DNA of 64,000 nucleotides from NCBI RefSeq assembly GCF_025979705.1, contig NZ_CP110136.1, positions 1,488,001 through 1,552,000 of the forward strand. Direction: 5' to 3'. The position numbers and the translations under genes were made by a program. The notes below the pieces were generated by a model that worked only from the letters and a program-made list of their open reading frames with translations, did no database searches and had not been told where the DNA came from. This DNA is from Hymenobacter sp. YIM 151858-1. GTDB lineage: Bacteria > Bacteroidota > Bacteroidia > Cytophagales > Hymenobacteraceae. Positions 1 to 64,000 of this stretch are shown piece after piece (position 1 is the first letter of the stretch; every line of letters starts with the position of its first letter).

Positions 1-584
1 CGGCGGCCCTGCTTAGCAGCTGCGACTCGCAGCGCACGGCCACCGAAACCGCCGCCCCCAACCCCACGGCCAGTACCGCCGTGCCCGCGCCGAACGAGAG
101 CTTCCGGAAAGAGATGAGCCGCGGCGACTACAATTTTGCCGTGCGCACCGTAGGCAGCGGCTCGCAGCGCCAGCTTACGCTGGAGGCCAAACGCCTGGGC
201 CGCGAGCTGATGGCCTCCAGCACCAGCATCGAGGGCGTGGTGGCCGATGCCGTGGTTACCAACCTCAACAACGACGATTACCCCGAGCTGCTCGTGTTCA
301 TGAACGCGGCCGGCAGCGGCTCGTACGGCAAGCTCGTGGGCTACGAATTTCTGAGCCGGGGCCGCCGCAACCTGGTGTTGCCGGCCCTCGATGGCCCTGC
401 CGCGGTGGGCTACCTAGGCCACGACTCGTTTCGGGTTGAGGACCGCAAAATCATCCGCAGCTTTCCGGTGTACCTGCCCACCGACCCCAACAGCTCGCCC
501 TCGGGCGGCACGCGCGTGGTGGAGTACGAACTGCCCAAACAGGGCGGCTCCATTACCATGGTGAGGCACCGCACGCTGCCCTAG
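1..584 (+). CDS. lipoprotein of unknown function (5' end outside window)
   Basis: The left edge cuts this gene. The frame is open from base 3 and stops at the TAG at 582-584. The first visible codons read ALLSSC-D, a lipobox with Cys at 21-23, so only the start and part of the signal peptide are missing. About 187 mature residues follow: a Thr/Ala/Pro-rich linker, then a globular part with TNLNNDDYPELLVF and AAGSGSYGKLVG. That pattern loosely recalls PliI-like lysozyme-inhibitor domains, but this is a resemblance only. It is predicted to be membrane-anchored outside the cytoplasm. The stop codon is the TAG inside a CCTAGG palindrome. It is convergent with the desaturase gene and shares its terminator. 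Confidence 0.7.
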   Translation, partial: AALLSSCDSQRTATETAAPNPTASTAVPAPNESFRKEMSRGDYNFAVRTVGSGSQRQLTLEAKRLGRELMASSTSIEGVVADAVVTNLNNDDYPELLVFMNAAGSGSYGKLVGYEFLSRGRRNLVLPALDGPAAVGYLGHDSFRVEDRKIIRSFPVYLPTDPNSSPSGGTRVVEYELPKQGGSITMVRHRTLP

Positions 585-611
585 GTGCCCGGCCCGGGCG
601 GCTACCAAAAC

Positions 612-647
612 ACCGCGCCCCGGCCTGCAGGCAGGTCGGGGCGCGGT
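612..647. terminator. bidirectional terminator hairpin
   Basis: An 11-bp perfect stem (612-622 with 637-647) extends inward by about five more pairs including a G-U. A-rich sequence lies on the left and T-rich sequence on the right. It lies between convergent genes. Confidence 0.65.
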
Positions 648-670
648 TGGTATTCCAACACGTTCAGCGG

Positions 671-1648
671 CTACTCAATCCACTTGAACTTGTACTCGAG
701 CTTGGGCACCGGCATGCGGTCGGCTACGCGGCGCAGGCGGGCCGGCAGGGCCATGATGTAGTCGCGGGCTTTTTCGGCCTGGCCGTTGAGGCCGGTAATC
801 TGGTCGATTTTCCATGTGTTGATCAGGCCTTCCAGAATGTCGGTGTAATCCTGGCTGGTGTACACGCCCAGGCGCTGGGCGGCATCGGTGAAGTGGCCGA
901 AGGTTTTGCCCATCTCCACGCCCAGCTCGCGCATGTAGTGCGCGGGCATCACAATCTTCTTGCGCATCATGTCTTCGAAGGCGAGCATCATTTCCGACGG
1001 GTCTACTTCAAAGATTTTCTCCACGAAGGTTTGGTACACGCGGGCGTGGCGCGATTCGTCGCCGGCAATCATACCGCAAAGCTTGGAAAGAGCCCCGTCG
1101 CCGGCTTTGCGGGCCAGGGTGCCCACGCGGCGGTGCGAGAGGTTGGTAGCGGCCTCCTGATACGAAGTGTACACGAAAGCGCGGTACGGATCGTGGGCGG
1201 TGCCCAGGTCGAAACCGTCGGCAATAAGGTACTGGGTACTGATTTCGAACTCGCGCATGTTTACGCGGCCACACAGGTAGAGGTAGCGGTTCAGCAGGTC
1301 GCCGTGGCGGTTTTCCTCGGCCGTCCAGCCCCGGATCCACTGGGCCCAGCCGTTGTTGGGGTCGCGGTTCAGGTTGTCGAGCGAATGAAACCAGGCTTCG
1401 TAGTTGGGCAGCGCTTCTTCGGTGATGGTGTCGCCGATAAGTACGGCCAACAGGTCGTAGCTCAGCTCCTTGGCCCGCTCGCGCAGGGCCTTCACTTCGT
1501 CGAAAAAGTTGTCGAGGCGCGAATCGGGCAGAAAATCAGAGGGCTGCCAGCTGTCTTCAACTTTCTTGAGGAAAGTACCAATGTTCTCACGCAGAAATAC
1601 TTCGAGGTGCTCAAGTACTTCGCCGCGCGATGTCATGGAGGCAATCAT
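671..1648 (-). CDS. acyl-[ACP] desaturase (FA_desaturase_2 family)
   Basis: Predicted soluble di-iron desaturase that puts a double bond into ACP-bound fatty acids, so tuning membrane fluidity. The two diagnostic E-x-x-H iron ligands are visible as EENRH (about residues 111-115) and DESRH (197-201) in an all-helical protein of 325 residues, close to the usual family length. The frame is open further upstream, but the extra N-terminus is low in helix content. ATG at 1648 (MIASMTSRGE) fits best, with a TAnnTTTG box at 1702-1709; ATG at 1636 is an alternative. It is convergent with the preceding lipoprotein gene. Confidence 0.9.
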   Translation of the reverse strand: MIASMTSRGEVLEHLEVFLRENIGTFLKKVEDSWQPSDFLPDSRLDNFFDEVKALRERAKELSYDLLAVLIGDTITEEALPNYEAWFHSLDNLNRDPNNGWAQWIRGWTAEENRHGDLLNRYLYLCGRVNMREFEISTQYLIADGFDLGTAHDPYRAFVYTSYQEAATNLSHRRVGTLARKAGDGALSKLCGMIAGDESRHARVYQTFVEKIFEVDPSEMMLAFEDMMRKKIVMPAHYMRELGVEMGKTFGHFTDAAQRLGVYTSQDYTDILEGLINTWKIDQITGLNGQAEKARDYIMALPARLRRVADRMPVPKLEYKFKWIE

Positions 1649-1701
1649 GTACGATGGGGAAAAGAGGTGATGAGGGGATGTTGGAGCAGTTGGGGAAAGC
1701 T

Positions 1702-1709
1702 CAAAAGTA
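1702..1709 (-). promoter_or_regulatory. -7 promoter box TACTTTTG, desaturase
   Basis: Exact match on the minus strand to the Bacteroidota -7 consensus TAnnTTTG, 53 nt before the chosen ATG at 1648. No clear -33 TTG at standard spacing was seen. Confidence 0.5.
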
Positions 1710-1774
1710 GGCAATCGGCAGCAGCTTGTTACCACCGGTGCCTACGCGCTGCCTACTATACGTACAAAACGGCA

Positions 1775-3391
1775 TTACGGCTGAACTGCCGGCCCGGCAA
1801 TGGTACGGGCAGTGGGCCACGCTACGCCCACCCAATTGTACAAATAAACGCGCCAAAATGCGGCGGCCTCGCCGGGCGGCAGGTACAACACGGTATTGGG
1901 GCGTGCGGCCAGGCGGCGCAGGGCCTCGGGCTGGCTGCGCGTGCCGGTAAGCCGCTGCCGCAACCGCGCCTGCGAGGGGTCGAGGGTGTTCCAGCCCACC
2001 ACCAGCAGCCAGGGCTTGCCGCCATCGGCCACGTACTGCCCAAACGGCGAAAGCGACTTGAACTGCTCCTCGAGCCCTACGGCCACCAATTGCCGCCCTT
2101 GCAGCTGTCGCTGCAGCTGCTCCAGTGCCCGGCTTCGGTGCGCTTCTTCGGCAGCCAGCACGCGGCTGCGGTGCAGCACTTTGTAGGCGTACAAGCCCGC
2201 TACCAGCACAGCCACACCCAGCAGCAGGCGGCGCCCTAGGTGCCCGATGGGCTGCCAACGCCCGGCGGCCTGCAGCACTGCGGCGGTGTGGCCCACCGTG
2301 AGCAGGGTAAGCAGCGGCCCGGCTATGCGGGGCGGCAGCTTAAGTACTACCCCCAGCCCCAACAGCAGCAGCCCCGCTCCCACCACGTAAAGCAGCCACC
2401 CCTTGCGCCTCGGCGGCGGCAAAGCACCTAGGGCTACCGATGCCAGCCACGCATTGAGGAGGAGCAGCGGAAAGTAGTCGCGCACCAATTGGCCCAGTAC
2501 TGCCTGCAATTTGGCCGGCGCGATACGGCGCAGGAAATCAGGGTTGAGCTGAAACGCCCTAGCGAACAAGCCCTCATTGACGAGCGTGGAGTCGCCGAGC
2601 ACCCAGTGCTGCACGGCTTGCGCCCCCAGGCTATCGGCGGGGCTGCGCGGGTTGGGCGCGTACAGCTGGTAATCGTTCGCGTTGGATTTCAGTACATCGA
2701 GCTGCCGGTAGCGTGCGGCTTCGGGGCTGCGCCCCAGGTGCAGCACCGCCCCACCAACCACGGCCACCCCGGCCGCCAGCCCTACCACCAGCCAGCCGCG
2801 CCGCCACCCGGCCAGCCAGGCCGCCGCGGGGGCTACCACGGCCAGGCCGAGCACGGCGGCACTGGGCCGGACAGCCCAGGCCATGGCAAACGCCACTACC
2901 GCCAGCAGCAACACCCCGCCCCTGCGCCGGCTATGGGCCTGGCGTTGGGCCCCGTACAGCACCGCGCCGCCGGCCAGCAACAGCGGCACCCGCACGTAGT
3001 TGAACCACATGAAATGCTCGAGCCCGGCCAGCAGCAGAAACGCTGCCAGGCAAGCCGTGCGGGCGCGGCCGCCCAGGTGCGGGCGCAGCAGCCCATCGAG
3101 CACGGCCGTGAGCAGCGCCAGCGCCAGGTACAGCAAGCCGTAGAGCAGCAGCCCGTACCACGGCACCGTGGGCCAATGCTGGTAGAGCGCGGCCAGCAGC
3201 CCGGCCCAGCCGTGCAGGTACAGGTGCAGGTTGGCGACGGGTTCGGCCGCCGTGCGCCCGCGCAACAGCAGCGTGATGACGAAGTCGTCGTTGGTTTCGT
3301 AGTAGCAGCCCAGCCCCAGCGCCACGAGCAGCAACAAGCCCAGGGGCAGCCCCCACATGCGCAGCCAGTAAGCCCGGATTTCGTGGTTCAT
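1775..3391 (-). CDS. polytopic membrane protein, glycosyltransferase-like
   Basis: A 538-residue protein with about ten hydrophobic segments. It opens with a membrane helix after MNHEIRAYW, then a short loop YETNDDF and a leucine-rich series of helices; the last 150 residues look extracytoplasmic. The N-D-D in the first loop is where GT-C glycosyltransferases carry an acidic pair, so a lipid-linked sugar transferase role is possible but unproven. ATG at 3391 is preferred over the longer open frame (to 3475) because the added residues are non-hydrophobic and would overlap the divergent gene at 3466. It sits back to back with another GT-C-like gene, suggesting a joint role in envelope glycans. 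Confidence 0.7.
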   Translation of the reverse strand: MNHEIRAYWLRMWGLPLGLLLLVALGLGCYYETNDDFVITLLLRGRTAAEPVANLHLYLHGWAGLLAALYQHWPTVPWYGLLLYGLLYLALALLTAVLDGLLRPHLGGRARTACLAAFLLLAGLEHFMWFNYVRVPLLLAGGAVLYGAQRQAHSRRRGGVLLLAVVAFAMAWAVRPSAAVLGLAVVAPAAAWLAGWRRGWLVVGLAAGVAVVGGAVLHLGRSPEAARYRQLDVLKSNANDYQLYAPNPRSPADSLGAQAVQHWVLGDSTLVNEGLFARAFQLNPDFLRRIAPAKLQAVLGQLVRDYFPLLLLNAWLASVALGALPPPRRKGWLLYVVGAGLLLLGLGVVLKLPPRIAGPLLTLLTVGHTAAVLQAAGRWQPIGHLGRRLLLGVAVLVAGLYAYKVLHRSRVLAAEEAHRSRALEQLQRQLQGRQLVAVGLEEQFKSLSPFGQYVADGGKPWLLVVGWNTLDPSQARLRQRLTGTRSQPEALRRLAARPNTVLYLPPGEAAAFWRVYLYNWVGVAWPTARTIAGPAVQP

Positions 3392-3465
3392 CGGGGCGCA
3401 AGGTACGGGCTGCGGCGCATCGGTAGCGGCGGGGCGGGCTGCCGATTTCTGCGCAACTTGCCCCG

Positions 3466-5133
3466 GTGAATGCATTTGCCCGCCTGCGCCCCTGGCTGCC
3501 CACCCTCACGCTGGGGTTTGTGGTGGTGTTTACGGTGGCGTACTTCGTCTTCAGCCACGAAGGCCTCTACGCCCTCGACGACTACTTTTACGCGCGCTAC
3601 GCCCACCAGCTGCTGCACGGCACGTTTCACCTAGGGCCCGACCCGCAGGGCCTGCTGCACGACCCCTTGCACGAGCGTTGGCTGATATTCGGGCCGGTGG
3701 CGCTGTGCTACGCCGCGTTTGGCCTGAACATCTGGAGCACCACGCTTTGGCCCCTGGTGGCTACGCTGCTCTGCTCGGTGCTGATTTGGGCCCGCTACCG
3801 CCGCCGGCAGCCCGTGGTGGCCTGCGGGGCCATGCTGCTGCTGGGTTTGCACTACTTCGCGCTCAACCTTACCAACTACCTCTACCCCGACAACATCAAC
3901 ATGCTGGCCTGCTTTGCCGCGGCCCTGGCCTTGCTGGTGGGCCGGCAGCCCGGCCGCCACGCGGTGCGCTGGGGCGCGGGGTTTGCCTTGCTGAACTTCG
4001 CGGCATTGCTCTGCAAGGAAACCGTGGTGTACTACGCGCCTTTTTACCTGGGCGTGCTGGGCCTTGATGCCGTGCGGCGGCAACACGGGCGGTTTTGGCT
4101 GGCGGCGTTTGCCACGGGCGCGGCTGTGCTGGCGGCTTACCTGGGCTTCTATCAGCTCCAGACCAACGATGCGCTGTACCGGGTGCACCTCATCGAAAAC
4201 ACCAACGAGTTTCTGAAGGAAGGCAACTACCTGCTGGGCAACCGCGCCGCCCTCTGGGCCCGCCTTACCCTAGGTCCGGTACAGTTTCTGGTGGGCACGG
4301 GGCTTGGTTTGGCGGTGTTGCTGGCCGTGGGCGCCGCGTTCCGGCCCACCGCTACCCAGCACCACGGCAGCAGCGCGCCGCCCGACGACGACCGGCGCTT
4401 CTGGCTGGGGCTGGCCTTCAGCACCTTGGCGTTCTACTGGTTTGGCAGCACCTCGCTCACGCAGTACAACCCCATTACGCTGCTGCCGCGCATGGCCACG
4501 CCGTTGTTGCCGCCGCTCTGCCTGGCCGCCGGCTACGGCCTCGCCGATGTGCTGCGCACCGGCCGCCGGGCGTGGCTGTATGCGCTGTTGCTGCTGGCCT
4601 GCGCCGCCTCCGACCGGGGCAGCGCCGCCATCCTGTACGCCGGCTGGGCCCTGGTGATGGGGGCCTTGTGGCTGGCTCCGCGCCTGCGCCGCCTGCAGCC
4701 CAACGGCCCGGCCTACGTGGCCCTGGGGTTGCTGGGCGTGGCTTTGGTACTGGCTTTGCGCCCGGCGCACTTCATGCGCAAGCCCAGCGTATCGGGCCAC
4801 TTCCCGCAGCACCGCCTGATCCGGCAACACCTCGGCGGGCAGCAGCCGGGCGTGGTGTTCGTGGATGATTACCTGATCGGCAACTACGATTTTTACTACG
4901 CGTACGAAGTGCCCAGCGGGCTGCAGTACCGCCGCTACTGGGCCCGCGACTCGGTGCAGCTGCGCCCGCCGCAACAGGCCTGGCTGCTGCTAAACCGCGC
5001 CACGCTCAGCAACCCTGAACTCACGCGCAAGCTGCTCCGCTACTCCCCCGATAGCGTGCTGCGCTGGTACCCCAACCGCCAACTGGTGGCGCAGGATGGG
5101 CCGGTGGAGCTGTATTGGGTTAAGGAAGAATGA
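3466..5133 (+). CDS. GT-C family glycosyltransferase (PMT/ArnT-like)
   Basis: A 555-residue polytopic membrane protein. After the first helix it has ALDDYFYARYAHQLL, with D38-D39. This matches the acidic loop-1 motif of GT-C enzymes that move sugars from polyprenyl-phosphate donors outside the membrane (GT39/GT83 type). Around ten more hydrophobic segments follow, then a soluble C-terminal tail of about 120 residues. The start is a GTG at 3466; no in-frame ATG lies nearby. The divergent neighbour encodes a similar membrane protein, and a GT2 transferase and flippase lie downstream on the other strand. The 3' end runs into an A/G-rich repeat (5117-5152). Confidence 0.75.
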   Translation: MNAFARLRPWLPTLTLGFVVVFTVAYFVFSHEGLYALDDYFYARYAHQLLHGTFHLGPDPQGLLHDPLHERWLIFGPVALCYAAFGLNIWSTTLWPLVATLLCSVLIWARYRRRQPVVACGAMLLLGLHYFALNLTNYLYPDNINMLACFAAALALLVGRQPGRHAVRWGAGFALLNFAALLCKETVVYYAPFYLGVLGLDAVRRQHGRFWLAAFATGAAVLAAYLGFYQLQTNDALYRVHLIENTNEFLKEGNYLLGNRAALWARLTLGPVQFLVGTGLGLAVLLAVGAAFRPTATQHHGSSAPPDDDRRFWLGLAFSTLAFYWFGSTSLTQYNPITLLPRMATPLLPPLCLAAGYGLADVLRTGRRAWLYALLLLACAASDRGSAAILYAGWALVMGALWLAPRLRRLQPNGPAYVALGLLGVALVLALRPAHFMRKPSVSGHFPQHRLIRQHLGGQQPGVVFVDDYLIGNYDFYYAYEVPSGLQYRRYWARDSVQLRPPQQAWLLLNRATLSNPELTRKLLRYSPDSVLRWYPNRQLVAQDGPVELYWVKEE

Positions 5134-5152
5134 GGAAGGATGAAGGAGGATT
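5117..5152 (+). repeat. A/G-rich repeat, left copy of an inverted pair
   Basis: A 36-nt purine-rich stretch that matches the reverse complement of 7675-7710 at about 28 of 36 positions. It includes the last codons (WVKEE, stop) of the GT-C gene. Confidence 0.5.
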
Positions 5153-5274
5153 TAGCGCCAGATAGCTCAGTGGTGTGCTACCAAATTCGGAAGCTTCGGC
5201 AGGCTAAACCGATTAGCGTTTTGGTCGCATAACACATTGCTTATCAAGGCGCATGTAGCCACAAAGAGCAACTT

Positions 5275-6228
5275 TTACTTCAATAGAAAGCCCAATACCC
5301 CAATGGCGTAATCGAGGGGTTTGGCTTGCTTGGTTTGGCGGAGTAGCCGGAACAGTTGGCGGGCCTCGGGGCCGCGGCCGAAGCGCACAGCCTGGCGCAG
5401 CTCCCAGCGCAAACGCGTGGCCAAGGCGGCCAGCTCGTGGGGGGTGCGGCACAGGGCCAGCGCCTTCTTGCACACCCGAATGGTGGAGGCCACGTACGGG
5501 TCGTGGGGGCGGTAGGCCTTGCGCGACATCGACTGCGGGTGCAGCCGCTTTTGGGTCAGCACTTCGTCCTGAAACCCAAACGCCCAGTTGCGCGCGGCCC
5601 GCACCCACAGGTCGAAATCCTCGTAGGCCAGCGTCTCGTCGTAGCCCCCTAGGTCGTCGAGCATCGGGCGGCTGAACATCATGGTGGGCGTGCTGATGAA
5701 GTAGCGGCGCAGCACCTCGGCAAACACGTCGCCGGCGGCGGGTACGGGGTGCACGGGGCGCCCGGCGGCATCGCGCCGGAAGTGGTAGCGCACGTGCTGG
5801 CCCTGCTCGTCAATCAGCTCACAATCGTGGTAGGCCACGCCGCACCTAGGGCCTTGCGCCTGCATAAAGGCTACCTGCCGGGCCACGCGCTCGGGCAGCA
5901 GCACGTCGTCGGTGGCAAAATCAATCACGTACGCCCCGCGGCTTTGGCGCAGCGCCTGGTTGAAAGCCTGGCAATTGCCCACGTTGCGGGGCAGCAGCAG
6001 CAGGTGCCAATGCGGGTGGCGGGCGGCGTAGCGGCGCAGCACCTCGGGGCTGCCGTCGGTGCTGGCGTCGTCGACCAGCCACACCTCCAGGTGCGGGTAG
6101 GTTTGGGCGGCTATGGAGTCGAGGGCCGGGGCCAGAAAGCGCGCGTGGTTGTGGCACAAGGCCACGATGGTAACCAGGGGCGGCACGGTGGCGGCGGGCG
6201 GGGCGAGCGGGACGGTAGGCACGGGCAT
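5275..6228 (-). CDS. family 2 glycosyltransferase
   Basis: A 317-residue GT-A fold transferase. The N-terminal nucleotide-binding region reads VTIVALCHNHARFL, followed by VDDASTDGS (D53-D54) and the D-x-D equivalent DFATDDVLLP (about 103-112). It lacks membrane helices and is probably peripheral on the cytoplasmic face, adding a sugar to a lipid-linked glycan. Its ATG at 6228 directly follows the stop codon (6229-6231) of the flippase gene with zero spacing, so the two are one operon. The sugar specificity cannot be read from the sequence. Confidence 0.9.
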   Translation of the reverse strand: MPVPTVPLAPPAATVPPLVTIVALCHNHARFLAPALDSIAAQTYPHLEVWLVDDASTDGSPEVLRRYAARHPHWHLLLLPRNVGNCQAFNQALRQSRGAYVIDFATDDVLLPERVARQVAFMQAQGPRCGVAYHDCELIDEQGQHVRYHFRRDAAGRPVHPVPAAGDVFAEVLRRYFISTPTMMFSRPMLDDLGGYDETLAYEDFDLWVRAARNWAFGFQDEVLTQKRLHPQSMSRKAYRPHDPYVASTIRVCKKALALCRTPHELAALATRLRWELRQAVRFGRGPEARQLFRLLRQTKQAKPLDYAIGVLGFLLK

Positions 6229-7536
6229 TCAGCGACGAAAATACCGCCGAAAGTACAGCAGGCAGCACACCAGCACCGCGCCAAAGCGCAGCGCGTGGGC
6301 CAGCGGCGCGCCATACAGCCCCCACCACGGCAGCAGCAGCACCAGCAAACCCGCGTAAAGCGCCGCCGAAGCGCATTGCACCAGCACGTAGCGCATGGCG
6401 CGGGCCTGGGCCAGCAAGAGGTACAGGAGCGTCCAGGCCAGGAGCTTGGCCCAATCGCCGAGCAGCTGCGGGGCCAGCAGCTCGCGGGCAGCGGCAAAGC
6501 GCGCGTCGAACAACAGCGGCAACAGCCAATCGCGCAGCAGCCAGAGCACGGCAAAGCCTGCCGCCAGCACCACCGTCAGCAAGCCGAATACTGCCCGCAC
6601 AAATGCGCGCTGCTCGGTGGGGCTCCCGGCCAGCGCCGCCACGCGGGGGTAGAACACGGCGCCCATTACGCCCGAAAATACCATGGTGTAGTTGTCGGAG
6701 AGCTTGGCTACGGCTTGCCACAGGCCGGTTTGAGCCAGGCTGAAGCGGGCAATCAGCAAATCGCGCACGGCAAAATCGAGGGCTTTGCTGCACAGCAATA
6801 CGCTCAGGGCCATTACCAGATACCGGCCGAGCCCGGCTACCGCCGCTCGGCTGATGCGCAACCCAGGCCGGCCAGGCAGCAAGCCGTAGTGCGCGCACAG
6901 CCAGGCCGTGGGTACGGCCGTGAGCCCCTGGGCCAGCAGGTAAGCCAGCAACACCCAGCGCACCGGCCACTGGGCCCACAGCGCCGCGGCCACCGCCAAG
7001 GGCCCGAACAAGCTGAGCGCTACCGTGAGGCCGATGTAGGCCCGCAGCCGCTGCGCCGCCAGCAGCACCGCCGCCAGGTAGGCATGCACGGTGAGCAGCG
7101 TGATGCCGGCCACGAGCCCCAGCACCCAGGCCCCGCTTGGCCGAAAAGCATCGAGCAGGGCACCGCGCAGCACCGGCAGGGCCGCAAAGCCCAGCAGCAG
7201 CATGAGCAAATTCAGCCCTACCCCCGCCCCAAACCACGCCCGCCAGGCGCCGGAGCCGGGCCGCCGGGGCGCCAGGTACTTCACGATGCCTACGTGCACG
7301 CCGTCGTTGGGCAGCGTGGTGAGCAGGGCCATCAGGTTTTGGAAGTGCGCCAGCAGCGCGAGCCCGCCCGGGCCGCCGTACACCGCCAGCAACTTGTTGA
7401 GCGCCAGCGCCCCACCGGCCCGGGCCACCACCGAAACGCCCGAGCCCAGCGTGCCGCGCACAAACCGCGCAAGGCCGCTGGGCGGCGCGGGCAGGCTAGC
7501 GGCGGTGGTTTCGTCTTCGGCGGCGGGCAGGCTCAT
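6229..7536 (-). CDS. O-antigen/polysaccharide flippase (Wzx/MATE-like)
   Basis: A 435-residue protein with about twelve hydrophobic segments. The N-terminal part, KLLAVYGGPGGLALLAHF then TLPNDGVHVGIVKYLA, is typical of WzxE-type translocases that move undecaprenyl-linked glycans across the inner membrane. It is co-transcribed with the GT2 gene (stop and next start are adjacent). A near-consensus -7 box (TACTTTG, one spacer base short) lies about 20 nt before the ATG. Together with the neighbouring transferases it suggests surface polysaccharide export. Confidence 0.85.
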   Translation of the reverse strand: MSLPAAEDETTAASLPAPPSGLARFVRGTLGSGVSVVARAGGALALNKLLAVYGGPGGLALLAHFQNLMALLTTLPNDGVHVGIVKYLAPRRPGSGAWRAWFGAGVGLNLLMLLLGFAALPVLRGALLDAFRPSGAWVLGLVAGITLLTVHAYLAAVLLAAQRLRAYIGLTVALSLFGPLAVAAALWAQWPVRWVLLAYLLAQGLTAVPTAWLCAHYGLLPGRPGLRISRAAVAGLGRYLVMALSVLLCSKALDFAVRDLLIARFSLAQTGLWQAVAKLSDNYTMVFSGVMGAVFYPRVAALAGSPTEQRAFVRAVFGLLTVVLAAGFAVLWLLRDWLLPLLFDARFAAARELLAPQLLGDWAKLLAWTLLYLLLAQARAMRYVLVQCASAALYAGLLVLLLPWWGLYGAPLAHALRFGAVLVCCLLYFRRYFRR

Positions 7537-7674
7537 GCAAGGGCAGTACGGAAGCGCAAAGTACTACCGCGGGGCGAGTACCCCTAGGTGCCCGGCAACC
7601 GAGCGGCGCCTGGGAGGCTATGCTGATTGTATTGTACAGTTACTGAAACGCAGCTACGCCCCGCGCGGCGCCCC

Positions 7675-7710
7675 AATCCTCTTTCCTCATTCTTCCTTCT
7701 TCCTTAATTC
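7675..7710 (-). repeat. A/G-rich repeat, right copy of an inverted pair
   Basis: Pyrimidine-rich on the plus strand and imperfectly inverted relative to 5117-5152 (about 28 of 36). It abuts the stop codon of the FemAB/GNAT-like gene at 7709-7711, so the pair brackets the GT2-flippase operon. Confidence 0.5.
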
Positions 7711-8722
7711 AAAGCTCCCGCTCCAGCGTAAGCTTCAGGCTTGGCACGCCGCCTAGGTGGCGCTTAAACCGCAGCAACGATTCGTTGAGCCCGGTGGGCA
7801 GCGTGGAAGTGCCTAGGTCGAGCAGGCGCAGGCCGCTGGCTTGGGCAAAGGCATGCAGCCCGGCGTTCAGCAACACCACCGGGCTAAACGAGTTGTACTG
7901 CAGCGGGCTGGCCGGGTAAAAGTTGTAGAGCACGCCGCGGCCCGCCAGTACGGCCACCGTGAGGGCTACCCACTCGCCGGCGGCATCGCGCACCGAAAAC
8001 AGCAGGTACTCGCGCGGAAAGCGCCGAAACAAGTCGAGGAGCTGCTCCTGCGTGAGCGAAAGCGCCTGGCCTTTTTCCTCGCGGCAGCGCCTGAGAAACT
8101 CGTAGGCCAGCGGCAGCAGCAGCGGGGGCTCCTGCTCCACCCGAAACCCGTGGCGCAGGCACTTGTGCAGGCGGCGGCGCTCCGAGGGGTGCAGCCGCGC
8201 CTCGTAAGCCTGATCCAGCGGCAGGTAGCTGTCGATTTCGGCCAGACTTACGCGGTTGCCGGTACGCTGCAGGGCTGCCACCAGTGGCCCCATGGTGCGG
8301 GGCTCGTAGGCAAAGGGCGCCAGGCGCTGCACCAGCTGCCGCGCGCCGCGGGCGGCCAGCCCTAGGTGCCCGAGCGTCAGCCACTCGTCGAGCACCCCGG
8401 CGGGTACATCGGGGCGCAACAGCTGCGGGCCGCCAAAGGGCGCCTGCCAGGGGCTGCGCGCCACGGCATCGGGGCCGATAAGCACTGGCCACCAGCCCAC
8501 GGTTTGGGTCAGGTGGTGGTCTTCGAGCAGCACCAGCAGCCGTTGCCCCGCCGCGTTGGGTTGCGCTAGTTGGGTTGGCTGCACGTACAGGTACAGCTCA
8601 TCGGCCAGGGGCAGCGCGGGCACTGGCTGGGCTTGCCAGCGCAGGTGGTAGCGGCCGTTGCCGCTCCGCAACGCGCACACCTCGCCCGAAACGGCAGCAG
8701 CAGACACGTCGGAGAAGGGCAT
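7709..8722 (-). CDS. FemAB/GNAT-like acyltransferase
   Basis: A 337-residue soluble protein. The C-terminal half resembles the FemAB-like/BioF2-like acetyltransferase fold: LHPSERRRLHKCLRHG, then the strand-helix region YLLFSVRDAAGEWVALTVAV and YNFYPASPLQYNSFSP, ending in LDLGTSTLPTGLNES and LLRFKRHLGG. Relatives transfer acyl or aminoacyl groups in cell-wall or capsule assembly; the substrate here is unknown. ATG at 8722 (MPFSDVSAAA) is chosen because the longer frame (to 9094) would overlap the divergent corA gene and has no domain character. A near-consensus -7 box (TACCTTCG) lies at about 8754-8761. Confidence 0.65.
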   Translation of the reverse strand: MPFSDVSAAAVSGEVCALRSGNGRYHLRWQAQPVPALPLADELYLYVQPTQLAQPNAAGQRLLVLLEDHHLTQTVGWWPVLIGPDAVARSPWQAPFGGPQLLRPDVPAGVLDEWLTLGHLGLAARGARQLVQRLAPFAYEPRTMGPLVAALQRTGNRVSLAEIDSYLPLDQAYEARLHPSERRRLHKCLRHGFRVEQEPPLLLPLAYEFLRRCREEKGQALSLTQEQLLDLFRRFPREYLLFSVRDAAGEWVALTVAVLAGRGVLYNFYPASPLQYNSFSPVVLLNAGLHAFAQASGLRLLDLGTSTLPTGLNESLLRFKRHLGGVPSLKLTLEREL

Positions 8723-8909
8723 TTCAGTCACGCAGGAAAGCAGGTAAGGCTGCGAAGGTAACGCAAAAAACGGCCGTAACTGGCTAAGCTGGCCCGGCCG
8801 CCCTAGGTGCCCAATACCGGCCGCGAACCAAGGAGCGGCACATTTTTGCCCGCGCCTGCGTAGCATTACGCCAAAGTGTGCTTTACCGCGCCCCCGTTCC
8901 CCGCTTTGT

Positions 8910-10142
8910 ATGTCTGATTTGAACGCGGCCAATCCGCACCCCGCCACCTCCGGCACGTTTGCCAACACCGCTGCCCCGCCCCCGCCAGCCGCCGATGACG
9001 ACGAGGAAGTCGACCAAACCACCAGCGTAGCCGACCGCGACGCCACCCGGCAGGCGCACATGAAAGGCGTGGGCGCCCGCCCGGGCACCCTCACGGTATC
9101 GGACGAGGCGCTGCCGCCTAGGTTGTTTTTGATGAGCTACGACACGGGCAGCTACGACGAATGCGAGTGCGCCAGCTACGACGAGCTGCTGCAACGCTTC
9201 CGGAGCCAGCCCGAGCGCCGCCACTGGATTGACGTGCGCGGCTACGGCGACGTGGAGCTGATGCGCCGCATCATGCAGGATTTCAGCCTGCACCCGCTGC
9301 AAATGGAAGACGTACTGGGCGACTACCAGCGCGCCAAAGTGGAGGTGAACGAAGACGGCCGCTTGTTCCTGGTGTCGCGCATGACGGAGTTCTCGCAGCA
9401 ACTCGAAATCGACGACGACCAGCTGAGCCTGTTCACGGGGCCCAACTACGTGCTCTCGTTTCAGGACGACTACGAAGACTGCCTCGACTCGGTGCGGCAG
9501 CGCATTCGCTCGGGCTACAGCCAGATAAAGCAGCGCCCCCCGCTGTACCTCGCCTACGCCCTCACCGACGTGGTGCTCGACCACTACTACCCCACCATGG
9601 CCGCCATCGGCGACTACATTGAGGAGCTGGAAAACGTGATTTTGCGCGGGCGCCCCAACAAGCGCCTGCTGGCCCGCATCCTGCAGATCAAGAAGGATAT
9701 CGTGCGCTTCCGGCGCCTGGTGTACCCCGAGCGCGAAAAAATTGCCGAGCTGCTGCGCATGCCCGACGAGATAGTGTCGGAGGACATGAAGGTGTTTTTC
9801 CGCGACTGCTACGACCACGCCATCCAGGCCCTCGACCTCACCGAGAGCTACCGCGAATCCGTATCGAGCCTCATCGACCTGTACATGTCGGACCAGAGCA
9901 ACCGCATGAACGAGGTAATGAAGGTGCTTACCATCATCAGCAGCATCTTCATCCCGCTGAGTTTTGTGGTGGGTTTGTACGGCATGAATTTCCAGCGCGA
10001 AAACCCCAACGGCGGCATCAACCCCCTGAACATGCCCGAGCTGTACCACCCGCTGGGCTACCCGGTGCTGCTGGGTATTTTGCTGATTATCGTTTCGGGC
10101 CAGCTCATTTACTTCTACAGAAAAGGCTGGCTAAGCAATTGA
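8910..10142 (+). CDS. corA: CorA-family divalent cation transporter
   Basis: A 410-residue inner-membrane channel for Mg2+/Co2+. The N-terminal 330 residues form the acidic, helix-rich cytoplasmic funnel. Two C-terminal membrane helices are joined by the signature loop YGMNF (GMN at 358-360), and the chain ends with a basic tail (RKGWLSN). The first 60 residues, rich in Ala/Pro/Asp, precede the conserved domain and look disordered. The ATG at 8910 is the first start in frame after the divergent spacer. A CCTAGG palindrome encodes Pro-Arg at 9117-9122. Confidence 0.92.
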   Translation: MSDLNAANPHPATSGTFANTAAPPPPAADDDEEVDQTTSVADRDATRQAHMKGVGARPGTLTVSDEALPPRLFLMSYDTGSYDECECASYDELLQRFRSQPERRHWIDVRGYGDVELMRRIMQDFSLHPLQMEDVLGDYQRAKVEVNEDGRLFLVSRMTEFSQQLEIDDDQLSLFTGPNYVLSFQDDYEDCLDSVRQRIRSGYSQIKQRPPLYLAYALTDVVLDHYYPTMAAIGDYIEELENVILRGRPNKRLLARILQIKKDIVRFRRLVYPEREKIAELLRMPDEIVSEDMKVFFRDCYDHAIQALDLTESYRESVSSLIDLYMSDQSNRMNEVMKVLTIISSIFIPLSFVVGLYGMNFQRENPNGGINPLNMPELYHPLGYPVLLGILLIIVSGQLIYFYRKGWLSN

Positions 10143-10153
10143 TAGTTTGCTGA

Positions 10154-11188
10154 TTATAGCTCTTTAAATATTTCGTTAGCAAGTACCGCCGCCACCTGGC
10201 TCAGGCGCTCGGCAACGCTGCCGGTAAGCACGATATAGGGTATGCCGAGCAGGCCCAGCTGCACCAGTACCGCCGCCTGGTGGAAGGCCTGCGCCGCGGC
10301 CGGCGCCCGGGTACCATCCTGCTCGAACGGAAAATCGGGGGCGCACACGAAGGTGTGCTGGTAGCGCGTGCGGGAGGCTTCGGCCAGGGTGTGCAGCTCC
10401 GGTTCGGCGCGGCCGTAGTAGGCGTACGAGTAGAAGAGCGTGGTAATGGCGTTGGTATCCACGAACAGCCAATGCCGGGCCTGCGGCAGGGCTTCGTCTT
10501 CGAGCGCGCGGTGGCGGTGGGCAATGCGCAGCAGGTCGTCGTAGGCCAAGTGGCCTTGCTGCTCTTCCCACAGCGTGCGGCCGTACTCGGGCACGTAGCG
10601 GGTGCCAAAGTGCTGGCCCAGGGCCGCCGCCAGCGTCGATTTGCCGGTGCTCTCGGCCCCGAGCAGTACCACGCGCTGCACGTAGCCGGGCGAGGCAAAA
10701 TGGGCCTGCACCACGGGGTGCAGCCAGTGGGTTTGGGCGTACACATCGGCGCGCACTTGCGTACCCGAAACGGGTACTTGCCGCCGGCTGGCATCCACCA
10801 ACACGTGCTTGGCCCCTAGGTGCGCGGCAAAGCCCGGCCCGTAGGCCTCGCTGCTGAACACCACATCGATGCGCACACCTAGGGCCGCCAGCCGCTGCCG
10901 CACCCATTCGCGGTGCGCGTAATCGGAGGCCGTATTGGGCGGCAAATCGTCTGTTTCGGGCCGAAAGTACCTGATGCGCAGCGGCGTAGCCCCAATGGCC
11001 GGGCCCTGCGGCTGGGCATAAATGGTTTCGAGCCAGTGGGCGCGCACCGGGGCCGGCATGCGCCCAGGGTCGGGGTTTGAGTACACCCACACGTGCAGCT
11101 CGTCGCACTGGGCGGCCGCGGCCTCCAGCAGGTACTGGTGCCCTAGGTGCAACGGGGCAAATTTGCCCACTACCAAGCCACGGCGCAT
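10154..11188 (-). CDS. nadR: NadR-like NMN adenylyltransferase / ribosylnicotinamide kinase
   Basis: A 344-residue bifunctional NAD salvage enzyme. Residues 1-150 form the nucleotidyltransferase: GKFAPLHLGH (8-17) holds the HxGH motif and SGTQVR (141-146) is the second signature. Residues 170-344 form a P-loop kinase with GAESTGKST (177-185). It lacks the N-terminal helix-turn-helix repressor domain of enterobacterial NadR, so it is catalytic only. The HxGH motif is itself encoded across a CCTAGG palindrome (11142-11147) that uses the rare Leu codon CTA. Convergent with corA. Confidence 0.88.
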   Translation of the reverse strand: MRRGLVVGKFAPLHLGHQYLLEAAAAQCDELHVWVYSNPDPGRMPAPVRAHWLETIYAQPQGPAIGATPLRIRYFRPETDDLPPNTASDYAHREWVRQRLAALGVRIDVVFSSEAYGPGFAAHLGAKHVLVDASRRQVPVSGTQVRADVYAQTHWLHPVVQAHFASPGYVQRVVLLGAESTGKSTLAAALGQHFGTRYVPEYGRTLWEEQQGHLAYDDLLRIAHRHRALEDEALPQARHWLFVDTNAITTLFYSYAYYGRAEPELHTLAEASRTRYQHTFVCAPDFPFEQDGTRAPAAAQAFHQAAVLVQLGLLGIPYIVLTGSVAERLSQVAAVLANEIFKEL

Positions 11189-11200
11189 CTAATCAGCGGG

Positions 11201-13939
11201 TTAGTTCATGCGCAGGGCGGTGCGGCGCAGCTCGCGGCCCACAATGCGGTACAGCTGGTACAGCCCGGCGCTGGCATCGAAGGTGAGGCCCACGTTGGCC
11301 GCGTTGCTATCAAACGGCTGCCCGCCCACCAGCTGGTAGCGCGAATCGTAGATGTAGGCTTTGCCGGGGCCGGTTTCGGTAAGCACCAGCACCTGCCGCC
11401 CCTCCGCGAAGCTGAACACCTGGCACGACTTGGGCGCCGAGGTAACAAAGCGCTGCTCGAGCAGGCGGCGCCCGGCGGCATCGAAAACAGCCACCCGGCC
11501 CTGCCCGTCGTCGCGCAGCACCACAAAGCGCGTTTTATCCTGATCGGGCACTACCTGAAAGGTACTGGTGCGGCTCCAGGTGGTGAGGCGGCGCCGCTGG
11601 GTAATATCACCGCTCAGGCTAAAGCTGATCAGCTCGCCGTGCTGGTTGACCACCGTAATGCGCGTGCGCCGCAGCGTGGGGCCGGTTTCCACGAAGCCGC
11701 CCGTGTGCAGCCGCGCCCCCAGGCTGATGGGGAAGCCCGGCAAAGTGTTGCCCTCGAGGTCGTAGGCGAAGATGTAGCCGTTTTCGAGCGGAGCCAGCAC
11801 CACGGTACGCCCCCCTACCCGCAGCAGCTGCGGGGCGGCGGCCAAGGCAAAATCGAGGCGCTTGGGCTGCCAAGCCGCCGGCGCGTTGCCGCGGGCGTTG
11901 AACAAGAACAAGCTCGAATACCGGTCGGCGGCCAGCAGATAGGCCGGTTGGCCGTCGGCAGCGGGCAAGCTGCTAATTGAGCCAAGCTGCACGGTGTCGG
12001 GCAGGTTCAGGGGGAAGTACGGCGCCATTTGCCCGCGTTCATCGAGCAGATGCAGGCGGTTGGGCGTGGCCAACAGCAGCCCGGGCCGCGCCCCGAACGC
12101 GCGCGGCAGCAAGCCCGGCGGGGCCACCAGCGGCGCCCCCAACGTATCGGACCAGGCCACGGTGTTGTCGGGCGTAACGTAGTGCAGGGCCCCGGTGCGG
12201 TCTTGCACCACGGTGGCCGGCGAGCGGCTGCCCTCGGTGGGCAACAGCACCGGCCCTAGGTCGGTAAGTCCGGCCTCGAAGCTGAGGCTGCTGCTGCTGC
12301 CATCGCGCGCCTGCGGCGTGGCCACGGCGGGCCCCACCGGCGGGTGGCGCAGCACCAGCTGCGTGTAGTACTGGCCGTTATCGGCGGGGGCAAACTGCAG
12401 CGCCACCTGCGGAAAGCGCTTGAACAGGGTTTCGTTGCGCAGCAGGCCGGCGCGGCGCTCCTCTACCAGCGCCCGCAGCAGCAGGTTCCAGGTATTGCGC
12501 GTGTCGAGCAGCAGGCTGAGGCGAGCCAGCGGCGTATTCTCCTGCAGAAAAGCCACCTGCGAGGGCGCACGGCTCCATACCTGGTCGGCGGCTATATCGG
12601 TGAGGTACGTGCGCAGGGCGGCGGCATCTTCCGCCAGCACGAGGTAGTCGCCTACCAAAGCCGTGGCCGCGCCACCACCCCCCGTGGCCCCGGTGGCAAA
12701 CAACGAACCTAGGAGCCGCTGAGCCAGCTGCGGCACCGGCGCCTGGTGCAGCTGATACGGCCCCACCCGCTCGAAGCTGGGGCTGGTATTGGTGCGCCGC
12801 CGCAGCAAACCCAGCCACTGCGCCGTGCGGGCGGCGTTGCGGCTGCGCACCAGCACCAGGCGCCCCGGCAGCACCCGCGCCGAGGGCGTAGCCAGGTAGC
12901 ACAAGGCCGCTTCGTCGTCGAGGGTGGCGGCGGTGCTGTCGATGAGGGCGGCGGCCAGCGTATCGGGGGCCGCTGCGCCGCGCGCAGTGCGCAGGGCCCG
13001 CGGCGAGGCGGCCAGGTGCAGCAGCACGGCCGTGCGGCTGCTCAGCACATCGGCCATGCGCAGGCGGCCGGCGGGCTGGCCGCGCAGTTGCTGGTGCAAG
13101 GAGCCGGCGGCCCGCTCTGGGTTCGAGAACCCGTTGAACAGCACCCGGTTACCGGTCAGCTTCATTTGCAGCATACCCTTGTCGCAGAGGCTGGCTACGG
13201 CCTCAAACTCGGCGCGCAGCTCGGGCCTAAAAAACACCTCCAGAAACGGCGGCAGCTGGCGGTAGTTCACCAGCACGGTCGCATCTACACCCTTGATTTT
13301 CAGGTAGTCGGTATCACCAAAGTCGGCTGCCACCGTGGGCTGGTTTTCGTGTTCGGTGCGCCGAACCACGGCTTCTACCAGCTCGGCGTTGGCGCTCAGC
13401 ACCAAGGTGTTGCGGTAATTGAAGTACGTAATACCCCCGCCGGTGCTGCGCTGCCTGATTTGCGTGAGCTGGGCGCCCTCGTAGGTGCGCTGGCTTACCT
13501 CGAATCGCGCATCGCGGCCAATGCCCTCTACCAGGGTGCGCACCTGCCGATGCTCGCGCACGCTGCTCACGGGCACCACGAACAGCAGATCGAAGCTGCG
13601 CGGCCCGGTTACGTGCACCGAGGTAAGCACGGTTTTGGTGCCCAAAAAACCCAGCACCGAGTTGCGCTTGCCGCCGCCCAGGCTATCGAGAAGGGCCACG
13701 TGCTCCTCCACCTGCTGAAAGTAGCTGAGCGTGGCCAGGTTGTCCCACAGTTGCGTTTCCTTGAGGTGGCGCACCAGCGTGCGGTGGTCGTGGGTGGCGG
13801 TTACCAGCACGGCGTCGTCGGGCACCAGGGCCCACAGGTCCACGGGAGTACGGGCCTCGGCCCGGCGGTAGTACACGTACGACGCCAGCGCCGAAAACAG
13901 CAGTAACCCCGAAAGCAAAACCAGTAGGCGTTGCGACAT
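11201..13939 (-). CDS. large envelope protein with C-terminal propeller-like repeats (DUF3352-like)
   Basis: A 912-residue protein of unknown function. It has an N-terminal uncleaved signal or anchor helix (LLVLLSGLLLFSALASYVYY). The next 530 residues begin VDLWALVPDDAVLVTATHD and include TYFNYRNTLVLSANAELVEA, as in DUF3352-type exported proteins. The last 350 residues show blade-like repeats (GAVHYVT-like, YLLAADRYSSLFLFNARG, GYIFAYDLEGNTLPGFPIS, GELISFSLSG), suggesting a PQQ/FG-GAP-like beta-propeller. It is probably periplasmic and anchored to the inner membrane. The start has a TACCTTTG box 26 nt upstream. It overlaps no neighbour and is divergent from the TPR gene. Confidence 0.7.
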   Translation of the reverse strand: MSQRLLVLLSGLLLFSALASYVYYRRAEARTPVDLWALVPDDAVLVTATHDHRTLVRHLKETQLWDNLATLSYFQQVEEHVALLDSLGGGKRNSVLGFLGTKTVLTSVHVTGPRSFDLLFVVPVSSVREHRQVRTLVEGIGRDARFEVSQRTYEGAQLTQIRQRSTGGGITYFNYRNTLVLSANAELVEAVVRRTEHENQPTVAADFGDTDYLKIKGVDATVLVNYRQLPPFLEVFFRPELRAEFEAVASLCDKGMLQMKLTGNRVLFNGFSNPERAAGSLHQQLRGQPAGRLRMADVLSSRTAVLLHLAASPRALRTARGAAAPDTLAAALIDSTAATLDDEAALCYLATPSARVLPGRLVLVRSRNAARTAQWLGLLRRRTNTSPSFERVGPYQLHQAPVPQLAQRLLGSLFATGATGGGGAATALVGDYLVLAEDAAALRTYLTDIAADQVWSRAPSQVAFLQENTPLARLSLLLDTRNTWNLLLRALVEERRAGLLRNETLFKRFPQVALQFAPADNGQYYTQLVLRHPPVGPAVATPQARDGSSSSLSFEAGLTDLGPVLLPTEGSRSPATVVQDRTGALHYVTPDNTVAWSDTLGAPLVAPPGLLPRAFGARPGLLLATPNRLHLLDERGQMAPYFPLNLPDTVQLGSISSLPAADGQPAYLLAADRYSSLFLFNARGNAPAAWQPKRLDFALAAAPQLLRVGGRTVVLAPLENGYIFAYDLEGNTLPGFPISLGARLHTGGFVETGPTLRRTRITVVNQHGELISFSLSGDITQRRRLTTWSRTSTFQVVPDQDKTRFVVLRDDGQGRVAVFDAAGRRLLEQRFVTSAPKSCQVFSFAEGRQVLVLTETGPGKAYIYDSRYQLVGGQPFDSNAANVGLTFDASAGLYQLYRIVGRELRRTALRMN

Positions 13940-13965
13940 GCAGTATCAATCAGGAACAACGGCGG

Positions 13966-13973
13966 CAAAGGTA
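13966..13973 (-). promoter_or_regulatory. -7 promoter box TACCTTTG, 912-aa gene
   Basis: Exact minus-strand TAnnTTTG match, 26 nt before the ATG at 13939. It forms a divergent pair with 14036-14043. Confidence 0.6.
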
Positions 13974-14035
13974 GGTATTCAGGGCGCGGCGGCCGAAAGT
14001 TGAGCACGGCCCATGTAGCCGCTACGCCTGCGGTA

Positions 14036-14043
14036 TACCTTTG
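14036..14043 (+). promoter_or_regulatory. -7 promoter box TACCTTTG, TPR gene
   Basis: Exact TAnnTTTG match, 35 nt before the ATG at 14079. No good -33 element was seen. Confidence 0.55.
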
Positions 14044-14078
14044 CAAGCCTACACTACTGCCTTCCCCTTCATTTGCCT

Positions 14079-15059
14079 ATGCGTTGGAATCTTACGCCCT
14101 ATTATTCGCTACGTTTTACCCTATGCAAGCTGTTGGTGCTGATGGTCGGCCTAGGGCTTGCGTTGCCTGCCGCGGCTCAGCGCTTTTCGAATCCGCTGGC
14201 GGCTGTTAAACCGGCGCTGCAACGAAAGCTGATCAAAGAAGAATATGCCGAGGCCTTGACCGAGCTGAATCGGCTGTTGCAAACCGACAGCCTGAACCCC
14301 AATTATTTGTACTTGCGAGCCGAATGCCGAATGTTCTTCAAGGAACACGAAGCTGCTCTGCTCGACTATAACAAGGCCGAGCGTTTCGCCCCAAACGACG
14401 GGCTGCTGTTGGCCTCGCGTGGGGCTGCGTTCATGCATCTGCGGCGCTTTCCCGAAGCCCTGACCGATTTAAACCACGCTGCCGCTACGCATCCGAGGCA
14501 GCCGCTCGTTTTTCTGTACCGCGGGGTTTGCCGGCTGTATACCAACGACCTGCCCGGTGCATTGCTCGACCTGAACAAGGCCGTTGAATTTGGCCCCAAC
14601 GAGGAGGAAGTTTGGACGTACCGCTGCATCGTGCAGATGGTTGCTGGCCGGTACACCGAGGCCAAGTTCAGCAGCTCCGAGCAAATCCGGCGTCATCCTA
14701 AAGACCCTTGCGGCTACGCCAACCGGGCCCTGTTGCAGCTGATTGCCAACAACACCACCCAAGCGCAACAAGATGCCGAACAAGCACTTAAGCTTAAGCC
14801 TGCCGATGAGCAGCTGCAGCTTATTAGTGCCTTTGTAGCCGAAAAGAGCGGCCAACAGGCTCAAGCGCAGCAACTCTACAATGAGCTAGCCGCCAAAGCA
14901 ACCAGCAAAGGCTGGCTGTACCTCGAGCGCGGCGACTTACACATGCAAACCGGCAACATTACCGATGCTACTGCGGATTGGCAGCGTGCCGCCGACCTAG
15001 GCAATTCCGAAGCCGCTCAGCGTATCAGCGCCGGCTTTCAGGCTCCGCTTACCAAATAG
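14079..15059 (+). CDS. exported tetratricopeptide-repeat protein
   Basis: A 326-residue protein. Residues 14-38 form a cleavable signal peptide (hydrophobic LCKLLVLMVGLGLALPAAAQ with an A-x-A type site). About seven 34-residue TPR units follow, for example YAEALTELNRLLQTDSLNPN, HEAALLDYNKAERFAPNDG, FPEALTDLNHAAATHPRQP and NITDATADWQRAADLGNSEA. It is likely a periplasmic protein-protein interaction scaffold. ATG at 14079 is preferred over TTG at 14073. The coding sequence is noticeably less G+C-rich than its neighbours (codons such as AAC/AAT and CTT are mixed). The next gene, a permease, follows closely on the same strand. Confidence 0.85.
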   Translation: MRWNLTPYYSLRFTLCKLLVLMVGLGLALPAAAQRFSNPLAAVKPALQRKLIKEEYAEALTELNRLLQTDSLNPNYLYLRAECRMFFKEHEAALLDYNKAERFAPNDGLLLASRGAAFMHLRRFPEALTDLNHAAATHPRQPLVFLYRGVCRLYTNDLPGALLDLNKAVEFGPNEEEVWTYRCIVQMVAGRYTEAKFSSSEQIRRHPKDPCGYANRALLQLIANNTTQAQQDAEQALKLKPADEQLQLISAFVAEKSGQQAQAQQLYNELAAKATSKGWLYLERGDLHMQTGNITDATADWQRAADLGNSEAAQRISAGFQAPLTK

Positions 15060-15152
15060 TTGGATGGCGCTGGGCTTAACCTAGGTGCAAGCAGCGCTAG
15101 GATTTGTACCCAAACCTCTATATTCCTGCCCCATTTCACCTCCACCAGTTGC

Positions 15153-16676
15153 ATGAGCGAACAACAAGGCCACTTTCAGCGGGCCATCGGGCTGTTTGAT
15201 GCCATTATGATTGTAACCGGCAGCATGATCGGCTCCGGTATTTTTATTGTTTCGGCCGACATCGGCCGGCAGGTTGGCTCCAGCGGCTGGCTGCTGGTGG
15301 TGTGGCTGCTTACGGGCGTTATCACGCTGGCCGGGGCCGTGAGCTACGGCGAGCTGGCCTCCATGTTCCCCAAAGTGGGCGGCCAGTACGTGTACCTCAA
15401 AGAAGCCTACAATAAGCTAATTGCCTTTCTCTATGGCTGGTCGCTCTTTCTGGTGATTCAGACCGGGGTAATTGCCGCGGTAGCCGTGGCGTTTGCCAAG
15501 TTCACGGGGGTGCTTGTGCCATGGTTCAGCGTGAAAAACGTGCTGTTCAGCGCCGGCCCCGTGTCGTTGCCGCTCATCGGCGACTACACCTTCGAGTTCA
15601 GCAGCGTGCAGTTGCTGGCTATTCTGCTGATTGTGGGCATCACGGCCATCAACGCCCGGGGCGTGCGGGCCGGCAAGCTCATCCAGAACGTGCTGGGCAG
15701 CACCAAGCTGGTGGCGCTGGCGCTGCTGATTTTGGGCGGCCTCACGCTGGGGCTGAACGCCGAAGCCGTGCAGGCCAACTTCTCGAACATGTGGCAGCAA
15801 ATGAGCTTTCCGCCCCCCGGCGAAAGCTGGCTCCCTAGGTCGCTGAGCACGGGCGGGCTGGTGGTGGCCATCGGCATGGCCATGACGGGCTCCCTGTTCT
15901 CCTCCGACTCCTGGAACAACATCGGTTTCGCGGGCGAAGAAATCAAGAACCCCGAGCGCACGCTGGTGCGCAGCATGGCCATCGGCACGGCCATCGTAAC
16001 GGCGCTCTACATCCTCTCGAACGTGGTGTACCTGCTGGTGCTGCCGCTGCAAGGCTCGCCCGATGCCACCACCATTGCCGGCCGCGGCATTATGTACGCC
16101 ACCGACGACCGCGTGGCCACCGCCGTGGCCGAGCACGTGCTGGGCCCCTCGGGCGCGGTGGTGCTGGCGGTGCTCATCATGCTCAGCACGTTCGGGGCCA
16201 ACAACGGCATCATCCTGTCGGGGGCCCGCGCCTACTTTGCCATGGCCAAAGACGGGCTGTTTTTCCCCGGCCTGGCTCGCCTGAACGCGGCCGGCGTGCC
16301 TGCCCGCGCCCTGTGGGCCCAGTGCCTGTGGGCCTGCCTGCTGTGCCTGAGCGGCTCGTACGGGCAGTTGCTGAACTACGTGATGTTCTCGGTGATCCTG
16401 TTCTACGTCATCACCATCGTGGGCATTTTTGTGCTGCGCCGCACGCGGCCCGAGGCCCCGCGCCCCTACCGCGCCTGGGGCTACCCGGTGCTGCCGGCCA
16501 TTTATGTGCTGCTGGCCAGCATGTTCTGCCTGATTTTGCTGTTTGCCGAGCCTACCGCCGAATTCTCGCGGCGCGGGCTGCTGCTTGTGGCTTTGGGCGT
16601 GCCGGTGTACTTCTTCTTCGGGCACCGCTTTGCGGGCACCGCCACCGAAAAGGCCAAGGAGAAAACCACCACCTAG
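15153..16676 (+). CDS. APC-family amino acid permease
   Basis: A 507-residue secondary transporter with about twelve hydrophobic helices. The N-terminal motif IMIVTGSMIGSGIFIVSADI is the unwound substrate-binding helix 1 of APC transporters (GS-x-IGSGIF), followed by SYGELASMFPKVGGQYVYLK. It probably imports or exchanges amino acids; the substrate is not determined. ATG at 15153 (MSEQQGHFQRAI) fits the family start, and the 31 upstream residues of open frame are not family-like. The stop (16674-16676) is the TAG of a CCTAGG palindrome, and a long terminator hairpin follows. Confidence 0.88.
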   Translation: MSEQQGHFQRAIGLFDAIMIVTGSMIGSGIFIVSADIGRQVGSSGWLLVVWLLTGVITLAGAVSYGELASMFPKVGGQYVYLKEAYNKLIAFLYGWSLFLVIQTGVIAAVAVAFAKFTGVLVPWFSVKNVLFSAGPVSLPLIGDYTFEFSSVQLLAILLIVGITAINARGVRAGKLIQNVLGSTKLVALALLILGGLTLGLNAEAVQANFSNMWQQMSFPPPGESWLPRSLSTGGLVVAIGMAMTGSLFSSDSWNNIGFAGEEIKNPERTLVRSMAIGTAIVTALYILSNVVYLLVLPLQGSPDATTIAGRGIMYATDDRVATAVAEHVLGPSGAVVLAVLIMLSTFGANNGIILSGARAYFAMAKDGLFFPGLARLNAAGVPARALWAQCLWACLLCLSGSYGQLLNYVMFSVILFYVITIVGIFVLRRTRPEAPRPYRAWGYPVLPAIYVLLASMFCLILLFAEPTAEFSRRGLLLVALGVPVYFFFGHRFAGTATEKAKEKTTT

Positions 16677-16699
16677 GGCTGACCTTGCTCCCCTCAACG

Positions 16700-16745
16700 C
16701 AAACACAACGGCCGCTTGCCCCAGGGCAAGCGGCCGTTGTGTTTG
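16700..16745. terminator. long terminator hairpin after permease gene
   Basis: Two perfectly complementary 22-nt arms (16700-16721 and 16724-16745) with almost no loop, ending in GTGTTTG. It lies between convergent genes. Confidence 0.7.
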
Positions 16746-16838
16746 CACCCGGCACCTGTGTTGCCAGGCCCTAGGTGCTTGCGCAAGCTTACCCAACAGG
16801 CAGCACCGCAAGCTCCGGCCAATAGCGCCCAAAAACAG

Positions 16839-16884
16839 GCACGCCACCCGCGCGGCTTCCGAAGAAACCACCCGGATGGCGTGC
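16839..16884 (-). terminator. candidate terminator, 232-aa gene
   Basis: An imperfect stem (left arm from 16839, right arm ending 16884, one mismatch in 11) lies just past the stop of the minus-strand gene. It lacks a clear U-tract. Confidence 0.35.
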
Positions 16885-16900
16885 GTTGCACATGCTAGCC

Positions 16901-17599
16901 TTAGCGCCGACGGCGGGTCGATTTCTCGCTCGGTACCAGGGTTACGTTCATGGCCTGATCGGAGCGGCTGCGCATTTCCTGGTCTTCGTAGCCGCCGTAG
17001 CCGTACACCAGCGTGTTGTCGCCGGCGGGTACCTCCACGGCGTACTTCCCGTTCTGGTCGGTGCTCACCACCTTGCGCGTGGCTTTCACATACACCGTGG
17101 CCCCGGCCAGGGGGCGGCCGTTCTCATCCAGCACGCGGCCGGCCAGCGTAACGGTGCGGGGGGCTTCTTCAACCACTGGAGCAGCGGGCTCGGGGGCGGC
17201 CACGGGCTCGGCCTCTACCGCCGGAGCAGCTACCTCAGTTGCCGGAGCGCCTGGCTGGGCTGCCACAGCAGCCGTTTTGGGCCGAACCACCGGCTTTAGC
17301 GGGGTTTTGGAAGCCACGGCTTTGTCGGCTTCCTCCTCGGTTTCCGCCTTTGGTGCTTCGGCGGGCTTTTCGGCTTCGCGGGTGCCCACTACGCTCGCGC
17401 CCATCAGCTCGAACGAGGGCATTTGGCCGTTGGCGATACGCTCGCGGTTTTCGGCCGGTACAAAGGCAATAGCGGCGCCAATCATCAGCACTACTGCGCC
17501 GGCTATCATCCCGAGCTTGCGGTTGCCCGAATCCAACGAGGCCTCCTCGTCGAAATCAGCTTGCTGCTCGGTATTATTTGGTTCGTAATCAACTTTCAT
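16901..17599 (-). CDS. membrane protein with carboxypeptidase-regulatory-like domain
   Basis: A 232-residue protein. Residues 1-30 are acidic and cytoplasmic. A single membrane helix follows (KLGMIAGAVVLMIGAAIAFV), then a 95-residue linker rich in Ala, Pro, Glu and Val. The C-terminus carries a CarboxypepD_reg-like beta domain (VTLAGRVLDENGRPLAGATV ... STDQNGKYAVEVPAGDNTLV), as found at the N-terminus of SusC-like proteins, then a basic RRRR tail. It is a probable type II membrane protein with the beta domain in the periplasm. ATG at 17599 (MKVDYEPNN) is chosen over the longer open frame, whose extra residues are basic and have no domain. Function unknown. Confidence 0.7.
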   Translation of the reverse strand: MKVDYEPNNTEQQADFDEEASLDSGNRKLGMIAGAVVLMIGAAIAFVPAENRERIANGQMPSFELMGASVVGTREAEKPAEAPKAETEEEADKAVASKTPLKPVVRPKTAAVAAQPGAPATEVAAPAVEAEPVAAPEPAAPVVEEAPRTVTLAGRVLDENGRPLAGATVYVKATRKVVSTDQNGKYAVEVPAGDNTLVYGYGGYEDQEMRSRSDQAMNVTLVPSEKSTRRRR

Positions 17600-17745
17600 A
17601 GGCAATTGAGCTGTAGGTGGTAAGATGAGTGGGAGAAAAGTAGAACGGATCAAGCGCAGCCGAACAGCGCCGGCGCGCTTGGTGCTAAATTTATTGAGCA
17701 AATAATATTAAACCGCAAAACTGCAATAACATTTTGCGCACAAAA

Positions 17746-17776
17746 AAGCCCCGCCGCCACAAGGGCAACGGGGCTT
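17746..17776 (-). terminator. intrinsic terminator, 139-aa gene
   Basis: An 8-bp stem (17746-17753 with 17769-17776) is followed on the minus strand by a run of T (plus-strand AAAAAA at 17742-17747). Confidence 0.8.
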
Positions 17777-17797
17777 GCTAATCAGGGGGTTGGCGGG

Positions 17798-18217
17798 CTA
17801 GTCCTGGGCGGGGTTGCTGGGGCCGCTGGGGGCTTTGTCGCCAAACTTTTGCTCGCGGGTGCGCAGGTTGGCTTCGTAGTCGAGCTCGTAGCTGCCTTCT
17901 ACCTCGTGGCCGGGGCCCTGCACTTTGCCGGGGTCGGTGTCGTGGTCGTTGCCGCCGTAGGGCGTAATGTCGTCGCCGCCGATGTGCAGGTTTTCGAGCT
18001 GATCCATCTGGCCGGTGCGCTGGCTGTAGCCGTTGGCGCCGGCGTTGCGGTAGGCGGTGGGGTCTTTGTCGACGTCGGTGTTGTTGTTGACGATCTGCTC
18101 AAAGTCGCGCTCCTGCTCCTGCTGCTCATCGCGCCTGGCCACGTTTTTCTGACGCTTGATTTGTTCGTTTTCGTCGCCTTCGGTTCCTTCGACGTTAAAG
18201 TTCAATGGGTTAGGCAT
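17798..18217 (-). CDS. small charged hypothetical protein
   Basis: A 139-residue, very hydrophilic protein rich in Asp, Glu, Gln, Asn and Gly, with no membrane segment, Cys or catalytic motif. It begins MPNPLNFNVEGTEGDENEQI and has the predicted disordered stretch QQEQERDFEQIVNNNTDV. It was not recognised as a known family; composition suggests an intrinsically disordered or stress-type protein. It has its own terminator. The 321 bp between its ATG and the divergent 77-residue gene is probably its promoter region, though no clear -7 box was found. Confidence 0.65.
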   Translation of the reverse strand: MPNPLNFNVEGTEGDENEQIKRQKNVARRDEQQEQERDFEQIVNNNTDVDKDPTAYRNAGANGYSQRTGQMDQLENLHIGGDDITPYGGNDHDTDPGKVQGPGHEVEGSYELDYEANLRTREQKFGDKAPSGPSNPAQD

Positions 18218-18538
18218 ATCGTTCAGCGATTAGGTTCTGGTAGCTTGTACGCGCCGGCCGCATTAGCGTTGGCTTGCTCCTGCCAAACCCTAGGTGCGTT
18301 TACCGATGGCCTGCCTGGCGGAGACCTGACCGGCAGAACCAGAGCCCAATCCCCCGCGTGCAACCATTGCCCAAACCTCGCTGTTGGTGAGGCGCCAATG
18401 CCCGATAACCCAGGGCTGACTAATTTCGGGCCCTGCGCCGGCATTTCCGTTACGGCTGCCGGGCGCTACCCGCTTCTACTTTCAGCTAAGCCGTTCAGCA
18501 TTTGTGCTTTCGGCTGATGCTCCCTTCAAACGCCTTCC
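18218..18538. other. divergent intergenic region, 321 bp
   Basis: Lies between two divergent small genes. The only distinctive signal is a CCCTAGGTGC palindrome (core 18289-18294). No ORF, hairpin or TAnnTTTG box is convincing. Confidence 0.5.
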
Positions 18539-18772
18539 ATGAGTGACAAACCCGATTACCGCAAGCTCTACCACCCCGGCGCGTTCAACGCGTGGCAGTA
18601 CATTGCCTTCACGGGCGTAATCATGAGTCTTGGGGCCCAGTTGGTGCTGTTTTTACTTCAGCAACCGCGCCCGCAGGGTTTTCACTGGCTGTATGTGTGC
18701 TGGGCGGTGTTGTTCGTGCTAGGCTCGCTCAGCAACCTCTACGGCAAGCCCGACGACCATCATCACCACTAA
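18539..18772 (+). CDS. small two-helix membrane protein with His tail
   Basis: A 77-residue protein. After a polar start (MSDKPDYRKLYHPGAF) come two hydrophobic helices (about 22-40 and 50-66) joined by QQPRPQGFHW, and the chain ends in DDHHHH. The ATG is well placed and codon use matches the neighbours. The terminal Asp-Asp-His4 could bind metal, but this is speculation. Family not recognised. Confidence 0.6.
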   Translation: MSDKPDYRKLYHPGAFNAWQYIAFTGVIMSLGAQLVLFLLQQPRPQGFHWLYVCWAVLFVLGSLSNLYGKPDDHHHH

Positions 18773-18774
18773 GC

Positions 18775-18800
18775 GGCGCCTGGGCAGGCAGCCCAGCGCC
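18775..18800 (+). terminator. candidate terminator hairpin
   Basis: A 10-bp GC stem with one bulged C lies directly after the stop of the 77-residue gene. There is no U-tract, so the terminator call is weak. Confidence 0.35.
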
Positions 18801-18827
18801 TGCGCCGTAAAGCATTAGGTGGCAGGC

Positions 18828-18959
18828 TTACCGCAAAAGTGCCAGCAACGCCTGATGGAACTGCTGCGGAGCCCCCAGATGCGGCATGTGGCCCCCTGGG
18901 CCAGCGCCACCAGCTTGCTGCCCTTGCTTTGCGCCGCCGTGCGCCTGCCCTACCTAGGG
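18828..18959 (-). pseudogene. remnant of an alpha/beta-hydrolase C-terminus
   Basis: Minus-strand translation upstream of the TAA at 18828-18830 gives GHMPHLGAPQQFHQALLALL plus R. That is the His-containing C-terminal signature of alpha/beta hydrolases (GHMPHLE-x-P-x-x-F ... LL-x-FL). One frame away, just upstream, is GSKLVALAQG, the strand that normally precedes it, so a frameshift separates the two pieces. No nucleophile region exists because the intact 185-residue gene starts right upstream. It is interpreted as a decayed 3' fragment. Confidence 0.45.
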
Positions 18960-19517
18960 CTATTGCCCGGCCGCGGCGCGCTGCTTCAGGAGCAGCTCAA
19001 TCGTGCGGGTGTCTTCGTCGCTCCACACCACGCTGCGCACGTCGTCGATTTGCAGCACGGAGTGGCCGTCGGGGTCGCCGTACTGGGTAAAGGCCTCCAG
19101 CAGCAGCTCGTCGTCGGTGAGACGCACGATGTAGCCGTAGGGGTCGTTTTCAGACGAGGTAATGAGCTGCACCAGCTGCCGCACCTCCAGGGCGCGCTGC
19201 AGCAAGGCCGGTACCGTCAGGTACGCGTGCTCCAGGCCATCGGGTGCGGCGGCCAGGCCAAAAACGGCGTCGGGGTTGTGCTCCTTAAACTCGATCAGCC
19301 GCACGTACTTATCGTCGAAATGCACCTGCGACACCTCGGCCAAGGTTACGGTGCGCACACTCGTGAGCATGCCCTGGCGCGTAACGGTGCGCATCACCAG
19401 CAGTTCGGGATTAAAGCTGAGCACGTACCCCAGAAACGTGCCGCCGGCGGTTTGTACCGATACCATGCGCCGACTGCGCTGGGCCCGCTGCAGCAAATCA
19501 ACCAATAAAGCTCCCAT
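18960..19517 (-). CDS. hypothetical protein, possible Sm-like N-terminal beta-barrel
   Basis: A 185-residue soluble protein. The first 75 residues alternate short strands (MVSVQTAGGTFLGYVLSFNP, ELLVMRTVTRQ, VRTVTLAEVSQVHFDD, YVRLIEF), which is reminiscent of LSm/Hfq-type small barrels. The second half is acidic (SSENDPYGYIVRLTDDELLL, IDDVRSVVWSDEDT). No family could be named with confidence. ATG at 19517 (MGALLVDLLQRAQR) is preferred over the open extension upstream, which is basic and unstructured. It is followed by the hydrolase remnant on the same strand. Confidence 0.6.
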   Translation of the reverse strand: MGALLVDLLQRAQRSRRMVSVQTAGGTFLGYVLSFNPELLVMRTVTRQGMLTSVRTVTLAEVSQVHFDDKYVRLIEFKEHNPDAVFGLAAAPDGLEHAYLTVPALLQRALEVRQLVQLITSSENDPYGYIVRLTDDELLLEAFTQYGDPDGHSVLQIDDVRSVVWSDEDTRTIELLLKQRAAAGQ

Positions 19518-19654
19518 AGGAAATGGCCGGCCACAGGCCCGCCCGGAGGTAATATGTGTAGTTATGCCCAACCGACCCCGGTTGGCCCGCAGGCCGCGCA
19601 TGGGTGAATTGGAGCGCCAAAATTGCCGAATAAATGGCTACCTGCGGCCAATAG

Positions 19655-20386
19655 CTACGCTTTGCTGGCGAGCCGGTGTACTTCGGCTAACTGCCGGCGC
19701 AGCACCTGCGCGATGTCATCGAGGCGGCGCACCACGGTTTGCTGCACGTCTTCGCTGAAGTAGGCGGCGCCGTTGGTGCGGGCGGCCAGGTAGCGCGCCA
19801 GCGTAGAGGCATCGAGCAGCTGGGTTTGCAACTGGGCCTGGGTTTGCTGCCACTGCTCGGCCAACTCCTGCTGCAACAAAACGCTGCGCACCTCAATGGT
19901 AAGGCTCACGAGTTTGGCCAGGTGCATCAGCAGCTCCTCTTCGCCTGCCGTAAACGCGCGGGGCTCGCGCCCGATAACGCACAGCGTACCAATGTTGTGC
20001 CCGTTGGGCATGCGCAAAGGCGCGCCCGCGTAGGAGCGCAACCCCGCCGACTCGGCCACGGCCGGGTTCACCAGGTTGCAGCGCTCCTGGGTAAGGTCGG
20101 GAAATACCAGGGTGGCCTCTTCGAGCACCGCGGCCGAGCACAGGCTGTCGGCGCGGGGCAGGGTTGCCGGCAGCCCATCCATGCCGCTGTTGGCCTTGAA
20201 ATAAACCTCCTCTTCGTCGATCAGGGAGAGCAGCGAAATCGGTAGGTTAAACAACTGAGCGGTAAGGGCTACGAAGTCGTCAAAAACCTTCTCGTACGTA
20301 GTGTTAAGTATCTGATAATGATAGAGCGTGCGCAAGCGGTCCAGCTCATTATCGGGAATCAGCGAATCGGGTTGTACGTAAGCCAT
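19655..20386 (-). CDS. GAF-domain protein
   Basis: A 243-residue cytoplasmic protein. Residues about 10-165 form a GAF domain of the type found in bacterial signalling proteins: DRLRTLYHYQILNT, FDDFVALTAQLFNLPISLLS, IDEEEVYFKANSGM, DSLCSAAVLEE and RSYAGAPLRMPNGHNIGTLC. The C-terminal 75 residues are a predicted coiled coil (QQELAEQWQQTQAQLQTQLL) and helices. No kinase or cyclase output domain is present, so it may act through a partner. The start is probably ATG at 20386; the open frame reaches 20410. Confidence 0.85.
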   Translation of the reverse strand: MAYVQPDSLIPDNELDRLRTLYHYQILNTTYEKVFDDFVALTAQLFNLPISLLSLIDEEEVYFKANSGMDGLPATLPRADSLCSAAVLEEATLVFPDLTQERCNLVNPAVAESAGLRSYAGAPLRMPNGHNIGTLCVIGREPRAFTAGEEELLMHLAKLVSLTIEVRSVLLQQELAEQWQQTQAQLQTQLLDASTLARYLAARTNGAAYFSEDVQQTVVRRLDDIAQVLRRQLAEVHRLASKA

Positions 20387-20454
20387 CGGAGCAAATTTAA
20401 AGATTGCCATAACACAACCGCAACTTACGTTAGTTCAAACGCGAGCTGTATGGC

Positions 20455-20916
20455 TTAGCGGGCCGGTTGTAACTCCTGCAATACCCGCTTGGCCTCGGCC
20501 ACGTGGTCGGTAGCGCGGCTCATCGAGTTGAAGATGTAGCGCACTTTGCCCGCGGCGTCGATTACGAACGTGACGCGGCCCGGCAACAGGCCCAGCATGG
20601 CCCGGGGCACCTCGTAGAGCTTGCGCACGCGGCCGCCTGCGTCGGCAAGCAGCGGAAAGGGCAGGCGGTGCTTTTGGGTGAACTTCTGGTGCGAGGCTTC
20701 GGAGTCGGAGCTGATGCCGACTACTTCCGCCCCTAGGTCCTGAAAGTCCTGGTACTGGTCGCGGAACGAGCAGGCCTGGGCCGTGCAGCCGGGCGTGTCG
20801 TCTTTGGGGTAGAAATAGAGCACCACGGCCCGGCCCCGTTGGGCACTCAGGGTAAAGTTGGCGCCGTCGGTGGTTTTCAGCGTGAAATCGGGGGCAGCGT
20901 CGCCTATTTGCAACAT
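20455..20916 (-). CDS. bcp: thioredoxin-dependent peroxiredoxin (BCP/PrxQ)
   Basis: A 153-residue thiol peroxidase that reduces H2O2 and organic peroxides with electrons from thioredoxin. The active site reads PKDDTPGCTAQACSF: C44 is the peroxidatic Cys and C49 the resolving Cys, the C-x4-C spacing of alpha-type PrxQ. Thr in TPGC and the downstream Arg (LPGRVTFVID) match the family. ATG at 20916 (MLQIGDAAPDF) gives the standard length. It is monocistronic by spacing. Confidence 0.93.
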   Translation of the reverse strand: MLQIGDAAPDFTLKTTDGANFTLSAQRGRAVVLYFYPKDDTPGCTAQACSFRDQYQDFQDLGAEVVGISSDSEASHQKFTQKHRLPFPLLADAGGRVRKLYEVPRAMLGLLPGRVTFVIDAAGKVRYIFNSMSRATDHVAEAKRVLQELQPAR

Positions 20917-21095
20917 TGTTAAAATCAGTAAATTAGAACAAAATGGCACGCATCTGAAGCGCAACCAGCGGCCTGGCACAATCGCCGGGCACTGGGCTTG
21001 CGTACGTACAACAGGGTTGTAAACCTGGCAACGGCGGCTTTGTTTTTTTGCACGATGCCCCTTCAGTGGATTGTTTGCCTACCAAAGCTGTGCCT

Positions 21096-21527
21096 ATGGC
21101 CCGACCTATACTCCGCCCTTACTTACCGCTGCTGTTGGCCGTGCTCGAGGCCGGCGCCCTGGGCTACGTGCTGCGGGCTTTGTCGCGCTTTATCGGCCTG
21201 AACACCCTGCTGCCTTCCTGGATGGGCGAGGCCATCCACCAAACGGTGCTCCTCACGGCCTTCCTGTTCACGCTGCTGTTCGAGCACCCGCGGCCCACGC
21301 GGCGCATTGCCCTGCTGGCCGCCGCCGTACCTGCTTTGGTTACCGCCTACGATGTGTACATGGCCGTTACGGCGGGCTGGGGCTGGCTGCTGAGCGCCGT
21401 GACGGCGGCAGTTTTTGGCTGCTGCCTATTTCTGGTGATTGACGAGGAAGCCGCCATGCACGCCAGCAACCGCGCCGGCCGCTGGCACCGCCGGGTACTT
21501 AAGCGCCGCAGTTCGCGCAGCATGTAA
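21096..21527 (+). CDS. small polytopic membrane protein, hypothetical
   Basis: A 143-residue protein with four hydrophobic helices (starting MARPILRPYLPLLLAVLEAG) and a basic C-terminal tail (GRWHRRVLKRRSSRSM), consistent with both ends in the cytoplasm. No family motif was recognised. ATG at 21096 is preferred over 21048, whose extra residues are polar. It is convergent with the arsenosugar-type cluster. Confidence 0.6.
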   Translation: MARPILRPYLPLLLAVLEAGALGYVLRALSRFIGLNTLLPSWMGEAIHQTVLLTAFLFTLLFEHPRPTRRIALLAAAVPALVTAYDVYMAVTAGWGWLLSAVTAAVFGCCLFLVIDEEAAMHASNRAGRWHRRVLKRRSSRSM

Positions 21528-21576
21528 GGCAGCGCGCCGGTAGCTGGCTCCTAAGCACTTAAGCCTCCGGCAGCAC

Positions 21577-22194
21577 CTAGGGGCGCTGCTGCCAGGCATG
21601 CCAGTCGGCGGCGGTGTCCACGTCGTGCAGCGGGGGCAGCTGCGCTACTTGCAGCCGGAGGCGGTGGGCAATCTGCAAGGTGTCGCGCAGCACGGTATCG
21701 GTACTCCACCGGATGCCACCGAAGAGCTCGGGCCGTAACTGCCGCATGCCCAGCAGGTAGTAGCCGCCGTCGTGGGCGGGGCCCAGCACTACCTCGTGCG
21801 TGTGCAAAAGGGCAAATGCCTCCTGCAAGTGCCGGGTTTGCAGGCCCGGGCAATCGGTGCCGATGATGACCACCCGCCCGGCGCCCGCGGCAAAGGCCTG
21901 CGTAAAGGCGTGCTCCATCCGCTGCCCTAGGTCGGGTAGCGGGGGCTGCACGCGTTGGGGCCAATCGGGCCACAGCGGGGCGGCGCCCGTGGGCGGCGCG
22001 GCGGCCAGCCACAGCGTACGGCTGCCGGGCAAAGGCTGGGCTACGGCGCGGGTGTGGCTTAGCAGTTGCTGGTAGGCATCGAGGGCGGCGGCATCGCCTA
22101 AGTGGGCGGCCAGCCGGGTTTTTACTTTGCCCAGCTCGGGGTAACGGGCAAACACCAGCAGGTGGTCGGGCGCGGCAGCGGCAGGGGCCATCAT
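21577..22194 (-). CDS. arsenosugar-type glycosyltransferase (TIGR04282/DUF2064)
   Basis: A 205-residue transferase with the GT-A-like motifs LLVFARYPELGKVKTRLA near the N-terminus, VVIIGTDCPGL in the middle, and LGPAHDGGYYLLGM then LHDVDTAADW toward the end. This family (DUF2064, TIGR04282) is commonly encoded beside arsS and proposed to build the glycosyl part of arsenosugars. The ATG at 22194 overlaps the arsS stop codon by one base (TGATG), so the two are translationally coupled. ATG at 22191 is possible too. Confidence 0.85.
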   Translation of the reverse strand: MMAPAAAAPDHLLVFARYPELGKVKTRLAAHLGDAAALDAYQQLLSHTRAVAQPLPGSRTLWLAAAPPTGAAPLWPDWPQRVQPPLPDLGQRMEHAFTQAFAAGAGRVVIIGTDCPGLQTRHLQEAFALLHTHEVVLGPAHDGGYYLLGMRQLRPELFGGIRWSTDTVLRDTLQIAHRLRLQVAQLPPLHDVDTAADWHAWQQRP

Positions 22195-23255
22195 CACACG
22201 GTAGCGCCGCCGCAGCTCGAGCCTGCCCCCGCCGTGCAGCCGTAGCAATGCTGATTAAGCACGATGCTGCGGGCCTGGAGGGCGCCTAGGTCGAAGTCGC
22301 GGATGTGCTGGGGGGCAGCCGCCTCCACCGGCAGCTCCAGCATCTGGTTGAAGTCGCAGTCGTAGAGGTACCCATCCCAGCCTACCGAGAGGGTGCTGCG
22401 GCACATCACGTTGGCGGCCGCGGCCGGGTTGTAGCTCTGCACCAGCTTATCCATGTAGGCGGCGTAGTTGCCGCTTTCCATCAGGTAATCGAGAAATCGG
22501 CTCACGGGCAGGTTGGTAATGGTGAGCAGGTTGTTGAACCCGATGCCGTGCTCGCGCCGCAAGCGTTGCTTGAACTCGCGCTCCAAAGCCTGCTGAGCGC
22601 CAGGCAAAAATGCCCCCGATGGGTTGTACACCAAATCGAGCACCAGCCCGCTTCCCTCCTGCCCGTAGCCCTCGGTGTTCAGCATTTTCAGGGCCCTGAT
22701 GCTCCGCTCGAAAACGCCCTCGCCGCGCTGCGCATCGGTGCGGGCCGCCGAAAAGTGCGGCAGCGACGACACCACCCGCACGCCGTGCTGCCGGTAGAAC
22801 GCGGGCAGGTCGTGGTACTTTGGGTTGGCCACGATGATGGTGAGGTTGCAGCGCACAATCAGCTGCCGACCCAGGGCTGCTACCTGCTCCACCAGCCACC
22901 GGAAATGCGGGTTCATTTCGGGGGCGCCGCCCGTCAGGTCGACCACCTGCATGTCGGGCGCCTGGCGCAGCGCGGCCAAGCACAGCTCCATGGTCTCGCG
23001 CGTCATGATTTCGGTACGGTCGGGGCCGGCATCCACGTGGCAATGCTTGCAGGTTTGGTTGCACATCTTGCCCACGTTCAGCTGCAGGGTGCCGATACCT
23101 AGGGGCCGCAGCGGCAGCAAGCCGGTTTCGCGCAGTTTGCTGGCGAAAGCCGGCCACGCCTGCCCCGCCTGCTGCGCCGCGTTGAGCACAGTAAGCTGGT
23201 AGCTGGTGTCGGCCAGCGGATGCTGTTGGGCTCTTAGACTCAATCGCTGATTCAC
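22194..23255 (-). CDS. arsS: arsenosugar biosynthesis radical SAM protein ArsS
   Basis: Up to 353 residues. The radical SAM cluster motif is CNQTCKHC (C65, C69, C72, counted from the GTG at 23255), followed by DLTGGAPEMNPHFRWL, the GGE-type SAM-binding strand. The C-terminal DUF3641 part has NVMCRSTLSVGWDG, YDCDFNQML and a Cys-rich end (HCYGCTAGAGSSCGG). Family members join a deoxyadenosyl group to dimethylarsinous acid in arsenosugar synthesis. The start is uncertain: GTG at 23255 lies inside an inverted repeat, while TTG at 23243 gives MSLRAQQHPLADT, close to typical ArsS N-termini. No arsM methyltransferase gene is in the window. Confidence 0.9.
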   Translation of the reverse strand: MNQRLSLRAQQHPLADTSYQLTVLNAAQQAGQAWPAFASKLRETGLLPLRPLGIGTLQLNVGKMCNQTCKHCHVDAGPDRTEIMTRETMELCLAALRQAPDMQVVDLTGGAPEMNPHFRWLVEQVAALGRQLIVRCNLTIIVANPKYHDLPAFYRQHGVRVVSSLPHFSAARTDAQRGEGVFERSIRALKMLNTEGYGQEGSGLVLDLVYNPSGAFLPGAQQALEREFKQRLRREHGIGFNNLLTITNLPVSRFLDYLMESGNYAAYMDKLVQSYNPAAAANVMCRSTLSVGWDGYLYDCDFNQMLELPVEAAAPQHIRDFDLGALQARSIVLNQHCYGCTAGAGSSCGGATV

Positions 23256-23280
23256 GCTGATTTACTTGATTTCGCTGATT
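23246..23280 (+). repeat. terminal inverted repeat, left
   Basis: Pattern GCTGATT, 3 nt, GCTGATTTA, 1 nt, TTGATTTCGC, 1 nt, GATT, read left to right. Confidence 0.7.
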
Positions 23281-23370
23281 GACTGCGTAGCCAGGACGGT
23301 TGATAGCCTGCAGTTGATGCCGAATGGCGACCGTGCCGACGCTGGTACCCGGAGGTAGCCGGGCTGCCAC

Positions 23371-23776
23371 CTAGAGATTTGGCTGTGCCGACTTTACGAA
23401 GCGTTTGTACTGCAAGCTTTTGTTTCCGAAGTTGAGCAGCAAGCCCACCTTCAGCTGAAAAGCGCGCAGGTAGTTGATGGTTTGGGCGAAGTGCAGATTG
23501 GTCAGTTCAGAAGTGGCTTTCAGCTCGAACAGCACCTGGCCGTTCACCAAAAAACAACCCAGCGAGTACCGGTGCACACGTTGCGGTAGTACACGGGCTG
23601 CGCAAACTCCTCAGTGTAGGCCAGCCCAACCGCCGTCATTTCGACGGCCAACGCCCGCTGGTAACTGATTTCGGGGAAGCCAGCACCTAGGGCCGCATGC
23701 ACCCGCATGGCGCCCCTAGGTGCTGGCCGGTAAAACCCGAATGCGCGTACCGCTCATCCACCAAGTCATGGCTCAT
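23371..23776 (-). pseudogene. GxxExxY protein (PDDEXK_3 fold), frameshifted
   Basis: Minus-strand translation from ATG 23776 gives MSHDLVDERYAHSGFTGQHL. After a one-base loss near 23712 the next frame reads AMRVHAALGAGFPEISYQRA with the diagnostic G-x-x-E-x-x-Y. It continues through AVGLAYTEEFAQPVYYRN to VVF. A second shift in the A6 run at 23549-23554 leads to LVNGQVLFELKATSEL and LRAFQLKVGLLLNFGNKSL. All parts of the roughly 130-residue family are present, in three frames. It is a recent pseudogene unless the two indels are sequencing errors. The family belongs to the PD-(D/E)XK nuclease superfamily (PF13366). Confidence 0.75.
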
Positions 23777-23827
23777 CAACAGGCGTTCAGCGAGAACAAT
23801 ACTTCAGCGCTAAACAGCCCGACAAAA

Positions 23828-23862
23828 AATCCGCGAAATCAAATAAATCAGCTGTAATCAGC
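23828..23862 (-). repeat. terminal inverted repeat, right
   Basis: Reverse complement of the left repeat at 30 of 35 positions. It begins 3 nt beyond the stop of the AhpD-like gene. Confidence 0.7.
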
Positions 23863-23865
23863 TGT

Positions 23866-24201
23866 TTACATGGTCAGCTCCTTGGCCTTGTTCATCATTT
23901 GCACGCCGTGCACCAGGACCGCCCCGCCCTTGATGGCCGCGGCCACGTGCACGGCTTCCATCATTTGGGCTTCGTCGGCGCCCTTCTGGAGCGAGTCGGA
24001 GGTGTAGGCGTCGATGCAGTACGGGCACTGCACGGCGTGGGCTACCGCTAAGGCAATCAGCGACTTTTCGCGCTCTGTAAGGGCTCCTTCCTTGAAAACC
24101 TCGCCGTAGTAGTCGAAAAACTTGCGGCCCATTTCGGACTGCCACTCGGTGATGTTGCCAAACTTGGCCAGGTCGGCGGGGTTGTAATAGGTCTTTTCCA
24201 T
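23866..24201 (-). CDS. AhpD-like/carboxymuconolactone decarboxylase-family protein of the arsenosugar cluster
   Basis: A 111-residue all-helical protein with the redox motif CPYC (C59, C62) in AVAHAVQCPYCIDAYTSDSL, followed by the conserved acidic and His positions in MMEAVHVAAAI. This is the AhpD-like peroxidase subfamily often found beside arsS (arsenosugar biosynthesis-associated peroxidase-like protein). It may reduce a thiol or arsenic intermediate; the exact role is unproven. ATG at 24201 (MEKTYYNPADLAKF) is the family start. It lies upstream of arsS on the same strand but is now separated by the 617-bp element. Confidence 0.85.
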   Translation of the reverse strand: MEKTYYNPADLAKFGNITEWQSEMGRKFFDYYGEVFKEGALTEREKSLIALAVAHAVQCPYCIDAYTSDSLQKGADEAQMMEAVHVAAAIKGGAVLVHGVQMMNKAKELTM

Positions 24202-24277
24202 AGCTGCGCGAACAAAGGTTTGCGCCGGGCCCATGCGATTGGTCCGGCTACGGGCAAGATAACCGCAAATGCCTCCC

Positions 24278-24820
24278 CTAGGTTAGGCGCCGCACCCGGA
24301 TGTGCACGTGCTGGCCGTCGTCGCGGGTAGTGGGCTGAATCTCAATTTTCTCGGCCTCGTCGAAATAAGTAGCCAGGCCGCGTACAATGCCCACGGCCAA
24401 CGCGCTCATGCGCCGTTGCGACACGTACTCGATTTCCACTTCGGTGCCCGATACACGCCGCACATCGAGCACGGGCGGGGCGTTGTGCTGGTGCTCTTCG
24501 CGTACGCGCTTGTGCATTACGCCCTCGGTGTGCAGCAGCATCTCGAGGGTGCGCCACTCGGGTTGCAGCAGCTTGCCGTACATATACATCAGATCGGGCA
24601 CGAGGTACTCGCCGAATTTTTCCTGCAGTACCTCGGCCGGAATGCCGGTCATTTCCGCGGCCTGGCCCACCAGCGCGTACATATGCTGATCGGGGTACAC
24701 CTCCTTGTAGTCGAACTCGGTGCCCGAGAGCTCCGCGGCCTCCAGCAGCCGTACCCACGTGCTGTGGTCGTATTGGGTTTGTACGTAGCGCTTTAGCAGA
24801 GCGAAAATGGAACCGTGCAT
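24278..24820 (-). CDS. stand-alone H-NOX (heme NO-binding) protein
   Basis: A 180-residue heme-based gas sensor. It starts MHGSIFALLKRYVQTQYD, like family members (MKG-x-I-F-x-x-L), and has the heme-propionate motif Y-x-S-x-R as YVSQR at 132-136. His97 in EMLLHTEG is the likely proximal heme ligand. There is no fused cyclase, kinase or chemoreceptor domain, and no adjacent histidine kinase or diguanylate cyclase gene. Partners are therefore unknown. The stop codon (24278-24280) is the TAG of a CCTAGG palindrome. A terminator separates it from the anti-sigma gene. Confidence 0.88.
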   Translation of the reverse strand: MHGSIFALLKRYVQTQYDHSTWVRLLEAAELSGTEFDYKEVYPDQHMYALVGQAAEMTGIPAEVLQEKFGEYLVPDLMYMYGKLLQPEWRTLEMLLHTEGVMHKRVREEHQHNAPPVLDVRRVSGTEVEIEYVSQRRMSALAVGIVRGLATYFDEAEKIEIQPTTRDDGQHVHIRVRRLT

Positions 24821-24827
24821 AAGAAAA

Positions 24828-24856
24828 AAGCCCCCGGCAGAAAAGGCCAGGGGCTT
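24828..24856 (-). terminator. intrinsic terminator, anti-sigma gene
   Basis: An 11-bp stem with one mismatch (24828-24838 with 24846-24856) is followed on the minus strand by a T-run (plus-strand AAAAAA at 24824-24829). It ends just before the H-NOX start. Confidence 0.8.
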
Positions 24857-24882
24857 GAAGGTACGCAACCTCAACGGTTAAG

Positions 24883-25800
24883 TTATTGCATCTGCCCCAT
24901 CACGGTAAGGGCGGCCAGCGTGGGCTCGGGGCGGCCACCGGCGGGCTCCAGCGTTACGGCAAACGCCTGCGCGTTGATGATGTTTTTCATGCGCTGCAGG
25001 CTGTCGCCGGCGGCGGTGTGCCGGGCCAGCATGCCGGCATCCACGGGCTTGCCCTTGTCGAGGGCCCACAGCTGGTACTGCTTGCCTTCGGGGGCGGGCG
25101 GCAGGTTGTTTACGTCGACGTAAACGGCCTTGGTGGCGGGGTTGAAGTGCACCCGGGCGCGGGCGCCGGGCGCGATTTGCGTGCCCGTCATCACCACCGT
25201 GCGGTAGGTTTCGTCGCGCAGCATGGCCAGCTCGTTGGTGCGGGTTGCCAGTCGCTTTTCCACGGCTTGCGTGGCGGCGGCGTAGCGGGCCTGCTCGCTC
25301 TGGGCAATTACCAGCTGCGACTCGGCCCGCTGCCAACGGTTGTAAAACAGCCAGTTGGCCCCCACGCTCAGCAGCAGCAGCACAGCCGCTGCGGCAGCAA
25401 GCCAGCGGTAGCCTCCGCCGCTTGCGGGGGCGGGCATGGTCCGTACTACGGGCTCGGCGGCGGCCGGTGCGGGGCGTTGAGCCGGCTCCGGTTGCGGGGC
25501 CGACGAAACCGTCATGGTGGGTTGGGGGGCGGCTGCGGGCGGCACGGCGGCTTCGGCCGGGGCCTGCTGCCGTATGGCTTGCTGCCAGCCACCTAGCACC
25601 CGCTCGCGCATGCCGGCGGGCGGCGCTACGGCGTGGGCTTCGGCGTATGCACCAAGCGTTTGCTCAATGCGGCTCAGCTCGGCCCGAATAGCCGGGTGCT
25701 GGGCAGCCAGCTGCTCCACCTCGGCGGCTTCGGCCGGGCTAAGCTGCTGCAGCACGTACAGCTCCAGCTGTCCTGATTCGATGTATTCCTCGATGTTCAC
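24883..25800 (-). CDS. anti-sigma factor (RskA-like)
   Basis: A 305-residue single-pass membrane protein. The N-terminal cytoplasmic domain (MNIEEYIESGQLELYVLQQL, then SPAEAAEVEQLAAQHP) is the sigma-binding zinc-less ASD-type helix bundle. An Ala/Pro-rich linker leads to one membrane helix (WLAAAAAVLLLLSVGANWLF), a coiled segment, and the periplasmic RskA domain (VYVDVNNLPPAPEGKQYQLW, DAGMLARH). It holds the upstream ECF sigma factor inactive until a signal triggers release. It lies 9 nt after the sigma gene in the same operon. Confidence 0.88.
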   Translation of the reverse strand: MNIEEYIESGQLELYVLQQLSPAEAAEVEQLAAQHPAIRAELSRIEQTLGAYAEAHAVAPPAGMRERVLGGWQQAIRQQAPAEAAVPPAAAPQPTMTVSSAPQPEPAQRPAPAAAEPVVRTMPAPASGGGYRWLAAAAAVLLLLSVGANWLFYNRWQRAESQLVIAQSEQARYAAATQAVEKRLATRTNELAMLRDETYRTVVMTGTQIAPGARARVHFNPATKAVYVDVNNLPPAPEGKQYQLWALDKGKPVDAGMLARHTAAGDSLQRMKNIINAQAFAVTLEPAGGRPEPTLAALTVMGQMQ

Positions 25801-25809
25801 TGCTTTGGC

Positions 25810-26364
25810 TTACCGAATCAGTTTGGAAAGGACTTTAATAGCGGCGCGGGCGCGGGTTTTCACGGTACCTAGCGGCAAATTCAACTCTTCGGCTACCTCG
25901 CTTTGGGTGTAGCCTTCGAAATACAGCATATCAACTACCTGGCGCTGATCGGGCGTGAGCTGGTGCGTGAGCTCCTGCAGCCCGATGTGCTCGGGGCGGA
26001 AGGTGGCTACGGCCGGCTGCCGTTCGGCGGGGCTGTCGTCGAGTGGCTGCGTGCGAGTACCTACGCGGTACTGTCGCGAGCGGATTTTGTCGATGGCAAG
26101 ATTTCGGCAAACATTCATCACCCACGTAAACAGCCGCCCTTTGGTGGCATCGTAGCTCTGAAAGGAATGCCAGATCTTGACCATACTTTCCTGCAGCACG
26201 TCTTCGGCTTCTTCCTCGCGCCGCACAATGCGCAGGATGACGCCGTAGAGGGCTGCCGAGTACTTGTCGTAAAACTCCGCCATTGCCGACTCATCGTGGG
26301 CTTTTAGCCGGGCGATAAGCTGTTCTTCGGCGACGGAAGGCGGCTCGGGTAGCAAATTGGTCAC
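25810..26364 (-). CDS. ECF RNA polymerase sigma factor (SigK-like)
   Basis: A 184-residue two-domain sigma factor. Region 2 includes FYDKYSAALYGVILRIV, EEEAEDVLQESMVKIW and GRLFTWVMNVCRNLAIDK (-10 recognition). Region 4 includes LTPDQRQVVDMLYFEGYTQS and the helix-turn-helix EVAEELNLPLGTVKTRARA. It is paired with an RskA-like anti-sigma gene, the usual autoregulated module. The start is GTG at 26364; a TAnnTTTG box lies 54 nt upstream. The regulon is unknown. Confidence 0.92.
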   Translation of the reverse strand: MTNLLPEPPSVAEEQLIARLKAHDESAMAEFYDKYSAALYGVILRIVRREEEAEDVLQESMVKIWHSFQSYDATKGRLFTWVMNVCRNLAIDKIRSRQYRVGTRTQPLDDSPAERQPAVATFRPEHIGLQELTHQLTPDQRQVVDMLYFEGYTQSEVAEELNLPLGTVKTRARAAIKVLSKLIR

Positions 26365-26418
26365 AGTGTGGCGTGGAATGCCCTGCGCCGCGCAGGTTTA
26401 TGCGCGCAGCACGGCGGT

Positions 26419-26426
26419 CAAAAGTA
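26419..26426 (-). promoter_or_regulatory. -7 promoter box TACTTTTG, sigma/anti-sigma operon
   Basis: Exact TAnnTTTG match on the minus strand, 54 nt before the GTG start. Confidence 0.5.
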
Positions 26427-26550
26427 ATGACAAAACGGACACAGCGGCATGCCCGCGGCCAACCCTGGGTGGGCGGCAGCAGTTATACGGAACATTGCTT
26501 GCCGGGCTGCGTGCTTACTTTGCCGCAGTTCGGCCCCAAACGCCTGTATT

Positions 26551-27951
26551 ATGCCCATCGAGTCGTACAACCCTTATACCGATAAAGTGTTGCGGCGCTT
26601 TAAGCCCCACCCCGGCGCCCAAGTGGAGCGCATGCTGGCCCAAGCCGACAAAACGTTTCAGGAGTGGCGCCGCACGAGTTTCCGGGAGCGGGCGCAGGTG
26701 CTGCACCGCGCCGCCGGGTTGCTGCGCGAGCGGCACGACGAGCTGGCCCGCATCATGGCCCTCGAAATGGGCAAACCCGTGACCGATGGCCGGGCCGAAG
26801 CGCAGAAGTGCGCCCTTACCTGCGACTTTTACGCCGAGCACGCCGAGCAAATGCTGCGCGACGAGCCGGTGCAAACCGAAGCGCGCCGCAGCTACATTGC
26901 GCACCAGCCCCTAGGTGCCGTGCTGGCCGTAATGCCCTGGAACTTCCCGCTGTGGCAAGTAGTGCGCTTTGCTGCCCCGGCTCTCATGGCCGGCAACGTA
27001 GGCCTGCTGAAACACGCATCTAATGTGCCACAATGTGCCTTGGCGCTGGAGAAGATCTTCCATGATGCCGGCTTGCCACAGGGTGGCTTCCGCACGCTGC
27101 TGATCGAGTCGAAGGCCGTGGAGCCGCTGATTGCCGACGACCGCGTGCGGGCCGTTACGCTTACAGGCAGCGAAGGCGCGGGCAGCCAGGTGGCCGCCGC
27201 GGCGGGCCGCTACATCAAGAAAACCGTGCTGGAGCTGGGCGGCTCCGATGCCTTTGTGGTACTCGCCGACGCCGACCTGGAGCTAGCCGCCAAAACCGCC
27301 GCCCAGGCACGCATGATTAATGCTGGCCAGAGTTGCATTGCGGCCAAGCGCTTTGTGGTGGAGAAATCGATTGCCGCGGAGTTCATTGACCGCATGCGCC
27401 AGCACCTGGAGGCCTACCGGGCCGGCGACCCGCTCGACGAGCAAACCCAGTACGGCCCCCTCGCCCGCCCCGACCTCGCCGACGACCTAGCCCAGCAAGT
27501 GCAAAAATCGGTAGCAGCCGGGGCCAAAGTAGTGCTGCAGGGCGGGCAGCCCAAGGCGGGCTCGGCCCGTTTTGCGCCGGTTATGCTCGCCAACGTGAAG
27601 CCCGGCATGCCCGCCTACGACGAAGAGACTTTTGGCCCGGTGGCCAGCATCCTGGTAGCCCGCGACGAGCAGCAGGCCATTCGCCTGGCCAACGATTCGC
27701 GCTACGGCCTAGGTGCCGCCGTGTGGACGCGCGACGAGGAGCGCGGGCAGCGCGTAGCCCGCGAGCTGGAAGCCGGCGCCGTGTTTGTGAATGCCCTGGT
27801 GAAATCGTCGCCCGAAATGCCGTTTGGCGGCGTAAAGAAGTCGGGCTACGGCCGCGAGCTTTCGCACCTGGGCATCAAGGAATTCGTGAACCAAAAGAGC
27901 ATTTGGGTTGCCGGCGAAAAGCCCGAAGCACCGAAGAACCTCGCGGAGTAA
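26551..27951 (+). CDS. NAD(P)-dependent aldehyde dehydrogenase, succinate-semialdehyde type
   Basis: A 466-residue cytoplasmic oxidoreductase. The catalytic Glu is E228 in LELGGSDAFVV and the catalytic Cys is C262 in NAGQSCIAAKRF, the normal 34-residue spacing. PLGAVLAVMPWNFPLW and LTGSEGAGSQVA are cofactor-binding signatures. The short N-terminus (MPIESYNPYTDKVLRRF) and length match the Sad/YneI-type succinate-semialdehyde dehydrogenases. ATG at 26551 is preferred over the open extension to 26449, which overlaps the divergent promoter. A variant -7 box (TACTTTG) ends at 26522. The conserved PLG is encoded by a CCTAGG palindrome. Confidence 0.9.
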   Translation: MPIESYNPYTDKVLRRFKPHPGAQVERMLAQADKTFQEWRRTSFRERAQVLHRAAGLLRERHDELARIMALEMGKPVTDGRAEAQKCALTCDFYAEHAEQMLRDEPVQTEARRSYIAHQPLGAVLAVMPWNFPLWQVVRFAAPALMAGNVGLLKHASNVPQCALALEKIFHDAGLPQGGFRTLLIESKAVEPLIADDRVRAVTLTGSEGAGSQVAAAAGRYIKKTVLELGGSDAFVVLADADLELAAKTAAQARMINAGQSCIAAKRFVVEKSIAAEFIDRMRQHLEAYRAGDPLDEQTQYGPLARPDLADDLAQQVQKSVAAGAKVVLQGGQPKAGSARFAPVMLANVKPGMPAYDEETFGPVASILVARDEQQAIRLANDSRYGLGAAVWTRDEERGQRVARELEAGAVFVNALVKSSPEMPFGGVKKSGYGRELSHLGIKEFVNQKSIWVAGEKPEAPKNLAE

Positions 27952-27976
27952 GCACGAAAGCTTCCGCTGAAAACAA

Positions 27977-28025
27977 GCCGCGCCGCCGTTGCTGCCCACT
28001 TAAGAGGCAGCAACGGCGGCGCGGC
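27977..28025. terminator. bidirectional terminator, 20-bp perfect stem
   Basis: Arms 27977-27996 and 28006-28025 are perfectly complementary with a 9-nt loop. It lies between the convergent aldehyde dehydrogenase and YdcF-like genes. Confidence 0.85.
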
Positions 28026-28050
28026 ACTTACGGGTATTTTAAGTTGCGCA

Positions 28051-28833
28051 TCAAGCATAACCGAGCAGCCGGTACACCACGTAGCCCGCTACCTCGTGCA
28101 GCAGCACGCTCCACTGCTGCAGCGCCTCGGAGCTGGGCAGCAGCCAGTAGGCAGGTGTGGCTTCGCGTTGCGCCGTCAGGTAACCCGCCGGAAAAGCCGT
28201 TACCTGCAGCCCGGCTTTGCTAAAGCAACCCAGGGCGCGCCGCTGGTGAAAAGCTGAGGTAACCAGCAGCAGGCGCGGCTGCCCTTGGGGCAAGCGCTGC
28301 TGGAGCAACGCACGGGTATTTCGGGCGTTTTCGCGGGTGTTGCGGCTTTGGGTTTCCAGCCAAATGTGCTGGCTAGGCACCCCGGCAAGGCGCAGCAGCA
28401 CGGCTAGGTCCTGGGCTTCGGTGCGCGTGCCGGGCTTGGGGCGCAGGCTACCCGAGCCGCCGCTGATGATGATGCGCTTGGCGCGGCCGGCCCGGTACAG
28501 CCAAAGCGCGTTGGTAAAACGGTCGGCGCCGCGGCCCAGGTACACGCGGTCGGCGGGGCCGTTGCGCGGCTCCGTTACACCGGTGAGCAGCACGGCCGCA
28601 TCGTACGGTTGCGGCGCTAGCTGTGAGAGGCGCACGGGCGGCAGCTCCCACCAGCGCAGCAACTCGTTGCTCAGGGCCGGGTTGGTGAACACGACACCTA
28701 GGACGGTGGCCGCCACCAGCAGCCGGTAGCGCCACCGAGCCGAACGCGTAACCAGTGCCGCAACGGGCAGCAACACGAGCCACAGTGCGGGCTCCAATAC
28801 AAAATCGAGAAGCTTGGAAAGGACGAAGAACAC
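28051..28833 (-). CDS. YdcF/SanA-like DUF218 membrane protein
   Basis: A 260-residue protein. Two N-terminal membrane helices (VLSKLLDFVLEPALWLVLL; RLLVAATVLGVVFTNPAL) are followed by the DUF218 domain: YDAAVLLTGVTEPRNG, DRFTNALWLYRAGRAKRI, IISGGSGSLRPKPGTRTEAQ, ETQSRNTRENARNT, and LVTSAFHQRRALGCF. The domain belongs to the ElyC/SanA/YdcF group linked to envelope integrity and lipid carrier metabolism. GTG at 28833 is taken as the start because it opens directly into the first helix; the longer frame adds Cys-rich non-conserved residues. Confidence 0.82.
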   Translation of the reverse strand: MFFVLSKLLDFVLEPALWLVLLPVAALVTRSARWRYRLLVAATVLGVVFTNPALSNELLRWWELPPVRLSQLAPQPYDAAVLLTGVTEPRNGPADRVYLGRGADRFTNALWLYRAGRAKRIIISGGSGSLRPKPGTRTEAQDLAVLLRLAGVPSQHIWLETQSRNTRENARNTRALLQQRLPQGQPRLLLVTSAFHQRRALGCFSKAGLQVTAFPAGYLTAQREATPAYWLLPSSEALQQWSVLLHEVAGYVVYRLLGYA

Positions 28834-28883
28834 GGCCGCGAAACTAGCCGAAAGTTGGGCTGCATCGGCGCAGCAAAGTGGCT

Positions 28884-29228
28884 TTACACACCTGGTATTG
28901 GCATAAAGGCCCGCAGCCGATCCAGTTGCTCCCGCACTTCGCCATCGGTGCTTCGGGTGTCGCACTCAATCATGCGGCCCTGGCAGTACGACACGAAGAA
29001 CGGCGCTACTCGCTCGTTCATCAGCTTGCGGGCCACGGGGTTCTGGTCGCTATCGAGCCGGATAAAGTAGATGCCCTCGTACGCGGCCTCCTGGGCAAAT
29101 TTTTCGAAATGCGGCGAGAGCAGCTCACACACTTCGCAGTCGCGCGAGGAGGTGAACTTTGCAAATACCTTCAGATGATCGTGAATAAGGGTGCGCAGGC
29201 CAGTATCGTCGGTGTCGAAAATAGTCAT
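28884..29228 (-). CDS. thioredoxin-like protein with CEVC active site
   Basis: A 114-residue cytoplasmic protein. LKVFAKFTSSRDCEVCELLS places the redox pair at C31 and C34 after a short first strand. GIYFIRLDSDQNPVARKLMN and RVAPFFVSYCQGRMI cover the second half, where the usual cis-Pro is present (V-A-P). The active site is CEVC rather than CGPC, so the redox potential may differ; the substrate is unknown. ATG at 29228 is chosen over the long open extension. It is followed on the same strand by the YdcF-like gene after 50 nt. Confidence 0.8.
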   Translation of the reverse strand: MTIFDTDDTGLRTLIHDHLKVFAKFTSSRDCEVCELLSPHFEKFAQEAAYEGIYFIRLDSDQNPVARKLMNERVAPFFVSYCQGRMIECDTRSTDGEVREQLDRLRAFMPIPGV

Positions 29229-29383
29229 TTGGTCAGCCCTAGGTAGTGAGTAGTATGGCAGTGGTTGGGGGCTATACGCACAGCGTCGGAAATGCGGCCA
29301 AGCAAAATGCAGGCAACTTAAAATGTGGCTGCTGCGATGGCAGGCAGTACGCGCTGCCCTACGGGTTGGTAAAGTGCAGCAAA

Positions 29384-29423
29384 AAGCCCGGCGCAAGTGG
29401 CTGGCAGCCACTGCGCCGGGCTT
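29384..29423 (-). terminator. intrinsic terminator, DUF885 gene
   Basis: A stem of about 19 bp with one bulged A (29384-29403 with 29405-29423) is followed on the minus strand by TTTTTG. Confidence 0.85.
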
Positions 29424-29442
29424 GTTTGCTACCTAGGGCAGC

Positions 29443-31215
29443 TTACTTTTTCAGCATCATCTCGCGGATGTATTTCACCGGGGCGCTGCCGTAGCTCAGG
29501 AACTGCTCGTTGAAGGCTTTCAGGTCGAAGTCTTTGCCTTGCTTCTTCTTGAGCTCTTCGCGCAAGTCGTAAATCTCGGTGTAGCCCGTGAAGTACGAGC
29601 TCAGCTGCACCTGGCTGAGCGTGGCGCGGCGCCACTTGTTGGTGGCTTCGGCCTGCTCCTGAAATCCGTCGCGCACGAGCATCTGCACGGCGTCCTGCTC
29701 CGAGATGTTGCCCACGTGTACCAGGTGGTCGAGAATGGTGTTGAGCGTTACGCGCATGTTCCATTTGTCCCACATCAGCCAGATTTCGTCGGAGTTGTTG
29801 CCGTAGCCGCTTTCCAGCATCATGCGCTCCGAGTACACGGCCCAACCCTCAATCATGGCGCCGTTGCCGAGCACAGCCTTGATGATGCTGGGCGACTGGT
29901 TGGCGTACACCAGCTGCGTGTAGTGGCCCGGAATGGCCTCATGAATGTTCAGGATTTGCAGCGTGTACTGGTTGTACTCGCGCAGGTAGCTTTCGGCCTG
30001 CTCGGGTTTCCAGTCCACAATCGGCTCCACGTTGTAGTAGGTGTTGGCGCCTTTGTCGTAGGGGCCAGGGGCCGATACCGACGCGCCCGCCCCGCTGCCG
30101 CGCATGTACAGGGGCGTTTCGCGCACCACCAGCGGCTTGCTGGGGTCCTGCGTCAGCAGCTTATGCTCGTCCACGAACTTCACGAGCTGCGGAATCTGCT
30201 GCTTCACGGCATCCACAAAACCCTGCGGCGTGGTGTGCACCGCCGACAGCTTGCCGATTACCTCCCGAATGCGCGTGAGCGTATCGGCGGGCATGGGTTT
30301 CCCGGCGAAGTACTTCGGCCACAAACGGGTGGCACGCATGCCCATGTCGCGCAGCAACATCTGCTTATGGGCCAGGGCTTTCTGGTAGACTTGGTCGGCC
30401 GTGGAGCTCGACTGAATGTCGTAGTAGAACTTCCGATCAAACAAGGCTTTGCCGATGCGGAAGCTGCGCGTGGCCTGCGGGCGTAGGTCTTTATCGAGGA
30501 AGCCGATGTAGCTCTCGATGGCCATGCGCGTGGTGCCGATGCGCGTGCGCAGCTCGGCTTTCTCGGTTTCCTTCAGGCCCGAGCGGGCAATCGAATCCTG
30601 CAGCGCCTTGCCGAATACCTCCAGCCCGCCGCGGTTCTGCAGTATGGCCAGCTCGAGGTGCTCCTTAGTCGGGTTCTTCAGGTTGCTCTTAGCGGCTTCG
30701 TAGAACTCGGCGGCGCGGCTGATTTTCAGCGAGATGCTGCGCAGGCGGCGGTCGAGGGGCTGGTAGCGGCCGTTCAGGATTTCGGCCACCGGCTCGCTGA
30801 GGTTGTACTGCGCGGGGTTCCACTGCCAGGTACGCAGCGTGTCGTCGTACCACCGCGACGATTGCAGCATATTGCGCATCAGCTGGTAGTCGGTCTGGTT
30901 GTTTACCGACAGCTTCTCCAGCTCAAACCCGCGCAGCTCTTGCAGCCACCGGTCGTAGGCCCGGGCCTCCTGCTGCCGGCGGCCGGCCGTAGGTATCACC
31001 AGCAACGAGTCGTACTTGTGGTAGCCCACCGACGAGGCCCAGCCAGGGTTGTAGTACCACAGCGAATCGACGAAGCGCTGCTTGTAGCGGTCGAAGCCCA
31101 CATCGGCGGTAGAGGCTTCGTCGTTGGGTTTGTCGGAGCGGCTTTGGCAGCTGGCCATGGCAAGCGTGCCGGCCGTGGCCAGGCCCAGCAGCGCCAGGGA
31201 GTAACGAGGGGTCAT
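29443..31215 (-). CDS. DUF885-family zinc-dependent peptidase-like lipoprotein
   Basis: A 590-residue exported lipoprotein: the signal peptide ends in LAMASC (Cys23). The DUF885 metal site is IHEAIPGHYTQLVYAN, with H425-E426-x4-H431 (HExxPGH), and the probable third ligand in the following helix MIEGWAVYSERMM. Family members resemble M3/M32-type metallopeptidases and probably cleave peptides at the cell surface; the substrate is unknown. ATG at 31215 gives the expected signal peptide. It has its own terminator and a variant -7 box (TACCTTGC) about 20 nt upstream. Confidence 0.88.
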   Translation of the reverse strand: MTPRYSLALLGLATAGTLAMASCQSRSDKPNDEASTADVGFDRYKQRFVDSLWYYNPGWASSVGYHKYDSLLVIPTAGRRQQEARAYDRWLQELRGFELEKLSVNNQTDYQLMRNMLQSSRWYDDTLRTWQWNPAQYNLSEPVAEILNGRYQPLDRRLRSISLKISRAAEFYEAAKSNLKNPTKEHLELAILQNRGGLEVFGKALQDSIARSGLKETEKAELRTRIGTTRMAIESYIGFLDKDLRPQATRSFRIGKALFDRKFYYDIQSSSTADQVYQKALAHKQMLLRDMGMRATRLWPKYFAGKPMPADTLTRIREVIGKLSAVHTTPQGFVDAVKQQIPQLVKFVDEHKLLTQDPSKPLVVRETPLYMRGSGAGASVSAPGPYDKGANTYYNVEPIVDWKPEQAESYLREYNQYTLQILNIHEAIPGHYTQLVYANQSPSIIKAVLGNGAMIEGWAVYSERMMLESGYGNNSDEIWLMWDKWNMRVTLNTILDHLVHVGNISEQDAVQMLVRDGFQEQAEATNKWRRATLSQVQLSSYFTGYTEIYDLREELKKKQGKDFDLKAFNEQFLSYGSAPVKYIREMMLKK

Positions 31216-31331
31216 GTGCGGTGGGGAGTAGAATTGCGGGCAGCAAGGTAGCGGGCCCTAGGTGGATTTCGAGCAACAAGCCCGGCAAGGGCCGTAACGA
31301 CGCGGGTTTTACCCACTTCGTTGCCTCGCTC

Positions 31332-34300
31332 CTACACCAGCTCGGGGTACCAGCCGCGGCTCAGCTCCAGCAAGCGCTCCACGCTCAGCTCGCGCCGCTT
31401 AAAATCTTCGCCCAGCCGGAGCAGGTGCAGCAAGGGGCCGGTGGTTTGCTCGAGCAGCCGCTCGGGCGAGCTGAAGTGCTGGAAGTCCTTCAGCTCGAAC
31501 TCCGCCAGCACATCGGCATAAAACGCAGCGGCCACGCGGCGGTCGAGGATGATGAACGCGCCCCGGTCGCGCTGACGGCGTACCAGGCGGCCAAAGCCTT
31601 GCCGCAGCTTCAGGCGAGCGGCGGGCCGGTAAAACTGCCCCCAGAAAGTTTCGTCGGCCTCGTAGCGTTTGCGGTGGCTGATGAGCGGTTCGCCCAACGA
31701 CGGAAACGGCAACCGCCACACCACCACCTGCGACAACGTGGGCCCGGCAAAGTCGACGCCCGTCCACATGCGGTCGACACCTAGGAGCACGGTTTGCTCG
31801 ACGCGCCGGAAACGGCGGATTTCCCACTGGCTGGCGCCGTTTTGCATCAGCAGCTCAATATCGTGCTCGGCCAGGCGGGGCTCCAGCCAATCGGCGGCGT
31901 AGCGCATTTCCTCGTTGGAGGTAAACAGCACCAGCGTGCGGCCTTCCAGCGTAATCAGCAGCGGCAACAAGGTGCGCAGCTGGGCCTCGCACCAGGCGCG
32001 GCGCTCCTGCGGCGGCGCGCTGGCCCGGAACATGGGCAGGTACGTAGGCACGCCGCCCAGCACCGGCTCGGCCTTGGGGTTGTCGTAGTCGAAAATGGGC
32101 AGGATGCGCTGCTCGGCCACGAAGGGTACGCGCATATCGAGCAGCTGCCGGAAGTAGCCCAGGTGGTTTTCGACGTAGAGCGTGGCCGAGGTAAATACCA
32201 CCGTCCGAAACTGATCGAACAGCGGCGTAGCCGGCTCGCCGCTCAGGCGGCGCAAGGCAGCGCGGGCGGCCAGCAGGCGCTTGGTGTACGCTTCGGAGGT
32301 TTCGTTGGGGGCTTGCTGAAGCGGCTCGCCGGTTTCGGGGTCAGGTGTGGCGCCCAGGTAAGGCCACAGGGCGTAGGGCTGCCGCACCAGCTGCCAACCC
32401 AGGCCGTTGGCTTCGGCCTCGCGCACTACCACGGGCACAAATTCGCGGCACGGAAATTCTTCCAGCAAACGCTCCAGCACATCGGCCTGGCCCTCCGCTA
32501 TTTCGGCGAAACGCTCGGTGCGGCGGCACAGGCGTTCGTCGTAGTTGCTGGCGCCGGCATCGTCGTCGTCGCTGATGGGCGCGCCGTCTTCGTCTTCGGT
32601 CAGGTTGATGTTCAGGGCCACGGCCAGGTGCCGGCGCACTTGCCCTAGGTGCTTAGCCGAGGTTTTGAGCGGGGCACTCAGCGGGGGCAGCGCCGCCACC
32701 AGCTCCCGGTGGAAGGGCCGCACCAGCGGCGCGCGGCCGGGTTGCTCCACGCGCACGTTGTCGTGCCAGTGGGTTTCGCCGAGCGGGAACGGTAATGCGG
32801 CCGGCCTCCCGCCCTTGTTCTGAAACTGACTGCTCACGGCACCTAGGGCCACCAACGACTCCTGCAACGGCACGGCGGCTTCGGTAAGGGCGTGCAGCGC
32901 GGTGCGCACGGCCTGGCGGCGGCGGTAGGGCGCGGCCTCAATGGCGTAGCGCATCCAGGCCGCATCGGCGGTTTGGCGGGCGTCGAGGGCTGCGGGGGTT
33001 TCGCGCATCAGCTCGGCCACTTGCTCGAGCAGCGCCACCTTGGCCCCTAGTTCCTCCAAGCGGGCTTCCTCAACGGCCTCGTAAGCGGCGCGACTGGCAT
33101 CGTCGGGGCCGGGCTGATCGGCCACGGGCACTTGCCGCCACAGGGCTTCTTCCTCGTCGCGCAGCCGCTCACGCAGCTGGTTCAGGAAGGGCTCGGAGCG
33201 GCGCAGGGCTTTGGTTGGGGCCTCGGGTTCTTCAGCGGTTTGGCGGGCGTTTCGGTTGGGCATTGGCTGGCCGTGCAGCAACGGCTCCAATAGCTCGTCG
33301 TGCAGCTCGCGGGCATCGAGGCTGCGGGCCAGCGCCGAGCGGAAGTTATCCGGAAAGCGGTCGGCCTCGTCGATGATGCACACAGTGGCTCGCTCCACCA
33401 CTTTCGGCGGCAGCAAGGCTAATTTGTGGTGGTTGACGATGAGCAGATTGGCTTGCTCGGCCCGCAGGCGGTGAGCCGGATACACGCAGGCTTTGCGGCC
33501 GGGCAAGGCGCCATGGCGGCAAGCGCGGTCGGCGGTTATGCGCCGCAGCAGCTGCCGCAATGCCGGTCCGAGCTGCGGATGGGCGCTCAGCGGGCGGGCA
33601 ATGCCTTCGATTTCGCCTTCGGTGTCGCGCAGGCGCAGGGCCAGGTAAAACCACGCCAGCGCCGCCGGCCATTCAGCCCCGCGACCCAGGCAATCGTCGA
33701 ACGCCCGGCCGAGCGCCTCCACGCACAAGTAGCAGTTTTTGCCCTTGAGCGTAGCCGTACGAATGGCTTTGTAGCGGGCCGTGCGGCAGCCATCGGCTTC
33801 GCGCAGCAGCGCCGGCAATTCGCCTTGGCGCATCTGCTCTTGCAGGTTTTTGGTAGAGGTAGCCACTACCACCAAGGCCTCAGGCGCGTGGCGCAGGTAC
33901 TCTAACGACGGCACCAGGTAGCCGAACGTTTTACCCGTACCCGTGCCGGCCTCAATGGCATAAGCACCGCGGCGGCCCACCGCACGCGCCACAAATCGGG
34001 CAAACTCCAGCTGCTGCGGGCGCGGCTGAAAGGTGCTCTTGCCGCTGCTCATGCGCTTGGCCAGCTGCTCGAACGCCTCCTCTACCTGCTGCTCCGATAC
34101 ATCACCTAGGCCCAGCTCGGGCGCGGCGCTGTCGTCGGCTTTGTCGCGCCAACGGGCCAGGTAGTTATTGAGGAGCAGCGCCATTTGCTCGGGCTGCGGC
34201 CAGGCGGGTTGCGGCGGTGGCAGCGGCAGGCGGTTGGGGGCGTTAGGCTTGTCGCGGCGGGCGGTGTCGTCGCAGCAATCGGGTTGCTGCGCCAGGGCTC

Positions 34301-34997
34301 GTAGCAGCCGAAAAGCGCGCAGCTCGGGTCGGCGCGGGGCGAGGCTGATTACCGCATCCAGCAGGGTGTAGCCGGGTAGCCATTGCTGCCCGGGTTGGCC
34401 TTGGGGCTGCAACAAGCTCTCGAGCACGCGGCGCACTGCCCGGCGCATGGCGTGCAGCAAAAAAGGCAGCTGGGGCACGGCGCCCTCGTCGTTGCGCTTG
34501 GCGTAGCCGAGCTTTTCGCTGAAGGCTTTATCCTGCACCACTAGCTTCTCGAGCAGCTCGTCGGCATCGTCGAGCACTTCGCTAGGCAGAAAGAACGCCA
34601 GCAGCTCATCGAGGCCCACGCACATGGGTGGCTTGGCCATGCCGGCCAGCACGTGCTGCTCCAGCCACAGCCGCTCGGGCGAGGACTGCCCAGCGCGGTC
34701 CATAATCAGCAAGGCATCGAACGCACCTAGGGCCGCTTGGGCCTCTGCGGCCACTTCGGCCCAGGTGGGTGCTTCCTTGGCGCGGGCGTTGGCTACGCCG
34801 CTAGCGGTGCTTACGGCGGCCGAGTAGTCGCGCTCGGGGTTGAGCAGCCATTGCTGCACCTCGGCGCCGGGCTCCAGCGGCAGCACCCCTAGGTGCAACA
34901 AGCCATGTTTGGTATCGGGGCGATAGGCACCGGTGGCAAACAAATGCGCCACGGCTACCCGCGCCGTACGAACCGGACTTGTGAATAAAACTGCCAT
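31332..34997 (-). CDS. DinG/XPD-type superfamily 2 DNA helicase
   Basis: A 1221-residue ATP-dependent helicase. Motif I is GTGTGKT (351-357), motif II DEAD (543-546), and the C-terminal motor reads VVFTSATLYVENHLGYFRQL, TLVLFTSNEEMRYAADWLEP and RQGFGRLVRRQRDRGAFIIL. Cys422, 425, 493 and 504 between motifs Ia and II are placed like the four 4Fe-4S ligands of XPD/DinG. Residues 1-320 are not a recognisable DnaQ exonuclease, though the position matches that of Gram-positive DinG. Probable role in repair or replication of structured DNA. The C-terminus ends normally (SRGWYPELV). Confidence 0.85.
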   Translation of the reverse strand: MAVLFTSPVRTARVAVAHLFATGAYRPDTKHGLLHLGVLPLEPGAEVQQWLLNPERDYSAAVSTASGVANARAKEAPTWAEVAAEAQAALGAFDALLIMDRAGQSSPERLWLEQHVLAGMAKPPMCVGLDELLAFFLPSEVLDDADELLEKLVVQDKAFSEKLGYAKRNDEGAVPQLPFLLHAMRRAVRRVLESLLQPQGQPGQQWLPGYTLLDAVISLAPRRPELRAFRLLRALAQQPDCCDDTARRDKPNAPNRLPLPPPQPAWPQPEQMALLLNNYLARWRDKADDSAAPELGLGDVSEQQVEEAFEQLAKRMSSGKSTFQPRPQQLEFARFVARAVGRRGAYAIEAGTGTGKTFGYLVPSLEYLRHAPEALVVVATSTKNLQEQMRQGELPALLREADGCRTARYKAIRTATLKGKNCYLCVEALGRAFDDCLGRGAEWPAALAWFYLALRLRDTEGEIEGIARPLSAHPQLGPALRQLLRRITADRACRHGALPGRKACVYPAHRLRAEQANLLIVNHHKLALLPPKVVERATVCIIDEADRFPDNFRSALARSLDARELHDELLEPLLHGQPMPNRNARQTAEEPEAPTKALRRSEPFLNQLRERLRDEEEALWRQVPVADQPGPDDASRAAYEAVEEARLEELGAKVALLEQVAELMRETPAALDARQTADAAWMRYAIEAAPYRRRQAVRTALHALTEAAVPLQESLVALGAVSSQFQNKGGRPAALPFPLGETHWHDNVRVEQPGRAPLVRPFHRELVAALPPLSAPLKTSAKHLGQVRRHLAVALNINLTEDEDGAPISDDDDAGASNYDERLCRRTERFAEIAEGQADVLERLLEEFPCREFVPVVVREAEANGLGWQLVRQPYALWPYLGATPDPETGEPLQQAPNETSEAYTKRLLAARAALRRLSGEPATPLFDQFRTVVFTSATLYVENHLGYFRQLLDMRVPFVAEQRILPIFDYDNPKAEPVLGGVPTYLPMFRASAPPQERRAWCEAQLRTLLPLLITLEGRTLVLFTSNEEMRYAADWLEPRLAEHDIELLMQNGASQWEIRRFRRVEQTVLLGVDRMWTGVDFAGPTLSQVVVWRLPFPSLGEPLISHRKRYEADETFWGQFYRPAARLKLRQGFGRLVRRQRDRGAFIILDRRVAAAFYADVLAEFELKDFQHFSSPERLLEQTTGPLLHLLRLGEDFKRRELSVERLLELSRGWYPELV

Positions 34998-35122
34998 AAC
35001 CCCGTTGCTCCAAGCCGCAAATTAGGCAATCGGCAGCCGCAGCCCTAGCGTAATATGGTTGGGCTGCCACAAAGCCTGCCTCGGCCTAGTTGCCGGGTTG
35101 CTTTCCCTTGATACCTTCGCTC

Positions 35123-36595
35123 ATGCGTCTTACCGCCTCTCCCCTTCTTTCCGGCCTGCTGCTCAGCGGAGCTTTGGCCGCGTGCCTCCAGAAGTCCGAT
35201 GATTCGGCTTCGAACACGGCCGTTGTTCAGGCTAACCCTGATGCCAGCACCGAAACCACTGCCTTGCCGGTGCAGAGCACGGCCCGTACCCTTACCGAAA
35301 CGTTCGAGGCCGGCAGCAAAGGCTCGTACGCCAGCGGCGACGAGCAATTGACTTCGGGCACCTGGCTGCTCGACGATGCGCTGATTGGCACCTCTGAGCA
35401 AGACCATAAACACGGCACCAAAGCCCTGCGCCTCCGCGGCAAAGGCCGCGCCCAAATGCGCTTCGACCTGGGCGGCGGCGCGGGCCGCGTGCGCGTGTTC
35501 AACGCCAGCTACGGCCGCGATGGCTCGGTGCGCTGGCAGCTGTGGCTAAGCAACGACCGTGGCCGCACCTGGCAACCCGTAGGCACCGAGGTGAAAGTAG
35601 AAGGCGCCGGCATCACCACCGAGGTAGCGGTAAACCGCCCCGGCCCGCTGCGCCTCGAAATCCGGAAAGTAGACGGCGGCGACGACCGCCTGAACATCGA
35701 CGACTTTACCGTGGAGCCGTACCGCGGCGGCAGCGCGCCCAACGTGGCAACATCGCCCAGCAGCCCGGCCCAACCAAGCCGCACCCCGGTTGCTACCCCG
35801 GCCCCAAGCCGCACCAGCTCGGCTGCCTCGGGCCGCGACAACCCGCTCGACCTAGGCAACCCCAGCGGCGCCACCAGCAACCCCACGGCCTCGCCCAACA
35901 ACTACCTGATGCAGAAGCCGCAGTTTGTGCTGAGCTACTCGCGCGACCGGGGCATTCCGAACTGGGTAATGTGGCACCTGAGCAAAGCCTGGATGGGCTC
36001 CGCCCCGCGCCAGGACGATTTTCGCCCCGACCCGGCCCTGCCCCGCGGCTGGTACCAGGTTACGCCCCGCTCCTACTCAGGCTCAGGCTTCGACCGCGGC
36101 CACAACTGCCCCTCCGCCGACCGCAGTTACGACTTGGACGATAACTCGGCTACCTTCCTGATGACCAACATGATTCCGCAGGCGCCGATGAACAACCAGC
36201 GCACCTGGAACAGCCTGGAGGAGTACTCGCGCGACCTGGTGAAAGCCGGCAACGAGGTGTACGTGCTGATGGGCAGCTACGGCAAAGGTGGCACCGGCAC
36301 CAACGGCCCCGCCACCACCCTCGACCAAGGCCGCGTAACCGTGCCCAAGCGCGTGTGGAAGGTACTGGTGGTGCTGCCCGAGGGCGGCAACGATCTGCAG
36401 CGCATTGCCAGCGGCCAAGCCCGCCTCGTGGCCATCGATACGCCCAACGACAACGCCGTGAACCCCGATTGGAGCCGCTACCGCGTCAGCGTCGACGCTA
36501 TCGAAAACGCCACCGGCCTCGATTTGCTCAGCAAACTGCCCTCCGAGGTGCAGGAGCGCCTGGAGGCTCGCGTCGACAACGGCCCAACCCGCTAG
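35123..36595 (+). CDS. secreted DNA/RNA non-specific endonuclease lipoprotein (NucA/NUC1 type)
   Basis: A 490-residue protein. The signal peptide ends in ALAAC (lipoprotein Cys21). Next comes a beta-sandwich of about 150 residues (TETFEAGSKGSYASGDEQL ... WQLWLSNDRGRTW) and a Pro/Ser-rich linker. The C-terminal beta-beta-alpha-metal nuclease has the active site GFDRGHNCPSADRS (D324, general base H327) and the Mg-binding Asn in MTNMIPQAPMNNQRTW. NUC1-family enzymes cut both DNA and RNA. It is surface-anchored, so nutrient nucleic acids or competitor DNA are likely targets. ATG at 35123 opens the signal peptide. A NuiA-type inhibitor domain is encoded 2.3 kb downstream. Confidence 0.9.
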   Translation: MRLTASPLLSGLLLSGALAACLQKSDDSASNTAVVQANPDASTETTALPVQSTARTLTETFEAGSKGSYASGDEQLTSGTWLLDDALIGTSEQDHKHGTKALRLRGKGRAQMRFDLGGGAGRVRVFNASYGRDGSVRWQLWLSNDRGRTWQPVGTEVKVEGAGITTEVAVNRPGPLRLEIRKVDGGDDRLNIDDFTVEPYRGGSAPNVATSPSSPAQPSRTPVATPAPSRTSSAASGRDNPLDLGNPSGATSNPTASPNNYLMQKPQFVLSYSRDRGIPNWVMWHLSKAWMGSAPRQDDFRPDPALPRGWYQVTPRSYSGSGFDRGHNCPSADRSYDLDDNSATFLMTNMIPQAPMNNQRTWNSLEEYSRDLVKAGNEVYVLMGSYGKGGTGTNGPATTLDQGRVTVPKRVWKVLVVLPEGGNDLQRIASGQARLVAIDTPNDNAVNPDWSRYRVSVDAIENATGLDLLSKLPSEVQERLEARVDNGPTR

Positions 36596-36617
36596 CCGCC
36601 CTAGGTGCCACGCAAAC

Positions 36618-36655
36618 AAAAAGCCCGAAACAGCTGGTACTGTTTCGGGCTTTTT
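36618..36655. terminator. bidirectional terminator
   Basis: Perfect 16-bp arms (36618-36633 with 36640-36655) with A- and T-runs at either side. It lies between the convergent nuclease and 134-residue genes. Confidence 0.92.
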
Positions 36656-36675
36656 GATGATGGAGGCGCCAGCGG

Positions 36676-37080
36676 TTATTCGCGGATGGTGCTATCGAAA
36701 CCGCTGGTCAGGGCCTGTTTTTCGGCGCTGCTGATGGGGCGGTTGTTGGCAGCGGCAAACAGGGCGCAGGCTTTTTCGGCAGTGGGCACGCCCAGGGCCT
36801 TTACGCGCATACCCCACAGCACCAGCGCGTACTCCTGCTTGTTGTACATGGCGCCCTGGTGCAGGAACATGGTTTGCTTGCGCGACGCCAGCATCTGGCT
36901 AAAGTCGAGCTCACCGCCTTTGGTGGTTTGAGCCTTGATGAAGGCCTCTACCTCGGCGGGGCTGGGAGCCGCCGGGGCGGCGGCCACGGCCGGTGCCCCG
37001 GCAGCGGTGCCCGACTGCGCGAGGCCGGTGGTTGCACTGAAGGCCGCCAGGCTCAGCACCAGAACTAATGCTTTCAACAT
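36676..37080 (-). CDS. small secreted hypothetical protein
   Basis: A 134-residue protein with a signal peptide (MLKALVLVLSLAAFSATTGL, cleavage likely after LAQ), an Ala/Pro-rich segment of about 25 residues, then a compact helical domain (SPAEVEAFIKAQTTKGGEL, SRKQTMFLHQGAMYNKQEYA, GVPTAEKACALFAAANNRPI). No family was recognised. ATG at 37080 is preferred over TTG at 37086. The 76 bp upstream are AT-rich and probably hold its promoter. Confidence 0.7.
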   Translation of the reverse strand: MLKALVLVLSLAAFSATTGLAQSGTAAGAPAVAAAPAAPSPAEVEAFIKAQTTKGGELDFSQMLASRKQTMFLHQGAMYNKQEYALVLWGMRVKALGVPTAEKACALFAAANNRPISSAEKQALTSGFDSTIRE

Positions 37081-37156
37081 AAACAAAGAGGTACAGTACG
37101 CTTAATGATTACAACGAAACACTTATGAAAGTGCAATAATATCTGAATTAGTTAAC

Positions 37157-37786
37157 TCAACAGTACGAGGCCGACTGTTTTTTTAGCAGCGCCTGAATAA
37201 CCGACAGCAGTACCCCCGCGTTCCACTCGCGCTGATAGCTGATTGTCGTGAATAAACGGCTGTTTTGCCGCGAGTTAAGCGTAAAGGAATGCGGGGTTTG
37301 CAGCAAGTCGCAATCGGCCCAACTGAGCTGCTGATCCACGGCCCAGCTGAGCCCTCGGTGATTTACGGCCACGCCGGCCAGCAGCACCGTTTCGCCGGCC
37401 CCGATGCTGCGCAGGGCGTGCTCCTCGAGCCGCTCGAAAACGGGCTGTTCCAAGGCGGCCAGTATCTGCTCGTACCGGTCCCAATCCTCGTCGTCTTCGG
37501 CCGCATCAAACGAGTACATCCGGATGCGCAGCACCTCGCCCGACTGGTGGCGCAGCTCCACGGTGTAGCTGTTGCCAAACTTGTAGCGGTAAAACACCAG
37601 CAGCTGATGCCCGAAGCGCACGCCCGCCACCTCGCTCAGCAGCCACTCGTACGACTTACTGCCAACCCATTTTCCGCCGCTGTAACTCAGCGCATTGCCA
37701 CTGATGCGCAAATACCGCGGCATGCCCAGCAGCCCATGCGGCACCTGCAGGTCAAGCTCATTGGGGGTGTTGGGCACGTTGCTCAT
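37157..37786 (-). CDS. hypothetical protein, possible PH-like fold
   Basis: A 209-residue soluble protein with no signal peptide. The strand-rich first half (LGMPRYLRISGNALSYSGGK, SYEWLLSEVAGVRFGHQLLV, NSYTVELRHQSGEVLRIRMY) looks like a bacterial PH-type barrel. The second half holds DDEDWDRYEQILAALEQPVF and DQQLSWADCDLLQTPHSF. Family not recognised with confidence. ATG at 37786 is chosen. The coding sequence is less G+C-rich near its 3' end. Confidence 0.6.
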   Translation of the reverse strand: MSNVPNTPNELDLQVPHGLLGMPRYLRISGNALSYSGGKWVGSKSYEWLLSEVAGVRFGHQLLVFYRYKFGNSYTVELRHQSGEVLRIRMYSFDAAEDDEDWDRYEQILAALEQPVFERLEEHALRSIGAGETVLLAGVAVNHRGLSWAVDQQLSWADCDLLQTPHSFTLNSRQNSRLFTTISYQREWNAGVLLSVIQALLKKQSASYC

Positions 37787-37882
37787 CGGTACACGCTGGG
37801 TAGCCACGGGTTGCTGCACGCGCACATGCAATAACCCAACCAAGGCCGTGGTTGGCTTCCGGTAGCATACGCAGAAGCGGGC

Positions 37883-38746
37883 TTAGGCTTTGCGCCGCTT
37901 GGCTTTCGAGCTAGTTTCTGTTATGAAATCACTAATCATCTGCACGTAGGCATCGGCGTAGCGCTGCTGGCTTAGCTTGGCCGAGCCTTGGAGGTGGCCG
38001 CCTTCAAACTTCACCAAGCGGCGTACTTGCTTGCCGGTAGCCGCGTTTACCACTTGCTCCGAGTGAGCCAACGGCGTAAACGCATCGGTAGTGCCGGCCA
38101 CCAACAGCATGGGGCAGCCTATACGCGGCAGCAATTGTTGGTACCGCTCGGCGTCGGCCGGCAGGGTAACCGTCTTGTCCTTCAGCTGCTTGATATTCTC
38201 GACGTGCCAGATCGGGTCGGCTACGTAGCCCTCGCCAATCAGGAAATCGAGCTTTTCGCGCGCGGCTACTTTGGTGGCCATGATGGTGCCCATGGAGAAT
38301 GCCAATATTCCGGTGCGGTTGCGCGGGTGCTGCCGGCGGGCATAAGCCAGTGCGGCGCCTAGGTCGTCGGCAAACTCGTTGTAGTACAGGCGCTCCTGGT
38401 CAATTGCAAACTCGTCGCTTTGGCCGAAACCGCGGTAATCGAATAGCAGCACGCGGTAGCCCTGGGTGGTTAGCTCCTTGGCCATGTGCACCCAGCCGCC
38501 CATGTTGCCTGCGTCGCCGTTGGCCAGCACAATGGTGGTGCGCTTATCGGGCCCCGCCGCGGGCGGGCAGTCCCAGGCTTGCAGTTGCAGCTTATCGGGG
38601 GTGCTGATGCGGATTGGCTGGTAAGCCATGCCTACCGAATCGGGCGTTTGGTAATACTTGCGCAGCGGCTTGATGGCAAGCGCCGCGTGGCTCAGCATAA
38701 GCACCGCTGCCAGAAGAGGCAAACGCCGCAATAGATTACGAATCAT
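37883..38746 (-). CDS. exported alpha/beta hydrolase
   Basis: A 287-residue protein with a signal peptide (MIRNLLRRLPLLAAVLMLSH, AALA cleavage). The hydrolase fold shows TTIVLANGDAGNMGGWVHMA (oxyanion region), LFDYRGFGQSD, the nucleophile elbow AFSMG (S151, where Ala149 replaces the usual Gly), acid D221 in GTTDAFTP and base H251 in EGGHLQGS. It is probably a periplasmic esterase or peptidase-like hydrolase; the substrate is unknown. ATG at 38746 opens the signal peptide. The C-terminus is basic (SSKAKRRKA). Confidence 0.85.
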   Translation of the reverse strand: MIRNLLRRLPLLAAVLMLSHAALAIKPLRKYYQTPDSVGMAYQPIRISTPDKLQLQAWDCPPAAGPDKRTTIVLANGDAGNMGGWVHMAKELTTQGYRVLLFDYRGFGQSDEFAIDQERLYYNEFADDLGAALAYARRQHPRNRTGILAFSMGTIMATKVAAREKLDFLIGEGYVADPIWHVENIKQLKDKTVTLPADAERYQQLLPRIGCPMLLVAGTTDAFTPLAHSEQVVNAATGKQVRRLVKFEGGHLQGSAKLSQQRYADAYVQMISDFITETSSKAKRRKA

Positions 38747-38941
38747 GAATAAGGGATAAAGGAAATACAGCACCAAAACCGCCCCGGCCGGAACATTGGC
38801 TTCTGCACGTCGGGCTTTTTGCGCTTGCGTTGGGCTAAGGCAAATAGCGGAGTGTCGCCAAAAGCGGGTGTTCCGGCCGGGGCGGTTGTTCAACTACTAC
38901 CGAGTAGCCAGCACCTAGGGGCGCAGCCTGTCGGGTTGGGT

Positions 38942-39817
38942 TTAGGTCTCGATAAGGATGGTTTTGAAGCCTGCCAGCTTGCCTTCGGAGGTCTTGCCCA
39001 GGGCGTACGCCTCTATCTGCGAGCCGCTGCCCACGCGGTACACCTGCGTGTCTTCGAGCTCCTGCTTCATAAACATTTGCAGGGCCTTAAAGCGGTTGGC
39101 CAGCTCCACGTTGCCGAGCACGCCCTGGTCGGCGGTGTGGTTGCGCAGAAAGTACGTCAGCTCCTGGGTTTCTACTTTGGCGCCGGCCGGCGAGTGGCCC
39201 AGCAGCGGCAACACGTTTTCGGGGCTTAGCTGAAACCCGGCAGGAAGGGTATAGCTCACGGGCGTCAGCACCGACTCCGACTCGCTCATGAAATACAGCC
39301 CTTCGGTGAGGGTGCGCAATTGCTCCACCATTGCATCGGCAACGCCGTCGGCTTGGGCCGTTTGCGGGGCCTGGTGGCTGGCTGCCGAAGCCGGTTGGGC
39401 ACCTAGGGCGCCGCCGCTCGTTTCGGTCACCTTCGCCGAAATGGCCGCCGCCAACTCCTTCATGCGCTCTTCGCGCACCTTAATTTTCTCGTTGGCGAAG
39501 TTCATGTCCGACACGCGGTGCATCGGAATCAGGTGGATGTGGGCGTGCGGCACCTCCAGGCCAATTACGGCCACCCCAATGCGGCGGCACGGCACGGCTT
39601 CCTTCAGGCCCTTGGCTACGCGCTGCGCGAATTGGTGCAGGGCAGCCAGCTCGTCGGCCGGCAAATCGAAGATGTAATCAACTTCGCGCTTGGGAATTAC
39701 CAACGTGTGGCCTTCTACCAGGGGCGTGATGTCGAGAAAAGCCAGGTGGTGTTCGTCCTCGACTACTTTGTAGGCGGGCAGCTCGCCGGCCACAATGCGG
39801 GAGAAAATAGACGGCAT
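38942..39817 (-). CDS. HIT-domain protein fused to a NuiA-type nuclease inhibitor domain
   Basis: A 291-residue two-domain protein. Residues 1-115 are a complete HIT nucleotide hydrolase (FSRIVAGELPAYKVVED, HTLVIPKR, active site HAHIH at 91-95). Residues 130-162 are an Ala/Gln-rich linker. Residues 163-291 match nuclease A inhibitor (NuiA): VEQLRTLTEGLYFMSESES, NVLPLLGH, FKALQMFMKQELEDTQVYRV and the end YALGKTSEGKLAGF ... LIET. The reading frame is continuous across both domains. NuiA proteins block NucA-type DRGH nucleases in cyanobacteria. A DRGH nuclease gene ends 2.3 kb away. The fusion's function is not known. ATG at 39817 is the standard HIT start. Confidence 0.82.
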   Translation of the reverse strand: MPSIFSRIVAGELPAYKVVEDEHHLAFLDITPLVEGHTLVIPKREVDYIFDLPADELAALHQFAQRVAKGLKEAVPCRRIGVAVIGLEVPHAHIHLIPMHRVSDMNFANEKIKVREERMKELAAAISAKVTETSGGALGAQPASAASHQAPQTAQADGVADAMVEQLRTLTEGLYFMSESESVLTPVSYTLPAGFQLSPENVLPLLGHSPAGAKVETQELTYFLRNHTADQGVLGNVELANRFKALQMFMKQELEDTQVYRVGSGSQIEAYALGKTSEGKLAGFKTILIET

Positions 39818-39931
39818 TTTCGGGCGTTTTATAACGGATGACACGTGATACGAGCCGAATGGCCCGTCGCGGTGAAGCTAGGAAGTTTCCGGCGTTAGGC
39901 GCGGCACCGCTACCCAACGGGCGCAAAAAAA

Positions 39932-39959
39932 CGCGGCCGGTCTTCCCAGACCAGCCGCG
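39932..39959 (-). terminator. intrinsic terminator, greA
   Basis: A stem of 6 + 5 bp with one mismatch (39932-39943 with 39948-39959) is followed on the minus strand by a T-run (plus-strand AAAAAAA at 39924-39930). Confidence 0.85.
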
Positions 39960-40016
39960 CCTCGCAAATGCCATTATGTAGGGGCTGCACCACCCAGGGC
40001 AATGCAGCTGAGTTGC

Positions 40017-40487
40017 TTAACGCGAAACCTCCAGAATCTCGAAGTGCAGCTTGCCGGCGGGCACGGTGATTTCGGCCACGTCGCCGGCCGATTTGCCCAG
40101 CAAACCTTTGCCAATCGGCGACTTCACCGAGATTTTACCAGCGGCCAGGTTAGCTTCCTCTTCAGCAACCAGCACGTAGTCGAGCACGGCGTTGTTCTTG
40201 AGGTTCTTCAGCTTCACTTTGCTCATGATGAGCACCTTGCTGGTATCGAGGTTGGTTTCGTCGAGGATGCGGGCGTTGCCGATAACCTCCTCCAACTTCG
40301 AAATCTTCAGCTCGAGGTGGCCTTGGGCTTCTTTGGCCGCGTCGTACTCCGCGTTTTCGCTCAGGTCACCTTTGTCGCGTGCTTCCGCCAGCTGGCGGGC
40401 TGCCTCGGCCCGGCCGCGGATTTTCAGATCCTGCAGTTCATCCTTCAGCCTTTGCAAGCCTTCGGGGGTATAATAGTTGACAGCCAT
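40017..40487 (-). CDS. greA: transcription elongation factor GreA
   Basis: A 156-residue factor that rescues backtracked RNA polymerase by stimulating transcript cleavage. The N-terminal coiled coil carries the acidic tip EARDKGDLSENAEYDAAKEA (D and E of DLSENAEY are catalytic), and the FKBP-like C-domain includes KISVKSPIGKGLLGKSAGD. Length and start (MAVNYYTPEGLQRLKDEL) are standard. A perfect TATATTTG box and a terminator-like hairpin lie in its leader, suggesting attenuation. Confidence 0.97.
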   Translation of the reverse strand: MAVNYYTPEGLQRLKDELQDLKIRGRAEAARQLAEARDKGDLSENAEYDAAKEAQGHLELKISKLEEVIGNARILDETNLDTSKVLIMSKVKLKNLKNNAVLDYVLVAEEEANLAAGKISVKSPIGKGLLGKSAGDVAEITVPAGKLHFEILEVSR

Positions 40488-40522
40488 GACAATGAGTGGT
40501 GGGCAAACAGGTAAAAAAACAA

Positions 40523-40553
40523 GGAGAACGGCCGGCGGTGCCGGCCGTTCTCC
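40523..40553 (-). terminator. terminator hairpin, in greA leader or after the dehydrogenase gene
   Basis: Perfect 14-bp arms (40523-40536 with 40540-40553), 3-nt loop, followed on the minus strand by TTTTTTT (40513-40519). It lies downstream of the greA -7 box and 36 nt before the greA ATG. Confidence 0.85.
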
Positions 40554-40567
40554 CGAACAGGCATCAG

Positions 40568-40575
40568 CAAATATA
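40568..40575 (-). promoter_or_regulatory. -7 promoter box TATATTTG, greA
   Basis: Exact TAnnTTTG match. A -33 TTG is at 40597-40599 with a 21-nt spacer, the best promoter in the window. The predicted transcript starts near 40561. Confidence 0.65.
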
Positions 40576-40668
40576 CGAAACGGCAACCACTGTGCGCAAG
40601 AGCCCCTCGCAAACCCAGCTCGGCAGCTACGTGCCCTAGGTAGCGCGCAGCTGCTTTGTGCGGGCCAG

Positions 40669-41613
40669 CTACGCGCTGCGCAGGAACGCCTCAATTTTGC
40701 GCGCCAGCACGTCGTTGATGCGGTGGTACGACTCGTGCGTCCAGCCGCCTACGTGCGGCGTGAGCACCACGTTGCTGGCCTTGCGCAGGTACTCGAAGCG
40801 GGCCTGCTGCTCGGGCTTGAGCGCACCCAGGCGTTCGTTTTCGAGCACATCGAGGGCGGCGCCGCGCAGCTTGCCTTCGCGCAGCAGCTGCACCAGGGCG
40901 GCGTGGTCGAGCACTTCGCCGCGGGCCGTGTTCAGCAACCACAAGGGCCGCCGGAAACCGCGCAGCAACGCTTCGTTGATGAAGTTGTGGTTGGCCGCCG
41001 AGTACGGGATGTGCGCGCTCAGCACGTCGCAACGCTGCTGCAGCTCCTCGAGCGAAACCAACGGCAGGTAGTCGGTGGGCTGCACGGCGGGGTCGTTGTC
41101 GTAGCCCAGCACCTCGCAGCCAAACCCGCGCAGGCAGCGCGCAAAGCTGCGCCCCATGTGCCCGCAGCCGATAATGCCTACGGTGCGGGCCTGCAGCTCG
41201 TAGCCGCGGTTGGCTTCGCGCTGCCACTCGCCGCGGCGCACCTCCACATCGGCCGAGGCTACTTTGCGCAGCAGGCTCAGCAGCAAACCCACCGCAAACT
41301 CGCCCACGGCCTGGGAGTTGCCTTCGGGGGCGTTGATGAGCGAGATGCCGGCCGCCTCCAACGCCGCCACGTCGATGTTGTCGACGCCGGCGCCGGCCCG
41401 GGCCACGAAGCGCAGGTGTTTGCCGTGGCGCAGCAGCTCGGCCGTCACGCGCACCTTGGAGCGCACAATCAGCCCTTCGTAGGGCTTTTCGGCCAAGGCA
41501 GCGGGCACCTCGGCGGGCAATAAATCGGGTTCGTAATCGATCTGCACTCCTACCTCGCGCAACAGGCTTTTAAGCGAGGAATGCATTTCATCAATTACCA
41601 GGCAACGTATCAC
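40669..41613 (-). CDS. D-2-hydroxyacid dehydrogenase (SerA-like)
   Basis: A 314-residue NAD-dependent dehydrogenase. The Rossmann motif is TVGIIGCGHMGRSFARCL; the catalytic triad positions are Arg in FVARAGAGVDNID and LLNTARGEVLDH, Glu near ALDVLENERL, and His in VVLTPHVGGWT. The length fits phosphoglycerate or glyoxylate/hydroxypyruvate reductases without the C-terminal ACT domain. The substrate cannot be fixed from sequence. The start is ATG at 41613; a near-consensus -7 box (TACTTTCG) lies about 30 nt upstream. Confidence 0.87.
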   Translation of the reverse strand: MIRCLVIDEMHSSLKSLLREVGVQIDYEPDLLPAEVPAALAEKPYEGLIVRSKVRVTAELLRHGKHLRFVARAGAGVDNIDVAALEAAGISLINAPEGNSQAVGEFAVGLLLSLLRKVASADVEVRRGEWQREANRGYELQARTVGIIGCGHMGRSFARCLRGFGCEVLGYDNDPAVQPTDYLPLVSLEELQQRCDVLSAHIPYSAANHNFINEALLRGFRRPLWLLNTARGEVLDHAALVQLLREGKLRGAALDVLENERLGALKPEQQARFEYLRKASNVVLTPHVGGWTHESYHRINDVLARKIEAFLRSA

Positions 41614-41663
41614 GGCAAACTCGACTTGGTGGAACTACGAACGAAAGTACGCTTGTGCGCAAC

Positions 41664-42461
41664 CTAGGCGCTGCGCGCCGCCATTACGCGCTGCGTCAGG
41701 CCGATAAAGTCCTGCACGCTCAGCTGCTCGGCCCGCTTGTCGAAGATGGCATCCGTCATGGCCTCGGCCGGCATACCCATTGGCTTGAGGCAGTTGCGCA
41801 GGGTTTTGCGACGGGTGTTAAAGGCTTGCTTTACTACCTGAAAGAACAGCTTTTCGTCGCACTCAAGCTGCTGTACCTGGTTTCGCGTGAGGCGCAGCAC
41901 CGCGCTTTGCACCTTGGGCGGCGGCACAAACACGTGCGGCCCCACCGTAAACAGGTATTCGGTGTCGTAAAAAGCCTGCACCAGCACACTCAGAATGCCG
42001 TACGTTTTGGAGCCCGGCTTGGCGGCAATGCGTTCGGCTACTTCCTTCTGAATCATGCCCACGCACTCGCGCACTTGCTGGCGGTGCTCCAGCACCTTAA
42101 AGTAAATCTGCGAGCTGATGTTATAGGGGAAGTTGCCGATAACGGCCAGGGGCTTGTCGGGGAACAGTTGGCCTAGGTCTTGCCGCAGAAAGTCGGCCGA
42201 CAGGATGCGCCCCTCCAGCGCCGGAAAGTGCTGCTGCAGGTAGGCCACCGATTCGCGGTCGATTTCAATTACCGTGGTTTCGTAGTCGGCCGTGCGCTCC
42301 AGCAAAAACTGCGTCAGCACGCCCATGCCGGGGCCCACTTCCAGCACGTGGCGCACGCCATCAGGCAGCTGCAACGATTCGGCAATTCGGCGGGAGATGT
42401 TCAGATCGGCCAGAAAGTGCTGGCCTAGGTGCTTTTTCGGGGTGACGCGTTCCACAGGCAT
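41664..42461 (-). CDS. rsmA: 16S rRNA adenine dimethyltransferase RsmA (KsgA)
   Basis: A 265-residue methyltransferase that dimethylates A1518 and A1519 of 16S rRNA during ribosome maturation. Signatures are KKHLGQHFL at the N-terminus, VLEVGPGMGVLTQFLLE (SAM binding) and the catalytic IGNFPYNISSQI. Start at ATG 42461 or GTG 42467. The stop (41664-41666) comes from a CCTAGG palindrome, and the invariant HLG of the N-terminal motif is encoded by another (core 42423-42428). A TAnnTTTG box is at 42499-42506. Loss of this enzyme gives kasugamycin resistance in other bacteria. Confidence 0.96.
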   Translation of the reverse strand: MPVERVTPKKHLGQHFLADLNISRRIAESLQLPDGVRHVLEVGPGMGVLTQFLLERTADYETTVIEIDRESVAYLQQHFPALEGRILSADFLRQDLGQLFPDKPLAVIGNFPYNISSQIYFKVLEHRQQVRECVGMIQKEVAERIAAKPGSKTYGILSVLVQAFYDTEYLFTVGPHVFVPPPKVQSAVLRLTRNQVQQLECDEKLFFQVVKQAFNTRRKTLRNCLKPMGMPAEAMTDAIFDKRAEQLSVQDFIGLTQRVMAARSA

Positions 42462-42498
42462 GGGCACGAAGGCAAGCTTCGCGTATAGGATTGGCCGG

Positions 42499-42506
42499 CA
42501 AAAGTA
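42499..42506 (-). promoter_or_regulatory. -7 promoter box TACTTTTG, rsmA
   Basis: Exact TAnnTTTG match on the minus strand, 37 nt before the rsmA ATG. Confidence 0.55.
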
Positions 42507-42593
42507 CGAAAGCCCCGCCGGGGCTGCCGAACCCGAGGCGCGGCCGGTAACGCATAACCCGATAACTTGCGCGCCAAAGCTAGATTTCCCCCT

Positions 42594-44042
42594 ATGCCAC
42601 TACACCTCGCCACCGCTGCTGCGCTGCCCCAGGGCACTGCCGACGTTGTTCTGATTTTGCCCGCTGGCACCAAAGCCCTGCCGAGCCAAGCCCCTGAACT
42701 ACCCGAAGCCGCCCTTACCTACGCCAACGCGCAGCTTGCTGCCGATGAAAAGCTATTTGCGGTGAACCTCTACACCCACCGGGTGTACGTGGTAGTGGCA
42801 GCCGATAAGAAAACCGCCGACCTCAACGCCGAACAACTGCGCCGTAGCGGCAACCAGCTGCACGCCAAGCTAAAAACCGCTCGCGTAAAGGAGCTGCACA
42901 TCCTCAACCTCTCGGCCGATAAGCAAGCCGCCTTGTCGTTGGCCGAGGGCTTGTACCTCACGGCGTATCAGTTTGAGGGCTACAAAACCGACGAGAAATC
43001 GAAGCAAGCGCCCGAGTTGTTCCGGGTGGTGCTGGTGAACGAGGAGGAAACCAAGGTGCGCGAGCTGGAGAACCTGCTCCTGGGTGTTACGCTTGCCCGC
43101 GACCTCGTGAACATGCCGCAGAATAAGCTCACGGCTACCATGTTTGCCGAGCAAATGGCCGCCGCGGGCGAAGACGCCGGCTACCACACCGAAATCCTCG
43201 ACCAGGCTCGCATCGAAGCGCTGCGCATGGGTGGTTTGCTGGCCGTAAACCAAGGCAGCCCCGAGCCGCCCACTTTCACCATTATGGAGTGGAAGCCCGA
43301 GGGTGCCCGCAACGAAAAGCCTTTCGTGCTGGTGGGCAAAGGCGTGGTGTTCGATACGGGTGGCCTGAGCCTGAAGCCCACGCCCGCTTCGATGGACATG
43401 ATGAAGTGCGATATGGCCGGCGCCGCTGCCATGACGGGCGTAATGTATGCCTTGGCCAAAAACCAGGTGCCGCTGCACGTAATTGCCCTCGTACCCGCTA
43501 CCGACAACCGCCCCGGCGGCCCCGCCTACGCCCCCGGCGACGTGCTCACGATGCACAGCGGGCTCACAGTAGAAGTGCTCAACACCGATGCCGAAGGCCG
43601 CCTGATTTTGGCCGATGCGCTGCACTTCGCCAAGAAATACGAGCCCCAACTCGTAATCGACGCAGCTACGCTTACGGGCTCCGCGGCCCGGGCTATCGGC
43701 AAGGAAGGCATTGTAGCTATGGGCACTGCCGATGAAGACGTAATGCGCGAGCTGGCTGCCGCAGGCCGCCGCACGCACGAGCGCATTGTGGAGTTCCCGC
43801 TGTGGGACGAGTACGCCGAGCACATCAAGAGCGATATTGCCGACATCAACAACCTGGGCAAAGCCGAAGCCGGCGCCATTTCGGCCGGCAAGTTCCTCGA
43901 GCGCTTTACCGAAGGCTACCCCTGGATTCACCTCGACATTGCCGGCCCCGCTTTCCTCACCGCCCCCGACTCGTACCGCGGTAAAAACGGCACCGGCACG
44001 GCCGTGCGGCTGTTGTACTCATTCCTGACGAGCCGCCTGTAG
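42594..44042 (+). CDS. pepA: leucyl aminopeptidase (M17 family)
   Basis: A 482-residue cytosolic aminopeptidase that removes N-terminal residues from peptides using two metal ions. The signature NTDAEGRLILADAL starts at N330 (D332 and E334 are metal ligands), and VGKGVVFDTGGLSLKP with MDMMKCDMAGAA provides the other ligands and catalytic Lys. The N-terminal 165 residues are the divergent substrate-gating domain. ATG at 42594 is chosen (MPLHLATAAALPQG). A 190-bp repeat element begins 9 nt after the stop. Confidence 0.95.
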   Translation: MPLHLATAAALPQGTADVVLILPAGTKALPSQAPELPEAALTYANAQLAADEKLFAVNLYTHRVYVVVAADKKTADLNAEQLRRSGNQLHAKLKTARVKELHILNLSADKQAALSLAEGLYLTAYQFEGYKTDEKSKQAPELFRVVLVNEEETKVRELENLLLGVTLARDLVNMPQNKLTATMFAEQMAAAGEDAGYHTEILDQARIEALRMGGLLAVNQGSPEPPTFTIMEWKPEGARNEKPFVLVGKGVVFDTGGLSLKPTPASMDMMKCDMAGAAAMTGVMYALAKNQVPLHVIALVPATDNRPGGPAYAPGDVLTMHSGLTVEVLNTDAEGRLILADALHFAKKYEPQLVIDAATLTGSAARAIGKEGIVAMGTADEDVMRELAAAGRRTHERIVEFPLWDEYAEHIKSDIADINNLGKAEAGAISAGKFLERFTEGYPWIHLDIAGPAFLTAPDSYRGKNGTGTAVRLLYSFLTSRL

Positions 44043-44050
44043 CCGCCCAA

Positions 44051-44240
44051 AAAACTCCCCTCCTCAGCTGAGGAGGGGATGTTGCGCCACCGGCGCAACG
44101 GGGGTGGTTGACAATCGTTGCTGATGTTGAACGACCCAGCAGCAAAATCATTCTGTCGGCCCCAACGGCCCGAACGCCTTCGACCACCCCAGCCAGGCCT
44201 GCGGCCTGGCATCCCCTCCTCAACTGCGGAGGGGAGTTTT
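44051..44240. repeat. 190-bp element with paired, covarying terminal hairpins
   Basis: The two ends are inverted copies of each other. Each holds a hairpin of CCCCTCC/GGAGGGG type (44057-44078; 44213-44234), then a second 7-bp hairpin with a 3-nt loop (TTGCGCC/GGCGCAA on the left, CCAGGCC/GGCCTGG on the right), then GGGGTGGT. The second hairpins differ in sequence but keep their pairing. The core has no ORF. It lies between pepA and pdxA. Confidence 0.65.
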
Positions 44241-44262
44241 CCGTCTAACCCTCCTTCCCAAA

Positions 44263-45282
44263 ATGCTTCCCCGCATTGGCATTAGTACCGGCGACCTGGC
44301 CGGCATCGGTCCGGAAATCATCTACCGCACGCTGCAGGATGCGCGCATCCTGCGTTTCTGCACGCCGGTAGTGTACGGCACGGCCGCTACGCTTTTCGAC
44401 GATTTTCCGCAGGATAAAAACCACACCCCGCTGGCTTTCCGCCAGGTGCGCGAGGCGGCCGACATCGTGGCCGGCAAGATAAACGCCGTTACCTGCTGGG
44501 ACGAAGATTTTGCGCTGACGCCCGGCCAACCCACCGAAGCTTCGGGCCGGGCCGCTCGTCTATCGCTGATTGCTGCGGCCAACGACTTGAAGGCCGGACT
44601 GATCGATGCATTGGTTACCGCCCCGATCAGCAAAGACAACACCCAGGGCGAAGGCTTCAACTTCCCGGGCCACACCGAGTTTCTGGCGCACCACTTCAGC
44701 ACCAACAACGACAGCCTGATGTTTTTGGTGGCCGACAACCTGCGCGTAGCTACCGCTACCGGCCACATTCCGCTGAAGGATGTCCCTACCCGCCTTACCG
44801 CCGAGGTGCTCACCGGCAAGCTGCGGATGTTGCTGCATTCGCTGCGCCAGGATTTCGGTATTCAGAAACCTAGGGTAGCCGTGCTGGGCCTGAACCCCCA
44901 CGCCGGCGAAAACGGCTTGCTTGGCCGCGAGGAGCAGGATTTGGTGCAGCCGGTAATTCAGCAGTTTCTCAACGAGGGCCAGCTGGTGTACGGCCCCTAC
45001 CCGGCCGATGGCTTCTTCGGCACGCGGCAGTACCAGCAGTTCGATGCCACGTTGGCGCTCTACCACGACCAAGGGCTCATCCCGTTCAAAACCATTGCCT
45101 TCGAACGTGGGGTGAATTTTACGGCGGGCTTGCCCGTGGTTCGCACCTCGCCCGACCATGGCACGGCGTACGGACTGGCCGGCAAATTCGCGGCCGATCC
45201 TACTTCCTTCCGCGAAGCGCTGTACCTGGCCTGCGACCTGGTGCGTAACCGCGCGGCCGATAAGCAGTTAGCCACCAAGTAA
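44263..45282 (+). CDS. pdxA: 4-hydroxythreonine-4-phosphate dehydrogenase PdxA
   Basis: A 339-residue NAD-dependent enzyme of pyridoxal phosphate synthesis that oxidises 4-phosphohydroxy-threonine. Recognised by the start PRIGISTGDLAGIGPEII, the substrate/metal site FPGHTEFLAHHF (conserved His), and the C-terminal metal His residues in YHDQGLIPFK and TSPDHGTAYGLAG. Length is normal. The start is ATG at 44263; the gene follows the repeat element and ends in a strong terminator. Confidence 0.95.
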   Translation: MLPRIGISTGDLAGIGPEIIYRTLQDARILRFCTPVVYGTAATLFDDFPQDKNHTPLAFRQVREAADIVAGKINAVTCWDEDFALTPGQPTEASGRAARLSLIAAANDLKAGLIDALVTAPISKDNTQGEGFNFPGHTEFLAHHFSTNNDSLMFLVADNLRVATATGHIPLKDVPTRLTAEVLTGKLRMLLHSLRQDFGIQKPRVAVLGLNPHAGENGLLGREEQDLVQPVIQQFLNEGQLVYGPYPADGFFGTRQYQQFDATLALYHDQGLIPFKTIAFERGVNFTAGLPVVRTSPDHGTAYGLAGKFAADPTSFREALYLACDLVRNRAADKQLATK

Positions 45283-45340
45283 GACCGGACACCCAGGGCA
45301 CTTTGTGGCTGGCGCACTCCCTGTTTCGAAACGTTTCCGC

Positions 45341-45370
45341 AAGCCCCGCTGAATTTGATCAGCGGGGCTT
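45341..45370 (+). terminator. intrinsic terminator, pdxA
   Basis: A perfect 12-bp stem (45341-45352 with 45359-45370) is followed by TTCTTTT. Confidence 0.9.
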
Positions 45371-45400
45371 TTCTTTTCCCTGCACGAAATAAACTTTCCA

Positions 45401-45425
45401 AAATCGAAACTTAATTTTTCGATTT
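45401..45425. promoter_or_regulatory. candidate operator: inverted repeat before the HigA-like gene
   Basis: Perfect 9-bp inverted repeat AAATCGAAA (45401-45409) and TTTCGATTT (45417-45425) with a 7-nt spacer. It sits where the -33 region should be, just upstream of the CACCTTTG box at 45439-45446. An autoregulatory site for the downstream HTH protein is inferred. Confidence 0.55.
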
Positions 45426-45438
45426 GCAATTTTCTCCC

Positions 45439-45446
45439 CACCTTTG
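45439..45446 (+). promoter_or_regulatory. -7-like box CACCTTTG, HigA-like gene
   Basis: Seven of eight positions of TAnnTTTG, 60 nt before the ATG at 45507. Confidence 0.45.
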
Positions 45447-45506
45447 CATTCGGAAAGACTGAGTGCCCTAGGTGGTCATTGCTTCTTTCTCTCGATTTAC
45501 TTTTCC

Positions 45507-45875
45507 ATGACGCTCAACAACCCTTCAGAATACAAAGCTGCGCTGCGTCGGCTCGACGCTTTGGTAGCAGCCGGTTTTGAGGGCAACGAGGCCTTGGAAG
45601 CAGAATTTCGGGAGCTGGTAGTTGCCATCGACGCGTACGAAGACCAGCTTGGCCTGATGCCAATTCCTACTCTGCCCGCCACCCTAGCCGACATGATCGA
45701 GCTGAAGCGGCAGCAGATGCGGCTAAAGCAAAAGGAGCTGGCCGAGCTCTTGGAAGTGCCTGCCGGGCGCTTGTCGCAGATTCTCAGCGGCAAACGCCGC
45801 GTAACGCTCGACCTCGCCAAGAAGCTCTACGAACGCCTTGGAATCAGCCCCGAGTTCATTCTCAAGAAGGCCTGA
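45507..45875 (+). CDS. HigA-like XRE-family regulator, orphan antitoxin
   Basis: A 122-residue protein. The N-terminal half is helical and acidic (NPSEYKAALRRLDALVAAGF). The C-terminal half is an XRE helix-turn-helix: LADMIELKRQQMRLKQKELA, ELLEVPAGRLSQILSGKRRV, LYERLGISPEFILKKA. This is the layout of HigA antitoxins of the YgjM type. The 224 bp upstream and the next gene downstream do not encode a HigB toxin, so it is an orphan. A perfect inverted repeat upstream could be its operator. ATG at 45507 chosen. Confidence 0.85.
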   Translation: MTLNNPSEYKAALRRLDALVAAGFEGNEALEAEFRELVVAIDAYEDQLGLMPIPTLPATLADMIELKRQQMRLKQKELAELLEVPAGRLSQILSGKRRVTLDLAKKLYERLGISPEFILKKA

Positions 45876-45923
45876 TTTCAGCCTAAAAGCCACTGTTTCA
45901 TTCCCTGTGCGGCAAATAATAGC

Positions 45924-45931
45924 TAGTTTTG
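45924..45931 (+). promoter_or_regulatory. -7 promoter box TAGTTTTG, yceD-rpmF-plsX operon
   Basis: Exact TAnnTTTG match, 21 nt before the GTG at 45953. If functional, the TTG at 45929 cannot be the start. Confidence 0.55.
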
Positions 45932-45952
45932 CCGCCTGCTAAAAAGCAACCC

Positions 45953-46489
45953 GTGAAAAAGGACACGCAATACGATTTGCAAATAGCCGCGCTTAGCGAG
46001 AAAACGCACGAGTACGTTTTCGACCTGGGCACGGACTTTTTCGAGCAATTCGACCAGACGCTGATTCCGGACGGCAAGCTGCGGGCCGATGTGACGCTCG
46101 ATAAAACCGCGCAGCGCATCGTGCTCGATATCCACATCCAAGGCACCGTGAAGCTCATCTGCGACCGGAGCCTCGACGAGTACGATCAGCCCATCGACGT
46201 GACGCACCAACTGCTGGTGCGCTTCGGCGACCACGAGGCCGAGCTCGACGAGGATGTGCTGCAAATCACGCCCGATACGCAGACGCTGCCCCTGGCTCAG
46301 CACTTTTTCGATTACATCGGGCTGGCTATTCCGATGAAGAAGCTGCACCCGCGCTTCCAGGACGAGCCCGACGAAAACCCCGACGCCGACGCCAAGCTCA
46401 TCTACTCGACGGGCAATGCGTCCGACGACGACGATGACGACGAGGATGCCGGCGACCCACGCTGGAACGCGCTGCGCAACCTCAACTAG
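45953..46489 (+). CDS. YceD/DUF177 family protein
   Basis: A 178-residue acidic protein of the DUF177 family, nearly always encoded just before rpmF; its relatives are linked to rRNA accumulation. Seen: FDLGTDFFEQFDQTLIPDGK, DVTLDKTAQRIVLDIHIQGT, VKLICDRSLDEYDQPIDVTH and the acidic tail SDDDDDDEDAGDPRWNALRN. The second Cys pair found in many members is absent (only one Cys). GTG at 45953 (MKKDTQYDLQIAAL) is preferred because TTG at 45929 falls inside a -7 box. Confidence 0.88.
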   Translation: MKKDTQYDLQIAALSEKTHEYVFDLGTDFFEQFDQTLIPDGKLRADVTLDKTAQRIVLDIHIQGTVKLICDRSLDEYDQPIDVTHQLLVRFGDHEAELDEDVLQITPDTQTLPLAQHFFDYIGLAIPMKKLHPRFQDEPDENPDADAKLIYSTGNASDDDDDDEDAGDPRWNALRNLN

Positions 46490-46537
46490 TTTTTCCTGCT
46501 GACACTTTTCTTTTTGTTTTAATACCCACTTTCACTC

Positions 46538-46759
46538 ATGGCACACCCCAAACGACGCGTCTCCGCCGTTCGCCGCGACAAGCGTCGCACCCACTACAAA
46601 CTCGACGCTAAAGCAGTTTCTGTTTGCCAAACCACTGGCGAACTGCACCTGCGCCACCGCGCTTACGTAGTGGACGGTGACCTGTACCTCAACGGTAAAA
46701 TCGCGGTTAAGAACTACGCTCCCGTAGCTTCGGCCGCCGCTTCAACCGACGAGGAATAA
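46538..46759 (+). CDS. rpmF: 50S ribosomal protein L32
   Basis: A 73-residue ribosomal protein, recognised by MAHPKRRVSAVRRDKRRTHY and the central CQTTGELHLRHRAY. Only one of the zinc-ribbon Cys residues is present (VCQTTG), so this is a Cys-minus, zinc-free form. It is co-transcribed with yceD upstream (48-nt gap) and plsX downstream, the typical order. Confidence 0.96.
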   Translation: MAHPKRRVSAVRRDKRRTHYKLDAKAVSVCQTTGELHLRHRAYVVDGDLYLNGKIAVKNYAPVASAAASTDEE

Positions 46760-46777
46760 CCTAGCCTCTCCTTCCTG

Positions 46778-46804
46778 ACCGGCGGCCGACATTCGGCCGC
46801 CGGT
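46778..46804 (+). terminator. hairpin between rpmF and plsX
   Basis: A perfect 12-bp GC stem (46778-46789 with 46793-46804) with a 3-nt loop. The tail is only weakly T-rich (TTCAGTTAT), so it may attenuate rather than end transcription. Confidence 0.6.
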
Positions 46805-46842
46805 TTCAGTTATAACCGCCGACTGTTCTTCATTCTGCTTTC

Positions 46843-47784
46843 ATGAAAATAGCCCTCGACGCAATGGGGGGCGACTTCGCCCCTCAAGCTGCCGTGGACG
46901 GCGCCGTACTGGCCGCTGCAAAGCTGGCCGGCAAGGCCCATATCGTGCTCATTGGCCAGGAAGAGGCCGTGCGGCCCTTATTGGAGGCCCACGGCGAAGC
47001 CGCTGCCGCACTGGAGCTGGTAAACGCCTCCCAAATCATCCAGATGGGTGAGCACCCGGCCAAAGCCTACCAACAAAAGCAGGACTCGAGCATTGCCGTA
47101 GGTTACCGGATGCTGCACGCCGGCGAGGTAGAGGCTTTTTGCTCGGCTGGCAACACGGGCGCAATGCTGGTGGGCGCCATGTTCAGCGTTAAGCCCGTAC
47201 CCGGTGTACTGCGCCCCGCCATTGCCAACTTCGTTCCGAAGGAGCACGGCGGCTTTGGCATTATGCTCGACGTAGGTGCCAACGCCGAATGCAAGCCCGA
47301 AATGCTGGAGCAATTCGGCGAGCTAGGTTCGCTGTATGCGCAGTACGTGCTGGGTATTGAGAAGCCCACCGTGGGCCTCATGAACCTAGGCGAGGAAGAA
47401 GGCAAAGGCACTACCCTCACGCAGCAGGCGCACCAGCTGCTGAAAGTAAACCCCCACATTCACTTTATCGGCAACATCGAAGGACGCGACCTGTTCAACG
47501 ACAAAGCCGACGTGATTGTGTGCGACGGTTTCACGGGCAACGTTGTGCTGAAAATGGCCGAGTCGGTGTACGAGTTGCTGGCTGACCGCAACATGCACGA
47601 CCCCTTCTTCGACAAGTTTAATTACGAGTCGGTAGGCGGGTCGCCCATTCTGGGTATCAACGACAACGCTATTATTGGCCACGGCGTAAGCACGCCCTTG
47701 GCCATTTGCAACATGCTGCTGCAAGGCTACCAAATGGCCCACTCGGGCATTGCCGAGCAAATCAAGAGCACGTTCAAATCGTAA
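46843..47784 (+). CDS. plsX: phosphate acyltransferase PlsX
   Basis: A 313-residue peripheral membrane enzyme that converts acyl-ACP to acyl-phosphate for phospholipid synthesis. Signatures are [54 protein letters not shown] and [16 protein letters not shown]. The length is slightly short of some homologues but both ends are intact. Lies between rpmF and fabH as in most bacteria. ATG at 46843. Confidence 0.96.
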
Positions 47785-47805
47785 TGCGGAATTAAATTCG
47801 CTTGT

Positions 47806-47830
47806 AAGTCCGGCCCTGAGGGCCGGACTT
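47806..47830 (+). terminator. intrinsic terminator, plsX
   Basis: A perfect 10-bp stem (47806-47815 with 47821-47830) with a 5-nt loop, followed by TTTTTG. Confidence 0.88.
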
Positions 47831-47892
47831 TTTGTTACCTTGGCGGCCGTTTTACTTGCCAGTTTCTCTCCGCCGCTTTTTAATCCTTTGCA

Positions 47893-48906
47893 ATGAAGCT
47901 GACCGCTGCCATCACCGGCGTAGGCGCCTACGTACCCGATTACGTCCTGACCAACAAGGAGCTCGAAACCCTTGTTGAGACGAACGACGAATGGATTCAA
48001 TCCCGTACGGGCATCTCCGAACGTCGCATCCTGAAAGGTGAAAACCAAGGCACCTCGGTGATGGGCATCAAAGCCGTTGAGCAGTTGCTGCAAAAAACCG
48101 GCACCCGTCCCGAGGATATTGACCTGCTGATTTGCGCCACCACCACCCCCGACCTAGTGTTTCCGGCAACGGCCAACATCATTTCGGCGGCCGTAGGCCT
48201 CAGCAAAGCCTTCAGCTTCGATATGCAGGCGGCCTGCTCGGGCTTCCTGTTCGCCCTGGCCACCGGCGCTTCGTTCATCAAGGCCGGTACCTACCGTAAG
48301 GTAATTGTGGTAGGCGCCGACAAGATGTCGAGCATCGTCGACTACTCCGACCGCGCCACCTGCATCATCTTCGGCGACGGCGCCGGGGCCGTGCTCCTCG
48401 AACCAAATACCGACGGCCTAGGTCTGCTCGATCAGGAACTGCACTCCGATGGTTCGGGTGAGCCGTTCCTGCACCAGAAAGCCGGTGGCTCGCGCCGTCC
48501 GCCGTCTGCCGAAACTGTTGCCAACCGTGAGCATTTCGTGTACCAGGAAGGCGCAACGGTTTACAAGTTCGCCGTGAAAGGCATGGCCGATGTTGCCGCC
48601 CAGGTGGCCGAGCGCAACAGCCTCACCCCCGATACCATCGATTGGCTGGTGCCACACCAGGCCAACAAGCGCATCATTGATGCCACGGCGCAGCGCGTAG
48701 GCATCGGGGCCGATAAGGTGATGCTGAACATTCAGAAGTACGGCAACACCACCAACGCCACCATTCCGCTGTGCCTGGCCGATTACGAAAGCCAGTTGCG
48801 CAAAGGAAACAACCTGATTTTCGCGGCGTTTGGGGGCGGCTTCACCTGGGGCTCGTTGTACCTGAAATGGGCCTACGACCCCAAGCCCGATCCACAGAAC
48901 GCCTGA
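47893..48906 (+). CDS. fabH: beta-ketoacyl-ACP synthase III FabH
   Basis: A 337-residue condensing enzyme that starts fatty acid synthesis from acyl-CoA and malonyl-ACP. The Cys-His-Asn triad is visible as C115 in [11 protein letters not shown], His in [12 protein letters not shown] and Asn in [15 protein letters not shown] at 47893 is the family start ([19 protein letters not shown]). A terminator separates it from plsX, so it may have its own promoter. A CCTAGG palindrome directly abuts the stop codon. Confidence 0.96.
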
Positions 48907-48934
48907 CCTAGGGCGGCCTGACGCGGAAAACTCC

Positions 48935-48942
48935 TATACTTG
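48935..48942 (+). promoter_or_regulatory. -7-like box TATACTTG, efp operon
   Basis: Seven of eight positions of TAnnTTTG. It implies a leader of about 150 nt before the efp ATG. Confidence 0.5.
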
Positions 48943-48950
48943 CACCCCCG

Positions 48951-48984
48951 ACGTGCCGCCCCGCCACTCAACGGGTCGGCACGT
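48951..48984 (+). terminator. terminator-like hairpin, fabH end or efp leader
   Basis: Stem ACGTGCCG (48951-48958) with CGGCACGT (48977-48984), extended inward by four more pairs past a mismatch, then TTTGTTT. It lies after the putative efp -7 box. Confidence 0.65.
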
Positions 48985-48987
48985 TTT

Positions 48988-49055
48988 GTTTCCATCCAAA
49001 ACACCTAGTAACTGCTACTTAAGCAGTTGGTACAAAATCCGGAGTTTCCATCCGG
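48988..49055 (+). other. structured efp leader with direct repeat
   Basis: Holds hairpin AACTGCT/AGCAGTT (49010-49016 with 49022-49028), hairpin CCGGA/TCCGG (49039-49043 with 49051-49055), and a direct repeat GTTTCCATCC at 48988-48997 and 49044-49053. Function unknown. Confidence 0.4.
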
Positions 49056-49100
49056 CCTCTCCACACAACACCTCGATTTCCCACATTTCTTTCCCCAGCA

Positions 49101-49664
49101 ATGGCAACCACCGCGGATTTTCGCAATGGTCTCGTTCTTAACTACAACGGCGACCTGCACGTCATCACGGAATTCCAGCACGTAAAGCCGGGCAAAGGCC
49201 CTGCTTTTGTGCGCACCAAAATGCGCAACATCAAAACCGGTAAGGTTATCGACAACACCTTTAACGCAGGTGTAAAAGTTGAAACCGCCCGCGTAGAGCA
49301 GCGCCCCCACCAATTCCTGTACAAAGACGACTACGGTTACAACTTCATGGACAACAGCAGCTTTGAGCAGGTAACCCTGCCCGAAGCCATGGTGCCGTTT
49401 GCCGACCTGATGAAGGAAGGCCAGGAAGTAACCATCCTGTTCCACGCCGAAACCGAACAGCCCCTCACGGCCGAACTACCCGCTTTTGTTGAGCTGGTGG
49501 TTACCTACACCGAGCCGGGCCTGCGCGGCGACACGGCTACCAACACCCTGAAGCCGGCCATCGTGGAAACGGGCGCCCGCATCCAGGTACCGCTGTTCAT
49601 CGATCAAGACCAGAAAATCCGCGTCGACACCCGCGACTACACTTATGTCGAAAGAGTCAAATAA
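49101..49664 (+). CDS. efp: translation elongation factor EF-P
   Basis: A 187-residue factor that relieves ribosome stalling at polyproline. The modifiable loop is VKPGKGPAF with Lys32 at the tip. Domains II and III contain QRPHQFLYKDDYGYNFMDN and YTEPGLRGDTATNTLKPA, ending DTRDYTYVERV. It overlaps the accB start by 20 nt, so the genes are coupled. The long leader upstream carries several hairpins. Confidence 0.96.
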   Translation: MATTADFRNGLVLNYNGDLHVITEFQHVKPGKGPAFVRTKMRNIKTGKVIDNTFNAGVKVETARVEQRPHQFLYKDDYGYNFMDNSSFEQVTLPEAMVPFADLMKEGQEVTILFHAETEQPLTAELPAFVELVVTYTEPGLRGDTATNTLKPAIVETGARIQVPLFIDQDQKIRVDTRDYTYVERVK

Positions 49665-50199
49665 GGACAAGGTGCCGCAAAAGCCCTCCCCCGCTGCCAT
49701 GAAAGCCAAAGAACTGCAAGAGCTGATCGACTTCATCGCGAAGTCGGGTCTGAACAAAGTCAACATCGAAACCGAGGAGTTTAAAATCTCGGTACAGCGC
49801 GAGCCCAACACCAAAGTGCTGAGCGTAGGCGGCGCCCCCGCGCAGCATGCCCCCGCCCCGGCTGCGGCACCGGCTCCGCAGGCTGCTCCGGTAGCCGCTC
49901 CGGCCCCACAGGCGGCCGCTCCGGCCGCTGCGCCCGCCGAGGCTCCGGCCGCCAGCAACACCGTAGCGCTGAAGGCCCCGATGATTGGCACGTTCTACCG
50001 CTCGAGCAGCCCCGACAACCCGCCTTTCGTAGGCGTGGGCGACGTGGTAGAGCAGGGTCAGGTGATTTGTATCATCGAAGCCATGAAGCTCTTCAACGAG
50101 ATTGAAGCCGAGCAACGCGGCCGCATCGTGAAAGTAATGGTCGACAACGCTTCGCCCGTGGAGTACGACCAGCCGCTGTTCCTCATCGAGCCGATGTAA
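49645..50199 (+). CDS. accB: biotin carboxyl carrier protein of acetyl-CoA carboxylase
   Basis: A 184-residue carrier. The N-terminal helical part (MKAKELQELIDFIAKSGLNK) is followed by a 50-residue Ala/Pro-rich swinging linker and the biotinyl domain with the target Lys in CIIEAMKLFNEIEAEQRG. It carries carboxybiotin between AccC and the carboxyltransferase for malonyl-CoA synthesis. Starts inside efp. A 106-bp inverted-repeat element separates it from accC. Confidence 0.96.
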   Translation: MSKESNKDKVPQKPSPAAMKAKELQELIDFIAKSGLNKVNIETEEFKISVQREPNTKVLSVGGAPAQHAPAPAAAPAPQAAPVAAPAPQAAAPAAAPAEAPAASNTVALKAPMIGTFYRSSSPDNPPFVGVGDVVEQGQVICIIEAMKLFNEIEAEQRGRIVKVMVDNASPVEYDQPLFLIEPM

Positions 50200-50206
50200 T
50201 CTGGCT

Positions 50207-50312
50207 AATTATGAATTATGAATTATGAATTGTGAATTGACAGGCAGCCCGTTTGCCAGGTGCTCCCGGTTGGTTTGGGTAATTCATAATTCATAATTCT
50301 TAATTCATAATT
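50207..50312. repeat. AT-rich inverted-repeat element between accB and accC
   Basis: Arms 50207-50238 and 50281-50312 match as inverted repeats at 30 of 32 positions. They are built of 7-nt ATTATGA-type tandem units around a 42-bp GC-rich core. Base composition is sharply unlike the surroundings. Confidence 0.7.
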
Positions 50313-50323
50313 CTCAACGAACT

Positions 50324-51667
50324 GTGTTCAAGAAAATACTCATTGCCAACCGCGGCGAAATTGCGCTTCGCGTAATTCGCACCTGCCGCGAAATGGGCAT
50401 CAAGACGGTGGCTGTTTACTCGACCGCCGATAAGGAAAGCCTGCACGTGCGCTTCGCCGACGAAGCCGTGTGCATCGGGCCGGCGCCCTCGCGCGACTCG
50501 TACCTGAACATTCCGAACCTGATTGCCGCCGCCGAAATCACGAACGCCGATGCCATTCACCCGGGCTACGGCTTCTTGTCGGAAAACGCGGAGTTCTCGC
50601 GCATCTGCCGCGAAAACGGCATCAAGTTCATCGGGGCCTCGCCGGAGATGATCAACTCCATGGGCGACAAAGCCTCGGCTAAGGACACGATGAAGAAGGC
50701 CGGCGTACCCACCATTCCGGGTTCCGATGGCCTGCTCGATTCGCTGGAGCAAGGCAAAAAGGTAGCGCTCGAAATCAAGTACCCGGTTATCCTGAAGGCT
50801 ACGGCCGGCGGCGGTGGGCGCGGCATGCGCATCATCAAGAGCGAAGAGGAGTTCGAGAAAGCCTGGAACGACGCCCGCACCGAAGCCAAAGCCGCGTTCG
50901 GCAACGACGGCGTGTACCTGGAGAAGTTTGTGGAGGAACCCCGCCACATCGAAATCCAAGTCGCCGGCGACCAGTTTGGCACTGTGTGCCACCTTTCGGA
51001 GCGCGACTGCTCCATTCAGCGCCGCCACCAGAAGCTGGTTGAAGAAGCGCCTTCGCCCTTCATGACGCCGGAGCTGCGCGAGAAAATGGGCCAGGCCGCC
51101 ATTGCCGGCGCTGCCTCTATCGGCTACGAAGGCGTGGGCACCATCGAGTTCCTGGTTGACAAGAACCGCGACTTCTACTTCATGGAGATGAACACCCGCA
51201 TTCAGGTGGAGCACCCCGTGACGGAAGAGGTAATCAACTTCGACCTCATCAAGGAGCAAATCAAGGTAGCGGCCGGTATTCCGATTTCGGGCAAAAACTA
51301 CATGCCCAAGCTGCACGCCATGGAGTGCCGCATCAACGCCGAAGACCCCACGAAGGACTTCCGCCCTTCGCCCGGCAAAATCACGGTGCTGCACATCCCC
51401 GGCGGCCACGGCGTGCGCGTGGATACCCACGTGTATGCGGGCTACCAGATTCCGCCGAACTACGACTCGATGATTGCCAAGCTCATCACCGTGGCGCAAA
51501 CTCGCGAGGAGTGCGTGGTGAAAATGAAGCGCGCCCTGTCGGAGTTCGTGGTGGAAGGCATCAAAACCACCATTCCCTTCCACCTGAAGCTGATGGACAA
51601 CGAGGATTTCAAGGCCGGTAACTTCACCACGAAGTTCCTGGAGTCGTTTGACTTCTCGACGCTGTAA
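50324..51667 (+). CDS. accC: biotin carboxylase subunit of acetyl-CoA carboxylase
   Basis: A 447-residue ATP-grasp enzyme that carboxylates the biotin on AccB. Motifs: [20 protein letters not shown] at the start, the glycine loop [14 protein letters not shown], the metal/ATP site [18 protein letters not shown] and [10 protein letters not shown]. The start is GTG at 50324. Normal length. In the efp-accB-accC operon, 124 nt after accB because of the inverted-repeat element. Ends in a strong terminator. Confidence 0.97.
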
Positions 51668-51693
51668 ACCTGCTCAGAGCGGCATACACAAGT

Positions 51694-51720
51694 AACGCCC
51701 GGCCTAGTTGGCCGGGCGTT
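51694..51720 (+). terminator. intrinsic terminator, accC
   Basis: A perfect 11-bp stem (51694-51704 with 51710-51720) with a 5-nt loop, followed by TTTTT. Confidence 0.92.
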
Positions 51721-52276
51721 TTTTTATGCACGCACCTAGGCGCTTTGCTTAGCGTGAGGTAGCGCGTACGGGCGCAGTGCTGTGACACAGGCGCAAAACA
51801 GGCAAGCCCTAGGTGGCCATGATCAATAAGCCGGACAGGAGCCAATGGCAAAAGCTGGGTTGGGGGAGCAGTGACTGCGCCATACGGCAGCTTCAGAGCC
51901 TACCCAAAACCGTTTGGCAAACCACCGCGGAAGGGCCACTACCCAGCGGGGTGCCCAGCTGGTGCGCCCGACGGCGACCTAGGGCCGCGGGCTACGTGGC
52001 AGTGCTACCTGCCAGCATCATCCCTAGCGCAGCTTGTCCCTCCTACTCGACCAATGCGGTCTTCGGCAGCCAGCGCTCGGGCATAAACCTGAAAAAAAGT
52101 GCGTTGCCTTTTCTGAAGAATGAATGTAACCGGAAGGCATTTTCAGCCGGATATGAATTGTATTATACCTGGCTTAAAGCCTCCGCAATCCTTACCAATG
52201 TTGTGTTATTTATTTAAAGTTTTAAAAAGATGCTACATATTTGACCACCACTATACTAACCAAACCAAAACATCAG
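51721..52276. other. 556-bp intergenic region
   Basis: Contains three CCTAGG palindromes (cores 51735, 51808, 51978) and no convincing gene. The last 150 bp become AT-rich and probably hold the amylase promoter; CATATTTG at 52236-52243 matches seven of eight positions of the -7 consensus. Confidence 0.5.
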
Positions 52277-54088
52277 ATGGTGAAACAACTAGCAGCCGCC
52301 GCATGGCTACTGGCTGCAGGAAGCCTGTTGTCTTCCTGCAACAAAGACGCTACCCAAGCGGTACAGCCCCGGGTAGCCGCAGCATCCAGCTCCAACTCGG
52401 CCGTAGCCGTGAACGGGGTAATGATGCAGGGTTTTTACTGGGATGTGCCCCGCACCACACCCGCGGGCACTTGGTGGCAAAACCTGGGCAGCAAAGCCGC
52501 CGAGCTGAAGGCTGCCGGCATTACGGCCATTTGGCTGCCGCCAGCCTATAAAGGCGGCAGCGCCACCGACGTTGGCTACGGCGTGTACGACCGCTACGAC
52601 CTAGGCGAGTTCAACCAGAAGGGCACGGTGGCCACGCGCTACGGCACCATCAGCCAGCTGCAGTCGGCTATTTCCTCGCTCAAAGGCCAGGGCATTCAGG
52701 TATACGAGGACATCGTGATGAACCACCTGACCTGGGCCGATGCGCAGGAAACCGTGAACGGCAACCTGGTGTACACCCGGTTTAACTACCCCGGCCGCGG
52801 CAGCACCTACAGCAGCTACCGCTGGAGCTCCGCCAACTTTACGGGCACGCAGCAGGCACCCAACAACGGCTGGTACCAGTGGAAAAGCTGGGACTTTCAG
52901 CCCTACGCCAACAACGACGCATACGACAACCTGCTGGGCTCGGAAATTCAGTACAACGGCAACCCGGCCAACCAAACCGAAACCATTAACTGGGGCAACT
53001 GGCTGACCACCAAGCTGCAGCTCGACGGCTACCGCCTCGATGCCACCAAGCACATTTACACGCCCTACGTAAACCAGTGGCTGGATGCGGTGAAGGGCAC
53101 GAGCGGCCGCTTTGCCGTGAGTGAGGCCTGGTTCCGGAACCTGCAGGAGCTGCGCAACTACGCCGCCGCTACCGGCGGGCGCACCAGCCTCTTCGACGTG
53201 CCGCTGCACTACACCTTCCAGGACATGAGCAACGGCAACGGCGCCTGGGATATGCGCGGGCTGCAGTTTGCGGGCTTTACCGAGTCGAACCCCACGCTGT
53301 CGGTATCGTTTGTCGACAACCACGACACCGACCACCAGGGCGGCGCCCTGTACTCGCCCGTGGTGAACCTGAAGATGCTGGCCTATGCCTACATCCTGAC
53401 GCGCGCCAACGGCTACCCCTGCGTGTACTACCGCGACTACTACGAGTACGGCCTGGGTCCGCAAATCAAGCAGCTGATTGACATTCGGCGGGCCAACGGC
53501 TACGGTGCCGGCGCCGAGTACACCAGCGCCAACGACGCCGACGTGTACGCCTACTCGCGCGCCGGCGACGGCACCCGCCCCGGCTTGCTGCTGCTGCTGA
53601 ACGACGGCTCCACGGCCCGCACCAAAACCCTGACCACGCCCTTCAAGAACGCTACCCTTACGGACAAAACCGGCAACCGCACCGGCACCGTTACCACCGA
53701 TGCCAACGGTACCGGCAACTTCCCGGTAAATGCGCGCAGCTACTCGGTATGGGTGCCCGGCAGCGGCAGCACCACGCCCCCGCCGCCCAGCACCACCACC
53801 ACGGCCGTAACGTTTCAGGTGAACTACAGCAACACCGTGAGCGGGCAGGATGTGTACGTAATCGGCAGCACGGCGCAGCTGGGCAGCTGGAATACGGCCA
53901 ACGCCATTAAGCTGAGCGGCGCCGCCTGGCCCACGTGGCGCGGCACCATCAACCTGACCAGCGGCACGGCCGTGCAGTACAAATACATTCGCAAGGACGG
54001 CGCTGGCAACGTGCTGTGGGAAGGCGGCTCCAACCGCGCCTTTACCCCCACCGGCACCAGCGTAACCCGCACCGATACCTGGCAGTAA
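52277..54088 (+). CDS. GH13 alpha-amylase lipoprotein with C-terminal CBM20
   Basis: A 603-residue surface-anchored starch hydrolase. The signal peptide ends in LLSSC. The GH13 barrel shows the nucleophile Asp in LDGYRLDATKHIY, the acid/base Glu in FAVSEAWFRN and the transition-state Asp in SFVDNHDTDHQGG. A Pro/Thr linker follows, then a CBM20-type starch-binding domain (VTFQVNYSNTVSGQDVYVIG, LGSWNTANAIKL, VQYKYIRKDGAGNVLWEGG). No Sus outer-membrane genes are nearby, so it may act alone. ATG at 52277 opens the signal peptide; TTG at 52241 falls in the promoter-like box. Confidence 0.93.
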   Translation: MVKQLAAAAWLLAAGSLLSSCNKDATQAVQPRVAAASSSNSAVAVNGVMMQGFYWDVPRTTPAGTWWQNLGSKAAELKAAGITAIWLPPAYKGGSATDVGYGVYDRYDLGEFNQKGTVATRYGTISQLQSAISSLKGQGIQVYEDIVMNHLTWADAQETVNGNLVYTRFNYPGRGSTYSSYRWSSANFTGTQQAPNNGWYQWKSWDFQPYANNDAYDNLLGSEIQYNGNPANQTETINWGNWLTTKLQLDGYRLDATKHIYTPYVNQWLDAVKGTSGRFAVSEAWFRNLQELRNYAAATGGRTSLFDVPLHYTFQDMSNGNGAWDMRGLQFAGFTESNPTLSVSFVDNHDTDHQGGALYSPVVNLKMLAYAYILTRANGYPCVYYRDYYEYGLGPQIKQLIDIRRANGYGAGAEYTSANDADVYAYSRAGDGTRPGLLLLLNDGSTARTKTLTTPFKNATLTDKTGNRTGTVTTDANGTGNFPVNARSYSVWVPGSGSTTPPPPSTTTTAVTFQVNYSNTVSGQDVYVIGSTAQLGSWNTANAIKLSGAAWPTWRGTINLTSGTAVQYKYIRKDGAGNVLWEGGSNRAFTPTGTSVTRTDTWQ

Positions 54089-54106
54089 TTGCCTGCGTTG
54101 GCGCAT

Positions 54107-54143
54107 AAAAAAAGGCCGGCTACGAGCGTAGCCGGCCTTTTTT
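54107..54143. terminator. bidirectional terminator
   Basis: Arms 54107-54123 and 54128-54143 pair over 16 bp with A- and T-runs at the ends. It lies between the convergent amylase and DUF3109 genes. Confidence 0.92.
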
Positions 54144-54162
54144 GTTTCTGGGCTTTTGGCAC

Positions 54163-54747
54163 CTAGGCCTGCGGCCCGGCGGCTTTGGGCTGCTCGATTT
54201 CCTGCACCAGCTCCTGGTACCACCCCTCGCCGTATTTGCGGATGAGTGGCTCCTTCAGGAATTTATACACCGGCACACCCAGCTGCGCCCCGAAGGCACA
54301 GGCCGGGTTGCAGATTTCCCAGCGTTCATAATTCAGCGCCTCAAACTCGTCGTACTTGCTGATGCGGATGGGATACAGGTGGCAGCTGATGGGCTTTTTG
54401 AAGGTGGTGGCACCGGCCAGGTACGCCTGCTCGATGCCGCACTTCAGAATGCCGCGCTCGTCGTACAGCGCGTAAGCGCACTCCCGGTTATCAATGGTGG
54501 TGGTGCTGTAGTCGCCTTCCCAGTCTTTGATGTAGAGCCCCTGTTGCTCAATGGCATAGCGGCCACCTAGGGTCAGGAAAGGCTTGATCTTGTCGTACTC
54601 CTGCTCCAGAATGCGCAGCTCCTCTTCTTCGAGCGGAGCGCCTAGGTCGCCCTCCACGCAGCAGGCGCCTTTGCAGCGCTCGAGGTTGCACACGAAGAAC
54701 TGGTCGCGGACATCGTCGGAAACGATGGTATTCTGGATGACAATCAT
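54163..54747 (-). CDS. DUF3109 family Cys-rich protein
   Basis: A 194-residue cytoplasmic protein with eight conserved Cys, among them [17 protein letters not shown] (C-x4-C-x3-CC), [31 protein letters not shown] and [11 protein letters not shown]. The pattern is that of DUF3109, related to YkgJ-type zinc/iron-chelating domains. Metal binding is likely; biochemical function is unknown. ATG at 54747 ([13 protein letters not shown]) is the family start. A TAnnTTTG box lies 22 nt upstream. The stop codon is the TAG of a CCTAGG palindrome. Confidence 0.88.
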
Positions 54748-54769
54748 CGGAGTAGGCAAAAGCGAACCG

Positions 54770-54777
54770 CAAAGATA
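54770..54777 (-). promoter_or_regulatory. -7 promoter box TATCTTTG, DUF3109 gene
   Basis: Exact TAnnTTTG match on the minus strand, 22 nt before the ATG at 54747. Confidence 0.55.
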
Positions 54778-54896
54778 CAGCGGCAGATTCGGTGTGGAAC
54801 ACCTGAGCCGGAGCTGAAGTTCGCCTAGGTAAGCCAGATGCCCTATTGGCCGAGCACCTAAACCACATTCCCTTTCCCCCGGCGGAGCTTTCGGCT

Positions 54897-54904
54897 TACC
54901 TTTG
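54897..54904 (+). promoter_or_regulatory. -7 promoter box TACCTTTG, pcrA
   Basis: Exact TAnnTTTG match, 34 nt before the pcrA ATG at 54939. Confidence 0.6.
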
Positions 54905-54938
54905 TTGTTTAGCCTGTAATCGGGCTACGAGAAAGCGA

Positions 54939-57185
54939 ATGGCACTGGATTATCTGAACTTACTGAACGAGTCGCAGCGCGGCGCGGTGTTGCACACCGA
55001 AGGCCCGGCGATGATTATTGCGGGTGCGGGTTCGGGCAAAACGCGGGTACTTACTTACCGCATTGCTCACTTGCTGGAGAAGGGTGTCGACCCGTTCAAC
55101 ATCCTGGCCCTTACGTTTACCAACAAGGCCGCTCGCGAAATGCGGGCCCGTATTGAGAAGGTTGTTGGCCCCGAGGCGAAGAACCTTTGGATGGGCACCT
55201 TCCACAGCATCTTTGCGCGTATTCTGCGTTCGGAAGCCGATAAGCTGGGCTACCCGCGCCACTTCACTATTTACGATACGCAGGACACCAAAACCCTCGT
55301 TTCGCAGATCGTGAAGGAGCTCGATCTTGACGACAAGCTCTATAAGCCGAGTACCGTCTTGGGTAGGATTTCGGCGGCCAAGAACAAGCTTATTTCGGTG
55401 CAGCAGTACCTGAATGACCCCGTAATCCGGCAGGACGACGAGGCCGCCATGCGCCCCAAGATTGGGGTAATTTACCAGCAGTACCAGCAGCGCTGCTTTA
55501 AGGCCGGCGCCATGGACTTCGACGACCTGCTGTACCAAACCAACGTGCTGTTCAAGGACCACCCCGATGCCCTGAACAAGTACCAGAATATATTCCACTA
55601 CGTGATGGTGGACGAGTACCAGGATACCAACTACTCGCAGTACCTCATCACGCGGAAGCTCTCGGCCAAGAACCGCAACATCTGCGTGGTGGGCGACGAC
55701 GCGCAAAGCATTTACGCCTTCCGCGGCGCCGATATTCAGAACATTCTCAACTTCGAGAAGGACTACCCCGAGCTGGCCATCTTCAAGCTGGAGCAGAACT
55801 ACCGCTCCACCAAGAACATCGTAAAGGCGGCCAACTCGGTAATCAAGAACAACCAGGCGCAGCTGCGCAAAAGCGTTTTCTCCGACAACGAGGAAGGCCC
55901 GCGCATCGAGGTGATTCGGGCGGCTTCGGACAACGAAGAAGGCAAGCTGGTGGCCAACGGCATCTACGAGGACAAGATGAACCACCATCTGTCCTACGAA
56001 GACTTTGCCATCCTGTACCGCACCAACGCCCAGAGCCGCGCCATGGAAGAAGCCCTGCGCAAGCTCAACATCAAGTACAAGATTGTGGGCGGCCTGAGCT
56101 TTTACCAGCGCAAGGAAATCAAGGACCTCGTAGCCTACCTGCGCCTCACCGTAAACCCCAACGACGAGCAGGCCTTGCGCCGCGTAATCAACTACCCCAA
56201 GCGCGGCATCGGCGACACCACCATCAGCAAGCTGATTAACGCGGCTGACGAGGCGAACGAAACGCTGTGGGACGTGGTGGCCAACGCCGAGAAGTTCTTG
56301 CCGGCGCGCGTGTCGAATCCCGTGGTGGGCTTTGCCGAGCAGATTAAGAGCTACGCCGTGGTGGCCGCTAAAGACGACGCCTTCGAAGCTGCCAAGTTCA
56401 TTGCCAAAAACTCCGGCATGATCGAGGACCTGTATGCCGATAAGAGCATCGAGGGCCTTTCGCGCTACGAGAACATTCAGGAACTGCTGAACGGTATCAA
56501 GGAGTACGTCGACGACCCCGAACGCGAGGACAAGTCGTTGGCTTCGTTCCTGCAGGACATTGCCCTGGTAACCGATACCGACCTGAAGGATGCCAAAGAC
56601 GACGGCGAGTCGGTTACGCTGATGACCATTCACTCGGCTAAAGGTCTGGAGTTCCGCAACGTGTATATCGTGGGCATGGAGGAAAACCTCTTCCCGTCCC
56701 AAATGATGATTACGTCGCGGGCCGACCTGGAGGAAGAGCGCCGCCTGTTTTACGTGGCTATTACGCGCGCCGAGAAGAAGTTAACCCTAAGCTACGCCAC
56801 CTCGCGCTACCAGTGGGGCAACCTGCGCAGCTGCGAGAAAAGCCGTTTCATCGACGAAATCGACCCCTCGTACGTCGACTTTAAGTACGGCACCGAGGAA
56901 AGCCCCTTTGCTCCGGTGCTGGAGCGCCGCTCCAACCTGGTAGGTGCCCAGAAGATCAAGCCCGCTGCCGCTCCGGTGAAGCCCTACGTGCCCTCGGCCG
57001 ACTTTAAGCCTTCGGACACGAGCAACCTGGCCGCGGGCAATAAAGTAGAGCACCCCAAGTTTGGCTTTGGCACCGTTTCGAAGGTGGAAACCCAAGCCGG
57101 CCAGACCAAAGCCACCATTCAGTTTGAGGGGGGCGTGGGCGAGAAGACGTTGTTGCTGAGCTTCGCTAAGCTGCGGATTCTGTAA
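54939..57185 (+). CDS. pcrA: UvrD/PcrA-type superfamily 1 DNA helicase
   Basis: A 748-residue 3'-5' helicase of repair and replication. Motif I GAGSGKTRVLTYRIAHLL, Ia TFTNKAAREMRARIE, II MVDEYQDTNYSQY, III VVGDDAQSIYAFRGAD, IV FKLEQNYRSTKNIV, V LMTIHSAKGLEFRNVYIV and VI RLFYVAITRAEKKLTLSYA are all present. The C-terminal HPKFGFGTVSKVE ... LLLSFAKLRIL is the Tudor-like RNA-polymerase-binding tail of PcrA/UvrD. ATG at 54939 (MALDYLNLLNESQ) is the family start. This gene and the next two are almost free of the CCTAGG palindrome that peppers the window. Confidence 0.96.
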   Translation: MALDYLNLLNESQRGAVLHTEGPAMIIAGAGSGKTRVLTYRIAHLLEKGVDPFNILALTFTNKAAREMRARIEKVVGPEAKNLWMGTFHSIFARILRSEADKLGYPRHFTIYDTQDTKTLVSQIVKELDLDDKLYKPSTVLGRISAAKNKLISVQQYLNDPVIRQDDEAAMRPKIGVIYQQYQQRCFKAGAMDFDDLLYQTNVLFKDHPDALNKYQNIFHYVMVDEYQDTNYSQYLITRKLSAKNRNICVVGDDAQSIYAFRGADIQNILNFEKDYPELAIFKLEQNYRSTKNIVKAANSVIKNNQAQLRKSVFSDNEEGPRIEVIRAASDNEEGKLVANGIYEDKMNHHLSYEDFAILYRTNAQSRAMEEALRKLNIKYKIVGGLSFYQRKEIKDLVAYLRLTVNPNDEQALRRVINYPKRGIGDTTISKLINAADEANETLWDVVANAEKFLPARVSNPVVGFAEQIKSYAVVAAKDDAFEAAKFIAKNSGMIEDLYADKSIEGLSRYENIQELLNGIKEYVDDPEREDKSLASFLQDIALVTDTDLKDAKDDGESVTLMTIHSAKGLEFRNVYIVGMEENLFPSQMMITSRADLEEERRLFYVAITRAEKKLTLSYATSRYQWGNLRSCEKSRFIDEIDPSYVDFKYGTEESPFAPVLERRSNLVGAQKIKPAAAPVKPYVPSADFKPSDTSNLAAGNKVEHPKFGFGTVSKVETQAGQTKATIQFEGGVGEKTLLLSFAKLRIL

Positions 57186-57206
57186 GCCTGCCGCGTACAA
57201 AAATTA

Positions 57207-57264
57207 CTTTCGCTTCGGATTGGTGGCTGGCGCCTCGGTGCCAGCCACCAATCCGAAGCGAAAG
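57207..57264. terminator. 25-bp perfect hairpin after pcrA
   Basis: Arms 57207-57231 and 57240-57264 are fully complementary with an 8-nt loop. There is no U-tract on the plus strand, so it may be an unusual terminator, an RNA-stabilising stem or a repeat. Confidence 0.55.
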
Positions 57265-57410
57265 CGCGGAGCGATACACTAAGTACCGAACCCGCGCAAC
57301 TGCCGTATATTTAGCACTTCAAATGGCCGAGCTGTTTTGCCAGGCCTCTCGGTTGGCTTACTTGCTCAGCTGAGCCCCCTCGGGCCGCCGAAGTCTTTCT
57401 TGACCTACCC

Positions 57411-58133
57411 ATGACTGAAACCCTCCCTCCGCAGCTCCAGCTGCTGGTGCGCGAATACGGCCATAACACCTACCAGCTGGCCCAAACGCTGCTCACGCTG
57501 GAAGACCGCGCCGAGCGCACGAAGCGTGCCCAGCAGGTAGTGCAGCTGATGTTTCGCCTGAACCCGGGCGTGCGCGAGCAGCAGGACTACCAGCACAAGC
57601 TCTGGAACCACCTCTACGCCATGACCGGCAACCAGCTGGACGTGGACGCGCCTTTCCCGCTGACTGGCCTCGATCAGTTTAACCAGAAACCCAAGCCCCT
57701 TGCCTACCCCAGCAAGGCGCCCAAGCTGCGCCCCTACGGCAAAAACGTAGAGGAGCTTATTGCCAAGGCCACCGAGATTGAGGATGCCACCGAGCGCGAG
57801 CAGGCAGCCCTTTCCGTTGGCCGGGTGATGAAGTTCTTATACCGCATGCACAGCAAGGATGTGCCGAAGGATGTAACCATTCTGAAGCACCTGAAAGACC
57901 TTTCGGGTGGCAAGCTGGTACTCGATATCAACCAGCTTGAAACCTTAGGTGGCCTCGATACCATCGCCGGCGCTGCCCCTGCCGGGGCCGGGCGTGGCGG
58001 CGCCTTTGTGGTGCAACAACCACGGGCCGAGCGTGGCGACCGTGAACAGCGCCGCGGCGGTGGTAAAAACGACCGCCGCGACAAGCGCCGGGGCAAAAAA
58101 GGAGGACGCGACCAGCAACAACCGCCGCAATAG
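57411..58133 (+). CDS. DUF4290 family protein
   Basis: A 240-residue protein of the Bacteroidota-specific DUF4290 family. Seen: VREYGHNTYQLAQTLLTLED, AQQVVQLMFRLNPGVREQQD, YQHKLWNHLYAMTGNQLDVD and LRPYGKNVEELIAKATEIED. The last 40 residues are a disordered, Arg/Gly/Lys-rich tail (GDREQRRGGGKNDRRDKRRG), which could bind nucleic acid. It lies 5 nt before murA, an arrangement usual in this phylum. Function unknown. Confidence 0.88.
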   Translation: MTETLPPQLQLLVREYGHNTYQLAQTLLTLEDRAERTKRAQQVVQLMFRLNPGVREQQDYQHKLWNHLYAMTGNQLDVDAPFPLTGLDQFNQKPKPLAYPSKAPKLRPYGKNVEELIAKATEIEDATEREQAALSVGRVMKFLYRMHSKDVPKDVTILKHLKDLSGGKLVLDINQLETLGGLDTIAGAAPAGAGRGGAFVVQQPRAERGDREQRRGGGKNDRRDKRRGKKGGRDQQQPPQ

Positions 58134-58138
58134 AGTAC

Positions 58139-59446
58139 ATGTCAGCAGCTTTTGAAGTAATCGGCGGGCAACCGCTACGCGGCGAAATCGTGCCGCAAGG
58201 AGCCAAAAACGAGGCTCTGCAAATTATTTGTGCCGTGCTCCTGACCTCGGAGCCGGTTACCATTTCCAACATCCCGGACATTCGCGACGTCAACAAGCTC
58301 ATAGAGCTGCTGGCCGACATGGGCGTGAAGGTGGAGCGCCTGGGTGCCGATACCTACCGCTTTCAGGCCGACGACGTGAACATCGACTACCTCGACACGC
58401 CGGCGTTTGTGAAGCAGGCGCGCGAGCTGCGCGGCTCGGTCATGATTTTGGGCCCCATGCTGGCTCGCTTCGGCAAGTGCCAGCTGCCCAAGCCCGGCGG
58501 CGACAAAATCGGCCGTCGTCCGCTCGATACCCACTTTGTAGGCCTGCAAAAGCTGGGCGGCGAGCTAAAGGTAGAGGGCACCGATTTCTACAAGATTTCG
58601 ACTCCGGGCAAGCTGCACGGCGCCCACATGCTGCTCGATGAGGCCTCCGTTACCGGCACAGCCAACATTGTGATGGGCGCGGTACTGGCCGAAGGCACTA
58701 CCACCATTTACAACGCCGCCTGCGAGCCTTACTTGCAGCAGTTGTGCAAAATGATGGTGCGCATGGGTGCCAACATTCAGGGCATCGGTTCGAATCTGCT
58801 TACCATCGAAGGCGTGGAGCGCCTCGGTGGCACCGAGCACCGCATGCTGCCCGACATGATCGAGATTGGCTCGTTTATCGGCCTGGCGGCCATGACGGGT
58901 TCGGAAATCACCATTAAAGACTGCCAGATTCCGGAGCTCGGCCTCATCCCCGATACCTTCCGCAAGCTGGGTATCAAGCTGGAGTACCGCGGCGACGACA
59001 TCTTTGTGCCGGCCCAGGACCGCTACGAAATTGCCACGTACCTCGACGGCTCCATTCTTACCATCTCCGACCACACTTGGCCCGGCTTCACGCCCGATTT
59101 GCTGAGTATTGCGCTGGTGGTAGCTACCCAGGCCAAAGGCACCGTGCTCATTCACCAGAAGATGTTTGAGTCGCGTCTGTTCTTCGTGGACAAGCTCATC
59201 GACATGGGCGCGCAAATCACCCTCTGCGACCCGCACCGTGCCATCGTTATCGGCCTTGACAAGCGCCACGCCCTGCGCGGCATTACCATGACCTCGCCCG
59301 ATATTCGCGCTGGTGTGGCTCTGCTGATTGCCGCGCTGTCGGCTGAGGGCAAGAGCACCATCCTGAACGTAGAGCAAATCGACCGCGGCTACCAGAACAT
59401 CGACGGCCGCCTGCAAGCCCTAGGTGCGCAAATCAAGCGCGTATAA
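58139..59446 (+). CDS. murA: UDP-GlcNAc 1-carboxyvinyltransferase MurA (Asp active-site variant)
   Basis: A 435-residue enzyme for the first committed step of peptidoglycan synthesis, using phosphoenolpyruvate. KNEALQII holds the conserved Lys23-Asn24. The catalytic loop reads KPGGDKIGRRPLDTHF, with Asp122 where E. coli has Cys115, the residue attacked by fosfomycin. Other signatures are EASVTGTANIVMGAVLAEG and SDHTWPGFTPDLLS. Start and length are standard. It is in an operon with DUF4290 and ends in a strong terminator. Confidence 0.97.
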   Translation: MSAAFEVIGGQPLRGEIVPQGAKNEALQIICAVLLTSEPVTISNIPDIRDVNKLIELLADMGVKVERLGADTYRFQADDVNIDYLDTPAFVKQARELRGSVMILGPMLARFGKCQLPKPGGDKIGRRPLDTHFVGLQKLGGELKVEGTDFYKISTPGKLHGAHMLLDEASVTGTANIVMGAVLAEGTTTIYNAACEPYLQQLCKMMVRMGANIQGIGSNLLTIEGVERLGGTEHRMLPDMIEIGSFIGLAAMTGSEITIKDCQIPELGLIPDTFRKLGIKLEYRGDDIFVPAQDRYEIATYLDGSILTISDHTWPGFTPDLLSIALVVATQAKGTVLIHQKMFESRLFFVDKLIDMGAQITLCDPHRAIVIGLDKRHALRGITMTSPDIRAGVALLIAALSAEGKSTILNVEQIDRGYQNIDGRLQALGAQIKRV

Positions 59447-59485
59447 AAGGGCTGGGGCCCCAAGGCCTCTGATTTCCTGCAAACC

Positions 59486-59523
59486 AAAAAGGCCGCTCCT
59501 ACTTGCGAAGGAGCGGCCTTTTT
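59486..59523. terminator. bidirectional terminator, murA
   Basis: Perfect 15-bp arms (59486-59500 with 59509-59523), with A- and T-runs at the ends. Confidence 0.93.
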
Positions 59524-59544
59524 GCTGCATGTAACGCTGTCGCC

Positions 59545-59916
59545 TCAGTCAATAATCATATCGACAATGGCCGTGACGATGGTGAGCACGAAGCTAAAGA
59601 TAAGGGCCGAAATAAAGCCATCGACTTTGAAGCCGGGCAGGATCCAATCGGCCAGCAGCAGGATGATGGCGTTGATGACCAACAGGAACAGACCTAGGGT
59701 CAGGATGGTGATGGGAAAACCGATGAACTTGAGAATCGGCTTGACAATCGCGTTCAGCAAGCCCAGCACTACTACCAACAACAACGCATCTACAAAGCTT
59801 CCTAGGTGAGCCCCCGGCAACACTTTGGTAAGCACGTAGGCGATGATGCCGCTAAGAATAAATTTCAGGATGAAGCCCATGATGAGCAGCTGTTTGGTGG
59901 AAAAGAAATTGCCCAT
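59545..59916 (-). CDS. YvlD/phage holin 4 family membrane protein
   Basis: A 123-residue protein with four hydrophobic helices: LLIMGFILKFILSGIIAYVL, DALLLVVVLGLLNAIVKPIL, FPITILTLGLFLLVINAIIL and GFISALIFSFVLTIVTAIVD. The NAIVKPIL and GFPITILTLGLF motifs mark the YvlD-type (Phage_holin_4_2) family, found widely in bacteria without phage context. Function unknown, possibly envelope stress. Its start codon is inside a perfect 14-bp hairpin. It follows the agmatinase-family gene on the same strand. Confidence 0.88.
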   Translation of the reverse strand: MGNFFSTKQLLIMGFILKFILSGIIAYVLTKVLPGAHLGSFVDALLLVVVLGLLNAIVKPILKFIGFPITILTLGLFLLVINAIILLLADWILPGFKVDGFISALIFSFVLTIVTAIVDMIID

Positions 59917-59944
59917 CAGCTCGCACGGAGGAGCTGATGGGCAA
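59909..59944 (-). promoter_or_regulatory. hairpin sequestering the start codon of the holin-like gene
   Basis: Perfect 14-bp arms (59909-59922 with 59931-59944) and an 8-nt loop. The ATG (59914-59916) is in the 3' arm of the minus-strand transcript. It may be a translational control element or simply the end of the upstream transcript. Confidence 0.5.
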
Positions 59945-59971
59945 CTATACGAAAAAGCAAATATTTAGCTG

Positions 59972-61069
59972 CTATACGGCATCCATACCGTTGGCAGTAA
60001 GCCGGCCTTGCGAAACGGCCATCCAGTTGGCCATCTGATACAGCAAACGAGCACCCACGTTACCGTTCCAGTCAGTGTCGCCGGGGGCAACCTCGTTCAG
60101 GTCGCAGCCAATGATCTGGCGCCCGGAGCGTACCACCGCCCGAAGCAGGTACAGCGCTTCTTCAAACTCTAGCCCGCCGGGTACCGGCGTGCCCGTGCCG
60201 GGGCACAGTTTGGGGTCAAGTCCATCGATATCGAAGCTCAGGTACACCTTTTGGGGCAGCTGGGCGATGATCTTGCTGCATTGCTTTTTCCACGACTTCT
60301 TGCCGTACATCTCGTCGCGCAAAAAGCGGTGGTGGAACATTACTACACGCCCGCCCGATTGCGCAATCACGTCGGCTTCCTGCTGGCACAAGTCGCGAAT
60401 GCCTACTTGCACCAGTTTTTTCACCTGCGGGAGTTGCAAGGCGTTGTACATGATGGAGGCATGCGAGTACTGGAAGCCTTCGTAGGCTACGCGCAGGTCG
60501 CAATGCGCATCAATCTGCAGAATCCCAAACTCTTCGTGGCGCTCGGCCAGGGCGTGCATGTAGCCCAGGGGCGTGCTGTGGTCGCCGCCGAGTACCACCA
60601 CGGCTTTGCCGGCATCAAGGTACCGGCCGGTTTTTTCTTTCAGCCACTGCAGCAGCGCCTTGCCTCGCTCGGTAACCTTTGCCGGGATAACCTGGAGGTT
60701 GGCCGCGTTTTCCTGCGGTTGGCCATCCTCCAGCCAGTTGATGTAGTCCTCGGCGCTTTCGCGGAGCTTTTTGCTTTCGGCTTCCCACTCGGGGTCCACG
60801 GCTTCCATAGCCAGGCCCAGCTTCCAGGCATCGGCAATGTCCGGATCGTAGAGGTCGACTTGCGAAGAAGCCTCGGCAATAGCCGCGGGCCCTTGAGCCG
60901 TACCGGCGCGGTAGGATACCGTCACCTCCCACGGCACAGGCACCACAACTACTTGGGCCTCATCAACGGTGAAGGGCAAACCAAACAAGCCACCCGAAGT
61001 ATCGCCAACGGCATTCGGGTCGAAGTTGGCCAGTTTCTGCTGCAGCGAAAGCGTGATGGGGTCGTGCAT
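59972..61069 (-). CDS. agmatinase/arginase-family ureohydrolase
   Basis: A 365-residue manganese enzyme. Metal ligands are visible in VVVLGGDHSTPLGY, LQIDAHCDLR (one D replaces the usual D-A-H-x-D spacing normally: D-A-H-C-D) and VYLSFDIDGLDPKLCP. It is longer than typical agmatinases because of an insertion of about 50 residues (EWEAESKKLRESAEDYINWL), seen in Bacteroidota members. It releases urea, or formamide, from a guanidino or formimino compound; the substrate is not certain. ATG at 61069 (MHDPITLSLQQKLANF) chosen. Confidence 0.88.
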   Translation of the reverse strand: MHDPITLSLQQKLANFDPNAVGDTSGGLFGLPFTVDEAQVVVVPVPWEVTVSYRAGTAQGPAAIAEASSQVDLYDPDIADAWKLGLAMEAVDPEWEAESKKLRESAEDYINWLEDGQPQENAANLQVIPAKVTERGKALLQWLKEKTGRYLDAGKAVVVLGGDHSTPLGYMHALAERHEEFGILQIDAHCDLRVAYEGFQYSHASIMYNALQLPQVKKLVQVGIRDLCQQEADVIAQSGGRVVMFHHRFLRDEMYGKKSWKKQCSKIIAQLPQKVYLSFDIDGLDPKLCPGTGTPVPGGLEFEEALYLLRAVVRSGRQIIGCDLNEVAPGDTDWNGNVGARLLYQMANWMAVSQGRLTANGMDAV

Positions 61070-61102
61070 GAGGATGCGGTAAGAGGCACTGCTACCTGGC
61101 AC

Positions 61103-61738
61103 CTAGGCGGTTGGGCCGTTGCCGGGCAGGTCGTAGGTGCGGATAATGGAAAGAATTTTGTCGAAAGTGGCGCGGTCGAAGAACAGCATGAGCGGCAGTT
61201 CCACGTTGCTGTTCTGATCGGAGAACTGCGTGATAACCGAGAAGATCAGCGGCTGCATCTGCGGATGCGACAGCAGCAGGTTATCAAGGGCGTGCGCCAG
61301 GTCGCCTTTGGGGGCCCGCGGCGGGGCGCCGTAAATCTTGGCCTTCAGAATGTTGGCCAGTTGCGTTACCAGCGCCCCAGTGATGATGTTACTGATTTCA
61401 AGCAGCAACGATTCCTGCATCTCGCTCAGGTTAAGGGTTTCCTCAACCGTTTGGCGCAAACACACCCGCGATAAGCGCTGAATGTGCTGCCCCGAGAAGA
61501 ACATCAGGGTTGTACCATTGAAGTCGCCTTTGATGTCCGACTGCACAACGACGTGTTGCGCCTGGTACTTGTTCACCATCTTGAGTATATCGCGCGGACG
61601 GACGAGCTCGAGGCTCGGCACTTCCAGCAACACCCTTTCTTGGGCAATGGCAGCAAACGAGTCGGCTGCCCGCGCCAATCCGATGTTGAGGATTTCGCGG
61701 ATAATGTCCCGTTCCAGATCGTTCATGTGCAGGTCCAT
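61103..61738 (-). CDS. cheC: CheC-like chemotaxis phosphatase
   Basis: A 211-residue CheC/CheX-fold protein. The two active-site-type helices are LERDIIREILNIGLARAADS and SLLLEISNIITGALVTQLAN, each with the E-x-x-N signature of CheY-P hydrolysis. The middle has GTTLMFFSGQHIQRLS. It probably dephosphorylates the response regulator of the system encoded upstream. Start ATG at 61738 (MDLHMNDLERD); ATG at 61726 is possible. The stop is the TAG of a CCTAGG palindrome. It lies 68 nt after cheA. Confidence 0.85.
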   Translation of the reverse strand: MDLHMNDLERDIIREILNIGLARAADSFAAIAQERVLLEVPSLELVRPRDILKMVNKYQAQHVVVQSDIKGDFNGTTLMFFSGQHIQRLSRVCLRQTVEETLNLSEMQESLLLEISNIITGALVTQLANILKAKIYGAPPRAPKGDLAHALDNLLLSHPQMQPLIFSVITQFSDQNSNVELPLMLFFDRATFDKILSIIRTYDLPGNGPTA

Positions 61739-61806
61739 ACGGGTGGGTCAGTTAGGTAGCAGGCCGGCGGCAACTCGGCGGCGACCCGAATTTGGCTGTA
61801 CGTGTA

Positions 61807-63444
61807 TCATGGGCGGCGGGCTATGAAAAGGCGCGTCAGGGCTGGTACATCCAGTACCAGGCACACCTGCCCACTGCCGAGTAGTGTGACGCCACCAAAC
61901 AAATCAATCATGTCGAGCGGCTGACTCACGGGTTTAATTACAATGTCCTGCTGACGCAGAAACTGGTCGACAATCAGGCCCAGCTTACGACCATTATAGC
62001 TGGTAATAATGATGTCTTGGCGGCCCATCAGGGCCTCCCGGTCGGCGGGTTGCAATGGCTCGTCGGAATCGTCGAGCAATTCGGCCAGCTTCACCACCGG
62101 AATGTGTTCTTCCTGCACTTTGGCCAGCAACATGCCGCCAACCGCGTGCAACTGCTCGGGCCGCAACGAAACCACCGAATCGGTGTGCATCAGCGGCAAA
62201 GCGTACGAGTGGCCATCGAGCTGGAACAACAAAGCGCCTTTAACGGCAATTGAGGTGGGCAGCACCAGCGTAAAGGTGGTGCCTTGGCCCAGCTGCGACT
62301 CCACGCGCAGCTGACCACCTAGGGAGTCGATGGCGAGCTTAACAACGTCAAGACCCACGCCACGACCCGAAATTTCGGTCACCTGCTCCGCCGTCGAAAA
62401 CCCGGCCTCGAACATCAGGCCGTACACTTCAACGTCGCTCAGCCGACTGGCAACATCGGCTGGGATTTGACCGCGCTCCACCGCCTTGCGCCGCACGCGC
62501 TCCACGTCGATGCCGCGGCCATCGTCGATAATCCGGATCAGTACGTCGTCGCGCTCCGTTTGGGCCGAAAGCGTGAGATGTCCCATCGGCGATTTGCCAG
62601 CCCGAGCACGCTCTTCGGGCGTTTCGATGCCGTGGCCGATGGCATTGCGCACCAAGTGCAGCAACGCATCGGTGATAATCTGCAGGATGTTCCGGTCAAT
62701 CTGGATATCCTGCCCGCTGATGGTCAGCTCCACCTGCTTCTGCTCGGCGGTGGCTACGTCGCGCACTACCCGCGGAAACTTGTTGAACAGCGTACCCACC
62801 CCTACCAGCCGGGCATCCATTACGGAATACTGCAGGTCGTCGGCCAGGCGGCTGAGGTGCGCGGCTACGCTCGTCAAACCGATGTCGCCGATTTCCTGGC
62901 TTAGGGTCAGCACCCGGTCCCGATCAATAATCAGCTCGCCAACCAGATTGAGCAGGTGGTCGAGCTTTTTGATGGGGATGTAAACCAGGTCGGAAAGCTC
63001 CAGCTTACGGTTGGCATCCTCGTCGGAGTGCGTAACCTGGTTGGCATCCAGCACGGGTTCTTCCCCGCGCATCACCCGGTCGAGGTTGTCCAGCAAGTCC
63101 GTGCTTTCGGGCAAGGGCTGGTTGGCGCCTACTGCCCGGATCATTTCACCTAGGGCATCGATGCCCGCAAACAGCACCGGCACCAAAGTACCTGAGAAAG
63201 TGCGCTCCTTGCTGCGGATTTCGCCGAAGATGGTCTCCATCCGGTGAGCCACCTCGCCAATCTCGGTATAGCCCATGGCGCGGGCGTTGGCCTTCAGATT
63301 GTGCATCAGGCGAAACAGCTCCTGCAGGGCAGCCTCGTCGTCGGGGCGCTTCTCCAGCACCGAAATGTGCTGGCTCATGGCATCGTAAGCCTCAAGGGCT
63401 TCAGCCATAAACAATTCCCGGTATTCCTGTTCGCGCGATTTCAT
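61807..63444 (-). CDS. cheA: CheA histidine kinase lacking a P2 domain
   Basis: A 545-residue chemotaxis kinase. P1 holds the phosphorylated His48 in FRLMHNLKANARAMGY. A 35-residue linker leads straight to the P3 dimerisation helices (LDHLLNLVGELIIDRDRVLT), so the CheY-docking P2 domain is absent. P4 shows HLVRNAIGHGIETPEER (N box), IIDDGRGIDVERV and SGRGVGLDVVKLAIDS (G boxes). P5 is the CheW-like C-terminus. ATG at 63444 overlaps the cheB stop by 4 nt (ATGA), showing coupling. No CheY, CheW or receptor gene is within the window. Confidence 0.94.
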   Translation of the reverse strand: MKSREQEYRELFMAEALEAYDAMSQHISVLEKRPDDEAALQELFRLMHNLKANARAMGYTEIGEVAHRMETIFGEIRSKERTFSGTLVPVLFAGIDALGEMIRAVGANQPLPESTDLLDNLDRVMRGEEPVLDANQVTHSDEDANRKLELSDLVYIPIKKLDHLLNLVGELIIDRDRVLTLSQEIGDIGLTSVAAHLSRLADDLQYSVMDARLVGVGTLFNKFPRVVRDVATAEQKQVELTISGQDIQIDRNILQIITDALLHLVRNAIGHGIETPEERARAGKSPMGHLTLSAQTERDDVLIRIIDDGRGIDVERVRRKAVERGQIPADVASRLSDVEVYGLMFEAGFSTAEQVTEISGRGVGLDVVKLAIDSLGGQLRVESQLGQGTTFTLVLPTSIAVKGALLFQLDGHSYALPLMHTDSVVSLRPEQLHAVGGMLLAKVQEEHIPVVKLAELLDDSDEPLQPADREALMGRQDIIITSYNGRKLGLIVDQFLRQQDIVIKPVSQPLDMIDLFGGVTLLGSGQVCLVLDVPALTRLFIARRP

Positions 63445-64000
63445 CGGGTGTAGGAGCGGGAAACGGAAGTGGTTCGAGAAATCATCGGCCACGGGCGCAT
63501 CAACTGCGTGTGGGCGGTGATAAAGCGTGGTACCTCGCCCAGGCCGAGCACCACGGATGCATGACCGGCACGAATCACCGATTTGGGCATGCCGAATACT
63601 ACTGAGGATTCTTCGTCTTGGGCAACCACCGTACCACCAAGCTGACGCACTACCTGCGCGCCCACCGTACCGTCGTTGCCGAGCCCGGTTAGTACCACAC
63701 CTAGGGTATTGCGGCCCGCCGCACGGGCAGCAGAGCTAAGCAGCAAGTCGATGCTGGGTTCGTCGAGCGCGGGGGCCTGCTCAGTAGCCGGAGCCAGCCA
63801 CATTTGTTGCGGCAGGTTACCCTTAATCATCCAATGACGGCCGCCGGGTACCACCACTACTTTGCCGGGTTCGAGTCGCATGCCGGCAGCACCCTCTACT
63901 ACGGGTAGCACCGAGGCTTTGCGCAGCCGCTCCACCAGCGTAGCAGTAAAAGAAGCAGGCAAGTGCACCGCCACTACCACTGCATGCCGAAGTCCGGATT
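63441..64000 (-). CDS. cheB: CheB protein-glutamate methylesterase (N-terminus outside window)
   Basis: About 185 C-terminal residues are visible; the frame stays open to the right edge. VVVAVHLPASFTATLVERLR holds the catalytic His, and NTLGVVLTGLGNDGTVGAQ the catalytic Asp (G-x-G-x-D-G) of the methylesterase. PGGRHWMIKG and VFGMPKSVIRAGHASVVLGL also match. The family removes methyl or amide groups from chemoreceptors. Whether a receiver domain exists cannot be seen. It overlaps cheA by 4 nt, and the last 20 residues (RPWPMISRTTSVSRSYTR) are not conserved. Confidence 0.9.
   Translation of the reverse strand, partial: SGLRHAVVVAVHLPASFTATLVERLRKASVLPVVEGAAGMRLEPGKVVVVPGGRHWMIKGNLPQQMWLAPATEQAPALDEPSIDLLLSSAARAAGRNTLGVVLTGLGNDGTVGAQVVRQLGGTVVAQDEESSVVFGMPKSVIRAGHASVVLGLGEVPRFITAHTQLMRPWPMISRTTSVSRSYTR

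What the first reader, a model, noticed from the sequence alone, without database searches (positions are those of the whole stretch)
413..63705. Highly iterated palindrome CCTAGG, a HIP1-like signal
I count about 76 CCTAGG sites; base composition alone would give roughly 20, and CTAG-containing words are usually depleted in bacteria. The 8-mer CCTAGGTG/CACCTAGG occurs about 44 times against 2-3 expected. The motif is also made by synonymous choice at invariant residues: the HLGH nucleotidyltransferase motif of NadR (11142), KHLGQHFL of RsmA (42423) and PLG of the aldehyde dehydrogenase (26911) all use the rare Leu codon CTA. This implies selection or a mutational process acting on DNA, not protein. 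Cyanobacterial HIP1 is the closest known kind of case. A methyltransferase, nucleoid or repair protein target are all possible.
Basis: partly seen in the sequence, partly recalled or inferred. Interest (0 to 1): 0.85.

Follow-up and report, generated by a model that had tools for sequence, protein, structure and literature searches.

The report
Clade-specific iterated CCTAG genome word
This Hymenobacter-like bacterium carries thousands of copies of a short DNA word built on CCTAGG, kept in place by something that acts on DNA rather than protein; some related bacteria carry differently flanked versions, most carry none, and the enzymes usually blamed for such words were not found to explain it.

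Summary
CCTAGG occurs 76 times in the window (13.7 expected, third-order Markov) and 5,325 times in the genome; CCTAGGTG occurs 2,413 times on both strands against 6 for the reversed word. The unit is not a plain palindrome: in this clade CCTAGG has exactly one A/T flank in 526 of 572 sampled sites, and symmetric ACCTAGGT is avoided (14; 134 expected). Among 204 Hymenobacteraceae genomes, 9 have 5,325-8,806 copies, 4 have 1,209-2,331 and 191 have 54-888; five of seven congeners lack the excess. On a one-gene tree the 13 positives are not one clade (AU p=0.0005), and their flanks differ by clade around a CCTAG core (ACCTAGST, CCCTAGGG, TGGCCTAGS). The word is held at DNA level: Leu codon CTA is kept 31/40 inside sites against 19/54 outside (G200), and sites are denser between genes and overlap stop codons. 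An integrase-bearing island lacks it. The methyltransferase explanation fails its test in this clade: none of six DNA-methyltransferase families is shared by the three close positives. Pilus-based uptake is not supported (no PilT match in 11 positives). Most likely, by inference, it is a clade-specific genome mark read by an unidentified DNA-binding factor, HIP- or DUS-like in form.

The parts
413..418 (-). site ACCTAGGC
   Evidence: core kept in G200
580..585 (+). site CCCTAGGT, overlaps the TAG stop of ORF 81-584
2235..2240 (+). site CCCTAGGT
   Evidence: kept in G200
2427..2432 (-). site ACCTAGGG
3630..3635 (-). site ACCTAGGG
4269..4274 (+). site CCCTAGGT
5648..5653 (+). site CCCTAGGT
5845..5850 (-). 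site ACCTAGGG
7583..7588 (+). site CCCTAGGT
7752..7757 (+). site GCCTAGGT
7812..7817 (+). site GCCTAGGT
8361..8366 (+). site CCCTAGGT
   Evidence: kept in G200 and G201
8802..8807 (+). site CCCTAGGT
   Evidence: kept in G200 and G201
9117..9122 (+). site GCCTAGGT
10815..10820 (+). site CCCTAGGT
10878..10883 (-). site ACCTAGGG
11142..11147 (+). site CCCTAGGT, HLGH codons of the NadR-like gene
12255..12260 (+). site CCCTAGGT
12708..12713 (-). site ACCTAGGA
14150..14155 (.). site GCCTAGGG (no A/T flank)
14996..15001 (-). site ACCTAGGC
15080..15085 (.). site ACCTAGGT (both flanks)
15834..15839 (+). site CCCTAGGT
16672..16677 (-). site ACCTAGGG, overlaps the TAG stop of ORF 15060-16676
16770..16775 (+). 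site CCCTAGGT
18289..18294 (+). site CCCTAGGT
18953..18958 (-). site ACCTAGGG
20732..20737 (+). site CCCTAGGT
21576..21581 (-). site ACCTAGGG
21926..21931 (+). site CCCTAGGT
22285..22290 (+). site GCCTAGGT
23098..23103 (-). site ACCTAGGG
23686..23691 (-). site ACCTAGGG, left half of an inverted pair between genes
23715..23720 (+). site CCCTAGGT, right half of the same inverted pair
24277..24282 (+). site CCCTAGGT
26910..26915 (+). site CCCTAGGT, PLG codons of the aldehyde-dehydrogenase gene
   Evidence: kept in G200 and G201
27708..27713 (+). site GCCTAGGT
28697..28702 (-). site ACCTAGGA
29238..29243 (+). site CCCTAGGT
29432..29437 (-). site ACCTAGGG
31257..31262 (+). site CCCTAGGT
31780..31785 (-). 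site ACCTAGGA
32644..32649 (+). site CCCTAGGT
32842..32847 (-). site ACCTAGGG
34105..34110 (-). site ACCTAGGC
34726..34731 (-). site ACCTAGGG
34888..34893 (+). site CCCTAGGT
35851..35856 (-). site ACCTAGGC
36600..36605 (+). site CCCTAGGT
38358..38363 (+). site GCCTAGGT
38914..38919 (-). site ACCTAGGG
39402..39407 (-). site ACCTAGGG
40635..40640 (+). site CCCTAGGT
41663..41668 (-). site ACCTAGGC; CCCTAGGT in G200 and TCCTAGGT in G201 (A/T flank on the other side)
42172..42177 (+). site GCCTAGGT
42424..42429 (+). site GCCTAGGT, KHLGQ codons of RsmA
44869..44874 (-). site ACCTAGGG
45467..45472 (+). site CCCTAGGT
47385..47390 (-). site ACCTAGGC
48417..48422 (+). site GCCTAGGT
48907..48912 (-). site ACCTAGGG
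51735..51740 (-). site ACCTAGGC
51808..51813 (+). site CCCTAGGT
51978..51983 (-). site ACCTAGGG
52600..52605 (-). site ACCTAGGC
54162..54167 (-). site ACCTAGGC
54566..54571 (-). site ACCTAGGG
54641..54646 (+). site GCCTAGGT
54824..54829 (+). site GCCTAGGT
59419..59424 (+). site CCCTAGGT
59693..59698 (-). site ACCTAGGG
59801..59806 (+). site TCCTAGGT
61102..61107 (-). site ACCTAGGC
62318..62323 (-). site ACCTAGGG
63149..63154 (-). site ACCTAGGG
63700..63705 (-). site ACCTAGGG

Best explanation
SHOWN: the genome carries 1.15 copies per kb of CCTAGG, in this clade mostly as an asymmetric word, [C/G/T]CCTAGGT or its complement. That is 3.5-fold over base composition genome-wide and 7- to 10.5-fold over second-order Markov models in samples. 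The word occurs in both orientations, in genes and between them, is conserved between species beyond most comparable words, and the positive clades of Hymenobacteraceae differ in the flanks around a common CCTAG core. INFERRED: a sequence-specific DNA-binding factor, different in specificity in each clade and absent or inactive in most relatives, reads the word. Selection, or transmission bias of marked alleles, keeps a copy about every kilobase as a 'self' mark on long-resident DNA. My most likely version is a self-recognition mark used in DNA exchange, or in sparing self DNA from a nuclease. It would work like the Neisseria DUS dialects, but with machinery other than a PilT-driven pilus. The rule of exactly one A/T flank suggests that the factor reads one orientation per site and that a site readable from both strands (ACCTAGGT) is disfavoured in this clade.
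For: Genome count 5,325 against 75 for the reversed control. Flank rule: 14 both / 526 one / 32 neither of 572, also in G200 (7 both, 83.4 expected, n=369) and G201 (5 both, 19.2 expected, n=85). Conservation: core kept at 215 of 290 aligned sites in G200; by a slightly looser filter 217/302, second of 38 palindromic hexamers with at least 25 aligned sites (GTGCAC 67/92 is above it; GCTAGC is last, 5/28). CTA codon kept 31/40 in sites against 19/54 outside (G200, p=6e-5) and 28/37 against 22/56 (G201, p=7e-4). Of 51 sites with intact core and changed flanks, 46 began with exactly one A/T flank and 37 of these kept that class, 5 went to neither and 4 to both. Density 1.83/kb between genes (3.92 between convergent genes) against 1.08 in genes; 43 of 337 genes of 300 bp or more stop inside CC-TAG-G. 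An island with an integrase-like gene has no site in the last 17.5 kb of L096 nor in the adjoining L153; 12 kb of contig C3 has none (13.8 expected); 12 kb of C2 has 4, 3 of them outside the flank rule. Clade-specific flanks on a 69-genome tree, one-clade origin rejected at p=0.0005. No one-off word is depleted relative to negative congeners (nine words, ratios 0.85-2.51), against a simple conversion process.
Against: The PilT family has no match in 11 of 11 positive genomes tested. The searched library gave no report of competence in Hymenobacter: the one listed paper with all three terms (PMC8565304, listing only) is about the SOS response. Absence from the island and small contigs is also expected if these are simply recent arrivals under any slow process; their age is unknown. 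Paired flank changes are no commoner than chance (3 seen, 3.4 expected). Only one tree gene was used.
Confidence: 0.4

Rival explanations
1. HIP1-type mark tied to an orphan DNA methyltransferase: a methylated CCTAGG site directs mismatch repair and is thereby created and kept (the model of Elhai 2015 for cyanobacteria).
For: [quoted passage not shown] abstract; section 3.4 part 1), although that paper also notes HIP1-rich genomes without a CGATCG MTase. G065 (CCCTAGGG) and G023/G116 (ACCTAGGT) have palindromic units.
Against: In the window's clade none of six MTase families is common to G000, G200 and G201: PF01555 has no match in G200, PF00145 none in G200 and G201, PF02384 none in G201, PF02086 none in the three, PF07669 none in G201, PF20473 none in G201. 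The MmeI-type gene shared by G000 and G200 differs in its recognition domain (53% identity there, 92-98% elsewhere) although both genomes have the same word, and negative congeners G198, G199 and G202 carry the family too. In the other clades the searches do not exclude a shared enzyme.
Confidence: 0.15
2. Classical DNA uptake sequence read by a minor pilin of a type IV pilus.
For: Asymmetric word, common core with clade dialects, absent from a mobile island, some inverted pairs in intergenic hairpins. DUS dialects with a required CTG core are known in Neisseriaceae (PMC3630211, abstract only).
Against: The retraction-ATPase family TIGR01420 has no match in 11 of 11 positive genomes tested (9 high, G034 and G130; G036 and G122 were not in that search) and none over its cut-off in the 38 genomes searched. 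The informative word is short (7-8 bases; known uptake words are 9-12, recalled).
Confidence: 0.1
3. Chi- or KOPS-like orientation signal for a recombination or chromosome-segregation motor.
For: Asymmetric word with a strand sense.
Against: Genome-wide orientation is even (1,224 against 1,189) and 21 sampled regions show no clear block of orientation along the chromosome; GC skew is too weak to place the arms, so a mild bias cannot be excluded. Patchy presence among close relatives is unexpected.
Confidence: 0.1
4. Binding sites for a nucleoid-structuring or transcription-termination related protein, with the excess between convergent genes as its functional core.
For: 3.92 sites/kb between convergent genes against 1.79 between divergent ones; more intergenic than genic sites lie in strong predicted hairpins (13.6% of 169 against 2.0% of 403).
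Against: Intergenic and stop-codon enrichment is also what weaker coding constraint predicts; about 70% of sites (401 of 573) lie in or touch genes and genic CTA codons in sites are conserved; spacing in this genome is close to random (CV 0.98).
Confidence: 0.15
5. Pure mutational or repair bias making the word, without function.
For: Short word, found in all sampled chromosomal regions except the island.
Against: No one-off word is depleted relative to negative congeners; the flank class is mostly kept when flanks change; an island and small contigs (age unknown) are not converted.
Confidence: 0.1

Closest known systems
HIP1 and alternate HIPs of cyanobacteria (GCGATCGC, GGCGCC, RCCGGY, GCSGC)
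   Same: About one copy per kb, short, GC-rich, patchy, with different words in different relatives (PMC4390886, passages and section 3.4 part 1).
   Different: Here the unit is asymmetric in the window's clade, the core is CCTAG, the host is a Bacteroidota family, and no methyltransferase of six families is shared in the clade.
DNA uptake sequence dialects of Neisseriaceae (and USS of Pasteurellaceae, recalled)
   Same: Thousands of copies of a non-palindromic word with a common core and clade-specific flanks (PMC3630211, abstract); missing from a mobile island here.
   Different: No PilT match in 11 positives; shorter word; discontinuous over the family tree, whereas DUS dialects follow the Neisseriaceae phylogeny.
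AvrII-type CCTAGG restriction-modification sites (recalled)
   Same: Same hexamer (recalled).
   Different: Restriction targets are usually avoided (recalled); this word is enriched.

Membership tests
HIP (cyanobacterial highly iterated palindromes) | Word present at about 1 per kb, far above Markov expectation | tested here: met
   1.15/kb genome-wide; 806 against 148.9 at third order in 644 kb
HIP (cyanobacterial highly iterated palindromes) | Unit is palindromic | tested here: not met
   In the window's clade exactly one A/T flank in 526 of 572 sites; palindromic units do occur in G065 and G023/G116
HIP (cyanobacterial highly iterated palindromes) | A methyltransferase able to act on the word is present | tested here: not met
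   No member of six Pfam MTase families common to G000, G200 and G201; MTases outside those families not excluded, other clades not settled
HIP (cyanobacterial highly iterated palindromes) | The word is methylated in vivo | not testable with these tools
   No modification data available
DNA uptake sequence (DUS/USS) | Thousands of copies of a non-palindromic word | tested here: met
   CCTAGGTG 2,413 on both strands against 6; asymmetry
DNA uptake sequence (DUS/USS) | Clade dialects sharing a core | tested here: met
DNA uptake sequence (DUS/USS) | Type IV pilus machinery | tested here: not met
   TIGR01420 has no match in 11 of 11 positive genomes tested; none over the cut-off in 38 genomes
DNA uptake sequence (DUS/USS) | Word promotes uptake or transformation | not testable with these tools
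   Needs an uptake assay
Chi / KOPS | Orientation biased with replication direction | tested here: inconclusive
   Even genome-wide and no clear block pattern in 21 regions; origin and terminus not mapped
Restriction site | Site avoided in the host genome | tested here: not met
   Enriched 3.5-fold over base composition in G000

The most novel reading that the evidence does not exclude
A new kind of genome-wide self mark in Bacteroidota: repeatedly evolved, clade-specific dialects on a CCTAG core, read by a so far unknown factor that is neither a methyltransferase nor a type IV pilus receptor, with a grammar in the window's clade that disfavours sites readable from both strands.
Probability: 0.3. 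Interest if true: 0.9.

Novelty: new variant of a known kind. Interest (0 to 1): 0.75.

Why it matters
HIP1 was described in 1995 and its significance was still called little known in 2015 (PMC4390886, passages). In that cyanobacterial work word and methyltransferase tend to go together. Here is a phylogenetically distant set with positive and negative species in one genus, apparently several origins, differing dialects, and a clade in which no methyltransferase of six families is shared. That makes the cause of highly iterated words testable by comparing gene content of sister species, by methylation calls and by uptake assays.

Tried and rejected
Methyltransferase as shared cause: six family searches, rejected for the window's clade only. 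MmeI-type enzyme as cause: recognition domains differ between two genomes with the same word. Type IV pilus uptake: no PilT match in 11 positives. Conversion from one precursor word: no depletion; three CTAG- or CCTA-containing one-off words are mildly commoner than in negatives (1.5- to 2.5-fold). Regular spacing: short spacings looked depleted when genomes were pooled (6 observed, 21.7 expected up to 20 bp, a bin that includes impossible overlaps), but in this genome alone spacing is near random (25 against 31.7 at 6-40 bp, CV 0.98). Replication orientation: no clear pattern. Compensating double flank changes: 3 seen, 3.4 expected. A first family scan with CCTAGGTG under-counted genomes with other flanks (repeated with CCTAGG).

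Limits: gene calls come from a simple codon-usage gene finder of my own. The G000 samples (composition part) held 20 kb and 12 kb of overlapping sequence. GC of G199 was assumed, not measured. Tree: 80 genomes were searched for the marker; G101 and G119 had no match, and nine with a match (G129, whose marker is split, and G019, G021, G024, G025, G028, G083, G088, G103) were not put in, so 69 of the 204 family genomes are on it. Dialects were read from 20-400 kb per positive genome, for G122 from 7.3 kb only. Paper searches listed no report of this word in Hymenobacter; lists are capped and the library is partial.

Full report
What is there. The window belongs to a 4.62-Mb genome of three contigs in Hymenobacteraceae; its RsmA is nearest to that of Hymenobacter jeollabukensis, 88%, among the loci returned (records of the window's own genome may be left out there). 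CCTAGG occurs 76 times in the window, 13.7 expected from a third-order chain, and 5,325 times in the genome against 75 for the reversed word. In a 644-kb sample it is 806 against 148.9 (third order) or 114.9 (second order). The fourth-order expectation there (678.7) is near the count because CCTAG is itself largely made by the word.

The unit is asymmetric. Over 572 sites in 464 kb, 260 have A at -1 without T at +1, 266 the reverse, 14 both and 32 neither; 134 would have both if the flanks were independent. So the word is mostly [C>G>T]CCTAGGT read in one sense per site; the commonest next bases are G and then C or G. G200 and G201, the closest relatives (about 87% identity over aligned stretches), show the same rule.

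It acts on DNA. In genes the sites sit mainly in the frame xxC-CTA-GGx (Leu-Gly; 315 of 350 framed sites), in both orientations to the gene, and otherwise as CCT-AGG (35). The third frame would be a stop, and it is used there: 43 of 337 genes end in CC-TAG-G. Density is 1.83/kb between genes and 1.08 in genes, 3.92 between convergent genes, 2.24 between co-directional and 1.79 between divergent ones. CTA codons in sites are retained 31/40 in G200 and 28/37 in G201, CTA codons elsewhere 19/54 and 22/56 (Fisher p). In a 264-kb comparison the core is intact at 215 of 290 aligned sites. Flanks changed at 51 of these: 37 stayed in the one-A/T class, 9 left it, 4 entered it and 1 stayed outside. Against a special paired mechanism, double flank changes are no commoner than chance (3 seen, 3.4 expected).

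Distribution. Among 204 family genomes CCTAGG counts are 5,325-8,806 in nine (G000, G200, G201, G023, G029, G116, G065, G081, G097), 1,209-2,331 in four (G034, G036, G122, G130), and 54-888 in the other 191. The five negative congeners (G197-G199, G202, G203) have 123-249; for the four with measured GC this is 0.06-0.12 of the base-composition expectation, and none was seen in 200 kb sampled from those four. Eighty named loci fetched with RsmA hold 33 sites in 1.5 Mb, so the excess is not general in the phylum as far as those stretches show.

Dialects. G000/G200/G201: one A/T flank. G023/G116/G029: ACCTAGGT together with ACCTAGCT. G065: CCCTAGGG (88 on both strands, i.e. 44 sites, against 2.6). 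G081/G097: loose [A/C]CCTAGG[G/T], with both-A/T again rare (9 seen, 19.5 expected in G081; 2 and 7.6 in G097). G034/G130/G036, and 7.3 kb of G122: TGGCCTAG, followed mostly by G or C. On a tree of a UvrD-like protein from 69 genomes these fall into four or five separate groups; holding the 13 positives together is rejected (p-AU 0.0005) and parsimony needs six changes of state. One marker gene cannot exclude transfer of that gene.

Mobile DNA. L096 (G000:C1:3,000,001-3,020,000) has four sites, all before base 2,490. A gene with a weak phage-integrase match starts at 3,074, GC is 0.53-0.56 from about 6 kb on, and no further site occurs there or in the adjoining C5-methyltransferase locus L153. 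Twelve kb of contig C3 (101 kb) has no site, where 13.8 would be expected; twelve kb of C2 (158 kb) has four, three of them outside the flank rule. I sampled 24 of 259 kb of these two contigs.

Who reads it. Methyltransferases were tested by family. G200 matches PF02384 once, and PF07669 and PF20473 at one MmeI-type gene; G201 matches only PF01555, a 300-aa frame on a 12.5-kb contig. Nothing of these six families is shared by the three close positives. In the other clades the searches do not settle it. The MmeI-type gene of G000 and G200 is 92-98% identical outside and 53% inside the recognition domain. PilT has no match in 11 of 11 positives tested. Nine one-off words show no depletion relative to negative congeners.

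Reading. The evidence fits a factor of changing specificity that reads a CCTAG core and makes copies of the word advantageous, or carries marked alleles to fixation, on long-resident DNA. I prefer a self mark for DNA exchange or for sparing self DNA, chiefly because of the dialects and the absence from mobile DNA; the step from mark to function is inference. Elhai's cyanobacterial model explains a density near one per kb by the reach of mismatch repair (PMC4390886, section 3.4 part 1); it needs a methyltransferase that was not found here.

Noticed in passing
L120-L121, L175-L178 (G081); L188-L190, L256 (G065); L122-L123, L179-L180, L257 (G097); L263, L271, L272: GATC is almost eliminated in part of the genus: 2 seen of 444 expected in 120 kb of G081, 1 of 265 in G065, 2 of 291 in G097, 0 of 71-75 each in 20 kb of G016, G126 and G043. 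Whole-genome GGATCC counts of 1-15 in these six agree.
   Followed up: partly
L302:1947-5579, L303:1898-5458: MmeI-type (type IIL) restriction-modification genes of two close relatives differ mainly in the target recognition domain (53% against 92-98% identity), a likely recognition-domain swap.
   Followed up: partly
window, whole: TGCGCA is 1.9-fold over a third-order expectation (72 against 38.1), and TGCGCA and GTGCAC are unusually conserved in G200 (144/219 and 67/92); whether codon use explains it was not tested.
   Followed up: no
L197-L199 (G198): TGACAACT and overlapping 8-mers are far over expectation (16 against 0.3) in 60 kb of a negative congener; repeat element or another iterated word not resolved.
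   Followed up: no
L096:3074-20000 and L153: Island, low in GC over most of its length, with an integrase-like gene, a Schlafen/AlbA-2 domain protein, a DUF6615 protein and a C5 methyltransferase beside it; free of the word.
   Followed up: partly
window 23686-23720; L095:3755, L095:17018, L099:7114: Inverted pairs of the word form intergenic-looking hairpins, like inverted uptake-sequence pairs in terminators (likeness recalled; pairs).
   Followed up: partly
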